Assembly (NCBI GenBank): GCA_944472155.2
Contig: OX235279.1
Location: 159,052,199 to 159,116,198 of the forward strand
Length of the DNA: 64,000 nt
Direction of reading: 5' to 3'
Source: Trichobilharzia szidati
Lineage: Eukaryota > Platyhelminthes > Trematoda > Strigeidida > Schistosomatidae
Shown: positions 1-64,000 of the stretch, in pieces
Layout: every line of letters begins with the position of its first letter
Numbering within the stretch: position 1 is the stretch's first letter
Position numbers and translations under genes: made by a program
The notes under the pieces: model-generated
Seen by the model: the letters and a program-made list of their open reading frames with translations, nothing else
What the model was told of the DNA's origin: nothing
The model's database searches: none

Positions 1-3000
1 TATGAATTCCACTGGAAATATTTCAACTGAGCCGGCATGAAATCGGCCACAACAAGTCAGCCAACATGTTGTTGGTGTGTTTGGTTTGCCTAACTTTGAT
101 TGCGTTTGCGTAGAAACATGTTGTGCTGTTCTTCTGAATGCTCACATTATCTGTCACCGAGTGTCGTTGGCTACTCAGTCATATATCGAATGAGATGTGT
201 GGTACACTAGACATGTGTTTCACACTCTTTTATGATTGGTTGTCGATAAAGTGAGTGATGAATTGTGCATGCATACATGACCACACAATACACCATGATC
301 TATTTATTTTCAACATTGTCAAATCAACTGAAGTCGATGTTCTGTCGAAGACTCTTTGAGAAACATCATGTTACCTGGAGAAGAGATTTTATGCACCAGC
401 GTTTTGTCTGCTTCACGTGTGGCAGACGCCTCAACGTTTTACAAGATGAACAACTAACACGGCAGTTGAGGCCATGTTAATATTGTGAAGTCTATCAAGT
501 ATGTAGATGTTGATTTGTGTATTCCAGAGAAAGCTCTGCTATTTGTCTCTTCATCTCTACTTACTTCTATCCTTCTTGTTGGCTGTGAATTTTGATTTGT
601 GGTGACACCGCTTAGTTACACGATCACTTATTCAATCCTGTTTCACACATGCATATCAAACTGGATGGAATGAACTCGTTATGATTTTGCATATTTTCTT
701 CATTGCCAATCTTCAATGTGTTTCGTCATTTCATGTGTTTTGCCCTCTGATATCTTCAAGTACAAAATTTTCCGCTTTCCTGGAGATCTGGATTTCGTTA
801 CATTACATGTGTATATAATTTCCGGTGCTCGTTGTACTTCTTATCTAATGTACCATCCTGAATTTTGATTGCTGTTTGAGATTTTCATTCCGTGACGAAC
901 TGACAACCGACGAAATAGAATGGATCTGCTTCATCCCCCTCCCTTTCTTCTTACTTGTTCGTTCACATTCACGTTTGGAAATTGTGTGTGCAGCAATCGA
1001 TAAGGCATGCTAATACAGTTACATGATCAACATCCTAGATTTCTCTCCACATTACTCATGTCACTTCACATGCGTTCACATCACTTCAACAACATGAAAG
1101 TTTCACATGGTGACATTTTCACAGTATGATGTACATGTGACTGACCTGATGTTTCCACACTCTATCATATTTCACAATGCTGAATAAGGTGGATGAGGTA
1201 CCTCAGTGTATGGCACTCATCACTATGAAATATCATCATCCCGTGATGTCCGGAGAGCTAGCCTATTTCGGCACTACATCAACCTGGCCAACAAACCCCT
1301 CAGTTTTTCTCAGGCTTTAACGATGGATGGCTAATGGATTTATGACCAAGTGGTATGACGAGTGAGTTGGCGAGAAATTGTCTCACGTTAGGCCATTAAG
1401 TCAACAGAAGCAGTCACTGAAGTCGAGTACTGGATATTCTCGTATTATAGGATATTGAGTAGTGATTGTAGTTTATGTTAGCCAGTGATAGACTGTAGAT
1501 TGTGCTTGTGTCGACAGCAGTCTTTACCGTCGTCTTGACAGTATGAGAGATGATGAAATATACAAAGTCAGGAAAGTCAGAGTGATTTGAGGTAGGCGGT
1601 GTGTCATTAGGATAACGAATACAGTCGAATGATGCAGAGCAGATTTGGACAATTGAATTGGGACAAAATCTGATAAAGTCAAGCGTCGTGTAAGACTGTG
1701 GGGGCGGCTTTTGTGTAATGAAGCTTGATGTGAGAACAATAAATGTATTAATCTGTTGACAAACTACGAAGGGGTGTGGAATTTCGGTGGTTTAACGTTA
1801 TATCCAGATGTGCATGCAGGTGAACTGGTCAACTTATGGCGATACTAAAGACGATTTTGTCCACAATATTATAGTGTATCCACATTTTCACGTTCTCAGT
1901 TGTGTTCACGTTGTACATAGTCAAAGATGGACAACATTGTATTCAGAAACACAAGTGAAAACTTGAGAAGATGTATTGTTAACGGAGTCGAATTTTGAAA
2001 AACGCGAAAACGGACGAAAAGTGTATAACCACGTATGAAATACATACGTAACAAATAGAAACAATATTCAATAATACAGTGGCAGATATTCCACAAGCAT
2101 ATGATAAGTTAGTTACTGTGAGTGTATTACATGCGTATATGCATTTTTTTATAGGCGTGCAGTTAGGATTAATAAAGGGGTGCTACAGGCTCACACAGTA
2201 GTTCATAGGATAGCCATTCCTACTTCGCTTGTGCAATTATGTTGGGTCGACTGGAAGTTGACGAACAGAATATGATGAGCATACAATAGAATTTTGTGGC
2301 TCTCGTCAGTTCTCCGTATACAAATCCACTGGTCAATTCAATTTACCTTTCAGTCGAAACTAAGCGAGATGTTCTAATCTGTTGATTGTAACTAATCTCA
2401 TCGCGTGGTATGAGTTCCTCAGATTTACCTCGTGAACTGATTGTCAATTTATTGATATATTTCTGATTGTTTATCTCTGAGATCTGATAAGTTGTATACT
2501 TTGAGAACGAAAACCGTTTCTTGAACTTTTCACTATTTTACAGTCACCAAGCTTAGCGGACACTGAGTGCACTCAGTGTTACTTCTCGTACTCCATGGGA
2601 GCGTCTACTCAGAATCGCAACCCATCTGTTAAACACTGTCTAGGCTATGAGAATTTAGAAGGGTTGTTATCGTTGTGTGGAATCAACCATTGTTTGTCCG
2701 CTTCTCGTCTCGTCGTTGTACAATTGAAGAGTAATCAGTGAATCCGTCGTTGACACTTCTAATTACCATTTTAATTCTCCTTCACTTTCAGACACTTATC
2801 ATGCTTGTATGATCCTCGATCTTCTTCATATTGTGCAGTAGGCAGCTTACTATTTCATACCAACTGAGACTTCCTTGAATACTGATGTACCCACTTTCAT
2901 CCCTCCTGACCACTCTGGTCGTCATCAAACGTCTTCACCACTTCACCCTTGTATTCGCTTCCCTCAATTTTCTATATCGAGCCGTGAACGGAACAACTGT

Positions 3001-3414
3001 CCGAACTCAGTACGCATTCAATCGAACAAGTTGTGAATATTTCAGTGAGTGCGTTTCCCGACGTTGTTTGTGTGTGTTTGCATGTGTATTCGAGGGTTTA
3101 AATTTTACATTTCAGTGCTCACTCAGTGAGGTCATTACATTTGTAGTGGAATAAATCGGTGAGACAAATTCACTCATCGATCACACACACACACCCACAT
3201 CTTACATACACTCCAGTTCACTACACGCACTCATCATTACAAACAGTCGATATTCGTAGACACGATAAAATGATGATGACGAGTGTATTTGAAACAGTAG
3301 ACTACGATTTCGTCTTCCATTGATTGATTTTATATAGAGTATCCAGCTGAAGAGTAGATCTACCGAGATTTTTTTCCCTACAATTATTTTGATTGTCTGT
3401 GATATATCGGCTAT
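1..3414. other. Non-coding stretch without recognisable feature
   Basis: I see no convincing coding region, RNA gene or mobile element here. The open frames are short, low-complexity and show no motif. A short CA-rich run lies near 3,182-3,196. The DNA is AT-rich and looks like unique intergenic or intronic sequence. Confidence 0.5.
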
Positions 3415-3600
3415 CGTAGCCCAAGTAGTCCAGTTGGGTAAAGCATCATGTTTGAAATGGTGGTTCCCGGGTTCGGGTAGCAATGGGTACACCATCACTC
3501 ACTGGGGGATGAAGGTGACTCCAAAGGACGAGCTCCATATAGGACGAAATGTGCATCCCAGATTCTACTGTTAGTCACCTTCCACCAAATGCAACTTGAA
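3415..3600 (+). repeat. tRNA-derived SINE-like repeat with hammerhead remnant (Sm-alpha-like), copy 1
   Basis: A pol III-like box A (TAGTCCAGTTGGG, about 3,426) and a box B-like segment (GGTTCGGGT, about 3,470) are followed by a degenerate hammerhead core ending in GGACGAAAT and then a CATCCCAGATTCTACTG tail. This order (tRNA-like head, then hammerhead) is that of the schistosome Sm-alpha family. The hammerhead is too decayed to be assumed active. Ends are approximate. Confidence 0.6.
3524..3560 (+). ncRNA. Degenerate hammerhead ribozyme motif
   Basis: GACGAG is followed by a short TCC/GGA stem II and then CGAAA. The usual first core box CTGATGA is altered to AGGACGA, so catalysis is doubtful. 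It sits downstream of the box B-like sequence of SINE copy 1. Confidence 0.45.
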
Positions 3601-4653
3601 GGTAACGGTTAGTGCATAAACAATTATTGTTATTGAAGATATCGCACTTTTGTAGAGAATGTGTTAGCTTAATTTTTTTTCAACAAGTAACATAAGAGAC
3701 CTGGTAAAAGTCATTATCATCTGACTACATCAAAATCTTAACTCTGATGATTACATTTAGTTAGCAGGAAACAGACCTTATGCAGTCTTGACATCGTGTT
3801 TCTCACTGATTGGACTGACGACTGCCAATGTGAGAAATTGAATGAATATCGATCATGTGTCATTGCTTTTCCCGTGTCAGCAAGTTGCCACGATATATCA
3901 TTGATTCCATCGAAACCGAACTAACTGGTGATACGTAACATTCGAAACATGTTGTGATTTGTCAAGGCTACTGCACTACATTTATCAGCCATCATGATTA
4001 GTAACAAATGAAATACCTCAGTCAGAAAGGGACCAGTTTGTGACTTCTTAACATTGGAACGGTTTCCAAAGAGGTGTGTCAACAAAAATGAGTTAAATGG
4101 ATTAATGTTCCTAATGGAGGAAGGGTCATTCATGCCTCCAATGAATGTGACTATCAAGAAATACAAAAGATAGATTAAAGTAAAACAAGTGACTGTTTGA
4201 ATTATGAAATGAGAAACATAATTGATAAATTTGGATGTTTTATGCAAATAAATGACCAAGGTCAAAGATGCAACAAAATTGTAAATTCTTTTAGGAGATG
4301 AAGGGTGTCAACGGGCACACAAAATGATGAGTGATACGCGAATGCAGTTTAACACCCTCCAGTGTGATTTCTTGACCAGCCGAATTGAACAGTGAACGTT
4401 AACACCCAATGTTAAATGATGAAAGCTGTAGGCTAACACATTTGGGAAATTATTCATCGCGACATTCCCTACCACTTTTTGTCACCTAGTAAGATTAAGA
4501 TGGATGAATAGCGATCACAGTGTAACAAAGGAAGTCAAGTTGTGCTGGACTAAACACTAAACTCAATTTTCAAGAGTTTGATTTATAAGAATTAGATTTG
4601 CTTTGTACGAGTTTGACCACGGATTGATATCAGTTGATATCAGTTATAGAACT
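3601..4653. other. Non-coding stretch without recognisable feature
   Basis: There is no supportable gene or repeat. A 114-codon open frame on the minus strand (3,921-4,265) has no recognisable motif and is probably chance. Confidence 0.45.
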
Positions 4654-4680
4654 ATTGAAAACCACCAGGGAGTACGAGAC

Positions 4681-4712
4681 AGCTGTTTCATCCTAGTTCG
4701 GTAATCATCGGC
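4681..4712 (-). ncRNA. Hammerhead ribozyme-like motif
   Basis: On the minus strand, CCGATGA (one base from the canonical CTGATGA) is followed by a short stem-loop and then GGATGAAAC. The element lies just downstream of a box B-like sequence, as in Sm-alpha SINEs. Stem II is weak, so activity is uncertain. Confidence 0.5.
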
Positions 4713-4861
4713 AGTATGCACCCACCGCCAGGGCTCGAACCCAGCACCTTCAGGTTACAAGATAAGCTGGCCAATAAGACCCAATCTTGAGGCCAGCCCA
4801 GCCGTGATTTAGTGCGACCACCAACAAATGTCATCAGTGGGAGTTCCAGTGGGTGCGTAAT

Positions 4862-4890
4862 GCCGATGATTCCCAAACTAGCATGAAACA
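4862..4890 (+). ncRNA. Hammerhead ribozyme-like motif
   Basis: CCGATGA, then TTCCCAAACTAG, then GCATGAAAC follows the hammerhead order CTGATGA / stem II / GAAAC with several substitutions. It is the plus-strand counterpart of the minus-strand motif at 4,681-4,712. Confidence 0.45.
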
Positions 4891-4920
4891 GAGGTCCGGT
4901 ACTCCCTGGTGGTTTTCAAT

Positions 4921-5639
4921 GGTTTTCTATCTGACATCACTCCATGGTCAAAGTTGTATAAAACTAAACTCAATTATGATATTAAGTATGCAAATAAGAT
5001 GGGCGAATTAGTTACGATATTCAAACAGTATACTACGATTGTTAAGCTAAATAAGTTGTATGAAGTTACAGTTACTTGCAATTAGGATTAACTCGAAATT
5101 CCACAATTTAATTTGTATAATCCAGCGGTACGGCAAATGGATAGGCTTCGATGGATGATATTTCACCCCACTGTGGATATTTCTAGAGGGGTGGTTGAAT
5201 ACTGTTCGGATGAGGATGTGGCTGTGGCTGTTCCTGCAAATTGCAGAGTAAGCAACAGAGAATTAGTTTTGGCACACGAGTGAGAGAAGTGAGTGTGAGA
5301 AGTCGCAGCAACAGCCATGATGAGAATAAAGAAAAGGTTGTATGCATATATGTATGAATGTGTGTGTGTATATGTATATACGTAGATGTCTATGTATGCA
5401 GACACTAGTGTGTGTTAAAAAATGTTTCCTTTGAGATAAGCACATATTCATGCCTCATAGCTAACATACAAACGAACAAATAATAATTGTGACAATAACC
5501 CGTTTTTATAATAAAAGTGATATCAAGGTGAGCAATAATAGTGATAATAATAACGTCTAATGGAGGTAAACTTAATTGTTTTATCAAGTATTGGTTTGTA
5601 GGGATTTGATTGTTTGGTGACAGGATTTCATCATGAACT
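4921..5639. other. Non-coding stretch with GT/TA-rich microsatellite
   Basis: Nothing coding is supported. A GTGTGTGTATATG-type simple repeat lies at about 5,357-5,385. Confidence 0.45.
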
Positions 5640-5821
5640 GACATTGGTTGGAGAACCGTTGCAAAACCTGCAATGAGTACTGGGTAGCTGTTCTAGCCTC
5701 GTAACCAGAAGACCCTGAGTTCTAACTCCGGTGGATGCGTACTGCTGAAGGGCCCCAGGCTAGGGCGAAATAGCTGTCCAGTACTCCCAACTGGTTTCCA
5801 AATGGTTCTCTAACCAATGTC
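5640..5821 (+). repeat. Hammerhead SINE-like repeat with inverted ends, copy 3
   Basis: The repeat is flanked by near-perfect inverted ends (GACATTGGTTGGAGAACC at 5,640 and its complement with one mismatch ending at 5,821). A box B-like GAGTTCTAACTCC (5,717) precedes a hammerhead motif (5,741-5,780). The architecture matches copy 2 although the end sequences differ, so the fold-back form recurs. Confidence 0.6.
5741..5780 (+). ncRNA. Hammerhead ribozyme-like motif, best stem II in the window
   Basis: CTGAAGG is followed by GCCCCAGGCTAGGGC, which can form a GCCC/GGGC stem II, and then GAAAT. The core has one or two departures from CTGANGA...GAAAC. Of the SINE-borne motifs here it has the strongest stem II. 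Confidence 0.55.
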
Positions 5822-5989
5822 AGCTCACGATGAAATCCTGTAATCGACTGTTTTATCAGTCCACAAAATGAACGCAGAGGGCTGGTTTTCTTATCTGCCA
5901 ACCACTGAAAGTCTGGTGAGAAGGAAGTACAGAAATGTGTGCACTCGGAGGTGTGCTGACTTGTTAGTTGTCTGTCTGTGCAGCTGTCG

Positions 5990-6480
5990 ACGTACCATCG
6001 CCATCAGTATATGTTCGTTTAAGTTGGCCAGCAGAAATAGTTTCTTTTTTACCATGTCAGTTTACCGTGCACGGTGAAGTACTTGAAGGTGTCGTTCATA
6101 TGGAGGCTGTTACCCTTTTCTGACACCATCGATTTGAACTTGCACGTCTTTAAGTGATTGCTGACAGGTTCTCTCCAGAGAGACTGCCTGAGGGTTATTG
6201 GCTGAAGCTGTAGCACCTGTTGGGTCAGCTAGTTAGTGAACTCGGAAACATACACCTCTCTCGAGTCATGTGAAGGGAATTACTGTCCAGGCAAAGTGAA
6301 AGCAGTGCCGTATACAAGTTGAGCCGGTGTACATACGACATCCTCAGTAGCGGTTGACCGAATGCTGAGCAAGATCAAGGGTAGATGGATGTTTACTCCA
6401 CGTGGATGTATCATTCTGTGCCATCAGTGAGCTTTGCAGTTGCCTGTGGAATGACCTGATCACTTCGAAAATGGTTATTT
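5990..6480 (-). pseudogene. Decayed Gypsy integrase remnant
   Basis: The plus-strand text at 6,075-6,110 and 6,293-6,480 aligns by eye with the antisense of the intact Gypsy integrase C-terminal half at 37,290-37,760. Shared stretches include AGTGCCGTA followed by the ATGCT..AGGA.CAAGG.AGA block. Many indels and stops are present and no open frame survives. It is an independent, much older copy of the same or a related CsRn1/Boudicca-like Gypsy family. Confidence 0.6.
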
Positions 6481-8272
6481 GCATTACTTGACAATAGAGT
6501 AGATTCGAATTGATCGCATGGACAGATAACTTCAGTGGTATTGTGGTGAATAATTGGTTGCCTTATTGCAGAATTCATACGTTGATTGTAATTTCCTTTG
6601 GCATGTTGTAATTATACAACAGAAATAAATATATTTAAAAATATATTGCACGCTGTTTGGTTTCCTACAGCTCTCACCAAATCCGTTCCCCCGTCATAGA
6701 CGTTCGACTGAAAGTGGTTGTCTTCTTAGTTCTGGTGGCTTTGTTCGTTTGTCTTACTGTCTGGAATTCCGGCGCTCGCTGACGTTCACCCGTTTCTCTT
6801 TGTTTACATTTGTGATCGTAACCACGTGGCCCTGTCTCACAGTGACCATATGTGGTCCTTCCAACTTTGGAAGCTGTTTGCCTGCCTCTGGCGCGCATTC
6901 GTCCGTGTTTCGCCTCATATTTTCATATGCTCCCTTCACCTGACCTCCCAGTAGAGTTCCAAGTAACAGCCTCGGAGCTGATGCATCTTGAACGCCACCG
7001 AACTGCGCAACAGCCTCGAATTCCTGCCAGAAGATCTATATGTCGCCATCAAAAACTCCAGGGAATAGGCCTTCCATTTGTCGGCAGGCAGCGACACAAA
7101 ATGTAACGACAGAAGGCAAGGGCCAGGCTATAGATAGTTTATTGAGAAAATCAAGAAATACTTATAGATTTTCATGTACATTATTGTCGGAGGAGAAGCA
7201 ACATCTTCTGATTGTTTGTTTTCTTGCTGAAGGTTGTTCTCTACTTCTTGTGACTGTTTCGTAGAAAGTTAAGCCATATATCTGCGAATCGTATTTGCAC
7301 GCATTAAGTTTGCTGTGACTGGTTGGTGAGTTACTCAAGGTCAAGCGTTGTTATTGTTTTTTCTCATGACCTCGATTCGGGACGTAAATTGTTGTCTACA
7401 ATGTTGGCTCGCAGACAGTCCTCACCTCAGTCACTATCACTAGCGTTTCTAAACAACTAATTCATTTGTAATTGGTAGCGAATGAACAAAATAACCGTTT
7501 CAGAGTTGCCTACTAAGGCCTGTTTACGAGAAATTGGAGACTATATGGGAATGTTTTGATGAATGTTGGTCTTCAATAAAGGTTTAGGATAATAAAATTC
7601 CTGCACATTTTGTAATTTAAATTGGACGAATCTTGCATTTCAAGGCAAGCTGATTATTCTTCGACACATAGAAATTCGGCGGACTTCTAACATCATCTAG
7701 ATACTATTCCTGCTGGTACGTAAGAGTGAAAGAGAGCTCAGTTTAGTAAAATGGTTCTGGCTAGTGACTAAAGATTCTATCTTCAATCTTCATATGCCTC
7801 CACTGAAATGCAAACTTGATGACGAGTCTCACAGCATCAGTGGTATAATGGTCTCGTCACTGTCTGTAATTTTTTGAAGCATAGGAGGCTGTTTCTTCAA
7901 ATCCACTAGTGCAAATTTCAGATTGCCAAAGATTGATGTATCCAGTACTGAGATGTTAACAGGAAATGTCCGGTTTTGTATATGTCTCAGCCTGATGAAG
8001 CGGAAAATGTAGGGACAATAAGTGTCATAAATGCTGCATAAGTGGAAGCGTGAAAGCCATCCACTGGAGTTTAAAATCTCTGGATATTGATATATATGCA
8101 TATGATTCCTTCACTCTGTCAGATAAGGTGGACTTTTTATCTCTTTCAACAGTTCACAGTGGTCAGTCCTATTTTATAAGATTTTTGATCAATTCGTTAG
8201 ATAGAGTGGAGTCCATGAACAATAAGAAGTATTTATGACTAGATATAATAGCGTGAAATATTCCCATATCAT
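6481..8272. other. Non-coding stretch without recognisable feature
   Basis: Overlapping short open frames at 6,674-7,264 on both strands are moderately GC-rich but show no motif I recognise; they could be an old element. The rest is AT-rich with nothing to report. Confidence 0.4.
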
Positions 8273-8934
8273 GAACGAAGAATATTCTTTTCAATAATTT
8301 CCCCTCTTCAGGTTCTTACAATTATAAAATATAATATTTACTGTCGTAATAATTATTATTACAATTATTATTATTACGATTTTTATTATTACAATTATTA
8401 TCATTATTATTCGTCATAATTTATGCCCTTCATGCAAACATTCTCTCAATACTGTCGAATTTTCCATTTATACAATTCGGACTTATTATTAGTGATATTC
8501 TCTCTTTTCTCAATATATGCCTACACCTGTTACTTCATTTCACACATTCCTTATTTCATTATGAACCTCTCATTGCAGTTTTACTATCTCCTGTTTAATA
8601 TATACCACTTTGTGCTAGCCACCTGTATTCACCTGACACCTACTATATAACCTTGAACTGACCTGTCAGTTTTCCTACCACACACTCTACAAATCTATTA
8701 TGACTAATCACCATCATTTTCTCCAGTTTCACCGAAATACTTTTTAATCGATTTCAGCCTAGCATGACGTTTGTCACAGAAATACGACTATTTATTTTGT
8801 CACCCAGTATAACTACGTAAAATTGCATCGGCCGCATAACTTGCTCTCATCATTGTAACGACAACAAATATATTCTATTTTATAACTGTAAGAATCTGAA
8901 GAGGAGAAATTACTGAAAAGAATATTCTTCGTTC
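8273..8934. repeat. Fold-back repeat with about 58-bp inverted ends, probably PLE-related
   Basis: About 58 bp at 8,273-8,330 reappears as the reverse complement at 8,877-8,934 with a few mismatches. The spacer holds an ATT/TTA microsatellite (8,349-8,412) and no coding signal. The arm text (AAGAATATTCTTTTC and CTCTTCAGGTTCT) resembles the arms of the repeat at 11.9-12.6 kb, which encloses a PLE C-terminus. Inverted pseudo-LTRs are known for PLEs, so this may be a PLE terminal remnant. Confidence 0.45.
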
Positions 8935-9206
8935 AGATTGACTTTTATTTATTGTTACTTTGTGAAGATGTGAAACTGAAGCGTGTCACTATTTAGATGA
9001 CAGGTTTAAATGGTTATTAGTGCGAATGACGAATTATGTGTAGCAGGAAAACGCCAGTCTTTGGCTTACTGCAAAGTATGTTTTCCTCAGAGATTTACAG
9101 AGGCGTTTACCAAGGATTTCTGCTTCAGTGTCACCTTTGAATTCTAGATTAAGCAGAAGCATCTTATTCAGGATGGATTAAAGTTGTTCAGAAGTCTTCT
9201 TTGACT

Positions 9207-9500
9207 TTAGTTCCTGTCTATGAAGCTAGGCGGAAAACCATTTTCCATCAAGCTTCTTCGGAAATTACGCAGTTCTTCGTCAATCACTTCCTCGGTCCAT
9301 ACCTTCCAAATCCTCGAGGAGAGATGGTATATAAGGTTCCTCTTTCTGTTTAGGGGCACGAAGCTTTGAAAGTTGTCAAATTTTCCATTCCGTGTAGGCT
9401 TTTGAATATGGACCGTTTCAGAGAGTTGTTGGCGTTTGTTGTCAGACGGACATCGAGGAAGTGAAACATTCCGTTGGATTGTAATATTTAAATGCATTCA
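9207..9500 (-). pseudogene. Penelope-like element reverse transcriptase fragment
   Basis: The translated fragment contains HIQKPTRNGKFDNFQSFVPL, then KRNL, then a DEELRNFRRSLMENGFPPSFI block. This is the order seen after the catalytic domain in PLE reverse transcriptases and parallels the fuller PLE at 29.2-30.9 kb (YRKPTTTGQYTHFLSFVPL, NEELKIIKELLRKNGYP). The upstream catalytic motifs and the GIY-YIG domain are missing. It is a dead, truncated copy next to the fold-back repeat at 8.3-8.9 kb. Confidence 0.75.
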
Positions 9501-11570
9501 GGTATTCAACAGTATGTATAGTTTCCTTTATTGATATCATGAGTATTATTTTATTGCTTATCGGAAGATTCATTCATAAATGGCGCATAAAACAGCGCTG
9601 AGTCATTCACAGTCAACTGAAACTGCGTGTACGGAACAGACTCACACACACACACACACTGTTGATACAAAGTCATTATTTTCGACACTGTAATTCCGAG
9701 GTGTTGTGCAGTCTTAAAGGTGATTATGCAGTGAACTTCAATTCATTTTAAAAGTCATGAGTAGAATGTGCTGATGATATAATCAATACGCCAAACTCTT
9801 CATTTATGTTGGTGTCCTTTCCAAGCTGAAAGTCCACTCGTTCACAAATTGCAGTTGTGCAGTTCAATGAATGAATTCTCAGACTATCAGTACATCCGCT
9901 AAATTATTTTTTTTTCTTATTTCTACTCGTTTATCTGGTAACTTTACATGAAGTGAGACACTGAGACTGAGGCTTCGAAAACTAAATGAAAATACCTGGC
10001 AATGTTAGCATCCATATTCAATGAACTTTTGGTGTCACATTTTTAACCAGCAGATTATAAACGACACATCATTCAACATGTTCCTGTTTCTAAATACACA
10101 ATGACCATATTTACAAATTGAAAAAGATGCATTCAACCGCAATATTCACATTGTTCGGTTTCGATTTCTACTTTATAAGCAAGCTGGAGGAATAATCGAT
10201 AGAAAGTAGACATCGCATGAATATTTCGGAAGTAAAATTAAAACTATAAAAATTTGTACCATTTCATGTTTGTATCAGTTATTCATTAGGCTGAATATGC
10301 TTACATTGAACATAATTCGAACTCCTATAACCACATATCTCAGAAGTGTTTGTTGCAGCGTGCCTGTATATTTTATCATCTGACACAATGGACTGCGTAT
10401 ACCGTTTTTAGATATATGCCCACTGTAAACTGCTTATTCATCAATATACGCTTACTCGACCCATTATATGAGGCATTATACAAATCCGCTGAAAATCGCT
10501 ACTTTGTGAAGTTAGCTGCAGCTGGTGTTTTAGTCTGGAGTTGTCCGAGATCCTTCGATTTTGTTTCAACTGCCAACCACTTGCAGTTCCAGAATTTCGG
10601 CTGAGATTATTTGTATGTTTGACAATACTAAAGAAACTTTCGCAAACACCAAACTTCATTCACCACTTCTATTCATCTAAATTTGTGCACAGTCCTTGTA
10701 ATATTGAAATTATGGTAAAACAAAAAAAACAGCGCCAGTTTGTAATGTGCATGAGATTACAAGACAACAGAGTATATCTCCATCATAATGTACTCTAAAA
10801 GTTGAATATGGAATTGTTTGTGCTGACCTAGTGTCAAACAGTATTCTACATAGATTCACTATTCTATATTTCTGTCGGGATGCATCACTCAGGCTCATCT
10901 AATGGCTCCTTTAGTTAAGTGCACCGTAGTTTTATAATATTCGTCAACACGACGTTCAGATATAAGGAATGGATAGTCAACACGATTGAGACGATTAGGG
11001 ACTATGTCATGAAGTCAAGGCAAACTGAATCACAGTCTCCTCACAATGCAATTCAGTGATCAGTAGTGTGGTAAAAAATTGTCTAAGATGGTTGAATGCT
11101 AAACACAGTTAATCATCAGATTGAACAATCCTGATGTTGTTCCACAGGTTGTATTAAGTCAAACCTTGATTTTAGCGTCTCTGTTTCTTTATTAGTAAAT
11201 CTTCATCGGATGACTGAGGCAAATATTACACATAAAGAGTTGACCAGCGTACCTTCTACTTTCACAAGACACATATGCATTTGATACTATCAGTTCTTCT
11301 CAGTTATACAGTCTGTCTAGACTCTCATTACTCAGTGATTCCATTCCAACTGAAAGGCATCTTTATAATTTCATACAGACTGAGGCATGTTGCACGTGAT
11401 ATATGAGTGAAAGCATCGGTCTAATGACATATTTCATCTCCAGTTCATTTAGATATTGATAAAACGAAAAAACCACTCGAATGACGGTGTTGAATATCAT
11501 GACAGTAAGAAGAAAAACTATTTTCACACAGTATACTAGATTATCGCTACATCTTACGGATCATCATTGA
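9501..11570. other. Non-coding stretch without recognisable feature
   Basis: A short (CA)n run lies at about 9,643-9,658. No coding signal, SINE or terminal repeat is supported in the rest. Confidence 0.45.
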
Positions 11571-11574
11571 ACAA

Positions 11575-11725
11575 AGCTTGGAATGGCAATCAGCTCTCGA
11601 TCTCAACTTCATCGAATTTGAAAAGGCCTTCGACAGCGTCGATCGAGAGGTGATTTGGCAACTACTTCGCTACTACGGGGTGCCACCGACAACTACAGAT
11701 CTCATCCAAAAGATAAACCACTTGA
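11575..11725 (+). pseudogene. RTE-clade reverse transcriptase fragment
   Basis: The translation reads EWQSALDLNFIEFEKAFDSV followed by DREVIWQLLRYYGVP. This is the signature of the RTE-clade (SR2-type) reverse transcriptase palm region, with the first catalytic aspartate replaced by glutamate-rich context (FEKAFDSVDRE). Only about 50 residues remain, and the frame then runs into unrelated sequence. Confidence 0.8.
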
Positions 11726-11937
11726 ATGACGGTCTTGAATATCATGACAGTTTAGGCATGTTTATGAAATATTACAAGCAATGATGTCAATAATTCAATG
11801 AATTTTACTACCTTCTTTCTCTTAACTGATAAACAGATAGATGCTCAGCTGACTGATGAGTGCTGTCTTCCTGGGCCACAAAAATATGCACAAGGTGTTT
11901 GTGAACCTCAAAACTGCAAAATAAATATTCAAAAGAA

Positions 11938-12629
11938 TGGTTGCTGGACAAAGAATACTCTTTTCGATAACTTCATCATCAGGTTCTACAGTTATATATA
12001 CATTATAGTGAATGAATGAATTAGTATTATTAACAACATCAATGCTGTTTCAATAACATGAAATCAATAATATCAATAGATTACAGTCCAATAGCATCAA
12101 CATAACAATAAACTGAATGTCAGAAAAATTAGGAAAGATAATATTACAAATTCATGAATTCCTAGTCTCTAATGAAGGCCGGCCAGGGCAGTAGTAGGGG
12201 CTGGACTTGCTTCTTTTGCACACAGAGCACTGGTTGTTTGGGCGAATCGCAATAGCCTCTGCTGTTTAGAGCATGCGGTACGTGGATGTTTTAGGCAATT
12301 TATTTGGTACCCGGTAGATGATAGAGAAGGATTCTTCTATGCTGGCTGGCTTTGTGGCCGGTTTAGACCAGATGGTCTAATATCAAACTGTTGATGGTTC
12401 TTACTACACCCTTAATTAGTCATACTGGGAGATGTTCTCGGCCGTTGCTCGCGAACATGTACCAGTGTGGCCAAGTAAGGCTGTAGTAAATTTATTGATA
12501 TTACAGATTCTATGTTATTTAAACAACACTAATGTCGTTAATAATACTAATTCATTCACCATAATGTATATATAACTGTAGAACCTGATGATGAAGTTAC
12601 CGAGAAGAGTATTCTTTGCTCAGTAACCA
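11938..12629. repeat. PLE remnant bounded by about 110-bp inverted repeats
   Basis: Positions 11,938-12,050 are the imperfect reverse complement of about 12,520-12,629; the shared core is AACTTCATCATCAGGTTC and GTTATATATACATTAT. Between them lies a PLE C-terminal coding remnant on the minus strand. PLEs are known to carry LTR-like repeats in direct or inverted orientation, so I read this as a 5-prime-truncated PLE with inverted pseudo-LTRs. Confidence 0.6.
12165..12330 (-). pseudogene. PLE C-terminal endonuclease tail remnant
   Basis: On the minus strand the frame reads TAEAIAIRPNNQCSVCKRSK followed by a PGRPSLETRNS tail and a stop. This parallels the C-terminus of the PLE at 29.5-30.9 kb (TAEAIGIHLKKPSLCVQKK, PWPSLQDR). 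A stop codon interrupts the frame just upstream. Only the tail after the GIY-YIG domain is left. Confidence 0.6.
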
Positions 12630-12639
12630 TTTTTTTTTG

Positions 12640-13279
12640 GAAATTTTAGTGGGCAGTTTTATTCAGTTCAAATAAATATTCCACATTTCTTTTTCACTCA
12701 TATTTCTTTCTCTTTCACTTGATATTTGCTGTTTTATAGCCAATAAATTGTAAATAAACTTTACAACTAAACATCACCTACCTCATTAACACACTTTAAC
12801 ACTCTTCATCATTTAACTGCAACAACTTGAACAAGCTAGGTATGTATCAAGCGTATTCCCATTGTAGAATTTGGCACAATGTATTCTTCTACCATTGTGT
12901 CACGAATACATTTTCTCTTCTTCTTCTATTTCGGAGCTGAGTTATACACCTCGACTAATGATTAAGTAGTTGGAGGTGAGATTATCTCATCTATTCATTG
13001 ACATGTGCAATATGAAGTTTCCATGAAAAACAATCAACCCCGCCCATTATAGCCTGGATTTCACTTCATCCACGATGGAGACAGAACGCATTGTTAAGCT
13101 GTCCCCACATCATTTGATCGATGACCGGATAGCACGTCTACATGTAAGAGATAACGTAAATTGCCACATTTCACGAGAACCTTTCATATTCGCTCTGAGA
13201 TCCCATCATCAGACAGCCTGTTCCAGCTGATGCAGTTTCCTAAGTAAGTGAAGACACTCCAAAACTATTTACCCTATCT
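12640..13279. other. Non-coding stretch without recognisable feature
   Basis: AT-rich sequence with no coding or repeat signal that I can support. Confidence 0.4.
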
Positions 13280-13533
13280 ACGTTTAAGATGAGAGTCAGT
13301 GTTGACCAACCATGCACCATCATCTTAGATTTTAGATGAGTGAGTTGCTTATGAAGAACAACAACAAAAGTGCTGCTCAGATGGCTGAGACGAGTGTGTT
13401 TTGGTAAGCGCACTCATCTAGAAGGACAATATCAACTGAATGCTCTACTATGGTGAGACTGCTAGTTGATACACTCGAGCGATGACCTGTCGTGTGATGT
13501 CACTTGATGGTTTTCTCACAGTATGCCCAATCC
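13280..13533 (-). repeat. RTE 3-prime tail, left member of an inverted pair
   Basis: This is the near-identical reverse complement of 15,626-15,879. It starts in the codons for HTVRKPSSDITRQ and runs into 3-prime untranslated sequence. The high similarity contrasts with the decayed coding parts around it. Confidence 0.75.
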
Positions 13534-14470
13534 GTCAAAATTGTCTCACTATTATACAATGTCTCATTTGCATGTGAACGTATGTCAGAATGGTCGTCGT
13601 TCTTAGCGATTTATAAGGTCCTCACTTTCTGAAAGTTTCCCAATCGAAAAGAGCACTGTATCTGTATAAAACACAGTGAAATAACGTCAGAATAGTCAAA
13701 TGTTGCATTTATATTCACAACAGGTGCTTGCAAACCACGCATAACACAACCACACAAAACCGTACACTACAGCACCTACACATGACAAACCAAAAATCCT
13801 ATTGACCGCTGAGGGACGAGAAAACCAGAAGCGAGGTAAATTTAAAACGTGATAACGCTTATCCTCACCCGGTGTAAGGATAAGGGTAGTCCAGCGTACT
13901 CCTGTGTCGTTGCTCCCCACAGTGTAACGCGCAATCCAGTCAACCACAATTACGAATATCATCGGTGATAATAGGTGGTCATCTTGTCTTACTCCTGTAT
14001 GCACTTCGAACGCCTCACTGAGTTTCCCGTTGTGGATCATCTGACACGTGGCATTTTCACAATTGATATGATTATGAACAATAAATTGTGTTCGAAACGT
14101 CATCCAGTAAATAATACTGTTTCACTGTGTGGTATACCTAATGAACAAACTAATATGGAATTACGTGGTACTGACATTTGGATGTTAATTGAGATTGATA
14201 AAGACTTGAGGTACGCCATAGTGTTGATGTAGCTTACAAATTACTTCTCGGTCTACGCTGTTGAAGGCCTTTTCGAAGCCGATGAACTTGAGGTGGAGAG
14301 AGGTTTGACTGCCATTCTATGCTCTGCTTGATGATGATGCATAGAGTTTCAATTTTATCAGCAGGTGGTCTACCTTTCCTGAATCTAGCCAGCTTGTTCC
14401 GGCGGGTGGCAGAGTTCTGTATCCAGTGCATCTTTTATCCTTTCTAGGATGATGCGACTTGCGGTTAAAT
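13280..14470 (-). pseudogene. RTE-type non-LTR retrotransposon, truncated copy
   Basis: The minus strand encodes a broken RTE reverse transcriptase. The N-terminal piece (14,431-14,234) has LARFRKGRPPADKIETLCII then EWQSNL; the frame then shifts. A second piece (14,103-13,830) has CQMIHNGKLSEAFEVHTGVR and a following SPMIF.IVVDWI block. The last 254 bp (13,533-13,280) are the family 3-prime tail, also present in the plus-strand copy ending at 15,879. Frameshifts and missing parts make it non-functional. Confidence 0.75.
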
Positions 14471-14780
14471 GCTTTGAATCTTAACTGTTGCGAAGCAGCA
14501 GATCATCACTTATTTGTCTACAAATCCATTGACAGGTAGGTCGTTTGAAGGGAGTGTATTTCGACAGTGATGAAGAGTGGCCACAGTAAGTTGATTGCTA
14601 ATTTGATATGAATTCTGGGGTGTAGGCTTATTTCACTAACTTTGATCCGAAAGTATAAAACACTTGGGTTTTATTAACAGTGGGAATTGGTGAATTATTT
14701 CAGTGACAAACAGCAAAATAATTTAGTACTATAAACCAACTTCTTCGTTATATAACATAATCACGCACATAACATAATCA

Positions 14781-14805
14781 TATATATATATATATATATA
14801 TATAT
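14781..14805. repeat. (AT)n microsatellite
   Basis: An uninterrupted TA dinucleotide run between the two RTE pieces. Confidence 0.9.
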
Positions 14806-14989
14806 GTCTTGCTTCGCAATAATTCCTCTTGGATATCAAGACACTATTACGCATTAACACGAACACAATGCAGGACAATATCGCTTTCTTCGGCCACGGA
14901 AGCCTAAAACTACTTAATTAGACCTCATTTTCACAAAAATGAACGCTTGTAACGCCTCTATTGGGCATGAACACGATAACCCATACAAT

Positions 14990-15879
14990 GTGCGAGAATA
15001 CATTGCGATAGCCTTTAACTTCACCCCATGAGAAGACTCTGGAAGATCTGAATTTCGCGGATGATATGTGTCACACAGACTCGAAAACTTGAAAGCGAAA
15101 ACCAACAAACTGGCTGATGAGGCAACGAAAACAGGACTGCACGTGAACACAGAAAAGACGCAGGTGATGAAGATAACCAGTCAACAAAAACAACCTGCGC
15201 CAATCACCATCAACGGGAATTATTTTTAACAGAGGTTCCTTCCCTCACTTATCTAGGAAGCATCGTTCCAACTACAGACAGGCACGCCAAATGGGTGAGG
15301 ATGTCAAAGTCAGAATCGGAAAGGTAAGATACACATGCCTACATCAACCTGAAACCAGTTCGTAAATCTCCTGCACTCAGCATGACAAGGAACAAGATTT
15401 GCATTTTCAGCACCAATGTCAAGTTGGTCCTTCTATACGGGACAGAAACTTTGCGTATCACGAAAAGGATTTCCAACAGGCCACTTCAGACTTTCATCAA
15501 CAGCTGCCTTCACTCCACAGTGAAGACCAAATGCCCAGAAAGGATAAGCAACAGGGATCTCTGGGAGCGAACCAGCCCGGAACCGATCATGCAACAAATA
15601 TGTAGTGGAAAATGGACATGGATTGGGCATACTGTGAGAAAACCATCAAGTGACATCACACGACAGGTCATCGCTCGAGTGTATCAACTAGCAGTCTCAC
15701 CATAGTAGAGCATTCAGTTGATATTGTCCTTCTAGATGAGTGCGCTTACCAAAACACACACGTCTCAGCCATCTGAGCAGCACTTTTGTTGTTGTTGTTC
15801 TTCATAAGCAACTCACTCATCTAAAATCTAAGATGATGGTGCATGGTTGGTCAACACTGACTCTCATCTTAAACGTACA
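14990..15879 (+). pseudogene. RTE-type non-LTR retrotransposon, 3-prime part
   Basis: The plus strand carries the late RTE reverse transcriptase region. An LEDLNFADD box near 15,040 corresponds to the FADD catalytic motif. A YLGSI block follows near 15,250. The open part at 15,382-15,705 has VKLVLLYGTETLRITKR, CPERISNRDLWERTSPE and WTWIGHTVRKPSSDI, all typical of the RTE C-terminal region. Stops and frame breaks occur before 15,382. The tail to 15,879 matches the inverted tail at 13,280-13,533. CR1 #1 begins immediately after. Confidence 0.8.
15626..15879 (+). repeat. RTE 3-prime tail, right member of an inverted pair
   Basis: Reverse complement of 13,280-13,533. It contains a (TTG)n-like stretch near 15,787-15,800. 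Confidence 0.75.
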
Positions 15880-15918
15880 GTTTACAATTTATTTAGGATA
15901 GTAGGCTAGATGCCTGTG

Positions 15919-17567
15919 TTAATCCTTTCGATTTGTTGCACACAGGAGGTCCAATCTCGCCTTGAATGAATCAACGGATGGTGCTGATACGATGTGTTCC
16001 GGTACGGAGTTCCATTGGTTCACAATTCGATGCGAAAAACGGATCTCCACACGCAGACGATTCGACCGCGGTTTTTGAACCTTGAGGTGATGTCCTCGCA
16101 ATTCGGTGGTACCAGAAGGAAGAAATAAATTAGATAAATTAGCTCCAAAATCATTTCTTAGGGTACGGTATGCTAGTATTAGGTCACTCCTAAGTCGTCT
16201 GTATGACAGTGGAAATAAACCCAGTCGACTTAACCTCTCCTCATATGAGAGGGTTGAGAAACCCTTTATTAGCTTAGTTCCTACGCTTTGCACCCTTTCT
16301 AATAAGTCTATTTCGTATTTGAAACACGGGCTCGCTGCCTGGATCCCATATTCCAAATTTGGTCTGACATAAGTCGGATATAATATACGAAATATATCAG
16401 CGTCAAAGTTCGCAAAAGCCTTGCTTGCGTATGGCCCATAATATTCGAAAACCCTTAGTGGCTGCAGCTCTACAGTTTGTTGCTGTTTTCAAGTCATGCT
16501 GCACAACCACTCCCAAGTCCTTGTACTCAGTGACCACTGGGAGAGTAATGCCATTCATTCAGTAATTGTGCACGTGACCATGAGATACATGCATAACTAC
16601 ACTCTTGCTTAAGTTAATCTCCAAGGCCCAGTGCTTACACCAATCACTAAACAAGTTTGAATCCTCCTGCAAAGCAAGTTGATCACTGTCATCGTGTAAA
16701 GCCCTCCATATCTTGATGTCATCGGCGAACAGTAAGCAGGATGACTTAACTACCGATGGAATCTCATTAACATAAATCAGGAAAAGAAGTGGGCCTAGAA
16801 TTGTACCCTGAGGAACGCCACTCTTAACCGATTCCTATGTTGATAAAACCCCGTTAACTCGTACTCTTTGTCTTCTGTCCTTTAGAAAGTCTTGAATCCA
16901 GTCGGCGACCACTTTATTGATTCCCAGACTACCTAACTTTACTAGAAGACCTGAATGAGAAGCCCTGTCAAACGCCTTGCTAAGGACGATGAATATGGCG
17001 GCCTCCACCGGTATATTAGCATCAACAATGACCTGCTGTCAAACCATCCTGTTCCACAGCGAAAAGTTTGTTCCCTTCAATGAACTGAATAATAGCATCA
17101 CGAATTATTCTTTCTAGTAGTTTAACAACAATACTGGTCAAACTAACAGGACGATAGTTCTGAACTAAGTTTCTAGATCCGGTTTTGAAGACCGGACTAA
17201 TGATGGCATCTTTCCAGTCAGTCTCTTGGACATTTAAACTGGTCCAGAGACATATTGAAGATTACCGACAATGGCTTGGCTCGGCAATATTTTCAGCCAA
17301 TGCTGTTAATATACGTGGGTGGAGTTCATCAGGGCCACTGGACTTACCAGGATTGAGCCTTATAATCCACTTTAGGATAGTATCCTTTCCAATGTATAAA
17401 GGTGCCATTTTCAAGTTACCTTCTGGAAAAGTTACAAAGCTGGTATCAATATTATCAATCAGAGAATACTTGACTAAAGTGCTTGGACAAAGCCTCAGCC
17501 TTAGTCAAGTTATCCTCAGCCATGTTTGTCTGGTCATCTTCAAGCATAAGAGGTGGGATAGCATCAC
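15919..17567 (-). pseudogene. CR1 #1 reverse transcriptase and C-terminal region, broken
   Basis: Pieces in several minus-strand frames give the RT motifs in order: SSGPDELHP (about 17,340), NYRPVSLTSIVVKLL (about 17,160-17,110), KAFDRASHSGLLVKLG (about 16,985), VPQGTILGPLLFLIYVNEI (about 16,820-16,760), LLFADDIK (about 16,735). The FADD catalytic box is intact. The last open part (16,356-15,919, 145 codons) has the C-terminal motifs LFPLSYRRLRSDLILAYR and NQWNSVPEHIV. Several frameshifts separate the pieces, so no functional enzyme is made. Confidence 0.75.
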
Positions 17568-18401
17568 TCACTCTGGTGAACTTTTAACTAACTGGGTTTC
17601 GTAGGCTATCATTGACTGGTGAATCAAGCTTCTACACTGGCTTCTGGTTTCACAGTATTTCAGCCGGAACTGCTGTAGCCCAGTAGAAACAAAGATATTC
17701 CAGAACCTTTTTCTCCGTCTTAGGAGTGTTATAGCTTGTCTATTTATCCATGGTGGCCGATTTGTTGGCCTTTTAGGAACCCTCCAGGGAATGAAATCAG
17801 TGGTAACCCTCTCAAGTGTATTCTTAAATCTATCCCATTCATCTTCAATGGATGAGACAATATTGACTGACCAGTCGGCAGTTGAAGCACGCTCCTTTAT
17901 AGCGACTATGCCAGCATGCCAAACACTAGGTCGGGATTTCAGTTGAAAACTGACTAAATTGCCAGCCCTTAAGTTAAAATCTAACACCCCATGATCACTG
18001 TTTGCTAGAGGTGGATGAATAACTAGACCATCCACGTCGTCGTTGTCACGAGTAAGCACTAAGTCCAGTAAGGAAGATCCTTGGGTAAAACCGAATCTTG
18101 TACTACCTAAGACATGTTGTGTCAGGGCATTTTCCATGGTAGTCAAGAGTAACCGGCTGTCAAACTTATTGGCGGATCCTGGAGATGTGACAGCTACCCA
18201 GTCTATATGAGGTGCATTAAAATCACCTAGAATAAGACAGCTACTGTGTTTACTCCATTGTTTGAGGTGATCTAAAATAAAGTCATCACACTGACAATAC
18301 GGAAATTTGTTCCCGATACTACGTATATTAGTGTACACTACCTTCAGGCTTCCTATGCCGTCTGACTTATCCACACAGGTCTTGGAAGCATACCTTTCCA
18401 A
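17568..18401 (-). CDS. CR1 #1 endonuclease domain (open part of ORF2)
   Basis: A 277-codon open frame. Residues about 20-75 carry KVVYTNIRSIGNKF and CLILGDFNAPHIDW, the GDFN box of the exonuclease-endonuclease-phosphatase fold; residues about 105-145 carry SLLDLVLTRDNDD and NSDHGVLDFNLR, with the SDH catalytic box. It then runs into the pre-RT region (RPPWINRQAITLLRRRKRFW). In CR1 elements this domain nicks the target for target-primed reverse transcription. The frame breaks before the RT, so it is a relic in a dead element. The true start may be upstream of the first ATG. Confidence 0.8.
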   Translation of the reverse strand: MERYASKTCVDKSDGIGSLKVVYTNIRSIGNKFPYCQCDDFILDHLKQWSKHSSCLILGDFNAPHIDWVAVTSPGSANKFDSRLLLTTMENALTQHVLGSTRFGFTQGSSLLDLVLTRDNDDVDGLVIHPPLANSDHGVLDFNLRAGNLVSFQLKSRPSVWHAGIVAIKERASTADWSVNIVSSIEDEWDRFKNTLERVTTDFIPWRVPKRPTNRPPWINRQAITLLRRRKRFWNIFVSTGLQQFRLKYCETRSQCRSLIHQSMIAYETQLVKSSPE

Positions 18402-18466
18402 GACCTGACTATTTGAAAACCCACCAGTTTAAGGTTAGTCTCACCATTTTTACGTCTTGTTTCTAG

Positions 18467-19371
18467 CTAGGACAAAACTTCTTTTCCTTTAAGCCTGTCT
18501 TCAAGAGATAAATCAGGTCTGACTGAAATTCCTGACCCGGCAAGCTTGTGTACATTAGCCAGTAGATGATTACATTCATCAGGAGAACCTAAGACTACTT
18601 TAAACAACCTACGCTGATTAGAACATTCATCATCTCTTTTGCCTTTTCTAATCAGCTTGTTAATCGATACTCCAGGGAAATTCGCTGGGAGCATCTTCCT
18701 TATAATACTACTCACTAATTTAAGGTCCTGATCCTGCCTTTTCACGGGATCAGATTCTTTGGACTCTTGTCGTATTTAGCAGTGGTTACGCCTTTTCTCA
18801 CCACTATTGATGCAGCCTGGCTACAGGTGACAGACGTTTGCCTACCATCAATATTACTATATTTCTTCCGATTGCTTATTTTTGTTACCCACTTATCATC
18901 TGCCTGCAGTTGCTTCTCAGGGCTGCTGCAGTTTTTGATGGAACAATCAAGATCAGTGTCTGCACCACCTTCATGGCGAACTTCGCTTACAGTGTTCTCT
19001 GGTGCCGAGATGCTGTTTACAGCTTCCGTTTTGTTACCTTTTCGCTTACTAAGACGCTTCGAACGCCTAGTAGGTTTTACTTCCGGGGTAACTGGGATAG
19101 TAACCGCCGGTGTGATAACATTCATGATGGCACTTACTGCGTCGTCTTTAGATGGGCAGTCCGTGTCACTCTAACCAGCCACGCTATCATCAGGAAGTTC
19201 CATGGCTTTAGACAGTAGTTCGTGAGCCTCCCTTATTAAAGTCATCTTTGGGGAGCAACACATTCTGCACATCCAGTGGGATGTTGCAGCACTACAACGT
19301 TTGTATGCATAGGATAGATAATACACTGAATTTTCTAGATGTCTGGCTAAACAGGCAAGAAGATGAGTCAC
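18467..19371 (-). pseudogene. CR1 #1 ORF1, broken
   Basis: Three open pieces: 19,371-19,171 (with a CRMCC cysteine cluster near its middle, probably the end of a zinc-finger region), 19,125-18,742 (basic, RRSKRLSKRKGNK), and 18,745-18,467. The first two are in one frame, separated by an in-frame TAG; the second and third are separated by a frameshift. The right-arm copy (63,066-63,970) has the same TAG and frameshift. ORF1 of CR1 elements binds the element RNA; no specific activity can be claimed here. Confidence 0.65.
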
Positions 19372-19395
19372 TCAACAAAGGCGTGTATATAACAA

Positions 19396-20865
19396 TAATA
19401 ATAATAATATATTCTCATTTTGTACATGAGGGACGCCAGTTTACAGGCATCATCAATATGATAAATTACATATACGATTAATAAACACATTTAATAATAG
19501 TAATTTAATAAAATACATTTTTCCCACCTGTGTAGGACACACCAATTGTACAGGCATGGATAAGCATTATTTAAATTACATAAATTTGGTTCATGCTTAA
19601 ATAATGTGGTTGCAATCATTTTGTCTACGGGAACAATATGATAACTAGTCATTCAATGGAGCACATCAAGAAATATAGAAATATTGTCTTCGCATTAACA
19701 AAAACACCCACGTATGTTCTGGATGGATTACAAATACTTGGGAAAAAAATAAAGCTTGAAGTAATTCCTCCACATAACTTTGGTGTGTACGGCATCGAGT
19801 CTTATTCTTGATTTATATCCAAATTTGGTAATAATTTAAAATAAGTAATACACTTGTAGACTTTTGTCAGCATTTTCATCGTAACATCACAAGTGAATTG
19901 TACTCAATGTAGACTAATAATAATAACAGTTTGTATTTTCTTATAAACGGGTGTTTTCAAGAAATGCAAGCTATTTTTGCAGACACAATCAGTTATGTTG
20001 TAGGTTACAATCGTGAAGTATTATAAATCAATACTCTTTTATTGGAATAAAGGTATATTTCACAGCTGTAATCCAGGTTGCGTCGTTGGTGAAGGTAATG
20101 CGTAATTCACGAGGGAATTGTAAGATATGGGACCAATAATGTTTGCAGATCATCTGTCATTGTAAATGGTCAAATATCCAAATTCTTCATTCTCATTCAA
20201 AAAGTCAAATTGAAGCTAAAATGGTGAGGAAAAAGAAGACAAACAACAGCAACGCAAAAGAAAGCAAGTGGAGTCCTCAAGGAGTGATTAATACGCATAT
20301 ATACATTTATATTCTGTTTAGTAACTATAGTTATTTTGGTGCACTAACTAACTAGTCCCGTGATGCTAACTTTTATATTGTGTGAACTAATATTATTGTC
20401 CTGTGTAAAAATGCCTATCATGTACTTCCAATAATATTGAAATTTATAATTGCAGTTTGTTGTAACTACACGTTTCATGAACTTAAAATATCTATGTAGG
20501 GTGAGAAAGAGGGTGTCATCTTTGAGCAGTCTGGTGACTGAGGAGATGAACACTGCGAGTGTTTGCATAGCGCACATCAGCTAGCTGGTAGTCTATTCCA
20601 AATGACTGAAAACTTATTTAAGAAGAAGCTGTACGGCATGTAAGTCTGACAATGCTCTATAGCAGCTAGGTTGTGATGATTTCTAAGATTGTAACTGATG
20701 ACAGCAGTAGGTTTAATTATTGGCTCGGAGGAGTGCACAAGCAGATTAGTTAGCCTGTACTAAAATATTAGGTTTAGCTTAAGACGTCTTTTCCAGAGTG
20801 GTTCTAATCTCAGTCTGCCGCAACGATCATAGTATTCAAGACCACTTTCTAAACCAAGACTTCTT
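19396..20865 (-). mobile_element. CR1-type 3-prime fragment with long 3-prime UTR
   Basis: On the minus strand about 20,865-20,578 encodes a CR1 ORF2 C-terminus (LRLEPLWKRRLKLNLIF, SYNLRNHHNLAAIEHC, FSVIWNRLPAS) with at least one stop. About 1.2 kb of non-coding sequence follows, ending in an ATT microsatellite (reverse of AATAATAAT at 19,398-19,410), as expected for a CR1 tail. Part of the non-coding region (19,54x-19,81x) resembles 46,21x-46,50x. The mirror copy is at about 61,572-63,042. Confidence 0.6.
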
Positions 20866-20914
20866 ATAAAAAGCACATTCAAAGGACAATACAAACACTT
20901 CCTTAGTTACGTGC

Positions 20915-21478
20915 TCATTAAATATAAAAGAAATATTGTTAAGTGTCTTACGTGCAAGGTAAGAAAGATATGTACGGACGATCACTTACAGAGGGAATTT
21001 GAATACATTCATACTTCCATGACAGAGGTAGGCTATCCAAATAGCTTCATTAGGAATATATGATAGCATCAGATAGAAAATCTGCTACGACGATGCCAAA
21101 AAAGAAACCTGTATTTAATTGGTTCTTGTCGGGTGAGATTCTGTCCCATAAACTTTCCAGGAGTACAAGAAAAACATTTTATACAGTAAACCTGCGTTTG
21201 CTGAAGAAGGACTATATCTCATTACGTAGGATGTTAGAGGTTTTCAGCAGGTTAAGCTGTGCCACTTAACCAGCTTGTTAATATTCTGGTCGACAGGCAC
21301 TCGGATTCATGTGAAAAATAGACTGAATCCATTCCATCTAACTCACACTACCCTCTTCATTCACAACTCTCCCTTTGTATCTCAACAGGCACGACCAGAA
21401 GACTGTATACAGAAAACCATATGCTCGCACTAGCAAGTACAAAAACTCAACCATATCCCACTTAGCTCGTGTTCTGAG
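20915..21478 (+). pseudogene. Penelope-like element fragment A
   Basis: The plus strand encodes LKYKRNIVKCLTCKVRKICT, then LQREFEYIHTSMTEVGYP, then after a stop KKPVFNWFLSGEILSHKL. The order parallels FVPLKYKRNLVKCL, NEELKIIKELLRKNGYP and KKPMFIKLQFLG in the PLE at 29.5-30.9 kb, so this is the RT-to-linker part of a PLE. Mirror copies lie at 60,959-61,522 (right arm) and, for the distal part only, at 41,142-41,440. Confidence 0.65.
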
Positions 21479-21599
21479 TGATTAAGAAAGCATTAGGCGT
21501 GAAACTTATAGCTTGTTAAATAATCAGTAGAACAATTGGATCTCGTCTCTCCAGCTCATACCACTTATAGGTATCACGTTTTCTTTCGTTTCTTTTCCT

Positions 21600-21640
21600 C
21601 TTCTCCCTCCCTCCCTCTCTCTCTCTCTCTCTCTCCTTTG
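21600..21640. repeat. (CT)n microsatellite
   Basis: A CCCT/CT simple-repeat run. Its length differs from the mirror GA run in the right arm near 60,820-60,835, which contributes to the 18-bp offset between arms. Confidence 0.85.
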
Positions 21641-22016
21641 TTACACAGGTTTATATATACAAAGTTAGTTGAAAAGTAATCTCAGAGATAATTGTCATTT
21701 AGTCACTGACTAAGTCAGTGTATGAGAAGTAACAATCCTTGAAAAAAATCCACGAATAATCTCAGTCAATCGAGAAAGTTGACAAATTACGGCAACAGCA
21801 AACAATAGACAGCTTGATTTGACTAATCAGATAGCTCAGCGTTACAAATGGTTCCTAGTCATAATCCTCTTTGGAAGTGTCGCCTAGATTTGGTTTTTGA
21901 CTTCTCTGTAGATAATGTGTTGATAGGGAGGAATAAAACATGCATGTGTGGAGGGATAAAAACTTTGGAAAAGTATCGGAGGGCTATTGACAGTTATATA
22001 TTCAGATGCAACCACT

Positions 22017-22985
22017 CTATATGAGGAAGTCTGCATAAGTTGGTAAGTCGTACATAACTGGTGATTTTTTAGACACTTTCTTCTCGAAATCAAAGCTCTC
22101 CCTTAGTAACATATTGCGTATATGCAACCAGTATCTGCTGCAGCTGGAGAAATAGAGAATACATTAGTTTGATATGTCTATAACCACTTCTATGAGAATC
22201 TGGGACCAGTTTCCGCAGCATGTTAGAGATATATACCCCATATTATTCATTTTTATTACATATATCATAGATAAACTTCTTTGTAAATTAAGTACCACTT
22301 TTCACTTAGAAGAATCTGATTGACTGCTTCAAGATCGTCTGAAGTTGGCGTCTACTCTTTACTGTTGCCCCGACTCCTACAATTACCGAACAACAACAAT
22401 AGAATTAAATTACTATACGCAGCGAAATCTCACTCTCTTCCCAAACCATCACTAGAAAGCTAAACAATCACGACTTATTGGGTCACAATGCGCGTTTATC
22501 AACGATCAACAGAAATCAGTAACTAAGACCATCACAGCATAGTATAGTACAGTACATGATATGAAAAGTTAACATATCAAACCTCGTTACTCACCTCTAA
22601 CCTTGGTCACTTATACCAATATTCCTCCTTTGGTCGCTATCAGCATCTCCACCCATCTCATCCTCATCGCTCGAATCGGATAAAACAATATCCTCATCTA
22701 CACTAGATTGAACACTGGGTGCAGGAATGAGCTCTGGGGGGAACAGCTTTTGTTCACGTGAGTCAGCAATACCTCACTTCATTCAATAGAATTAACATGT
22801 CCTTATAAAATGTGAACATACCCAACTACACTCACCACTCACACGGTCATCCCTGTTAACACTGGTCACATTGTAAATCGGAGTAGTTTCAGAAGACCTC
22901 GGATTCTCCTGTGCTCAGCCTGTCTGTTGTCGTGAAATTCAACTTTTTGAGTATTTCTCTTCCCTTTCGCCGCAGTTGGGTCCAT
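22017..22985 (-). other. Gene-like exon cluster, left copy (possible captured host gene)
   Basis: Mirror of the plus-strand cluster at 23,210-23,889. Pieces are exon A (22,985-22,836), exon B (22,733-22,595), exon C1 (22,376-22,306), and a fourth piece (22,143-22,017) lost from the plus copy but kept in the right-arm copy. The fourth piece follows a CTCTATTTCTCCAG acceptor and reads LQQILVAYTQYVTKGE, then after a one-base shift VSKKSPVMYDLPTYADFLI and a stop. The acceptor of exon B is intact here. I do not recognise the protein. Confidence 0.35.
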
Positions 22986-24034
22986 GGTCGTTTGGGATAT
23001 CCGTTTGAATTTCAGACGTTGTGAAATTTTTCAACCAGGTATATTGCGGCCAAGCTCATTCTTGTGTTCCACTACTAATTCCAAAAGCATTGATAGTGCC
23101 ATCAATGCTTTTGGAATTAGTAGTGGAACACAAGAATGAGCTTGGCCGCAATATACCTGGTTGAAAAATTTCACAACGTCTGAAATTCAAACGGATATCC
23201 CAAACGACCATGGACCCAACTGCGGCGAAAGGGAAGAGAAATACTCAAAAAGTTGAATTTCACGACAACAGACAGGCTGAGCACAGGAGAATCCGAGGTC
23301 TTCTGAAACTACTCCGATTTACAATGTGACCAGTGTTAACAGGGATGACCGTGTGAGTGGTGAGTGTAGTTGGGTATGTTCACATTTTATAAGGACATGT
23401 TAATTCTATTGAATGAAGTGAGGTATTGCTGACTCACGTGAACAAAAGCTGTTCCCCCCAGAGCTCATTCCTGCACCCGGTGTTCAATCTAGTGTAGATG
23501 AGGATATTGTTTTATCCGATTCGAGCGATGAGGATGAGATGGGTGGAGATGCTGATAGCGACCAAAGGAGGAATATTGGTATAAGTGACCAAGGTTAGAG
23601 GTGAGTAACGAGGTTTGATATGTTAACTTTTCATATCATGTACTGTACTATACTATGCTGTGATGGTCTTAGTTACTGATTTCTGTTGATCGTTGATAAA
23701 CGCGCATTGTGACCCAATAAGTCGTGATTGTTTAGCTTTCTAGTGATGGTTTGGGAAGAGAGTGAGATTTCGCTGCGTATAGTAATTTAATTCTATTGTT
23801 GTTGTTCGGTAATTGTAGGAGTCGGGGCAACAGTAAAGAGTAGACGCCAACTTCAGACGATCTTGAAGCAGTCAATCAGATTCTTCTAAGTGAAAAGTGG
23901 TACTTAATTTACAAAGAAGTTTATCTATGATATATGTAATAAAAATGAATAATATGGGGTATATATCTCTAACATGCTGCGGAAACTGGTCCCAGATTCT
24001 CATAGAAGTGGTTATAGACATATCAAACTAATGT
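22161..24034. repeat. Small palindrome: two 934-bp arms around a 6-bp loop
   Basis: Positions 22,161-23,094 are the near-perfect reverse complement of 23,101-24,034 with only AGTGCC between them; paired coordinates sum to 46,195 throughout, so there are no indels, only a few substitutions. The similarity resumes further out (24,041-24,250 with 21,480-21,710, sum 45,751) after a 444-bp deletion on the right side. The arms contain the gene-like exons described separately. Confidence 0.95.
23210..23889 (+). other. Gene-like exon cluster, middle copy (possible captured host gene)
   Basis: Exon A starts at an ATG (23,210), encodes MDPTAAKGKRNTQKVEFHDN and a basic RRIRGLLKLLR stretch, and ends at a G|GTGAGT donor (23,359); a one-base disruption is needed to stay open to the donor. 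Exon B (23,462-23,595) follows a TTCCCCCCAG acceptor and is acidic (VDEDIVLSDSSDEDEMGG). Exon C1 (23,819-23,889) follows a pyrimidine-rich TTGTAG acceptor and reads VGATVKSRRQLQTILKQSIR then FF and a stop, in phase if exon B ends at a weak donor at 23,595. Three copies exist in the window. It could be a small nuclear protein gene fragment; function unknown. Confidence 0.35.
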
Positions 24035-24250
24035 AATGTAGTCCGTGACTAAATGACAATTATCTCTGAGATTACTGTTCAACTAACTTTGTATATATAA
24101 ACCTGTGTAACAAAGGAGAGAGAGAGAGGGGGAGAAGAGGAAAAGAAACGAAAGAAAACGTGACACCTATATGTGGTATGAGTTGGGAAGACGAGATCCA
24201 ATTTTTCTACTGATTATTTAACAAGCTATAAGTTTCACGCCTAATGCTTT

Positions 24251-24617
24251 TGTAATAGTTAGACCTGGTTCAATTTAGACCTAAATTAATCACTCTTACA
24301 AAATCTTCTTCACCGCTTCATGATCTTAGTTGTACTCTGTCTAGTGTGCAAATACTAACGAACTGAATCAAGGTAAAAAGACTTGAAATGACTAGCGTGA
24401 CTGGAACAGAGTCATATTTACACAAAAGCAATATGAGATTTGATAAAAATAAGAGATTATGACTTATCTGCATTCGGGACAGTTGTAAGCTCGGAGGCTG
24501 TGCCGGATGACAGCACAACGAGAGAGCGAAACCAAAACCGTGCTCAAGATACGCGAGTCGAAGGAGGAAATGGTGAGTCCGTTCAAACAAAAGTGTGAAG
24601 GTTCAATATACACTACA
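24251..24617 (-). repeat. Gypsy LTR, 367 bp (probable downstream LTR)
   Basis: On the minus strand it runs TGTAGTGTACATTG...CTATTACA, with TG/CA ends. It is 367 bp like its mirror at 58,894-59,260 and similar to the LTRs at 40,762-41,141 and 35,366-35,748. The lower flank ends in CTTT. The upper flank of the 40,762-41,141 LTR also begins CTTT, suggesting that these two LTRs once bounded a single insertion into the small palindrome's arm. Confidence 0.75.
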
Positions 24618-26009
24618 GGTTATCCCCATCTTAGAAGGTTGGTGGGAAAACAGCAAGCTTCGATGTCTAAAAGTAGCAAGATTGTGTACAATAGAAAGAG
24701 GCTATAGTCAGTTTCAAGGTCATGATGAGTTCCTGCGTCGGCTGGTTATATGTTTCCGTGAATTCGTTTTCCATTGAATTTTAAAGGTTTTTTTGAATGT
24801 TTTACGCATTTTGCAGTGTGTGTGTCAGTTTTTGTCACTGGATGCTTCTATTAAGCTTATTTCTAGCCTGAATTTCCTAGTTATTATATTGGTAGTTAAG
24901 GATTATGGTAAATCTGCAATCATTGAGCCATTTCGCGTATTCTATGCTAATACAGTAACATTCCTCAGTAAGTAAACTGCTTAACTGTTCTGCCATTGTT
25001 GGATCAAACAGTGGCAGAACAGTTACTGATTATTTGCTTAAACTGGAACTGTGTGCTGTTTTATCTGCATGAGTGGCAATAATTCAGCACCTTTCTACGC
25101 ATTTACAGACGTAGCTTATCAGCCTTATTGCAGCCCTTCTAGTCCAGGTTCTGCTCCTCCCAAGCTTACCATAATGCTGAATTAAATCTCACTATTTCTG
25201 AAATAATTCCAACGTTCTATAGTAAGTAAATTCTGAATCTGTTCTTAAGTAGATTCTTTAATGGCACAGTCTAGAACACAGTTGTGGTTTTCAGCATGAC
25301 TGACACTAATTCAACACCATATTATTTTTCTAGATGTTTTCAGGAGTAGATCAGAACCTACTGGTTTTGCTTATCAGCTTTATTTAAACCCTTTCAGCTC
25401 ATTTTCAGCACGGACTAGCTTAACTGCAGAACAAAGAGACTTAATTTAGCACATAGTGGCAATTTTTGAGCTTGAATTTGGAAATTATATTTGGAAACTG
25501 TAGTACAATGTCACTGCAAATCCGTCAAGTTAGGTCTACTGGTAGCATCCTGTAAATAAGCAAAATAAAATATCAGTTGATGAAACATTGTGCTCATCAC
25601 ATTCTCAGCATTTACATTTAGAAAATTTTGCTTACATAGCTGCCACTGTTATATCCCCTGCTATCTTTTCCATTTGCCTAGAAATAAAAACAATGTTGTG
25701 ATTACTACATGTCGACTTAACGTTGACTTATAAAACGAAGCGGGCGTTTAACAATATCACCTGAATTCCTTTCTTCAGGTTACGCCTTTGGACACGATCT
25801 TTCAAATTATGAATGTACGATTTCGTGGCCTAATCCATTATGTCACCAACCTCTCTCGATGTCATCAGTACTTCATTAATGAACCTTACATCTCGTGACT
25901 GAATTTCGAACATCTGAATATCCCTAAATTCCTTGATTTAAATGGTGTATTAAAATCATCACTAAAATCACAGTAGGGTCGAGAGGGTATCCTCTCTTCA
26001 CATTCCATT

Positions 26010-26414
26010 TCAACTATATTCCCCCGGTTTACCTGAGGCTAAGATTATATTGTCCGGAGAATAAGAAGTAAATATGACGTTCAGATAAGTTAACTTTCCT
26101 TTGCTAAACTTAAAGCCTTTAGTACTAGCTTCTTTAGGTACATGCTTGACACCTGTACTTTTCATTAAGTGCACGTGCTCAACATAACGCTGAGCTGCCT
26201 GCTTAGCCACAACATATCCACAGTGCACGAACTGTCTGATCATGCGCATATAGAATTCAAAGGGAAATGCACTGAATCCCTCTAATAGCCCATGCAGCTC
26301 GACGTCATCCACTGTACGTTTCAGAAAATGAATATTGTAAACATTATGTTCATCTCCGAAACAGTTCTCATATTGCAGTAAGAAATTACTCCAATCTGTC
26401 CGAACAGCATCCAA
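26010..26414 (-). pseudogene. Transposase C-terminal remnant (DUF4218/Tnp2-like)
   Basis: A 134-codon frame. Residues about 15-75 read CFGDEHNVYNIHFLKRTVDD, then GLLEGFSAFPFEFYMRMIRQ, then QAAQRY. The YN.H.L...V...G.L...SAFPFE...R pattern is that of the transposase-associated domain of CACTA-type (EnSpm/Tnp2) and related transposases found in animals. The catalytic DDE/D part is not visible in the flanking frames. Family recall is from pattern only. Confidence 0.55.
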
Positions 26415-26696
26415 AAACAGTCGGCTGTATTTGGTACTCGAAAGTAAGTATACTGACAGGGAAAATTTCCTATAATTATAGTACTGGGGGGAGGCAGAAT
26501 GTTCCTGAGTAAGCCAGACCCAAATATAGTAGTTTTTAGAAGGACCAGGGTTATTTCAGTACATACTGGGTTCACTTCAAATAGATAAAATATTCATTTA
26601 CGGTAAAAACGCATTATTGACGCGTTGGTTAGATTTTGCTGAGAACTGTTGCAAGGTTGGTCTTTTAAGTGTACTAGGCTTACTATAATATAAAAA

Positions 26697-26930
26697 AATT
26701 ATATTTGTAAAGTCTCAACGAGATTGAAATGAGTAATTCCAACGTTTCGTTCGGCAATCTGGACAAATTTTCAAAAACAAGTGATGTTCCTTTTTATATA
26801 TAAACCTGTTATGTTAAATTCGATTAATTTCCCTGAAGAAGTTCGGACCAGATTGCCGAACGAAACGTTGGAATTAATCATTTCAATATCGCTGAGATAT
26901 TACAAATATAATTTTTTACAAATGTCTACT
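26697..26930. repeat. Fold-back unit with hammerhead-like motif
   Basis: About 75 bp at 26,697-26,771 returns as an imperfect reverse complement at 26,850-26,930; the shared core is CCAACGTTTCGTTCGGCAAT. Both strands can present a CCGAACGAAACG sequence. It resembles pseudo-LTR ends of PLEs, which are known to carry hammerhead motifs. Confidence 0.6.
26833..26868 (+). ncRNA. Hammerhead ribozyme-like motif (PLE type)
   Basis: CTGAAGA (fits CTGANGA), one extra A, then GTTCGG...CCGAAC forming a six-pair stem II with an eight to nine base loop, then GAAAC. The extra A between core and stem is the only clear departure from consensus. Confidence 0.5.
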
Positions 26931-27524
26931 TCTCACTCGGCGCCCTAATATTTTAGAACTATTCTGTCAAATCTTGACGACAATTCATTTGAATTACTAT
27001 AATATACCTCCAAAAGTGCATTTATACCTCACAAACTTATATTCCATAGGGCCAGATGGGTCTTTTTTTACCTGTATCAAACCGATAGGATGTGTTGGAT
27101 TCCTTTCAAAGAAATAATGAACAATTTAGTTGTTACCTTCATAAGTGTATCAAAAGCTTGCTTAAGTTGCACCCACGTATAAAATACACAACTAAGCATT
27201 ATTCTTTGGAATACAGCCATTAAATCAGACAATATAGATGACACTTTTCGTGAAGCAGAGGCTGCAGGAGTATTTTGTAATGGTTTTAACAATGACTAAC
27301 GAACACAACATTATAATTTCAAGTAAATGAATAATAGTATATATTTCAGTGCCCATAAACCACTGTTGTGACCTAGTAAATTTAATTGATTTATGCTGAC
27401 GTAATATGCACAAATCCCACAGGTCACTGAACTGACAACCTAAAAAGTGGATCAGTTAATACATATATATGTGCTAATTAAATACTCATTAATTGTCTAG
27501 ACACTGTGGTTTAATCACATTCTT

Positions 27525-27757
27525 CTAGTAAGCAAAAATGCACACGTCCTATTTTAAACTTAAAATATATGTATGAAAATTACCGTTGTCTTATATTCCC
27601 TTACTTAACATTCTCAGACATCTCAATGAGTCATGTTCGTCTAGTAGGCAAAAATACACATATCCTATTTTAGACTTAAAATATATGTATCAATATATGT
27701 ACTGTTGATTTATATTGACTTAATATACAATCTCAGATATCTTAATGTACCTTTATT
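27525..27757. repeat. 116-bp imperfect tandem duplication
   Basis: CTAGTAAGCAAAAATGCACA at 27,525 recurs with a few changes at 27,641, and both copies continue through CCTATTTTA.ACTTAAAATATATGTAT. It lies near the right end of the 3.27-kb insertion. Confidence 0.7.
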
Positions 27758-27977
27758 TACCACTAATGCATCCAAATAGCCTGTGAATCATCACACTACA
27801 CTCACACCCATAAAATTAACACGTGATTATATTATGGTAAAGTACGTTCAATTAAACTGCCTGTAAATTTCCGTGTCAAAATAACAAATTACCGCTTAAT
27901 TTATATTTTAGACCAATAAAAAGCCAGCTAGCCAACAGCCAATCAAAATCTGCCAATATCGCTTTTCGTGTACAATA

Positions 27978-28760
27978 ACAGTGAATGGACAGGAAGGTGT
28001 GAAGATAGTAATAAAATATTTTTTAGAAATATATTGTGGAAGGAAAGAATGAAGGGGAAGAAATTAAGGCAATTTATGGGCACTATATACATGATTAATG
28101 GCGTAAGACGGAATATAAGAAGAAATAACGCTGGTGCCCTGGTGCGATTTCAAGCTTCTGAGTTGTCTGGGATATTTTACATCGTTTATTTTTATTTATC
28201 TTTTTTATATATGTTTATTTATTTTGTTAACGACATACTATTACGGGCTGAATTATGTGGAGGTCTGATGGTTTACCTCCGTTTCCCAGGTTGTTATAGC
28301 GGGAAGGTGACTCATTATGTCTAAGTTACATCTTAGACTAATACTCTATCCTTCCTCATCAACCAAAACTAGTGGTAATACCAGAGGCAATCAATATACC
28401 AGCGTATTAGGAGGAATAAAGTAAAAGCAACAGAAAAGAATAGAAGAAGAGGTTAAGATTTCAAAATCAGAATAAGGTGTTACCAAAAACTTAAGCGGAA
28501 TAAATGCGAGGGAACTAGTGTAACATGGAAGCGATACACCAAATTGAAATAAAACAAGGGAAATTGCTAACGCTGTGAAAACTGATGCAATGCACAGAGA
28601 AGTGTGTGTACAACCAACAGTTAAGAGTAGGTACAATCGCCATTTTTTTAAATGTTGCAAGCTGTATAATTAAAGTCATACATACGTACTACGCGGTACG
28701 TCCAACGTTTGCGTTATATTTTTGCGTGATTCGTTACATAAGATTTATCTTGTTGTAATC
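27978..28760. other. Non-coding block shared by both arms, possibly Gypsy 3-prime internal region
   Basis: There is no convincing coding. A purine-rich AAGATGGGGATAACC stretch lies just inside the 24,251-24,617 LTR on the minus strand (24,618-24,632, across the later insertion). If that LTR is the downstream LTR of the Gypsy, this block would be part of the Gypsy untranslated region. This is inference. Confidence 0.35.
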
Positions 28761-29225
28761 CTTGCACAAGTTCTCTACTACCTCCATACCTATAACTATT
28801 AACTCTCATATCAAATAGTCATGGTTAACCAAAGTAAAAAGCAACGAACTCAATCCCCTGTAAATCTGATGACTAATTTTAAGTCGTTGATTGCTACATC
28901 AAGCAACACACTCCCTACAAACGGTTATAGTGAGCCACATAACTCACTTGTATGTCGTAAGCGTCGAGCTGAAACTGAGGATAAAACTGTACTGACAGCT
29001 AGTATTAGCACTACTGCCAAAAATTCAGTAGCCTCTGCTCATACAGAAACCCTCCCTACACCTTATGTGCCTATCGAAAAGCTCTAGCCTTCAAGCTCTG
29101 TTTCAGTACTATCTTCAGAAATAGAACTTCTAAAGCTGTCTATAGGAGAACTTAAGGCCGAGTTAAGGGAAATAAAAAACAATAAGTCAGTAAATCCTGG
29201 AATTTCTGAAACCAATACCAAAATA

Positions 29226-30870
29226 CAAGAGATTGAGCGAAGAAATATTTACTTTTCAATTAGATCCTCTTCTCTGGCTCTACTCTAATATATATAGCAT
29301 TTTTACAATACACAACAATTTACCAAACAAGTGGTGATATGTTTGTTAACAATATTTAAACAGTGTCGAAATGTCAATGGGTAGATAATTAACGCAGAAA
29401 ATCAATACACATTTAAAAAGTAGAAATGGATAGAATAAATTAATTTTACAAGAATAACACGTAATTAAAGATGAAGCGGTCAAAATAAAAATAAAATAAA
29501 ATAATTTGGACAATTATAATTTAATAGGGGGAGGGGGGCGACGTAGTCCTGTCTTGTAAGGATGGCCACGGTAAGCAAAGTGGCTGTACAAATTTCTTCT
29601 GTACACATAGGCTTGGCTTCTTAAGGTGGATTCCGATTGCTTCTGCTGTCTGTAGAAGACGAACTCTTAGAGCAAAGTTGAGATTAGTCGGAATGCGATA
29701 AATGATTTTGAATGCAGTATTCACATCAACCTTGTGCTCGGTATCAACAAGATGTGCTAAAACAGAACTCCGAATAGATTTTGTTTGTCCCTTGCTTAAC
29801 CACGCTGGATGATGTTCAGAAATACGACGATGAAACTGCCTAATTGTACGCCCAATGTAGCTGGCTCCGCAGCTGCAGTCAAACTGGTAGACACACATAG
29901 AAGAGGCAAAATTAGGTAGTTTGTCCTTATTTCTTGAACATAGAATAGGGGTGGTTTTGAAGAGACAACGTACTTCTGCTGCATAATATGCTCTTTTAAC
30001 TGCATTCTTCAAGCGCTGTGTTATGATCTCACTGATGTTGTCACCGAGGAACTGCAATTTTATGAACATTGGCTTTTTCGAAACTGTAGCAATATTGACT
30101 CTCTTTGGTGCTGAATTCATATTCTTCTCAATAAATTTATCTGGATAACCATTTTTTCTAAGTAATTCTTTAATAATCTTAAGCTCCTCATTGAGGCAGT
30201 CGTCTGAACAAATTAACTTAGCTCTATGAACCAAACACTTTACCAGGTTCCGTTTATATTTCAAAGGTACAAAACTCAAAAAATGAGTGTACTGACCTGT
30301 TGTTGTAGGTTTCCTATACACACTCCTTCTTAGTGTGCCATCATATTTCCTTGCCATGAAGACGTCTAGGAATGAGATACTGTCATTACTTTCTTTCTCC
30401 ATGGTAAAGTTTATTGCTGCATGTGCATTATTAAACTTGTCGAGGATATTCATTGCATCATTCTCATCTTTCATAACCACAAATGTATCATCCATATATC
30501 GACAGTAGAAATCCATGTCATTAATTACTCCTTTCAGTGGTCCATTCTCTAATTTAGCAAGGAAAAAATCAGCTAGGATTGGACCTAATGGGGAACCCAT
30601 AGCTACACCATCAATTTGCCTGTAATATTCCTTATTGAATAAGAAATGAACATTCATTGTACATCTTAAAATAAATTCCTTCAAGGTGGATATAGAAATC
30701 CCGATGTCTATGTTTCGTGTAGTAATCTCCTCACATATAAAATCCACTGTCTCCATTAACGGTACATTGGTGAACAAGGAGGATACATCAAAAGATATCA
30801 TAAACTTGTCCCTCACATTAAGATCTCTTATTTTGTCAACAAATTCAAAACTGCCATTTACGCTATGTTT
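29226..30870 (-). mobile_element. 5-prime-truncated Penelope-like element inside CR1 #2
   Basis: The 1,645-bp insert is flanked by a 10-bp duplication TACCAAAATA (29,216-29,225 and 30,871-30,880); the right arm has the empty site with a single copy. The insert encodes the C-terminal two thirds of a PLE protein and a short 3-prime non-coding part. The lack of the N-terminal RT region shows 5-prime truncation, the usual outcome of target-primed integration. Insertion postdates the arm duplication. Confidence 0.92.
29521..30870 (-). CDS. PLE reverse transcriptase (partial) plus GIY-YIG endonuclease
   Basis: About 450 codons stay open. RT motifs in order: SFDVSSLFTNVPL (about residue 32), VAMGSPLGPILADFFLAKLE (about 93), YCRYMDDTFVV with the catalytic YMDD (about 127), SFLDVFMARK (about 170), VYRKPTTTGQYTHFLSFVPL (about 190). 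The linker is followed by a GIY-YIG nuclease region: VYQFDCSCGASYIGRTIRQF then RISEHH (about 335-360), with the CCHH-type cysteines seen in Penelope proteins. The first five residues of the open frame come from the CR1 flank and target duplication, not from the PLE. The frame is intact but lacks its N-terminus. Related schistosome PLEs (Perere-10/Cercyon type) are the likely family. Confidence 0.9.
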   Translation of the reverse strand, partial: KHSVNGSFEFVDKIRDLNVRDKFMISFDVSSLFTNVPLMETVDFICEEITTRNIDIGISISTLKEFILRCTMNVHFLFNKEYYRQIDGVAMGSPLGPILADFFLAKLENGPLKGVINDMDFYCRYMDDTFVVMKDENDAMNILDKFNNAHAAINFTMEKESNDSISFLDVFMARKYDGTLRRSVYRKPTTTGQYTHFLSFVPLKYKRNLVKCLVHRAKLICSDDCLNEELKIIKELLRKNGYPDKFIEKNMNSAPKRVNIATVSKKPMFIKLQFLGDNISEIITQRLKNAVKRAYYAAEVRCLFKTTPILCSRNKDKLPNFASSMCVYQFDCSCGASYIGRTIRQFHRRISEHHPAWLSKGQTKSIRSSVLAHLVDTEHKVDVNTAFKIIYRIPTNLNFALRVRLLQTAEAIGIHLKKPSLCVQKKFVQPLCLPWPSLQDRTTSPPSPY

Positions 30871-31963
30871 TACCAAAATATCCAAATTATCAGATCAGAT
30901 CAGCGATATCAGATCGCAGGTCTGTGAACTGACACCTTTAACTATTCTCATGAAAACCGTAGACCTTAACAAACTTGACACGGAGTCGGTATCTATCTAA
31001 GGTGGATAACCTCATTAACTTTGTTACTACAGAAGTAACAAAACGACTCGACACTAAACTAAATGCTATTCTCTACAACGTTCCGGACAATGAGGCACTA
31101 AAAAGGGTACAGCGCATCCTACTTAGTGAGGCGAAAATGCCCAACTCCAAGACTAAGTGCTACAGGCTGAAGAAGTGTCAACATGAAAAGTGTTGTCCTA
31201 TTCGTTTTCAGTTCGAAACACCGGCAGAGGCCAGAAAATTCATCCACTCCCAACACACCCTATCGCAAGCCAGAAACTTCAAACTAATAAAGGTTGCGGT
31301 GGACAAGACAGTCATAGAAAGGCGCGTATTTAATTATCTCACTGAGTCTAATTGGGAAATAAACAATAGGACATTGCAAGCAGCAATTATACCCAACCCT
31401 TTGAGAGATACCGTAGAATCCACCGCACCACCCCTCTCAAACAACACAGAATTATCCTCTCAGAGAGCGACACCAACCGAAAGGCCACTAAATTGTAATC
31501 AAATAGCCAATAAAACTATACCACCTATTACCGTAGATATAGACATGTCACCAAATAATCCCGCAAAAAAGTCAAAATCCCCCGAAAGTCGACCCTGTCC
31601 TCTCCTAGCCATAAGTCCATTGGTAAAAAAGGAGAATATGACCCCAAATCATGCCAACAACAACAATGGCAGTATAAATAAGCCCACATTCCACACGGTC
31701 AATTGTATTGGCACCCACAACGTGCGAAATAACACCATGGCCCACACTGATAACCAACGCCACAACAATGCCACTCTCAATAGTACAAGTGGTAATAGTC
31801 AGAACTCGACCACCAACAACTCAGGGTATTCACAGTATGGCACACAAATAAATTTTGATCGGATATATGGTACAAGTCTGCTGGGAACTAACCCACAAAG
31901 CAGTACACACGAAACCCATACAAGGACACAACTAGTACCTAACAATAGGTGGAATAATAAACC

Positions 31964-34900
31964 ATGGTCTTCACAAGGTCCCAATCATTTTTTATCCCCT
32001 GCGTCCCTGTCAGCGTCGAAAAAACAGCTGGTAGGGATGTTAACACTCCTAAACCGCTAGTGCTGGCTCCCCCTTTGCATGAATATAGGAACAGTCTAGT
32101 TCACCCGCATCCACTAAGCACACTTGATACATGCACAAGTTCAGGTCAAATAAAGATCCCTACCCACGTTTCCAGCTTAACTAAAAATAAAAATGCCTTA
32201 GCCTATAGCACATCCAGTGCTCCAACGCTTAATTCTTCACCGAAAACAGCACACACCAACTCGATAGACATAGGTGAGCATGATGTTGAAACTCCTCTTA
32301 ACATAGGGTCGTCATGTCAAACAGTGCTACTGGGTGCTGAACCACATTCGGGGCTGATTAACGAACTTAAATACTTCAAATGCTATTTCAAATCTCGTCT
32401 TTACCTGTTCCTCATAAATGCTAGATCTGTTCTAAATAAACTACCGATGCTCAGAGCACTCACAGTAATAAACAAACCCCCTATAATTGCCATCACTGAA
32501 TCCTGGTGTGATTCGAACATACTGGGTGAAGAGATAAGCTTAGATAACTGCACACACTTTCGGTGTGACAGGGAAGGTGGTAAGGGAGGGGGTTTTCTCA
32601 TATACTTTCTGAATGCACTTACTGTATCACGGCTAGAAAGTAGTACACTTAACATGCCTGAGACTTTATGGGTTAACTTACACTTAAATAACGCAATAGT
32701 ATTAATTGGATGCACTTACAGAGCACCTGGCACCTTTAGTAATTACGAGACCCAACTTATCAATACTCTGGAACAATTATCCACCCTACACTACGATCAT
32801 AAGATCCTATGTGGAGACTTTAACTTGCCAGAAATCAACTGGGATATACCCACAGGCCCAACTAAATTTGATAAGTTCTTGGGCACACTGGATATACTTG
32901 GCTGGAAACAGACTGTCACAACCCCTACAAGAGGTAGTAACGTACTAGACTTAATCTCCTGCCACAATATAAGTCCCCTTTCTATCCTAGTAGGTTCTGA
33001 GTTTTCAGGGAGTGACCACAAAACAGTGCTGTGTGCACTGCCACTTCTGTCAAGTAGCAATGCAACCCATACCCCTACTTCACAACAAATAACTTACAGG
33101 AACTACAGTAACGCAGACTGGACTCTAGTGAAATCAATGCTAAGATCCTCAGAATGGAGAGAGTACTTCTATACTGATAACCTCTCGAAAGCTCTAGACA
33201 TCTTTTACTATAACTCCAACACATGCTTAGATGCTGTCATCCCACTTCAAACACTAAAGTTTTCCCCACATAGAAAGTCATTCATAAAGCTAAAGGATCG
33301 TAGGAAACTGAAGAGACTGTCAACAAGTTACTTCAGACGACACGACTTTAGTACACTAGGGTCAATACTTAGTACTCTTAGCTCCATCTCGCAAGCTCAT
33401 AACTTGCGCATGAGAAATGAAGAATGCACCGCAGTAGCCAGCACCACCAGAGTAGGTGCTCTCACGGAAATACTAAAGAAACGAATGAATCGCCAAAGTC
33501 ATCAAATTTCTCTCCTTATAAACAAGGGTAAACTATACAGCGACCATGCAGACATGTGTGAACTGTTTAACGAGACGTTTGCAGCTAACTACCTGAAGCC
33601 CACAAGTCCACTTCTCGGCTTACAATCTACAATAGAACTCCCTTCTTCTTCTTCAACGCTGAAACAAATCACTACAGTTCATTTCACTTATTCTAATATT
33701 AACCAAGCCATTAATACTCTTAAAAGCTCTAGTAGCGATGGTTTTGACGGTATACCATCGTATTTTTATAAACACGGTGGTTCTGACATTTCTCCATTAT
33801 TACTTAAGATCTTTACAATGACCCTAGAAATCCAAACCTATCCAGATAAATGGAAAACCACATTTATAGTACCCAAACACAAATCCGAATCTAAAACTGA
33901 AGTCAACAACTATAGGCCAATCAATATTACACCCATAGTATCTAGAATCATTGAGAGAATAGTTAAAGATGATATTCTCAAACATATGCTCAGCTGCAAT
34001 ATTCTAAGTCCCAACCAACATGGATTCCTAAAATCCAGATCATGCATGACATGTCACCTTGACTTCTTTAACTATATAACTAGCAGCCGAGACAAACAAC
34101 AACTAGTACTAGTCATCTACTTCGACATCTCCAAAGCCTTTGACCGAGTTGACCATTTGCTTCTAATCAATAAGCTGAACTCCTTAGGAATACGTAACCC
34201 ATTATTAGGATGGATTGAATCATTCCTTAACAATAGGTCCCAAGTGGTTATACTGGGGTCTGTAAATTCTAAGCCTAGTCCAGTCACTTCTGGAGTAGTT
34301 CAAGGTAGCGTCTTAGGCCCCCTTCTTTTCACTCTATATGTCAACGACATATGCAGCTGTTTCTCACTTGGTAAACCATTCGTCTTTGCAGATGATCTTA
34401 AAGTAGCTTACACATTCCACTGTGATGACTTAGGATACTTTCAGAAAGGAAGGACTAGGTAGAGTAACTGCATGGTCCTCCACATGGGACCTAAAATTCA
34501 ACCTTAAAAATGTGGTTGGATCTGTTTCGGTGCACCCTCAATAAATATCAAACTGGTACTTGAATCTCTTGACTTGCCTAAACTCCAAAGTGTTGTTGAC
34601 CTAGGACTCAGGTACTCTAGTGACCTGACATTTTCTGAGCGAGTGGCGACACAGACGCGTAAATCGAGGATGATCTTAAGATGCATACTCAGGAATTTCC
34701 ACAACTACGAAGCGAAACTATTATTATATAAGACTTGTGTCAGACCGCTACTTGAATATTGTCCATTTATTCTCAGCAGCACTCGCGTAAGTGACAAGCT
34801 CAAAATAGAAAGTGTCCAACGATACTCCATGTCTAGACTACTAGGATTTGACTGCGAAAAGGACTACACATCAAGGTGTATAACTCTAGGTATCGACCCA

Positions 34901-35249
34901 CTCTGGATGAGACGACTCAGCATTAACCTAACATTCTTCTTTAAAATATTGCATAAAATATCATTCTCAGACAGTAAGGAGGTACAGTTTTCACCGGAAA
35001 GCTCTTACAACCTTCGTAACCAGACGTGCGCGGTATCTAGAAAAAGCTGTAAAACAGCACTCCGTGCTAACTTTTTCAGTCATGTACTCTAAGATCTGGA
35101 ACAGTTTACCCCTAGAAATAAGGACCTGTCACTCTACTGTAACCTTCAAACGCTGGCTATATAAACTGTTTCATCCCAATGACTATGCCAATCACACTGC
35201 GCCCCTTATTTCTATAACGCATGAGCTATTAGAACACTATAACGCCTAG
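31964..35249 (+). pseudogene. CR1 #2 ORF2 (endonuclease, reverse transcriptase), left copy
   Basis: The main frame (to 34,462, 832 codons) has endonuclease motifs LINARSVLNKLPMLRA, AITESWCDS, ILCGDFNLPEINWD and SGSDHKTVLC, then RT motifs NYRPINITPIVSRIIERI, YFDISKAFDRVDH, GVVQGSVLGPLLFTLYVNDI and FVFADDLKVAY. After the FADD box it shifts frame near 34,440 and again near 34,510; pieces at 34,574-35,092 and 35,064-35,249 carry the C-terminal motifs (LLEYCPFI, RCITLGIDPLWMRRL, KIWNSLPLEIRTC). The first roughly 120 codons of the main frame overlap ORF1 and are probably not translated. Both arms share these frameshifts. Confidence 0.88.
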
Positions 35250-35365
35250 ACTCATTACAAAATATTATGACACTAAATAAACTCTAAGCCATCGCAAAAA
35301 TACATAAAAAAACAACTAGATTATAGGTAATGTTTACTATACAATGATATACATTTATAAACACT

Positions 35366-35748
35366 TGTAGTGTACATTGTACCTTTGAACTTTTGTTTGA
35401 ATGAACGCAACCTGACATTTTAACCCCACTTCCGCTTTGTACTCCTGTGCCTCCTGTACGGTTACTGTCTCGCTCTCTCGCTGTACTTTCACCTAGTACA
35501 CTCTACGAGCCGACAACCGTCTCACCTCCAGATAAGTGTGTACTTTTTATTTCTTATCAAATTGCATATGACTTTGTGTAAATACAATTGCGGTCCAGTT
35601 ACACTTGCCATTTCGAGTCTTTTAACTTTGATTCCGTTCTTTAGTACTTGCACGTAGGCAGAGTACTAATTAAGGTCATAAACGGTGAAGGAGTTTGTAA
35701 GAGCGGTTATTGTTAGGTAGAAGTTAAACCCAAGTCCTAATTCCTACA
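35366..35748 (+). repeat. Solo Gypsy LTR, 383 bp, left arm only
   Basis: TGTAGTGTACATTG...TTCCTACA is flanked by a 4-bp duplication CACT (35,362-35,365 and 35,749-35,752). It is clearly related to, but diverged from, the LTRs at 24,251-24,617 and 40,762-41,141, and lies in the opposite orientation. It is absent from the right arm. No internal Gypsy sequence is attached in this orientation. Confidence 0.85.
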
Positions 35749-35754
35749 CACTTA

Positions 35755-36560
35755 TATATACACAAAATACTAATGTTCTTTTCATGTTCACATACTTTCT
35801 CTCCTGCTGAGCCTGTACTTCTATATACCTCCTGGTCGAGTTCGAACAACCCAACATTTAAACTGAAATGACCATTTAAGTAAATTCAAACCCAAATTCC
35901 ATGAACGATCCGATGCTACCATTTGAAAACGCTGGCCAACATTCTGTACAAGGAGTATTCTTGATCTGAAATAAAGAAGCAACTGGTTTTCAAACAGTTT
36001 TCAATGTATTACTCAACTTACATGTACAGTCTGCCATGCTGACACAAATGGCGCCAATGGATAGTTCTAGAATAGACCTCGGCAACATCCCATGCAGTAA
36101 AACAATCTAACATGTCCCAATTTAGTTCTCGTATCCACGATCGAATTTCTTTCCTGTTATGAAACTACGATTAGACTGCTGAAAAAATGGAATAAATACA
36201 TCACTGACCTCAAAATAATACATCAATAAACTTTAACTCAAGGATGCTGTTCACAACAAAGTTATATGGGAGAATTGACTTCAAGCTTTATTTTTCCCAG
36301 ATATTTGTATTACATTCATCTGATGTCTGGGTTTTTTGTTAATGCGAAGACAATATTTCTCTATATCTTTATGTGTTACACAGACAGACTATTTTGCAGA
36401 CTGTTCCGACTGACTCTAATGTCAGAAAGAACAAACAAACTGTAAATTCACCATACATCGAAATATGTGTAATTTATATAATAACTTATCCACGCCTGTA
36501 CAATTGGTATGTTCCTGCATAAACAGCAATAAATATATATTATTATAATTACAAGTACGG
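35755..36560 (+). repeat. CR1 3-prime-UTR-like fragment, left copy
   Basis: Non-coding; the mirror copy is 46,158-46,963. Parts resemble (in inverse orientation) the 3-prime UTR of the CR1 fragment at 19.4-20.6 kb: CCAATTGTACAGGC..GGATAAG and GAAATATTGTCTTCGCATTAAC are shared. It ends near an ATTATAATTAC stretch. Assignment as CR1 untranslated sequence is inference. Confidence 0.4.
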
Positions 36561-37087
36561 GTCACAAAATAAATGTGTCAGCACGGTAGAACCCGAGTGA
36601 ACATAATAAAGTCTGTAAAAAGAAATAGATTGAGCAGATTAAAATGTACAGCAGAGAAGTGACACAGTCATGTGCAATAGTATGTAACGGTTCATTGAAC
36701 TATATAGTACAAGTTTTGCTTCCTATTTCTTTTATTTTTTATTTTATTTTTAGAATTTTTTGTTTAAACATTTTATCTTTTTATTTCTTTTCTTTTCTTA
36801 TTTTTCATTGGCCTATATTTTGTTAGTTCGCTTTGTAATTCCACAAGTGATGGGAGCCACCATACGACGATAGAGTTGACTGGTATAGCTAGCTGTTCCA
36901 GTGAAAGGCCGAAAATAAAATGTTAGAACACTCTATAAAGAGAAAGAAATCTAACAAGGTTAGTAACTGGAAAAGTGACTACTGCCCACAAACTAAACCA
37001 AAAGGGCAAATACCATGAAAAGTGAATGTAAACTGCGACAAAGAATGAAAAAATGAGAGTATGAACTACTCTTGTACGTAAAAGTGT
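36561..37087. other. Gypsy 3-prime non-coding region, left copy
   Basis: Sequence between the pol terminus and the CR1-like fragment. It includes a T-rich tract at 36,720-36,810. It is identical or nearly so in the right arm (45,631-46,157). No LTR follows directly, so the downstream end of the Gypsy is interrupted. Confidence 0.4.
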
Positions 37088-38872
37088 TTAGTTAACGAAT
37101 TCACAGTATCGCTTAGGCCAATGCACACGCCGACCCGCGCGTGTAACTGTTGCCTTACTTGTTGCATCTGGCGAACTGCTAGGTTAAGTAGGATTTTCAA
37201 CAACCGAACTTGGCTGGGGTGTGGGTGCAGACGTAGTTGCTGGTTGTGTAGGCGTGAGGGGTAAAGAGTCTTCGATGTAGGCCGCTTTAAGTCTGTCGAC
37301 ACTTACGGTGTCTTGATGGCCAGATCGATCAATAACGAAAAATTTTTCTTTCCGACTAAGGACCTTGAAAGGTCCATCATATGGGGGTTGCAATGGCTTA
37401 CGCACGGCGTCATGACGCACGAAAACATGAGTACAATCATCCAGTCGATTATCGACATGTACTTTCCTATTTTGAGTGCATGTGGGAACGGGTCGGATTT
37501 GCTGCATATAACCTTTAAGCCTCTGGGCGTAACAGGTGATATCAGGGAAAATTTGGTCGACAGTGTCAGGGGCGACAAGCTCACCTGGTAAACGCAGCGT
37601 AGTGCCGTACACCACTTCAGCTGGGGAACATTGTAGATCCACTTTGAGTGTGGCACGGATGCTAAGTAGGACCAAGGGCAGAGAATCCATCCACCTACTG
37701 TTGTCTACTGCGATCAGTGCGGCTTTTAATTGGCAGTGAAAACGCTCTACTAGCCCATTTGACGTGGGATGATACGCGGTTGTCCGAATACGCTTGCATC
37801 CCAGCATCTCCAAGAGTTTCTTGAAACTTATGGATTCGAATTGTTGTCCTCGGTCGGGAGTGACAGTGGCGGGACATCCGAAACGGGCAACCCAGCCTTC
37901 CATGAACGCACGGCAGATGGTTTGGGCCGTTACATCTGGGATCGGAATGGATTCTGGCCAACGCGTGAAGCGATCCACACATGTAAGTAAATACGAGAAA
38001 CCATTGGAAGGGGCTAAGGGCCCCACGATATCCAAGTGAATATGATGGAAACGAGCATCTGGGGTTACGAAAGTCCCCAACGGTGTGACGTTATGCTTGG
38101 TTACTTTGGCACGTTGGCATTTAACACAAGCACGTGTCCACTGACGCAGATCACGGCTGATACCAGGCCACACGAATCTGGCTGATATCAACTTGTCCGT
38201 TGCTCGAATCCCAGGATGGGAGAGGTTGTGTAAGCACTCAAACACGGTGCGACGCAAAGGCCTAGGGACAATTGGTCGAGGAGTCCCTGTTGACATGTCA
38301 CACAGTATGAATGCTTCGCTGTTCGGTAGGGGAACACGTTCTATTCTCAGCGAGGTTTCGTTCAACAGGTGTTCTAAGTTCAAGTCTTTCATTTGAAGTT
38401 CAGCCATTTTATTAAGATCTATGGTTGATGGCGCTGACATAACGCATACGCGAGACAACGCGTCTGCTACAGGATTATCAGCTCCAGAAACGTGCTGGAT
38501 GTCGGAAGTGAACTGCGAAATGTAGTTCAAGTGGCGTAGTTCACGTGGTGAGTACCTGTCTGTAGTGGTGTGAAGGGCGTACGTCAGGGGCTTATGATCG
38601 GTAAATACTGTGAATTTTCGACCTTCGACAAAGTGGCGAAAATGTTTGATAGCCGCGTATATGGCGAGGAGTTCTCTGCCAAAAGTGCTATACCTCGCTT
38701 CAGCTGTGGACAACTTCCGAGAGAAAAAGGCGACTGGTATCCATGAGGTATGTACCTGTTGCTGTAGAACAGCTCCAATGGCTGTGTTGGATGCATCAAC
38801 TGAGATGCTAAGCGGAAGTTGGACGTCTAGGTGAACTAGCATGGTGGCGTCTGCAATCGCCGACTTAATTTT
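37088..38872 (-). pseudogene. Gypsy pol, RNase H and integrase part, left copy
   Basis: The 552-codon open part (38,842-37,184) starts in RNase H: SISVDASNTAIGAVLQQQ, KKLS-type FSRKLS, FTVFTDHKPLTYAL and ADALSRV. The integrase follows: zinc-binding HHCC region (HNLSHPGIRATDKL to CVKCQRAKV), catalytic core LDIVGPL (first Asp), VTPDRGQQFE (second Asp), GLVERFHCQLK (Glu), and a chromodomain-less C-terminus. After an in-frame TAA the same frame continues to 37,088 with TRAGRRVHWPKRY, a typical Gypsy terminus. An amber codon at 38,871-38,873 separates it from RT. The family looks CsRn1/Boudicca-like. Dead as written. Confidence 0.92.
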
Positions 38873-39292
38873 CTAGAACGCTTCTCGAGCCTCTGGTCTC
38901 ATGCTGAATGTTTTGCTCTTACTCTTTAGTAGGTCTGTGAGTGCCTGTAAAATATGTGCACATTGAGGAACAAATCGTCGGTAATAACTCACCATGCCTA
39001 GAAATGTGCGCAAAGATTTTGTTGACGTAGGTTCCGGGAAGTTGCGTATTGCCTGCACTTTCTCAGGTAGCGGGCGAATTCCATGTTCGTTAATGACATG
39101 TCCCAGGAAAGTCAACGAACGGACGCCAATCTGGCATTTAGACATGTTTAGTGTCAAACCATGGGTTGTTAACCGCTCAAAAACCATCTGTAAATGTGTA
39201 CGGTGAGTAACTTCCTCTGGGCTAGCCACGAGAATATCGTCGAGATAGGCGTACGCGCAATCCAATCCGCACAAAACATCGTGAATGAAACG
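38873..39292 (-). pseudogene. Gypsy pol, RT catalytic core and thumb, left copy
   Basis: In frame with the flanking pol parts, bounded by two TAG codons. It contains CAYAYLDDILVAS (the YLDD catalytic box), HLQMVFERLTTHGLTLNMSK, LGHVINEHGIRPLPEKVQAI and LRTFLGMVSYYRRFV. The TAG at its N-terminal side follows RNAAQTF, where Gln is usual (QTFQRF); the one at its end follows EAREAF before KIKSAI. Both are one C-to-T change from CAG. The right copy has the same two stops. Confidence 0.9.
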
Positions 39293-40288
39293 CTAGAATG
39301 TTTGTGCGGCGTTGCGGAGACCGAACGGCATTCGGAGGGATTCGAAGAGACCAAAATGGGTGATCACTGCCGTTTTAGGAATGTCGTCGGGATGAATTGG
39401 GATCTGATGATAGGCTCTTGTTAAGTCAAGTTTGCTGAATACCGTTGCACCTTTGAGGGAAGATGTAAGGTCATGTATATGTGGCACAGGGTAGCGATCT
39501 GGCACGGTCTGTGCATTAAGTCTGCAGTAGTCCCCACAAGGCCTCCAGTCTATCCCGTTATTTTTAGGCACCACATGTAAATGGGAAGACCACGGACTGC
39601 TGGATGGACGGATTATCCCCAAGTCTAACATACGTTCGAACTCGGCCTTTACGGCTTGCAGTTTTTCTGGGGACAATCGCCGTGGCTTTGCGAATACAGG
39701 TGGACCAGTTGTCACGATATGATGAGTGACAGTAGAAGTCACACAAGGAAGTTTGGAAACCGGTTTGAACAGGTTGGCAAGGGACTGGAGAACATCAGCG
39801 TAGGGGCCGTTAGAGGCAGGGGTTGAATATACTGGACTTAATGAAGGTGTGTGCGTCACAACACCGGAGATGGAGAGGTTTGTAGCTGAATCGATCAATT
39901 TGTGGTTGCCAGTACCTACCAGTAGCTGATAACGTTGCAAGAGATCCATGCCAATAATACCGGTGGTTACATCTGCCACTAGGAAGACCCAACGGAATGA
40001 TCTACGTAAGCCTATGTTAAGATCTAAAAACCTTTTACCGTACGTTGTGATTGGCGAACCGTTTGCGGCGCGAAGCTGTAAGGAAAGTGGCTTCTGGCGC
40101 TCTTCAGATGTCGGTGGAATCATGCCAACTTCCGCCCCAGTGTCAACCAGGAAGCGTGTCCCAGTGTTACGGTCAGTAACATAGAAGAGGTGACATGGAA
40201 GTGGTTCGCCAGCGACGTTAGTCGCCAATACGTGCTGGCTTACTGGTTTCCCGTTTGCTGGACATCGAAGGTGCACGGGCGAGTACAC
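39293..40288 (-). pseudogene. Gypsy pol, protease and RT N-terminal part, left copy
   Basis: The 331-codon part starts in the gag/pol overlap. Residues about 42-60 hold [20 protein letters not shown], the DTG active site of the retroviral-type aspartic protease, with [11 protein letters not shown] as the flap-end/GMD motif (about 112). RT begins near residue 215 ([50 protein letters not shown]) and ends at the amber codon after LRNAAQTF. The frame differs from gag, so a minus-one or plus-two shift joins them, as in many Gypsy elements. Confidence 0.92.
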
Positions 40289-40761
40289 TTTTGGACCTTG
40301 TCACCATAACGCCGGTGATACCAGCACACTCCAGGTTGGGAATTGTGAGACCTACGACGCCTGCTGCCCGCTCGCGAAGAAGATCTACTACGAGTCGAGT
40401 TGGTGCGGCTATTCGAGCGACCTCTAGGTCTCATATCGAGTCTCAACTTACATATCTCCTCATAAAGCTTAGTTATGTGGGCCACCACATCTAAGTTTGA
40501 TGACCCCTCGGCAGAGGAGTCCTTAGTCTGAGTTGGACCAGCGGTTACGGCAGTCGAAATGTTCATGTTGGATGTAGTAGTCTCCACTACTCTATCGGCT
40601 GCCTCAGCTAGTTCGGATAAGGGGGAATGGTTGATTGGAGCTAAAATGGTCTGAATCGCCTGTGGCAATCGTTGTAACCACAGCTGTCTTAAAAAGGCGT
40701 CATCTATTTTGAAGTAAGCCAATAACTGTCTCATCTGACGTAACACGTCGGGCTCACCACT
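40240..40761 (-). pseudogene. Gypsy gag, C-terminal part only
   Basis: The frame reads GEPDVLRQMRQLLAYF, then a capsid-end block QLWLQRLPQAIQTILAPI, an Arg/Ser-rich stretch (RGRSNSRTNSTRSRSSSRAG), and a cysteine/histidine motif in [18 protein letters not shown]. That motif is the unusual gag zinc motif of the CsRn1 group (Boudicca, Kabuki). The gag N-terminus and primer-binding site are missing: the LTR abuts codon GGT of GEPDV directly. An internal deletion has therefore joined LTR to mid-gag. Confidence 0.8.
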
Positions 40762-41141
40762 TGTAAGAGTTAGACTTGGTTCAATTTATACCTAAATTAA
40801 TCACTCTTACAAAATCTTCTTCACCGCTTTATGATCTTAGTTGTACTCTGTCTAGTGTGCAAATACTAACGAACTGAATCAAGGTAAAAAGACTTGATAT
40901 GACTAGCGTGACTGGAACAGAGTCATATTTACACAAAAGCGATATGAGATTTGATAAAAATAAGAGGTTATGACTTATCTGCAGTCGAGACGGTGGTAAG
41001 TTCGGAGAGTGTGCCGGATGAAAGCACAACGCGAGAGCGAAACCAAAACCGTGCTGGAGATTCACGAATCGAAGGAGGAAGTGGTGCTAGAAGTCAGGTG
41101 AGTCCGTTCAAACAGAAGTTTGAAGGTTCAATGTACACTAC
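40762..41141 (-). repeat. Gypsy LTR, 380 bp (upstream LTR, joined to gag by deletion)
   Basis: On the minus strand TGTAGTGTACATTG...AACTCTTACA. It is very similar to the 24,251-24,617 LTR, with some indels. Its outer flank begins CTTTCTTTATC, matching the CTTT at the outer flank of the 24,251 LTR as expected for a 4-bp target duplication. Confidence 0.8.
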
Positions 41142-41440
41142 ACTTTCTTTATCGCACAGAACACGAGCTAAGTGGGATATGGTTGAGTTTTTGTACTTGC
41201 TAGTGCGAGCATATGGTTTTCTGTATACAGTCTTCTGGTCGTGCCTGTTGAGATACAAAGGGAGAGTTGTGAATGAAGAGGGTGGTGTGAGTTAGATGGA
41301 ATGGATTCAGTCCATTTTTCACATGAGTCCAAGTGCCTGTCGACCAGAATATTAACAAGCTGGTTAAGTGGCACATTGCTTAACCTGCTGAAAACCTTTA
41401 ACATCCTACGTAATGAGATGTAGTCCTTCTTCAGTAGCCC
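41142..41440 (-). pseudogene. PLE fragment A, third copy (outer arm of the small palindrome)
   Basis: This is a reverse complement of 21,198-21,478 with scattered changes (paired positions sum to about 62,633 near 21,291/41,342). It places the Gypsy insertion inside the right arm of the small palindrome centred at 23,097. The similarity weakens past 41,440 after a roughly 40-bp gap. Confidence 0.75.
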
Positions 41441-41570
41441 TGGAAAAACTAAGGGGGGACAATAGGGAATAACAGGCAGGATGCAAGAGTTAACGAATCG
41501 TAAGAGTAAGGGTTGGGTTATTCCAGAATGTCTTAACTTCTCGATGTAGAAGGTTAGATGGAATATTTTC

Positions 41571-41695
41571 TTAGAAATAAATCATCAAGATATGAGACGA
41601 CCAGGAAAGATCAGCAGCTAGAATGACGCCAAGATAATTAATTTCCGACTTGGTCTCTATTTCGGTGCCATCTATGTTGCACACCTCTTGAGTGT
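41571..41695 (-). pseudogene. CR1 reverse transcriptase scrap
   Basis: The translation ends EVCNIDGTEIETKSEINYLG followed by VILAADLSWSSHI, the YLGV..SDLSWS.HI region downstream of the RT catalytic domain in CR1/Jockey-type elements. Only about 40 residues remain. Confidence 0.7.
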
Positions 41696-41828
41696 TCCTC
41701 CAATGACGGTGGAGATGCAATGGTATCACAAATAACATCACTTGGAACGACAAGTTGTTGCGAAGTAACCATGTTTCCTGGAGTAATTTCTGGCTGCGGT
41801 TCAATTTCACGAGATTTGGAATATAATT
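41690..41828 (-). other. Candidate second exon, running into the CR1 scrap
   Basis: After a TTAATGTACACAG acceptor the frame ELYSKSREIEPQPEITPGN then MVTSQQLVVPSDVICDTIAS is open to about 41,690, where the text merges with the CR1 scrap at a possible AAGAG|GTGTGC donor. Joined directly to the 41,885-42,104 piece the phase is off by one base, so either an indel or an unseen microexon intervenes, or the pairing is wrong. Confidence 0.3.
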
Positions 41829-41884
41829 CTGTGTACATTAATTTGAAATAACAAGCTCACCTTCTGAATGTTACTTGCACTCAC

Positions 41885-42104
41885 TCCAGCTTGTATTTGT
41901 TGAGACGTCGATAGTACATTGATCTATATCGGCTGAAGTCCAAATTAAGTTTCGCTGCTTCGTCACAGAGGATTGATAAATGTAACTTACGTGGTCTCAA
42001 ATACGTCCGCCGTTGCGGTTCGACACTAGCTGGTGTTCTGATGTCATTTAGGTTCTTTAGTGTCTTGGTCATGCTGGACGGAGAAACTTTCAAGCTCATG
42101 TTAC
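41885..42104 (-). CDS. Candidate first coding exon of an unrecognised host gene
   Basis: An open stretch with ATG at 42,099, five bases after a TTTCCGATTTCTTCCAG acceptor, ending at a GA|GTGAGT donor (41,885/41,884). The peptide starts MSLKVSPSSMTKTLKNLND and later has RPRKLHLSILCDEAAKLNLD and YRRLNKYKL; its composition is protein-like and not transposon-like. A second open piece lies 56 bases downstream. Very short introns near gene starts are usual in schistosomes. I do not recognise the family. Confidence 0.4.
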
Positions 42105-42440
42105 CTGGAAGAAATCGGAAAAAGTTTAAATGAACGGATTTCTGCAGTCTACACTGATTTTATGCTTATGTCTAATAATAAAAACGGGCAGCACTGTGTA
42201 ATACTCGTAATATTGAACATTTAAGAAGTATGCAATTAATTCCTGACAAAATATTGGTAAACTAGGAGGTTGGCAAGCACGCGGGAAACTCACGGCAGTG
42301 GAAATACAAACGGAGAACTCAACCGCTTCCAAGGATTCTAGTCCAGTAAAAGACTTCTGATGAAGTGGCCTATTATGATGTATCATTGATATAAGAATAA
42401 AACTTGGGCACTGTGGTAGAGTGTAATTCCATTATGGGTA
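42105..42440. other. Non-coding part of the palindrome spacer
   Basis: No repeat or convincing coding is visible. It would be the intron upstream of the candidate exon at 41,885-42,104 if that gene is real. Confidence 0.35.
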
Positions 42441-42491
42441 AATTTTTATTTTGATAGAGTCTCACAGTGTTATACAGTAATATTTACTGAT

Positions 42492-42526
42492 GACGTTTCG
42501 AGCACAAACTATTGCTCATAATCATA
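42492..42526 (-). ncRNA. Hammerhead-like motif in PLE 3-prime region
   Basis: Minus strand ATGATTA, then GAGCA...TGCTC stem II, then GAAACGTC. The first core box departs from CTGANGA at two positions, so it is probably inactive. The location fits PLE pseudo-LTRs. Confidence 0.35.
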
Positions 42527-42632
42527 TCAAATTACTCACACAACTTCTTTCCTTCATTTATATACGTGTGTGGAATCGACTAGATATTGGATTAAAATTC
42601 AATATGAGATAATGTACTTTCAGAAATAATAG

Positions 42633-42920
42633 TACGAGTGTTATTAATCCATTGCAATTAGATGGGAAATACAACGAGTGTTTTTATAATCATAATAAGT
42701 TGATTGTTAGAATGTGTTTGAATGGAAATAGATTATTTATTATCCTCCTCTGATTTGACTGGTGGCGATAATACGAGTGTTATTAATCCATTGCAATTAG
42801 ATGGGAAATACGACGAGTGTTTTTACAGTCATAATAAGTTGATTGTTAGAATGTTATGATGTGCTTGAATGGGAATAGAATTTTAAGACTATTTATCATC
42901 TTCTTCTGATTTGACTGGCG
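42633..42920. repeat. 139-bp tandem duplication in PLE 3-prime UTR
   Basis: TACGAGTGTTATTAATCCAT at 42,633 recurs at 42,772; both copies continue through TTAGATGGGAAATAC.ACGAG and GTTGATTGTTAGAATG, and end in a TGATTTGACTGG.GGC block. Confidence 0.8.
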
Positions 42921-43220
42921 GCAATAATATCTTCCATATTTCTGGTATTTGCATTGAGTCACTTCTGTTGCATGTGTTGGGTGTAGATTCGATGAACAAA
43001 GATTCAGTAATCAACCTCTCTCTCCACCTACCTAGATTACTTTTTAGAATTTTAACCCTCTCCCAACCTATTGTGTGGTTGTGTGTTAATGCATGCATTG
43101 CGATTGCCGAGCTTTTTTCTAAATTACTTATCTTCTCTGGGTCAACCATTCTTATCTTAGCTAAATTCTTATGTTCTGACAATCTGACTACCCCTGACTT
43201 ACTAGTCAGATTGTCAGAAT
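42889..43220 (-). pseudogene. PLE GIY-YIG endonuclease C-terminal part
   Basis: About 110 codons: VRLSEHKNLAKIRMVDPEKI, then AIAMHALTHNHTIGWERVKI, then a RLITESLFIESTPNTCNRSD block. The R..EHK, H....H..W and E...I......N pattern is that of PLE GIY-YIG domains. The GIY-YIG motif itself and the RT are missing. The first few codons of the open frame derive from the Gypsy flank. Confidence 0.7.
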
Positions 43221-43225
43221 TAGTC

Positions 43226-45630
43226 ACCCTGTGCCACATATACATGACCTTACATCTTCCCTCAAAGGTGCAACGGTATTCAGCAAACTTGACTTAACAA
43301 GAGCCTATCATCAGATCCCAATTCATCCCGACGACATTCCTAAAACGGCAGTGATCACCCATTTTGGTCTCTTCGAATCCCTCCGAATGCCGTTCAGTCT
43401 CCGCAACGCCGCACAAACATTCTAGCGTTTCATTCACGATGTTTTGTGCGGATTGGATTGCGCGTACGCCTATCTCGACGATATTCTCGTGGCTAGCCCA
43501 GAGGAAGTTACTCACCGTACACATTTACAGATGGTTTTTGAGCGGTTAACAACCCATGGTTTGACACTAAACATGTCTAAATGCCAGATTGGCGTCCGTT
43601 CGTTGACTTTCCTGGGACATGTCATTAACGAACATGGAATTCGCCCGCTACCTGAGAAAGTGCAGGCAATACGCAACTTCCCGGAACCTACGTCAACAAA
43701 ATCTTTGCGCACATTTCTAGGCATGGTGAGTTATTACCGACGATTTGTTCCTCAATGTGCACATATTTTACAGGCACTCACAGACCTACTAAAGAGTAAG
43801 AGCAAAACATTCAGCATGAGACCAGAGGCTCGAGAAGCGTTCTAGAAAATTAAGTCGGCGATTGCAGACGCCACCATGCTAGTTCACCTAGACGTCCAAC
43901 TTCCGCTTAGCATCTCAGTTGATGCATCCAACACAGCCATTGGAGCTGTTCTACAGCAACAGGTACATACCTCATGGATACCAGTCGCCTTTTTCTCTCG
44001 GAAGTTGTCCACAGCTGAAGCGAGGTATAGCACTTTTGGCAGAGAACTCCTCGCCATATACGCGGCTATCAAACATTTTCGCCACTTTGTCGAAGGTCGA
44101 AAATTCACAGTATTTACCGATCATAAGCCCCTGACGTACGCCCTTCACACCACTACAGACAGGTACTCACCACGTGAACTACGCCACTTGAACTACATTT
44201 CGCAGTTCACTTCCGACATCCAGCACGTTTCTGGAGCTGATAATCCTGTAGCAGACGCGTTGTCTCGCGTATGCGTTATGTCAGCGCCATCAACCATAGA
44301 TCTTAATAAAATGGCTGAACTTCAAATGAAAGACTTGAACTTAGAACACCTGTTGAACGAAACCTCGCTGAGAATAGAACGTGTTCCCCTACCGAACAGC
44401 GAAGCATTCATACTGTGTGACATGTCAACAGGGACTCCTCGACCAATTGTCCCTAGGCCTTTGCGTCGCACCGTGTTTGAGTGCTTACACAACCTCTCCC
44501 ATCCTGGGATTCGAGCAACGGACAAGTTGATATCAGCCAGATTCGCGTGGCCTGGTATCAGCCGTGATCTGCGTCAGTGGACACGTGCTTGTGTTAAATG
44601 CCAACGTGCCAAAGTAACCAAGCGTAACGTCACACCGTTGGGGACTTTCGTAACCCCAGATGCTCGTTTCCATCATATTCACTTGGATATCGTGGGGCCC
44701 TTAGCCCCTTCCAATGGTTTCTCGTATTTACTTACATGTGTGGATCGCTTCACGCGTTGGCCAGAATCCATTCCGATCCCAGATGTAACGGCCCAAACCA
44801 TCTGCCGTGCGTTCATGGAAGGCTGGGTTGCCCGTTTCGGATGTCCCGCCACTGTCACTCCCGACCGAGGACAACAATTCGAATCCATAAGTTTCAAGAA
44901 ACTCTTGGAGATGCTGGGATGCAAGCGTATTCGGACAACCGCGTATCATCCCACGTCAAATGGGCTAGTAGAGCGTTTTCACTGCCAATTAAAAGCCGCA
45001 CTGATCGCAGTAGACAACAGTAGGTGGATGGATTCTCTGCCCTTGGTCCTACTTAGCATCCGTGCCACACTCAAAGTGGATCTACAATGTTCCCCAGCTG
45101 AAGTGGTGTACGGCACTACGCTGCGTTTACCAGGTGAGCTTGTCGCCCCTGACACTGTCGACCAAATTTTCCCTGATATCACCTGTTACGCCCAGAGGCT
45201 TAAAGGTTATATGCAGCAAATCCGACCCGTTCCCACATGCACTCAAAATAGGAAAGTACATGTCGATAATCGACTGGATGATTGTACTCATGTTTTCGTG
45301 CGTCATGACGCCGTGCGTAAGCCATTGCAACCCCCATATGATGGACCTTTCAAGGTCCTTAGTCGGAAAGAAAAATTTTTCGTTATTGATCGATCTGGCC
45401 ATCAAGACACCGTAAGTGTCGACAGACTTAAAGCGGCCTACATCGAAGACTCTTTACCCCTCACGCCTACACAACCAGCAACTACGTCTGCACCCACACC
45501 CCAGCCAAGTTCGGTTGTTGAAAATCCTACTTAACCTAGCAGTTCGCCAGATGCAACAAGTAAGGCAACAGTTACACGCGCGGGTCGGCGTGTGCATTGG
45601 CCTAAGCGATACTGTGAATTCGTTAACTAA
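43226..45630 (+). pseudogene. Gypsy pol, right copy, 5-prime truncated
   Basis: Reverse-complement copy of 37,088-39,492. It begins inside RT ([20 protein letters not shown]), passes a TAG at 43,424-43,426, the YLDD part (43,444-43,845), a second TAG, then the 552-codon RNase H-integrase part (43,876-45,534), a TAA, and the GRRVHWPKRY tail to 45,630. Only two amino acid differences from the left 552-codon part are visible (Val/Ala, His/Arg, both near the integrase HHCC region). Protease and gag are absent. Dead. Confidence 0.92.
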
Positions 45631-46157
45631 ACACTTTTACGTACAAGAGTAGTTCATACTCTCATTTTTTCATTCTTTGTCGCAGTTTACATTCACTTTT
45701 CATGGTATTTGCCCTTTTGGTTTAGTTTGTGGGCAGTAGTCACTTTTCCAGTTACTAACCTTGTTAGATTTCTTTCTCTTTATAGAGTGTTCTAACATTT
45801 TATTTTCGGCCTTTCACTGGAACAGCTAGCTATACCAGTCAACTCTATCGTCGTATGGTGGCTCCCATCACTTGTGGAATTACAAAGCGAACTAACAAAA
45901 TATAGGCCAATGAAAAATAAGAAAAGAAAAGAAATAAAAAGATAAAATGTTTAAACAAAAAATTCTAAAAATAAAATAAAAAATAAAAGAAATAGGAAGC
46001 AAAACTTGTACTATATAGTTCAATGAACCGTTACATACTATTGCACATGACTGTGTCACTTCTCTGCTGTACATTTTAATCTGCTCAATCTATTTCTTTT
46101 TACAGACTTTATTATGTTCACTCGGGTTCTACCGTGCTGACACATTTATTTTGTGAC
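45631..46157. other. Gypsy 3-prime non-coding region, right copy
   Basis: Mirror of 36,561-37,087, with an A-rich tract at 45,905-46,000. Nothing coding. Confidence 0.4.
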
Positions 46158-46963
46158 CCGTACTTGTAATTATAATAATATATATTTATTGCTGTTTATG
46201 CAGGAACATACCAATTGTACAGGCGTGGATAAGTTATTATATAAATTACACATATTTCGATGTATGGTGAATTTACAGTTTGTTTGTTCTTTCTGACATT
46301 AGAGTCAGTCGGAACAGTCTGCAAAATAGTCTGTCTGTGTAACACATAAAGATATAGAGAAATATTGTCTTCGCATTAACAAAAAACCCAGACATCAGAT
46401 GAATGTAATACAAATATCTGGGAAAAATAAAGCTTGAAGTAAATTCTCCCGTATAACTTTGTTGTGAACAGCATCCTTGAGTTAAAGTTTATTGATGTAT
46501 TATTTTGAGGTCAGTGATGTATTTATTCCATTTTCTCAGCAGTCTAATCGTAGTTTCATAACAGGAAAGAAATTCGATCGTGGATACGAGAACTAAATTG
46601 GGACATGTTAGATTGTTTTACTGCATGGGATGTTGCCGAGGTCTATTCTAGAACTATCCATTGGCGCCATTTGTGTCAGCATGGCAGACTGTACATGTAA
46701 GTTGAGTAATACATTGAAAACTGTTTGAAAACCAGTTGCTTCTTTATTTCAGATCAAGAATACTCCTTGTACAGAATGTTGGCCAGCGTTTTCAAATGGT
46801 AGCATCGGATCGTTCATGGAATTTGGGTTTGAATTTACTTAAATGGTCATTTCAGTTTAAATGTTGGGTTGTTCGAACTCGACCAGGAGGTATATAGAAG
46901 TACAGGCTCAGCAGGAGAGAAAGTATGTGAACATGAAAAGAACATTAGTATTTTGTGTATATA
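46158..46963 (-). repeat. CR1 3-prime-UTR-like fragment, right copy
   Basis: Mirror of 35,755-36,560. It ends at GTGTATATA where the CR1 #3 insertion begins. Confidence 0.4.
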
Positions 46964-48686
46964 ATAATAATGTATTTCATATAAATTTACAAATTTACAT
47001 GAAAATGCATGCCATTTTTACAGGCACGATCAAGTATGATATAATATCAAATCGTAGATTGTCTACAACTTAATCGTATTTCAGCTGTTAAATATTCGAT
47101 ACATATAATACACTCATTTTCTGAATGAGGCCGTATAGTTATTGAATTGTACAGTTGTCCTCCAGGTTGAGCTGGAAAATCGACTTCGTTCAGTTTTCAT
47201 CCCGTGGTTGTAGGCATACGATAACCAACCAATATTGAGGTAAGTACACCTTTTACAAGGGATTGGAATCTATTTTAGAAAAATTAAAGTGCTGAGGTGA
47301 ATCATTAAATTGTAATGAAATAGGTAAGTGCAAGTATCATTAATAAATGCATTAATAAAGGAAACACCCTAGGGTAACAACATTCATTTGCAATGTATAA
47401 TGCTACAGATATATCACAAACTATCATGATATCCACTTTTGGTTTTAATGCAATTATCCTCATGCCAGTTGTTTTTATTTTACACCTTTTTGTGCATTTA
47501 GTGCACAACCGTACCCTTCAGAGAGTAGGAGTATAATAAGTAGTGAAGAGCTATAAGATGTTAAGTTTAATGGAGTAAAATGAGGATCAAGTAAAGACGT
47601 TGTCAGAAAATAAATGAGATAAGACATTGTGGAGTGGTATGTAAAGATCTGACGATAGACAGCAAGTTAATTTATAAGATGCCCCATAAATCTGAGCAGA
47701 TCCCACATGGTCGCATCTCAACAATAGGCTGGGTGAATGGTATATATTTAAAGGTAGAAGCATGATCTGTCAAGGCGTTCATTGTTATCTTTTTCAAGAT
47801 AAAGATTTAAGCCCTCATAAAAATCAGAAATATCTCGAGCCTTCAAATTTTTTAATGCTGTTCCTGCAGAATGGGGCGATTCACCTTAGTGACCCCCACC
47901 ATATCTACTGATCAGCTAACTCCACCCTCCCACCTTTTTTGATGTTAGGCTCTGAGACTATGATTATTATGGTTACCGCAAATATATTGCTTGGTACCAG
48001 ACATGTTCGTACCCCATATTCCATCTCCCTAGCTTTCTTAATGAGTGCTTCCAATAGGTCCCCGCGTACGTCTTTATGAACATATTATATATGTATGCAT
48101 GCGTCCTAATGAACAGATTACTTTATAAGAAGTCAAAAACCTTGAAGAATAACAAGAATAGGTTTTGTGAATAGTGGAGCAAGATTCAGCAGAACAATAT
48201 AGTTAGGGTTCAATATAGGTAGTATGAACTGAAGGTAAGGTCGGTTGGCAGGACCAAGTGTACTAAATTATCATGACAGTTTTATATATAGTAAACATTT
48301 GACATTGCAAAGTAACCTGTCTACATATATTATAAAAAGATATTAGCAGAACCAACAAAATTTCAGCATTTGGTTAACAATACTACAGAAAGTTAGTGAG
48401 TCTTACAGGTAGCCGTAAAGTAAATCAATCTATGTATAATAAGAGTGTAATCAGTGTTATAATTCGTATTATCAAAGAATACATTAGGCTCAAAAAGTGA
48501 ATGTTATAAGGGAAATAAGAGTGATAAACTAAGAGAACATTTGCTGCGTAAGTAATCATTTTAAGTATTTTAATGATAATCTAATTTCAAGTATTGAACA
48601 TGCATAATTACTAAGTATTATTAGGTTAGTCTAGGAACTAGTGTACTGTCTGTAGTTAAATATTGAAATGTCATGGTTTCACCACT
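46964..48686 (-). other. CR1 #3 3-prime UTR (no gene seen)
   Basis: Non-coding. The lower end resembles the UTR of the fragment at 19.4-20.6 kb, with a shared AATAAT tail and TTTT.CAGGCACGATCA-like text. A short minus-strand open stretch near 48,075-47,960 (RGDLLEALIKKAREMEYGVR) is unexplained. Confidence 0.45.
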
Positions 48687-50945
48687 CTACCAGCAGTTGA
48701 GATCATTTAGAAGGGCTAGGGTGGACATGTTAATATGTTTTTCTAGGCTCCTTTTGAAACTGTCAGGCCTTTCACAGGATCTAATCTCAGAGGGTAGTTG
48801 GTTCCAAAGTTTGCAATATTTAATGGTGAAGAAGTTAGCTCTAGTGGTGAGCTTATGGGTGTTAACCTTGAGAAGGCAGTTATGGTTGCGTAGTCCATAC
48901 GATTTAGGATTAGCCCAGGTTATAGACGAGTTACTGTTACAGTGCTTTCTTATAACTTTGAATAAGAGAAATAAATTGCACTTCACTCTCCTCAACCATA
49001 AGGGTTCTAAGTCCAGTCGAATACATCTGTCAAGGTATTCTATTTGCTGATCATAACCTAATATGCGTTTCGTGAGGAATCTTTGGACACTTTCAACTTT
49101 TTTTCTGTCTGCTGATTTAAAGCTACTGTATAAGTGGGCACAGTATTCAAGTTTGGGGCGAATGCATATCTTATATATGGCTAATCTGGCTTCTGGGGTG
49201 TAAAAGTTGCGTAGCACATAGCCGGTTAGACGTTTACAATCAGATACCACCTTATTTGCATGTTCAGTAAAGGTAAGATCTGAGTATGTTTCCCCGAGAT
49301 CTGTGACTGTGTTCGTGTTTGAGACAAGGTCACCGTACATGTATAGACACATGCTAGGTTTCCAACGTCCGAAGTATGTTATCCCAGATTTAGCTGGATT
49401 GAACATTAACTGCCACTTTTCACTCCAATTACATAGACTATTTAGGTCTTCTTGGATTTTACTAACAATATTCATATCATTATAGTCGAAATCATAGACA
49501 ACTTTGAGGTCGTCTGCAAAGAGGTATGGCTTGCCATACTTGATCATAGAAACAATATCATTTATGAATACAATGAATAGGGTAGGGCCAAGAACACTAC
49601 CTTGTATCACGCCGCTGGTTATCGGTTTGGATGTTGATAAGTGATGGTTGACTTTAACTAACTGTTCTCTTCCTGTAAGAAAAGAAGTTATCCACTCAAG
49701 TAGCCTTCCACTTATTCCATAAGATAGGAGTTTCAATATGAGTCTCTTATGTGGGACCTTGTCAAAAGCTTTCCTAACGTCTAGAAATAATGTTGCTGCC
49801 GAACGACCTTTGTCTACACACTCAGTAATGTGGTCGAAATAATCTAATTGGCAAGTAATGCACGATCTTCTATTTAGGAAACCGTATTGGAAGGCGGATA
49901 TTAAGTCATTCGAGAGCAAAAACTGAACAATTTGCTTCTTTATAATCTTTTCCATCACACGTGAAACTACGGAAGTAATGTTGATGGGGCGGTAATTATC
50001 TATGTCCGCTATAGGCCCGGTTTTGTGAATGGGTACAACGTAAGATTTCTTCCAGCTATTTGGATATGTTCCACTCCTTATCGAAGTTGAAAATATCTTG
50101 AGAAGAAGTAGATTCATGTCATTTCCACCCTTTTTTAAGAGGACAGAAGACATTCCATCTGGGCCGGGAGTATTAGTAAGCTTAAGAGTTGTGGTAGCTT
50201 TATCGATTTCTTGGGCGTTAAAGACTACATCGCTTAGACACTTTTCTGTTTTACGAGGGAAATCTATATCCTGGTCGTTTTCTAGAGTGTACAATTTGGC
50301 AAAGTGCGTGCTAAACACCTCACATATATCCTCATCACTTTCGTGAGTAATGCCACCTAGGTGTATTATTTTTGGATATGTTGATTTGGAGTTAGTTAAC
50401 CTACTTTTGAAGAGTTTGGCTATTTCTCCAGTGTTATGTGGCGACTGAATTGCCCGCGTCTCTTTATTTCTAAGACTTAGATTTTTTAACTCATGGATTC
50501 TAATGAGGATTGTTTTGATAGCTATTAACGACGATAAGTCGTGATGTCTGTAGTAACTTAATGAATGCTTCCGCATACTTCTTCTTAATGATATTGGAAT
50601 AAAATCACCTTGAGGAATTTTGAATTTAATCAGTTTCACAGGCGCTATGACATCATTAACCGACTGTATATTGTCATAGAAGTTTATAAGGACTTCCTCT
50701 AAGGAGTCATTGGTAAAGTAGGAATCCCAATTAGAGTATCTAATCAAGTCTTGATGCAAGTCCCAGTCAACCTGCGTGTATAGTCTTATAGGTGTCGGAA
50801 TAACTTTGTTTCTGTGTATAGTTTCTGGAGAAATATTAAACGAACATGCAACTATTTTATGATCACTACCTGGGAATTCATGTCCCACATGAATTGTAGA
50901 TGGTGCTACGTTGATCGTGAATGTTATCGGACCTAGTGGGTACAT
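48687..50945 (-). CDS. CR1 #3 ORF2, reverse transcriptase part
   Basis: A 752-codon open frame. It starts in the end of the endonuclease (HEFPGSDHKIVACSF, the SDH box near residue 25). RT motifs: TNTPGPDGMSSVLLKKGGND (about 255), NYRPINITSVVSRVMEKIIK (about 315), FLDVRKAFDKVPHKRL (about 390), GVIQGSVLGPTLFIVFINDI (about 445) and YLFADDLKVVYDFDY with the catalytic FADD (about 475). The C-terminal region has ARLAIYKICIRPKLEYCAHL and CKLWNQLPSEIRSC. All RT motifs look intact, but the endonuclease is split by a stop and frame change at about 50,950. Confidence 0.92.
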   Translation of the reverse strand: MYPLGPITFTINVAPSTIHVGHEFPGSDHKIVACSFNISPETIHRNKVIPTPIRLYTQVDWDLHQDLIRYSNWDSYFTNDSLEEVLINFYDNIQSVNDVIAPVKLIKFKIPQGDFIPISLRRSMRKHSLSYYRHHDLSSLIAIKTILIRIHELKNLSLRNKETRAIQSPHNTGEIAKLFKSRLTNSKSTYPKIIHLGGITHESDEDICEVFSTHFAKLYTLENDQDIDFPRKTEKCLSDVVFNAQEIDKATTTLKLTNTPGPDGMSSVLLKKGGNDMNLLLLKIFSTSIRSGTYPNSWKKSYVVPIHKTGPIADIDNYRPINITSVVSRVMEKIIKKQIVQFLLSNDLISAFQYGFLNRRSCITCQLDYFDHITECVDKGRSAATLFLDVRKAFDKVPHKRLILKLLSYGISGRLLEWITSFLTGREQLVKVNHHLSTSKPITSGVIQGSVLGPTLFIVFINDIVSMIKYGKPYLFADDLKVVYDFDYNDMNIVSKIQEDLNSLCNWSEKWQLMFNPAKSGITYFGRWKPSMCLYMYGDLVSNTNTVTDLGETYSDLTFTEHANKVVSDCKRLTGYVLRNFYTPEARLAIYKICIRPKLEYCAHLYSSFKSADRKKVESVQRFLTKRILGYDQQIEYLDRCIRLDLEPLWLRRVKCNLFLLFKVIRKHCNSNSSITWANPKSYGLRNHNCLLKVNTHKLTTRANFFTIKYCKLWNQLPSEIRSCERPDSFKRSLEKHINMSTLALLNDLNCW

Positions 50946-51500
50946 TTATGTGTTACGTCCATCCTCCTGTAATGATGGAATTAAGAAGATTATCACACCT
51001 CGAGGGTCCACGAAGTGTACGCCATGATATATCAGGCAAATTGAAGTCACCTCCAATTATATTATAACTGAAGGGAAGATTGGATGCAACACTAAATACG
51101 TTGCTGAGTACGTTATCGTATTCGCGGTTGGATGATGGCGGTCGGTATACACACCCTATAAGGATAGGTTTACTTCTGAGAACTTTTATTTCGACCCACA
51201 CCGAATCATTAAGTTGTGACAGAATAGGGTGACTAAAATGCGTTGCACAAATGGGTTGTTTAACGTATATGAGTGTTCCACCCCCACGACCTGTTTCCCT
51301 ATCCCCTCGAAAAAGATCGTACTTATCGATTGATAAGCTATCATCCGTAATATCACTTGAGCACCAGGCTTCAGTGATCATGATCAGCGACGGATTGCAT
51401 ATAGAGGCTAACGTACATAATGCTAAATGTTTGTTAAGAACTGATCTAGCGTTTATGAGGATGACTGATAGACTTTGACTAAGTGGTTTTAGTGTATGGG
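50946..51500 (-). pseudogene. CR1 #3 ORF2, endonuclease part, separated by a stop
   Basis: The open frame ending at 50,953 includes SVLINARSVLNKHLALCTL (51,47x-51,42x), MITEAWCSSDITDDSLSI, GCVYRPPSS and NIIGGDFNLPDISW, which are the endonuclease boxes (N, E, GDFN). It ends ITGGWT then TAA, where Gln is expected, followed by a frame change before the SDH box in the next frame. One stop and one indel therefore inactivate ORF2. Confidence 0.85.
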
Positions 51501-51734
51501 CAATATCATAATAAAATGCTCTATGGTTATCAGCTGAATATGTGCAGTCGTTATTGGATTCATTAATTGCAACATTTTGATCACTAGAGACGTTTTCTTT
51601 AGTTTGATACTTAGGGATGGGTTGTGAGATGTCACTCGTGAGTGGTTGGTCGTTTAGATATTGCGTGCTATGGGAGATACTAGTATGATAATCTAAGGTA
51701 TTACTATTGGTATTAGGTGTGTATAAAGTGTTTG

Positions 51735-53075
51735 CTATCTGTCGGGGAAGAAGCAGTTTCCCTGTTGTAAGGTGTTTGCTATACCAGCAAGGAATTGGTC
51801 TGACATCATATGTACTATGTGCATGATCCCAGGCGTTTCTGCCAGTTGTCGCTGGAGAAAATTTTGGTCATATGGGTTGGCTAGAGTCATGTATTCTGCA
51901 TAGTTATAACCGAAATGGGTGGTCGGCGTGTAGTTGTGTGCATATGACTTAGATCCTTGTGTCTGGTTAGAGAACTTCCTAGGCCATGATGAGCATTGTG
52001 TTGAAATTGGCATGTGACTCCTACTGAATGCATGAGAATTATGACAGGGTGCTATACGTGTTTTTGGACTAACGTCTGTATTCTCAAACTGGTGTTTCCT
52101 GTAAATCATGGTTGAGAGTGCATTCGTGAGGGGCTGAGCAACTTCGTGTTTTCGAAGTGTTTGGTGAGAAATGTGACGATTATTTTTTCTTATCATAGGA
52201 CTAGTAGTGGAAGTCGGAAATGAGTAAGCTCCTACGGTATGTGAATTACGTCTAACTTCAGGAACATGACTAAGTTTAGATGATTGTCCACCAGTAGAAT
52301 GAGCCAGTGACCCATTCGAAGCTTTCGTAATCATGGGCTTTAGTGTTCTGGGTCTAACGTTCGGTTTAGCTTTTTCCGTATTATTCGGCTTGTGTAATTT
52401 GGGCTTCTGGTGATCATTAGGATTACCCAATAAACTGGATTTCTGTTGAATAGTATCAACAGTTCTTTTGGTGTTCCTAACGGAAATAGGACGCTTATCA
52501 TATCGCCTTGTATTTACGCCTACCTGGGTGGCCACGTGTGATTGCTGCTTCACAGCTGCCGGGCTAAGAGGTTGTGCGGTATATGACTTCCCGAGAGATT
52601 CAAAGTGTACAACTGAATTCAGCTTAGACTTTTTCGAGGGTTTGGCATAAGTGCCAGTGTGCAAGGGTTGCACGTCAATACTGTGATCTGTTAACATTTC
52701 TATGTCTGAAATTTCCGTATTTAGAGCTAAGTCTTCAACAGTTGCTTGACTACTCTTAGTTTGTGTATGCGATATTGTCTGGTGCTCTTGGTCATAAGGC
52801 AATACAACGAGGGAAGTATTAACTTCGGTTGTCTTATTGGGGTTGTCTTCATTCAGTTTACCTGCGCGGCAACGTCTTTGGCAAGAAGTTAAATCAGGTA
52901 CAATCCTGATCTTGGTGTAGGGTGTTGAGGAGCTAAGAGTTTTGCCAGACTACAAAAATTTCTTAGCTAGATCAACAGACTTAAATTTGAACAGTACAGG
53001 ACATGGGTGGTTTGCGGATTTCTTACGAAGACGCAGAACCTGGCAGTCAGATACTGAAATGTTGCATGCCTGTAG
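51735..53075 (-). pseudogene. CR1 #3 ORF1, 5-prime truncated
   Basis: The open part 52,802-51,735 (355 codons) is a low-complexity, Ser/Thr/His/Asn-rich tail. Upstream in the same region, 53,03x-52,803 encodes VLRLRKKSANHPCPVLFKFK, then an amber codon, then a RIVPDLTSCQRR block, matching the RRM-like region of CR1 #2 ORF1 (YRLKKCQHEKCCPIRFQFE..., ...ERR). The N-terminal part is missing. Nucleic-acid binding is the expected role of the family. Confidence 0.7.
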
Positions 53076-53203
53076 ACAGGTTTATAAATGTGTTTATAAA
53101 TGTATATCATTGTATAGTAAACATTACCTATAATCTAGTTGTTTTTTTATGTATTTTGCGATGTCTTAGAGTTTATTTAGTGTCATAATATTTTGTAATG
53201 AGT

Positions 53204-56200
53204 CTAGGCGTTATAGTGTTCTAATAGCTCATGCGTTATAGAAATAAGTGGCGCGGTGTGATTGGCATAGTCATTGGGATGAAACAGTTTATATAGCCAG
53301 CGTTTGAAGGTTACAGTAGAGTGACAGGTCCTTATTTCTAGGGGTAAACTGTTCCAGATCTTAGAGTACATGACTGAAAAAGTTAGCACGGAGTGCTGTT
53401 TTACAGCTTTTTCTAGATACCGCGCACGTCTGGTTACGAAGGTTGTAAGAGCTTTCCGGTGAAAACTGTACCTCCTTACTGTCTGAGAATGATATTTTAT
53501 GCAATATTTTAAAGAAGAATGTTAGGTTAATGCTGAGTCGTCTCATTCAGAGTGGGTCGATACCTAGAGTTATACACCTTGATGTGTAGTCCTTTTCGCA
53601 GTCAAATCCTAGTAGTCTAGACATGGAGTATCGTTGGACACTTTCTATTTTGAGCTTGTCACTTACGCGAGTGCTGCTGAGAATAAATGGACAATATTCA
53701 AGTAGCGGTCTGACACAAGTCTTATATAATAATAGTTTCGCTTCGTAGTTGTGGAAATTCCTGAGTATGCATCTTAAGATCATCCTCGATTTACGCGTCT
53801 GTGTCGCCACTCGCTCAGAAAATGTCAGGTCACTAGAGTACCTGAGTCCTAGGTCAACAACACTTTGGAGTTTAGGCAAGTCAAGAGATTCAAGTACCAG
53901 TTTGATATTTATTGAGGGTGCACCGAAACAGATCCAACCACATTTTTAAGGTTGAATTTTAGGTCCCATGTGGAGGACCATGCAGTTACTCTACCTAGTC
54001 CTTCCTTTCTGAAAGTATCCTAAGTCATCACAGTGGAATGTGTAAGCTACTTTAAGATCATCTGCAAAGACGAATGGTTTACCAAGTGAGAAACAGCTGC
54101 ATATGTCGTTGACATATAGAGTGAAAAGAAGGGGGCCTAAGACGCTACCTTGAACTACTCCAGAAGTGACTGGACTAGGCTTAGAATTTACAGACCCCAG
54201 TATAACCACTTGGGACCTATTGTTAAGGAATGATTCAATCCATCCTAATAATGGGTTACGTATTCCTAAGGAGTTCAGCTTATTGATTAGAAGCAAATGG
54301 TCAACTCGGTCAAAGGCTTTGGAGATGTCGAAGTAGATGACTAGTACTAGTTGTTGTTTGTCTCGGCTGCTAGTTATATAGTTAAAGAAGTCAAGGTGAC
54401 ATGTCATGCATGATCTGGATTTTAGGAATCCATGTTGGTTGGGACTTAGAATATTGCAGCTGAGCATATGTTTGAGAATATCATCTTTAACTATTCTCTC
54501 AATGATTCTAGATACTATGGGTGTAATATTGATTGGCCTATAGTTGTTGACTTCAGTTTTAGATTCGGATTTGTGTTTGGGTACTATAAATGTGGTTTTC
54601 CATTTATCTGGATAGGTTTGGATTTCTAGGGTCATTGTAAAGATCTTAAGTAATAATAGAGAAATGTCAGAACCACCGTGTTTATAAAAATACGATGCTA
54701 TAGCGTCAAAGCCAGCGCTACTAGAGCTTTTAAGAGTATTAATGGCTTGGTTAATATTAGAATAAGTGAAATGAACTGTAGTGATTTGTTTCAGCGTTGA
54801 AGAAGAAGAAGGGAGTTCTATTGTAGATTGTAAGCCGAGAAGTGGACTTGTGGGCTTCAGGTAGTTAGCTGCAAACGTCTCGTTAAACAGTTCACACATG
54901 TCTGCATGGTTGCTGTATAGTTTACCCTTGTTTATAAGGAGAGAAATTTGATGACTTTGGCGATTCATTCGTTTCTTTAGTATTTCTGTGAGAGCACCTA
55001 CTTTGGTGGTGCTGGCTAGTGCGGTGCATTCTTCATTTCTCATACGCAAGTTATGAGCTTGCGAGATGGAGCTAAGAGTACTAAGTATTGACCCTAGTGT
55101 ACTAAAGTCGTGTCGTCTGAAGTAACTTGTTGACAGTCTCTTCAGTTTCCTACGATCCTTTAGCTTTATGAATGACTTTCTATGTGGGGAAAACTTTAGT
55201 GTTTGAAGTGGGATGACAGCATCTAAGCATGTGTTGGAGTTATAGTAAAAGATGTCTAGAGCTTTCGAGAGGTTATCAGTATAGAAGTACTCTCTCCATT
55301 CTGAGGATCTTAGCATTGATTTCACTAGAGTCCAGTCTGCGTTACTGTAGTTCCTGTAAGTTATTTGTTGTGAAGTAGGGGTATGGGTTGCATTGCTACT
55401 TGATGGAAGTGGCAGTGCACACAGCACTGTTTTGTGGTCACTCCCTGAAAACTCAGAACCTACTAGGATAGAAAGGGGACTTATATTGTGGCAGGAGATT
55501 AAGTCTAGTACGTTATTACCTCTTGTAGGGGTTGTGACAGTCTGTTTCCAGCCAAGTATATCCAGTGTGCCCAAGAACTTATCAAATTTAGTTGGGCCTG
55601 TGGGTATATCCCAGTTGATTTCTGGCAAGTTAAAGTCTCCACATAGGATCTTATGATCGTAGTGGAGGGTGGATAATTGTTCCAGAGTATTAATAAGTTG
55701 GGTCTCGTAATTACTAAAGGTGCCAGGTGCTCTGTAGGTGCATCCAATTAATACTATTGCGTTATTTAAGTGTAAGTTAACCCATAAAGTCTCAGGCATG
55801 TTAAGTGTACTACTTTCTAGCCGTGATACAGTAAGTGCATTCAGAAAGTATATGAGAAAACCCCCTCCCTTACCACCTTCCCTGTCACACCGAAAGTGTG
55901 TGTAGTTATCTAAGCTTATCTCTTCATCCAGTATGTTCGAATCACACCAGGATTCAGTGATGACAATTATAGGGGGTTTGTATATTACTGTGAGTGCTCT
56001 GAGCATCGGTAGTTTATTTAGAACAGATCTAGCATTTATGAGGATCAGGTAAAGATGAGATTTGAAATAGCATTTGAAGTATTTAAGTTCGTTAATCAGC
56101 CCCGAATGTGGTTCAGCACCCAGTAGTACTGTTTGACATGACGACCCTATGTTAAGAGGAGTTTCAACATCATGCTCACCTATGTCTATCGAGTTGGTGT

Positions 56201-56489
56201 GTGCTGTTTTCGGTGAAGAATTAAGCGTTGGAGTACTGGATGTGCTATAGGCTAAGGCATTTTTATTTTTAGTTAAGCTGGAAACGTGGGTAGGGATCTT
56301 TATTTGACCTAAACTTGTGCATGTATCAAGTGTGCTTAGTGGATGCGGGTGAACTAGACTGTTCCTATATTCATGCAAAGGGGGAGCCAGCACTAGCGGT
56401 TTAGGAGTGTTAACATCCCTACCAGCTGTTTTTTCAACGCTGACAGGGACGCAGGGGATAAAAAATGATTGGGACCTTGTGAAGACCAT
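53204..56489 (-). pseudogene. CR1 #2 ORF2, right copy
   Basis: The 832-codon main part (56,489-53,991) has the same endonuclease and RT motifs as the left copy, including GDFNLPEINWD, GSDHKTVLC, YFDISKAFDRVDH and FVFADDLKVAY, and the same frameshifts after the FADD box. Pieces 53,879-53,547 and 53,546-53,204 complete the C-terminus. A private TGG-to-TGA change (after GIDPL, about 53,546) adds one more stop than in the left copy. Confidence 0.88.
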
Positions 56490-57974
56490 GGTTTATTATT
56501 CCACCTATTGTTAGGTACTAGTTGTGTCCTTGTATGGGTTTCGTGTGTACTGCTTTGTGGGTTAGTTCCCAGCAGACTTGTACCATATATCCGATCAAAA
56601 TTTATTTGTGTGCCATACTGTGAATACCCTGAGTTGTTGGTGGTCGAGTTCTGACTATTACCACTTGTACTATTGAGGGTGGCATTGTTGTGGCGTTGGT
56701 TATCAGTGTGGGCCATGGTGCTATTTCGCACGTTGTGGGTGCCAATACTATTGACCGTGGGGAATGTGGGCTTATTTATACTGCCATTGTTGTTGTTGGC
56801 ATGATTTGGGGTCATATTCTCCTTTTTTACCAATGGACTTATGGCTAGGAGAGGACAGGGTCGACTTTCGGGGGATTTTGACTTTTTTCCGGGATTATTT
56901 GGTGACATGTCTATATCTACGGTGATAGGTGGTATAGTTTTATTGGCTATTTGATTACAATTTAGTGGCCTTTCGGTTGGTGTCGCTCTCTGAGAGGATA
57001 ATTCTGTGTTGTTTGAGAGGGGTGGTGCGGTGGATTCTACGGTATCTCTCAAAGGGTTGGGTATAATTGCTGCTTGCAATGTCCTATTGTTTATTCCACA
57101 ATTAGACTCAGTGAGATAATTATATACGCGCCTTTCTATGACTGTCTTGTCCACCGCAACCTTTATTAGTTTGTAGTTTCTGGCTTGCGATAGGGTGTGT
57201 TGGGAGTGGATGAATTTTCTGGCCTCTGCCGGTGTTTCGAACTGAAAACGAATAGGACAACACTTTTCATGTTGACTCTTCTTCAGCCTGTAGCACTTAG
57301 TCTTGGAGTTGGGCATTTTCGCCTCACTAAGTAAGATGCGCTGTACCCTTTTTAGTGCCTCATTGTCCGGAACGTTGTAGACAATAGCATTTAGTTTAGC
57401 GTCGAGTCGTTTTGTTACTTCTGTAGTAACAAAGTTAATGAGGTTATCCACCTTAGATAGCCGATTCCGTGTCAAGTTTGTTAAGGTCTACAGTTTTCAT
57501 GAGAATAGTTAAAGGTGTCAGTTCACAGACCTGCGATCTGATATCGCTGATCTGATCTGATAATTTGGATATTTTGGTATTGGTTTCAGAAATTCCAGGA
57601 TTTACTGACTTATTGTTTTTTATTTCCCTTAACTCGGCCTTAAGTTCTCCTATAGACAACTTTAGAAGTTCTATTTCTGAAGATAGTACTGAAACAGAGC
57701 TTGAAGGCTGGAGCTTTTCGATAAGCACATAAGGTGTAGGGAGGGTTTCTGTATGAGCAGAGGGTACTGAATTTTTGGGAGTAGTGCTAATACTAGCTGT
57801 CAGTACAGTTTTATCCTCAGTTTCAGCTCGACGCTTACGACATACAAGTGAGTTATGTGGCTCACTATAACCGTTTGTAGGGAGTGTGTTGCTTGATGTA
57901 GCAATCAACGACTTAAAATTAGTCATCAGATTTACAGGGGATTGAGTTCGTTGCTTTTTACTTTGGTTAACCAT
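56393..57974 (-). pseudogene. CR1 #2 ORF1, right copy (uninterrupted by PLE)
   Basis: Two overlapping frames: 57,974-57,453 (173 codons, starting MVNQSKKQRTQSPVNL, with the coiled-coil-like IELLKLSIGELKAELREIK) and 57,475-56,393 (RRM-like block, Asn/Thr-rich tail). The codon that is TAG in the left copy is CAG here. The frame break at about 57,460 is shared with the left copy, so it either predates the duplication or is used by the element as a programmed shift. Confidence 0.78.
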
Positions 57975-58035
57975 GACTATTTGATATGAGAGTTAATAGT
58001 TATAGGTATGGAGGTAGTAGAGAACTTGTGCAAGG

Positions 58036-58893
58036 ATTACAACAAGATAAATTTTATGTAACGAATCACGCAAAAATATAACGCAAACGTTGGACGTACC
58101 GCGTAGTACGTATGTATGACTTTAATTATACAGCTTGCAACATTTAAAAAATTGGCGATTGTACCTACTCTTAACTGTTGGTTGTACACACACTTCTCTG
58201 TACATTGCATCAGTTTTCACAGCGTTAGCAATTTCCCTTGTTTTATTTCAATTTGGTGTATCGCTTCCATGTTACACTAGTTCCCTCGCATTTATTCCGC
58301 TTAAGTTTTTGGTAACACCTTATTCTGATTTTGAAATCTTAACCTCTTCTTCTATTCTTTTCTGTTGCTTTTACTTTATTCCTCCTAATACGCTGGTATA
58401 TTGATTGCCTCTGGTATTACTACTAGTTTTGGTTGATGAGGAAGGATGGAGTATTAGTCTAAGATGTAACTTAGACATAATGAGTCACCTTCCCGCTATA
58501 ACAACCTGGGAAACGGAGGTAAACCATCAGACCTCCACATAATTCAGCCCGTAATAGTATGTCGTTAACAAAATAAATAAACATATATAAAAAAGATAAA
58601 TAAAAATAAACGATGTAAAATATCCCAGACAACTCAGAAGCTTGAAATCGCACCAGGGCACCAGCGTTATTTCTTCTTATATTCCGTCTTACGCCATTAA
58701 TCATGTATATAGTGCCCATAAATTGCCTTAATTTCTTCCCCTTCATTCTTTCCTTTCACAATATATTTCTAAAAAATATTTTATTACTATCTTCACACCT
58801 TCCTGTCCATTCACTGTTATTGTACACAATCTTGCTACTTTTAGACATCGAAGCTTGCTGTTTTCCCACCAACCTTCTAAGATGGGGATAACC
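58036..58893. other. Non-coding block shared by both arms, right copy
   Basis: Mirror of 24,618-24,693 plus 27,978-28,760, with an uninterrupted insertion site for the 3.27-kb element at about 58,818-58,827 (single TATTGTACAC). Possible Gypsy 3-prime internal region; no coding. Confidence 0.4.
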
Positions 58894-59260
58894 TGTAGTG
58901 TACATTGGACCTTCACACTTTTGTTTGAACGGACTCATCATTTCCTCCTTCGACTCGCGTATCTTGAGCACGGTTTTGGTTTCGCTCTCTCGTTGTGCTG
59001 TCATCCGGCACAGCCTCCGAGCTTACAACTGTCCCGAATGCAGATAAGTCATAATCTCTTATTTTTATCAAATCTCATATTGCTTTTGTGTAAATATGAC
59101 TCTGTTCCAGTCACGCTAGTCATTTCAAGTCTTTTTACCTTGATTCAGTTCGTTAGTATTTGCACACTAGACAGAGTACAACTAAGATCATGAAGCGGTG
59201 AAGAAGATTTTGTAAGAGTGATTAATTTAGGTCTAAATTGAACCAGGTCTAACTATTACA
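58894..59260 (+). repeat. Gypsy LTR, 367 bp, right copy
   Basis: TGTAGTGTACATTGG...CTATTACA, mirror of 24,251-24,617. The flank AAAGCATTAG at 59,261 corresponds to the CTTT flank on the left. Confidence 0.78.
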
Positions 59261-59366
59261 AAAGCATTAGGCGTGAAACTTATAGCTTGTTAAATAATCA
59301 GTAGAAAAATTGGATCTCGTCTTCCCAACTCATACTAATTGCAAAAGCATTGATAGTGCCATCAAT
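59261..59366. repeat. Collapsed stub of the small palindrome
   Basis: About 75 bp of the outer arm (59,261-59,335) is joined directly to the central hairpin (GCAAAAGCATTGAT, loop AGTGCC 59,355-59,360, ATCAATGC). Relative to the left arm, about 1,056 bp between the outer arm and the hairpin centre are gone. Confidence 0.85.
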
Positions 59367-59469
59367 GCTTTTGGAATTAGTAGTGGAACACAAGAATGAG
59401 CTTGGCCGCAATATACCTGGTTGAAAAATTTCACAACGTCTGAAATTCAAACGGATATCCCAAACGACC

Positions 59470-60438
59470 ATGGACCCAACTGCGGCGAAAGGGAAGAGAA
59501 ATACTCAAAAAGTTGAATTTCACGACAACAGACAGGCTGAGCACAGGAGAATCCGAGGTCTTCTGAAACTACTCCGATTTACAATGTGACCAGTGTTAAC
59601 AGGGATGACCGTGTGAGTGGTGAGTGTAGTTGGGTATGTTCACATTTTATAAGGACATGTTAATTCTATTGAATGAAGTGAGGTATTGCTGACTCACGTG
59701 AACAAAAGCTGTTCCCCCCCGAGCTCATTCCTGCACCCGGTGTTCAATCTAGTGTAGATGAGGATATTGTTTTATCCGATTCGAGCGATGAGGATGAGAT
59801 GGGTGGAGATGCTGATAGCGACCAAAGGAGGAATATTGGTATAAGTGACCAAGGTTAGAGGTGAGTAACGAGGTTTGATATGTTAACTTTTCATATCATG
59901 TACTGTACTATACTATGCTGTGATGGTCTTAGTTACTGATTTCTGTTGATCGTTGATAAACGCGCATTGTGACCCAATAAGTCGTGATTGTTTAGCTTTC
60001 TAGTGATGGTTTGGGAAGAGAGTGAGATTTCGCTGCGTATAGTAATTTAATTCTATTGTTGTTGTTCGGTAATTGTAGGAGTCGGGGCAACAGTAAAGAG
60101 TAGACGCCAACTTCATACGATCTTGAAGCAGTCAATCAGATTCTTCTAAGTGAAAAGTGGTACTTAATTTACAAAGAAGTTTATCTATGATATATGTAAT
60201 AAAAATGAATAATATGGGGTATATATCTCTAACATGCTGCGGAAACTGGTCCCAGATTCTCATAGAAGTGGTTATAGACATATCAAACTAATGTATTCTC
60301 TATTTCTCCAGCTGCAGCAGATACTGGTTGCATATACGCAATATGTTACTAAGGGAGAGCTTTGATTTCGAGAAGAAAGTGTCTAAAAAATCACCAGTTA
60401 TGTACGACTTACCAACTTATGCAGACTTCCTCATATAG
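59470..60438 (+). other. Gene-like exon cluster, right copy
   Basis: Exon A 59,470-59,619, exon B 59,722-59,855, exon C1 60,079-60,149 and the fourth piece 60,312-60,438, as in the left copies. Here the exon B acceptor is changed from CAG to CCG (59,720), and one Gln codon in exon C1 is changed to His. This is the only plus-strand copy that keeps the fourth piece. No recognised family. Confidence 0.35.
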
Positions 60439-60958
60439 AGTGGTTGCATCTGAATATATAACTGTCAATAGCCCTGCGATACTTTTCCAAAGTTTTTATC
60501 CCTCCACACATGCATGTTTTATTCCTCCCTATCAACACATTATCTACAGAGAAGTCAAAAACCAAATCTAGGCGACACTTCCAAAGAGGATTATGACTAG
60601 GAACCATTTGTAACGCTGAGCTATCTGATTAGTCAAATCAAGCTGTCTATTGTTTACTCTTGCCGTAATTTGTCAACTTTCTCGATTGACTGAGATTATT
60701 CGTGGATTTTTTTCAAGGATTGTTACTTCTCATACACTGACTTAGTCCGTGACTAAATGACAATTATCTCTGAGATTACTGTTCAACTAACTTTGTATAT
60801 ATAAACCTGTGTAACAAAGGAGAGAGAGGGGAAGAAGAGGAAAAGAAACGAAAGAAAACGTGATACCTATAAGTGGTATGAGCTGGAGAGACGAGATCCA
60901 ATTGTTCTACTGATTATTTAACAAGCTATAAGTTTCACGCCTAATGCTTTCTTAATCA

Positions 60959-61522
60959 CTCAGAACACGAGCTAAGTGGGATATGGTTGAGTTTTTGTAC
61001 TTGCTAGTGCGAGCATATAGTTTTCTATATACAGTCTTCTGGTCGTGCCTGTTGAGATACAAAGGGAGAGTTGTGAATGAAGAGGGTAGTGTGAGTTAGA
61101 TGGAATGGATTCAGTCTATTTTTCACATGAATCCGAGTGCCTGTCGACCAGAATATTAACAAGCTGGTTAAGTGGCACAGCTTAACCTGCCGAAAACCTT
61201 TAACATCCTACGTAGTGAGATATAGTCCTTCTTCAGCAAACGCAGGTTTACTGTATAAAATGTTTTTCTTGTACTCCTGGAAAGTTTATGGGACAGAATC
61301 TCACCTGACAAGAACCAATTAAATACAGGTTTCTTTTGTGGCATCGTCGTAGCAGATTTTCTATCTGATGCTATCATATATTCCTAATGAAGCTATTTGG
61401 ATAGCCTACCTCTGTCATGGAAGTATGAATGTATTCAAATTCCCTCTGTAAGTGATCGTCCGTACATATCTTTCTTACCTTGCACGTAAGACACTTAACA
61501 ATATTTCTTTTATTTTTAATGA
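60959..61522 (-). pseudogene. Penelope-like element fragment A, right copy
   Basis: Mirror of 20,915-21,478, with the same KKPVFNWFLSGEILSHKL block (61,320 region) and the same stop upstream. Decayed. Confidence 0.65.
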
Positions 61523-61571
61523 GCACGTAACTAAGGAAGTGTTTGTATTGTCCTTTGAATGTGCTTTTTAT

Positions 61572-63042
61572 AAGAAGTCTTGGTTTAGAAAGTGGTCTTG
61601 AATACTATGATCGTTGCGGCAGACTGAGATTAGAACCACTCTGGAAAAGACGTCTTAAGCTAAACCTAATATTTTAGTACAGGCTAACTAATCTGCTTGT
61701 GCACTCCTCCGAGCCAATAATTAAACCTACTGCTGTCATCAGTTACAATCTTAGAAATCATCACAACCTAGCTGCTATAGAGCATTGTCAGACTTACATG
61801 CCGTACAGCTTCTTCTTAAATAAGTTTTCAGTCATTTGGAATAGACTACCAGCTAGCTGATGTGCGCTATGCAAACACTCGCAGTGTTCATCTCCTCAGT
61901 CACCAGACTGCTCAAAGATGACACCCTCTTTCTCACCCTACATAGATATTTTAAGTTCATGAAACGTGTAGTTACAACAAACTGCAATTATAAATTTCAA
62001 TATTATTGGAAGTACATGATAGGCATTTTTACACAGGACAATAATATTAGTTCACACAATATAAAAGTTAGCATCACGGGACTAGTTAGTTAGTGCACCA
62101 AAATAACTATAGTTACTAAACAGAATATAAATGTATATATGCGTATTAATCACTCCTTGAGGACTCCACTTGCTTTCTTTTGCGTTGCTGTTGTTTGTCT
62201 TCTTTTTCCTCACCATTTTAGCTTCAATTTGACTTTTTGAATGAGAATGAAGAATTTGGATATTTGACCATTTACAATGACAGATGATCTGCAAACATTA
62301 TTGGTCCCATATCTTACAATTCCCTCGTGAATTACGCATTACCTTCACCAACGACGCAACCTGGATTACAGCTGTGAAATATACCTTTATTCCAATAAAA
62401 GAGTATTGATTTATAATACTTCACGATTGTAACCTACAACATAACTGATTGTGTCTGCAAAAATAGCTTGCATTTCTTGAAAACACCCGTTTATAAGAAA
62501 ATACAAACTGTTATTATTATTAGTCTACATTGAGTACAATTCACTTGTGATGTTACGATGAAAATGCTGACAAAAGTCTACAAGTGTATTACTTATTTTA
62601 AATTATTACCAAATTTGGATATAAATCAAGAATAAGACTCGATGCCGTACACACCAAAGTTATGTGGAGGAATTACTTCAAGCTTTATTTTTTTCCCAAG
62701 TATTTGTAATCCATCCAGAACATACGTGGGTGTTTTTGTTAATGCGAAGACAATATTTCTATATTTCTTGATGTGCTCCATTGAATGACTAGTTATCATA
62801 TTGTTCCCGTAGACAAAATGACTGCAACCACATTATTTAACCATGAACCAAATTTATGTAACTTAAATAATGCTTATCCATGCCTGTACAATTGGTGTGT
62901 CCTACACAGGTGGGAAAAATGTATTTTATTAAATTACTATTATTAAATGTGTTTACTAATCGTATATGTAATTTATCATATTGATGATGCCTGTAAACTG
63001 GCGTCCCTCATGTACAAAATGAGAATATTTTATTATTATTAT
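61572..63042 (+). mobile_element. CR1-type 3-prime fragment, right copy
   Basis: Mirror of 19,396-20,865: C-terminal LRLEPLWKRRLKLNLIF and FSVIWNRLPAS near 61,62x-61,855, then a UTR of about 1.2 kb ending in an ATT run at about 63,028-63,041. Confidence 0.6.
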
Positions 63043-64000
63043 TGTTATATACACGCCTTTGTTGAGTGACTCATCTTCTTGCCTGTTTAGCCAGACATCT
63101 AGAAAATTCAGTGTATTATCTATCCTATGCATACAAACGTTGTAGTGCTGCAACATCCCACTGGATGTGCAGAATGTGTTGCTCCCCAAAGATGACTTTA
63201 ATAAGGGAGGCTGACGAACTACTGTCTAAAGCCATGGAACTTCCTGATGATAGCGTGGCTGGTTAGAGTGACACGGACTGCCCATCTAAAGACGACGCAG
63301 TAAGTGCCATCATGAATGTTATCACACCGGCGGTTACTATCCCAGTTACCCCGGAAGTAAAACCTACTAGGCGTTCGAAGCGTCTTAGTAAGCGAAAAGG
63401 TAACAAAACGGAAGCTGTAAACAGCATCTCGGCACCAGAGAACACTGTAAGCGAAGTTCGCCATGAAGGTGGTGCAGACACTGATCTTGATTGTTCCATC
63501 AAAAACTGCAGCAGCCCTGAGAAGCAACTGCAGGCAGATGATAAGTGGGTAACAAAAATAAGCAATCGGAAGAAATATAGTAATATTGATGGTAGGCAAA
63601 CGTCTGTCACCTGTAGCCAGGCTGCATCAATAGTGGTGAGAAAAGGCGTAACCACTGCTAAATACGACAAGAGTCCAAAGAATCTGATCCCGTGAAAAGG
63701 CAGGATCAGGACCTTAAATTAGTGAGTAGTATTATAAGGAAGATGCTCCCAGCGAATTTCCCTGGAGTATCGATTAACAAGCTGATTAGAAAAGGCAAAA
63801 GAGATGATGAATGTTGTAATCAGCGTAGGTTGCTTAAAGTAGTCTTAGGTTCTCCTGATGAATGTAATCATCTACTGGCTAATGTACACAAGCTTGCCGG
63901 GTCAGGAATTTCAGTCAGACCTGATTTATCTCTTGAAGACAGGCTTAAAGGAAAAGAAGTTTTGTCCTAGCTAGAAACAAGACGTAAAAATGGTGAGACT
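63043..64000 (+). pseudogene. CR1 #1 ORF1, right copy, cut by the window edge
   Basis: Pieces 63,066-63,266, 63,312-63,695 and 63,692-63,970 mirror 19,371-18,467, with the same in-frame TAG after SVAG and the same frameshift before KRQDQDLKLV. Differences are few (His/Asp, Ser/Cys, Phe/Leu). ORF2 would follow outside the window. Confidence 0.7.

Follow-up and report, generated by a model that had tools for sequence, protein, structure and literature searches.

How do near-identical blocks come to cover more than 200,000 letters of a chromosome in alternating mirror orientation? The question is raised by a 64,000-nucleotide stretch of the bird blood fluke Trichobilharzia szidati (assembly GCA_944472155.2, contig OX235279.1, here C8), which extends over C8:159,052,199-159,116,198 and is referred to as the window. 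It is read here as the core of an ampliconic array that truly exists in T. szidati, on what is probably its sex chromosome; in this array at least five transposon-rich units alternate in orientation, meet at mirror junctions of two recurring kinds (A and B) and originated by fold-back. We put the probability of this reading at roughly two in three (0.65).

Extent and architecture of the array

Self-BLAST of the window returned reverse-complement blocks, and the palindrome proposed by the first-pass annotation is real and larger than was claimed. Six blocks with constant coordinate sums had been described, and five were recovered: 18437-23122/64000-59333 (sum 82,437; 99.0%), 24176-24693/59335-58818 (83,511; 99.4%), 27968-29225/58827-57570 (86,795; 99.1%), 30871-35364/57579-53090 (88,450; 98.9%) and 35752-39492/46967-43226 (82,719; 99.8%). 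A sum of 82,455 never formed a separate block. Chance cannot account for kilobase-scale matches at 99%. Within the window the five blocks hold 14.7 kb of each 20.8-21.1-kb arm, the remainder being mostly sequence of one arm only. The arm length of at least 20.8 kb holds inside the window, but the window edge is not the arm end, as the left arm continues to C8:158,982,229 and the right arm to C8:159,184,034 (rel 211,836, where rel denotes positions in a gapless 254-kb stretch of C8 that includes the window).

Over this longer distance the two arms align as a single collinear chain made up of 13 blocks, which spans 109 kb on the left and 89 kb on the right, and a smaller palindrome is present within each arm. 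Eleven of the blocks (98.8-99.8% each) give 81,499 aligned columns with 372 mismatches, or 99.54% identity, a figure that leaves out the two outermost blocks (97.2 and 97.4%). Duplication within the stretch accounts for 95.4% of rel 1-226,270, and in the flank for only 15% (inverted) and 18% (direct). Alternating anchors place at least five unit copies, numbered 0 to 4, in the order + - + - +, with copy 0 coming from a separate genome search. Inverted copies also occur in a second, mirrored cluster at a distance of 3.9 Mb. The genome searches scored 40 of 5,523, 40 of 12,881, 40 of 2,922 and 26 of 13,401 first-look candidates, so the copy numbers are lower bounds. Some parts of the unit, window 18437-19394 among them, gave few matches in other places. 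A scaffold mis-join with a gap is ruled out, as the 254-kb stretch contains no N. The positions of the main features are listed in Table 1.

Table 1. Features of the inverted array, in window coordinates unless marked rel.
Feature	Position	Orientation or partner	Remarks
Outer left-arm block	1..486, extending past the window's left edge (rel 45,003-80,486)	rel 182,432-146,975, right of the window	99.55% over 35,497 aligned bases
15.3 kb	487..15785		Carried by copies 1, 2 (left arm) and 4; lacking in copy 3 (right arm)
Inner left arm (copy 2)	15786..39492	+	Aligned blocks, 98.8-99.8%
Almost spacer-free palindrome, 1.88 kb	22160..24035	Left arm; axis 23,097.5	6-nt loop AGTGCC; 378-bp perfect stem
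Left-arm-only insertion	24694..27967	Empty site opposite	10-bp direct repeat at ends
Left-arm-only insertion	29226..30870	Empty site opposite	Partial reverse-transcriptase ORF; 10-bp direct repeat at ends
387 bp	35365..35751		Copies 2 and 4; 6.1 kb there in copies 1 and 3
Apparent spacer	39493..43190	Unpaired inner left arm, right-arm partner gone	Same sequence flanks B0 on both sides, in opposite orientations
12-nt loop CCCCTGACTTAC	43191..43202	Mirror point 43,196.5 (junction B)	Exact reverse complement at B0
Stub of deleted inner right arm, 17 bp	43203..43219		At junction B
Right arm (copy 3)	43226..64000, onward to rel 211,836	-	Self-BLAST and arm chain
6.1 kb with LINE-type reverse-transcriptase ORF	46968..53089	Right arm (copy 3)	Also in copy 1; not in copies 2 and 4
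Remaining single half of the 1.88-kb palindrome	59333..60295	Right arm	6-nt loop at 59,357.5; 13-bp perfect stub of the lost half

Retroelement ORFs are abundant in the arms, as would be the case if the same transposons had inserted independently in opposite orientation. That explanation is already refuted by a single collinear chain running through different elements and their boundaries, and its likelihood is vanishingly small. Furthermore, the shared dead-element lesions noted in the first-pass annotation were confirmed by comparing all three frames of three transposon blocks of the left arm with the right arm: the left-arm stop codons were matched at aligned right-arm codons in 275 of 276, 157 of 157 and 298 of 299 cases. 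The interpretation given there is partly supported, the collinear chain and the shared stops arguing against independent insertions.

Mirror points and their history

A 3.7-kb spacer had been placed at the centre. An apparent spacer is present (39493-43225; 3,733 bp), but it is not primary; the mirror point, termed junction B, does not lie in its middle. A sister junction, B0, lies 118.6 kb from B and carries the exact reverse complement of its loop, and one junction type is seen at two stages, with both halves at B0 and with one half lost at B. Because B0 has this reverse-complemented loop and the window's spacer sequence on both sides, B was probably an almost spacer-free fold-back from one side of which about 3.7 kb has been lost. 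The two junctions illustrate how a spacer can arise after a palindrome has formed. Types A and B were each observed twice in the array; at A, a clean fold-back centre was looked for and none was found, a point against the fold-back reading. The tiny hairpin turns that persist at two mirror points probably created those points.

The 1.88-kb palindrome in the left arm was absent from the first-pass annotation. Its 6-nt loop is common to copies 1, 2 and 3; in copy 4 the palindrome is at 97.8% and its centre is less clean, which also counts against that reading. Read-level fold-back chimeras are ruled out for the small palindromes, since the two halves diverge by 0.3-2.2% and several copies have the same centres.

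Very short loops are also consistent with fusion of a folded end or of sister-chromatid ends, and a breakage-fusion-bridge process could have made the palindromes, one cycle per junction. Each such cycle should give a different junction. However, types A and B recur where separate cycles should yield different break points, and the array is internal, about 20 Mb from the chromosome end. This origin is thus unlikely, and it was rejected as the main route on account of the recurring junction types.

Differences among the copies

The absence of the 15.3-kb segment from copy 3 is probably a deletion in the right arm, where the junction has a 4-base overlap. The first of the two left-arm-only insertions postdates the duplication. 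Site patterns among the copies favour the grouping 1+4/2+3 (76 sites) over the other two (5 and 5), and the closest pairs are 1-4 and 2-3. The 6.1-kb/387-bp difference groups 1+3 and 2+4, contrary to the majority of sites. Arm-to-arm conversion was considered through such conflicting groupings and through the differences between arms, which are clumped along the alignment, within the copies of one species. The longest identical run between arms barely exceeds the 99% point obtained under random placement, and gene conversion is therefore not proven.

The same pairing bears on an assembly artefact, in which copies 1-2 and copies 4-3 would be the two haplotypes of a single locus, joined head to head, and the outer palindrome would exist in no single chromosome. 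An arm difference of about 0.5% could be allelic in size. Autosomes C2 and C4 have closely spaced pairs of near-identical genes, and the unplaced contig C858 has the same score as C8:159,217,186, so that unpurged duplicates may exist in the assembly. However, the artefact is improbable given a stretch without N, fold-back centres with the same loop at both B and B0, and the inverted copies of the second cluster. In addition, contig C716 represents a further anchor sequence near copies 2 and 3 (0.39 and 0.59%), which is one too many for a diploid locus if the sample was a single individual.

Chromosomal setting and proposed origin

All four u2af2 matches over the cut-off are on C8, as intact and broken copies, and the assembly has eight large contigs, which makes C8 probably a sex chromosome (Z or W). 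Among the open-licence PubMed Central papers listed for Trichobilharzia genomes or sex chromosomes there was no genome paper for T. szidati. A W-limited palindrome under selection, in which arm-to-arm gene conversion preserves female genes, would fit the u2af2 copies and the clumped arm differences. It is very unlikely in view of the coding content: among 28 Pfam-scanned ORFs (of 626 non-redundant ORFs of at least 50 aa in the 254 kb), 12 had a domain over the cut-off, namely 11 transposon domains and one DUF6451, and no host gene was found. From this it seems that an array of this kind can expand even where there is no gene to protect. We regard the array mainly as a side effect of unstable repeats, perhaps on a chromosome where recombination is restricted, and not as a protected gene cassette.

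Alternating copies, their identity, shared lesions, one-arm insertions with target-site repeats and fold-back centres (loops of 12 nt at B and B0 and 6 nt in the 1.88-kb palindrome) are read directly from the sequence. In our reading, fold-back or template switching produced an inverted segmental duplication, after which came arm exchange and later transposon insertions. Four steps may be envisaged. (i) A DNA end would fold back, or a fork would switch template, at an inverted repeat whose halves are only a few nucleotides apart, and a palindrome with almost no spacer would result. (ii) The inverted pair would be multiplied through further inverted duplication or unequal recombination. (iii) One side of some unstable centres would be deleted, so that the loop remains with a stub of 13-17 bp and, at B, a "spacer" of 3.7 kb appears. 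(iv) Exchange between arms would keep the copies alike and shuffle them.

Almost spacer-free palindrome centres are normally unstable. More tentatively, with the odds somewhat against it, this may be a gene-poor ampliconic region of a Z or W in which repeated fold-back inverted duplication produced palindromes inside palindromes, and some of the centres with almost no spacer (loops of 6 and 12 nt) have been retained in the germ line. If so, it would, as far as the literature searched shows, be the first such structure on a flatworm sex chromosome and a natural record of fold-back, doubling, centre deletion and arm exchange; among the open-licence PubMed Central articles listed, no title or abstract opening reports large palindromes in a flatworm.

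Large palindromes are known from the sex chromosomes of mammals, birds and willow; genes are often present in them, and selection for gene conversion is the explanation given (PMC7023750). As described there, the W palindromes W.P1 and W.P2 of Salix purpurea cover about 200 kb, with a 20-kb sequence in four alternating arms (on average >99% identical) and a 2.6-kb spacer. The T. szidati array resembles it in its ~200-kb scale, alternating near-identical arms, kilobase-size spacer, one-arm insertions and deletions and (probable) sex-chromosome location. In contrast to the fluke array, which is probably on Z or W and yielded no host gene among the ORFs scanned, the willow arms are gene-bearing, show evidence of gene conversion and lie in a female-specific region.

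For ape genomes, the palindrome definition given in PMC11168930 is an inverted repeat >8 kb at >=98%, a spacer <=500 kb and a repetitive content <80%. The present arms align over 81,499 columns at 99.54%, with a spacer of 3,733 bp (apparent) or a 12-nt loop at the mirror point; of the 28 ORFs scanned, nearly all that have a domain belong to transposons. Palindromes of the ape Y and X, as presented in that source, are likewise long inverted repeats with a spacer in repeat-rich regions, but they hold ampliconic genes, whereas the domains identified in the array are those of transposons and its centres carry fold-back loops.

A closer look at junctions is offered by yeast ODIRA, where, according to the account in PMC10766186, 5-6-bp repeats are interrupted by 40-80 nt. 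Like the array, its inverted triplications have palindromic junctions located at short inverted repeats, copies that alternate in orientation and later spacer-lengthening rearrangements; as in the ODIRA pattern given there, junctions of two types (A and B) connect the alternating copies (+ - + - +). An ODIRA unit also contains a replication origin. The T. szidati loops of 6 and 12 nt are shorter, and the original repeat length is no longer readable. In the related fluke Schistosoma mansoni, the W-elements are also repetitive sex-chromosome DNA, but PMC8490949 describes them as blocks of satellite repeats, a description that sets them apart from the large inverted segmental copies of T. szidati. 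An Rfam scan of the window gave no match and its composition profile was uninformative, and a tandem-repeat scan returned seven rows, all of them short arrays.

Arms and fold-back centres of the palindrome

Self-BLAST of the window reproduced the giant palindrome of the first-pass annotation with its coordinate sums, save that the sum 82,455 has no block of its own. Stop codons of the two arms coincide almost without exception, bearing out a segmental inverted duplication with common lesions. The arms are indeed at least 20.8 kb long, but the window edge is not their end: in the surrounding 254-kb stretch (C8:158,972,199-159,226,198; "rel" coordinates, window position 1 being rel 80,001), which holds 0 N bases, the chain of matches takes the left arm from rel 119,492 outward to 10,031 and the right arm from rel 123,226 to 211,836. 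Arm against arm, identity is 99.54% (372 mismatches and 36 small indels over 81,499 aligned columns) in 11 of 13 blocks, the two outermost (97.2 and 97.4%) being excluded. This divergence is within the size possible for alleles and autosomes likewise hold near-identical pairs close together, as a haplotype mis-join in the assembly would allow; a mis-join in place of a real palindrome is nonetheless considered unlikely. A segment of 15.3 kb (window 487-15785) is present in the left arm but missing from the right, and at matching places of opposite arms 6.1 kb stands against 387 bp in two instances, in opposite sense.

Coordinates of palindrome features and of u2af2 copies
Feature	Position	Description
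Left arm in window	18437-39492	blocks 98.9-99.8% identical to right arm
Apparent spacer	39493-43225	
Right arm in window	43226-64000	blocks 98.9-99.8% identical to left arm
Left-arm insertion	window 24694-27967	10-bp direct repeats at both ends, empty site in right arm
Left-arm insertion	window 29226-30870	10-bp direct repeats at both ends, empty site in right arm
B0 palindrome	L032 (sequence taken from the assembly), rel 3801-5344 = C8:158,975,999-158,977,542	1.54 kb, almost spacer-free, halves 98.7% identical
u2af2, intact copies	C8 118.81 and 118.83 Mb	
u2af2, copies with stops	C8 139.31 and 139.39 Mb	
u2af2, split copies	C8 111.79, 112.15, 112.22 Mb	

The annotated 3.7-kb spacer is apparent, the fold-back centre (12-nt loop) actually lying at window 43,196.5. 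At B0, the sister of this junction (B), a stem, the 12-nt loop GTAAGTCAGGGG and a second stem follow one another, with 30 bp of stem perfect, and the window spacer sequence flanks the loop on both sides in opposite orientations, with a gap in the right-hand side. The loop in the window, CCCCTGACTTAC, is the exact reverse complement of that of B0; 17 bp of its right-hand stem are left, followed by six bases and then the right arm. Junction B appears formerly to have had both halves, about 3.67 kb having since been lost from one side. The same pattern of one-sided loss recurs at smaller scale in the 1.88-kb palindrome (window 22160-24035), whose perfect stem of 378 bp encloses the 6-nt loop AGTGCC; its right-arm counterpart lacks one half and retains a 13-bp perfect stub.

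Alternating copies on C8

The arms belong to an array of copies in alternating orientation, the left arm being copy 2 and the right arm copy 3. Matches to a 2,764-bp anchor (window 18437-21200) include, among those listed, C8 159.001(-), 159.071(+), 159.113(-) and 159.168(+) Mb, which are copies 1 to 4; with the 1.88-kb palindrome as query, the matches listed add copy 0(+) at C8 158.956 Mb, left of the 254-kb stretch. Two junction types recur: A lies between copies 1/2 and again between copies 3/4, and B between copies 2/3 and, as B0, between copies 0/1. Over rel 1-226,270, 95.4% of the sequence has another copy at least 95% identical inside the 254-kb stretch. In the 27.7 kb to the right the duplicated share falls to only 15% (inverted) and 18% (direct), which places the right border of the array near C8:159.198 Mb.

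Among the matches listed, a second cluster holds anchors at C8 162.935, 162.945 and 162.956(+), 163.070 and 163.079(-), and a partial one at 163.027(-) Mb. Two of the three + anchors pair with the two - anchors about a mirror near 163.009 Mb (sums 326,017,007 and 326,018,177, calculated by hand), and the third is without a mirror partner among the matches listed. Sequence from the middle of junction A is found again at C8 162.891 and 162.906 Mb (99 and 100% identity), and the B spacer at C8 162.972(+) and 163.048(-) Mb (94 and 97%), likewise among the matches listed. Anchors diverge by 1.6-3.1% between the two clusters. Halves related to the 1.88-kb palindrome occur, in the matches listed, in both clusters, near C8:171.7-172.0 Mb and on C338 at 91%; the same listing includes halves with 81-84% identity at C8:10.3 Mb, C4:78.5 Mb and on C305.

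The second cluster spans C8 162.89-163.08 Mb, its tandem anchors spaced about 10 kb apart. The unplaced contig C858 scores against the B spacer equally with C8:159,217,186, and the two may be the same sequence present twice. An element of about 2.4-2.7 kb (L026:1206-3633, from a sequence of the assembly) has 96-98% identical copies on at least seven chromosomes (C1, C2, C3, C4, C6, C7, C8), locally in tandem (C6:69.44-69.46 Mb) and also as inverted pairs.

History and possible origin of the copies

In 1-kb tiles with all four copies (1-4) aligned, 76 sites group copies 1+4/2+3, five 1+2/3+4 and five 1+3/2+4. The anchor tree is concordant with the first grouping; the anchor of the unplaced contig C716 adjoins copy 2 (0.39%). 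Two observations run contrary to the majority of sites: the 6.1-kb/387-bp difference unites copy 1 with 3 and copy 2 with 4, and copy 4 is distinct in the innermost piece, copies 1, 2 and 3 being alike there. Differences between the arms occur in clumps: in 500-bp bins their variance/mean is 3.57, and none of 2,000 random placements exceeded 1.40. The longest identical run, 2,487, however, barely exceeds the 99% point (2,316) and is below the largest random run (4,113). From sequence comparison, the clumping and the conflicting groupings probably reflect a mirror-type duplication overlaid by exchange between the inverted arms, with a possible contribution from uneven mutation.

Under the proposed route, a short inverted repeat would prompt fold-back or template switching, multiplication would yield the alternating array, and one-sided deletions at the centres, exchange between arms and later transposon insertions would follow. 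By analogy, ODIRA is the nearest described route, although yeast junctions are described with 40-80-nt interruptions (PMC10766186), against 6 and 12 nt here. Chromatid-end fusion as the origin of the palindromes would agree with the short loops but disagrees with the recurring junction types. The layout resembles the willow W palindromes, described as about 200 kb with four arms averaging >99% identity and a 2.6-kb spacer (PMC7023750); the willow arms, however, carry genes. Against the ape palindrome limits given in PMC11168930 (>8 kb, at least 98% identity, spacer at most 500 kb), the T. szidati palindrome falls within range for size, identity and spacer, the features on which likeness was assessed; the ape criteria also cover repeat content.

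Gene content and the sex chromosome question

Pfam domains exceeded the cut-off in 12 of the 28 ORFs scanned, a minority of the ORFs listed, by an approach that would miss short exons: 11 carried transposon domains such as reverse transcriptase, endonuclease and integrase, and the twelfth carried DUF6451. For a 285-aa ORF of the unit, five relatives in the database reach E 0.001 or better; the top one, a T. regenti protein with 90% identity, bears the name 'PHD-type domain-containing protein'. The ORF is probably a LINE ORF1, because a LINE endonuclease ORF lies directly downstream.

The window, C8:159,052,199-159,116,198, lies in an assembly of 907 contigs (1.114 Gb). Read with code 9, COX1 of its mitochondrial contig matches T. 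szidati, a bird schistosome, at 100% over 440 aa, against 85% for the next named species. Contigs C1-C8 measure 68.6-216.9 Mb and the next four sampled (C9-C12) about 10 kb. The related Schistosoma mansoni has ZW females and eight chromosome pairs (PMC8490949). In Schistosoma, u2af2 is described as having one Z and one W copy (PMC8662593). A U2AF large-subunit model gave 58 matches in the genome (84 of 109 candidates scored), four above cut-off, all four on C8, namely the two intact copies and the two with stops. C8 is the second longest and last of the eight large contigs, an order and size as might be expected of a Z placed after seven autosomes. Given this position and the u2af2 copies, C8 is probably the Z or a ZW composite. 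Some of the C8 copies of u2af2, a candidate sex-determining gene in Schistosoma, form inverted pairs. In the mitochondrial contig (C907, 25,169 bases), COX1 is present twice, 14,244 bases apart, so that the contig goes round the circle more than once.
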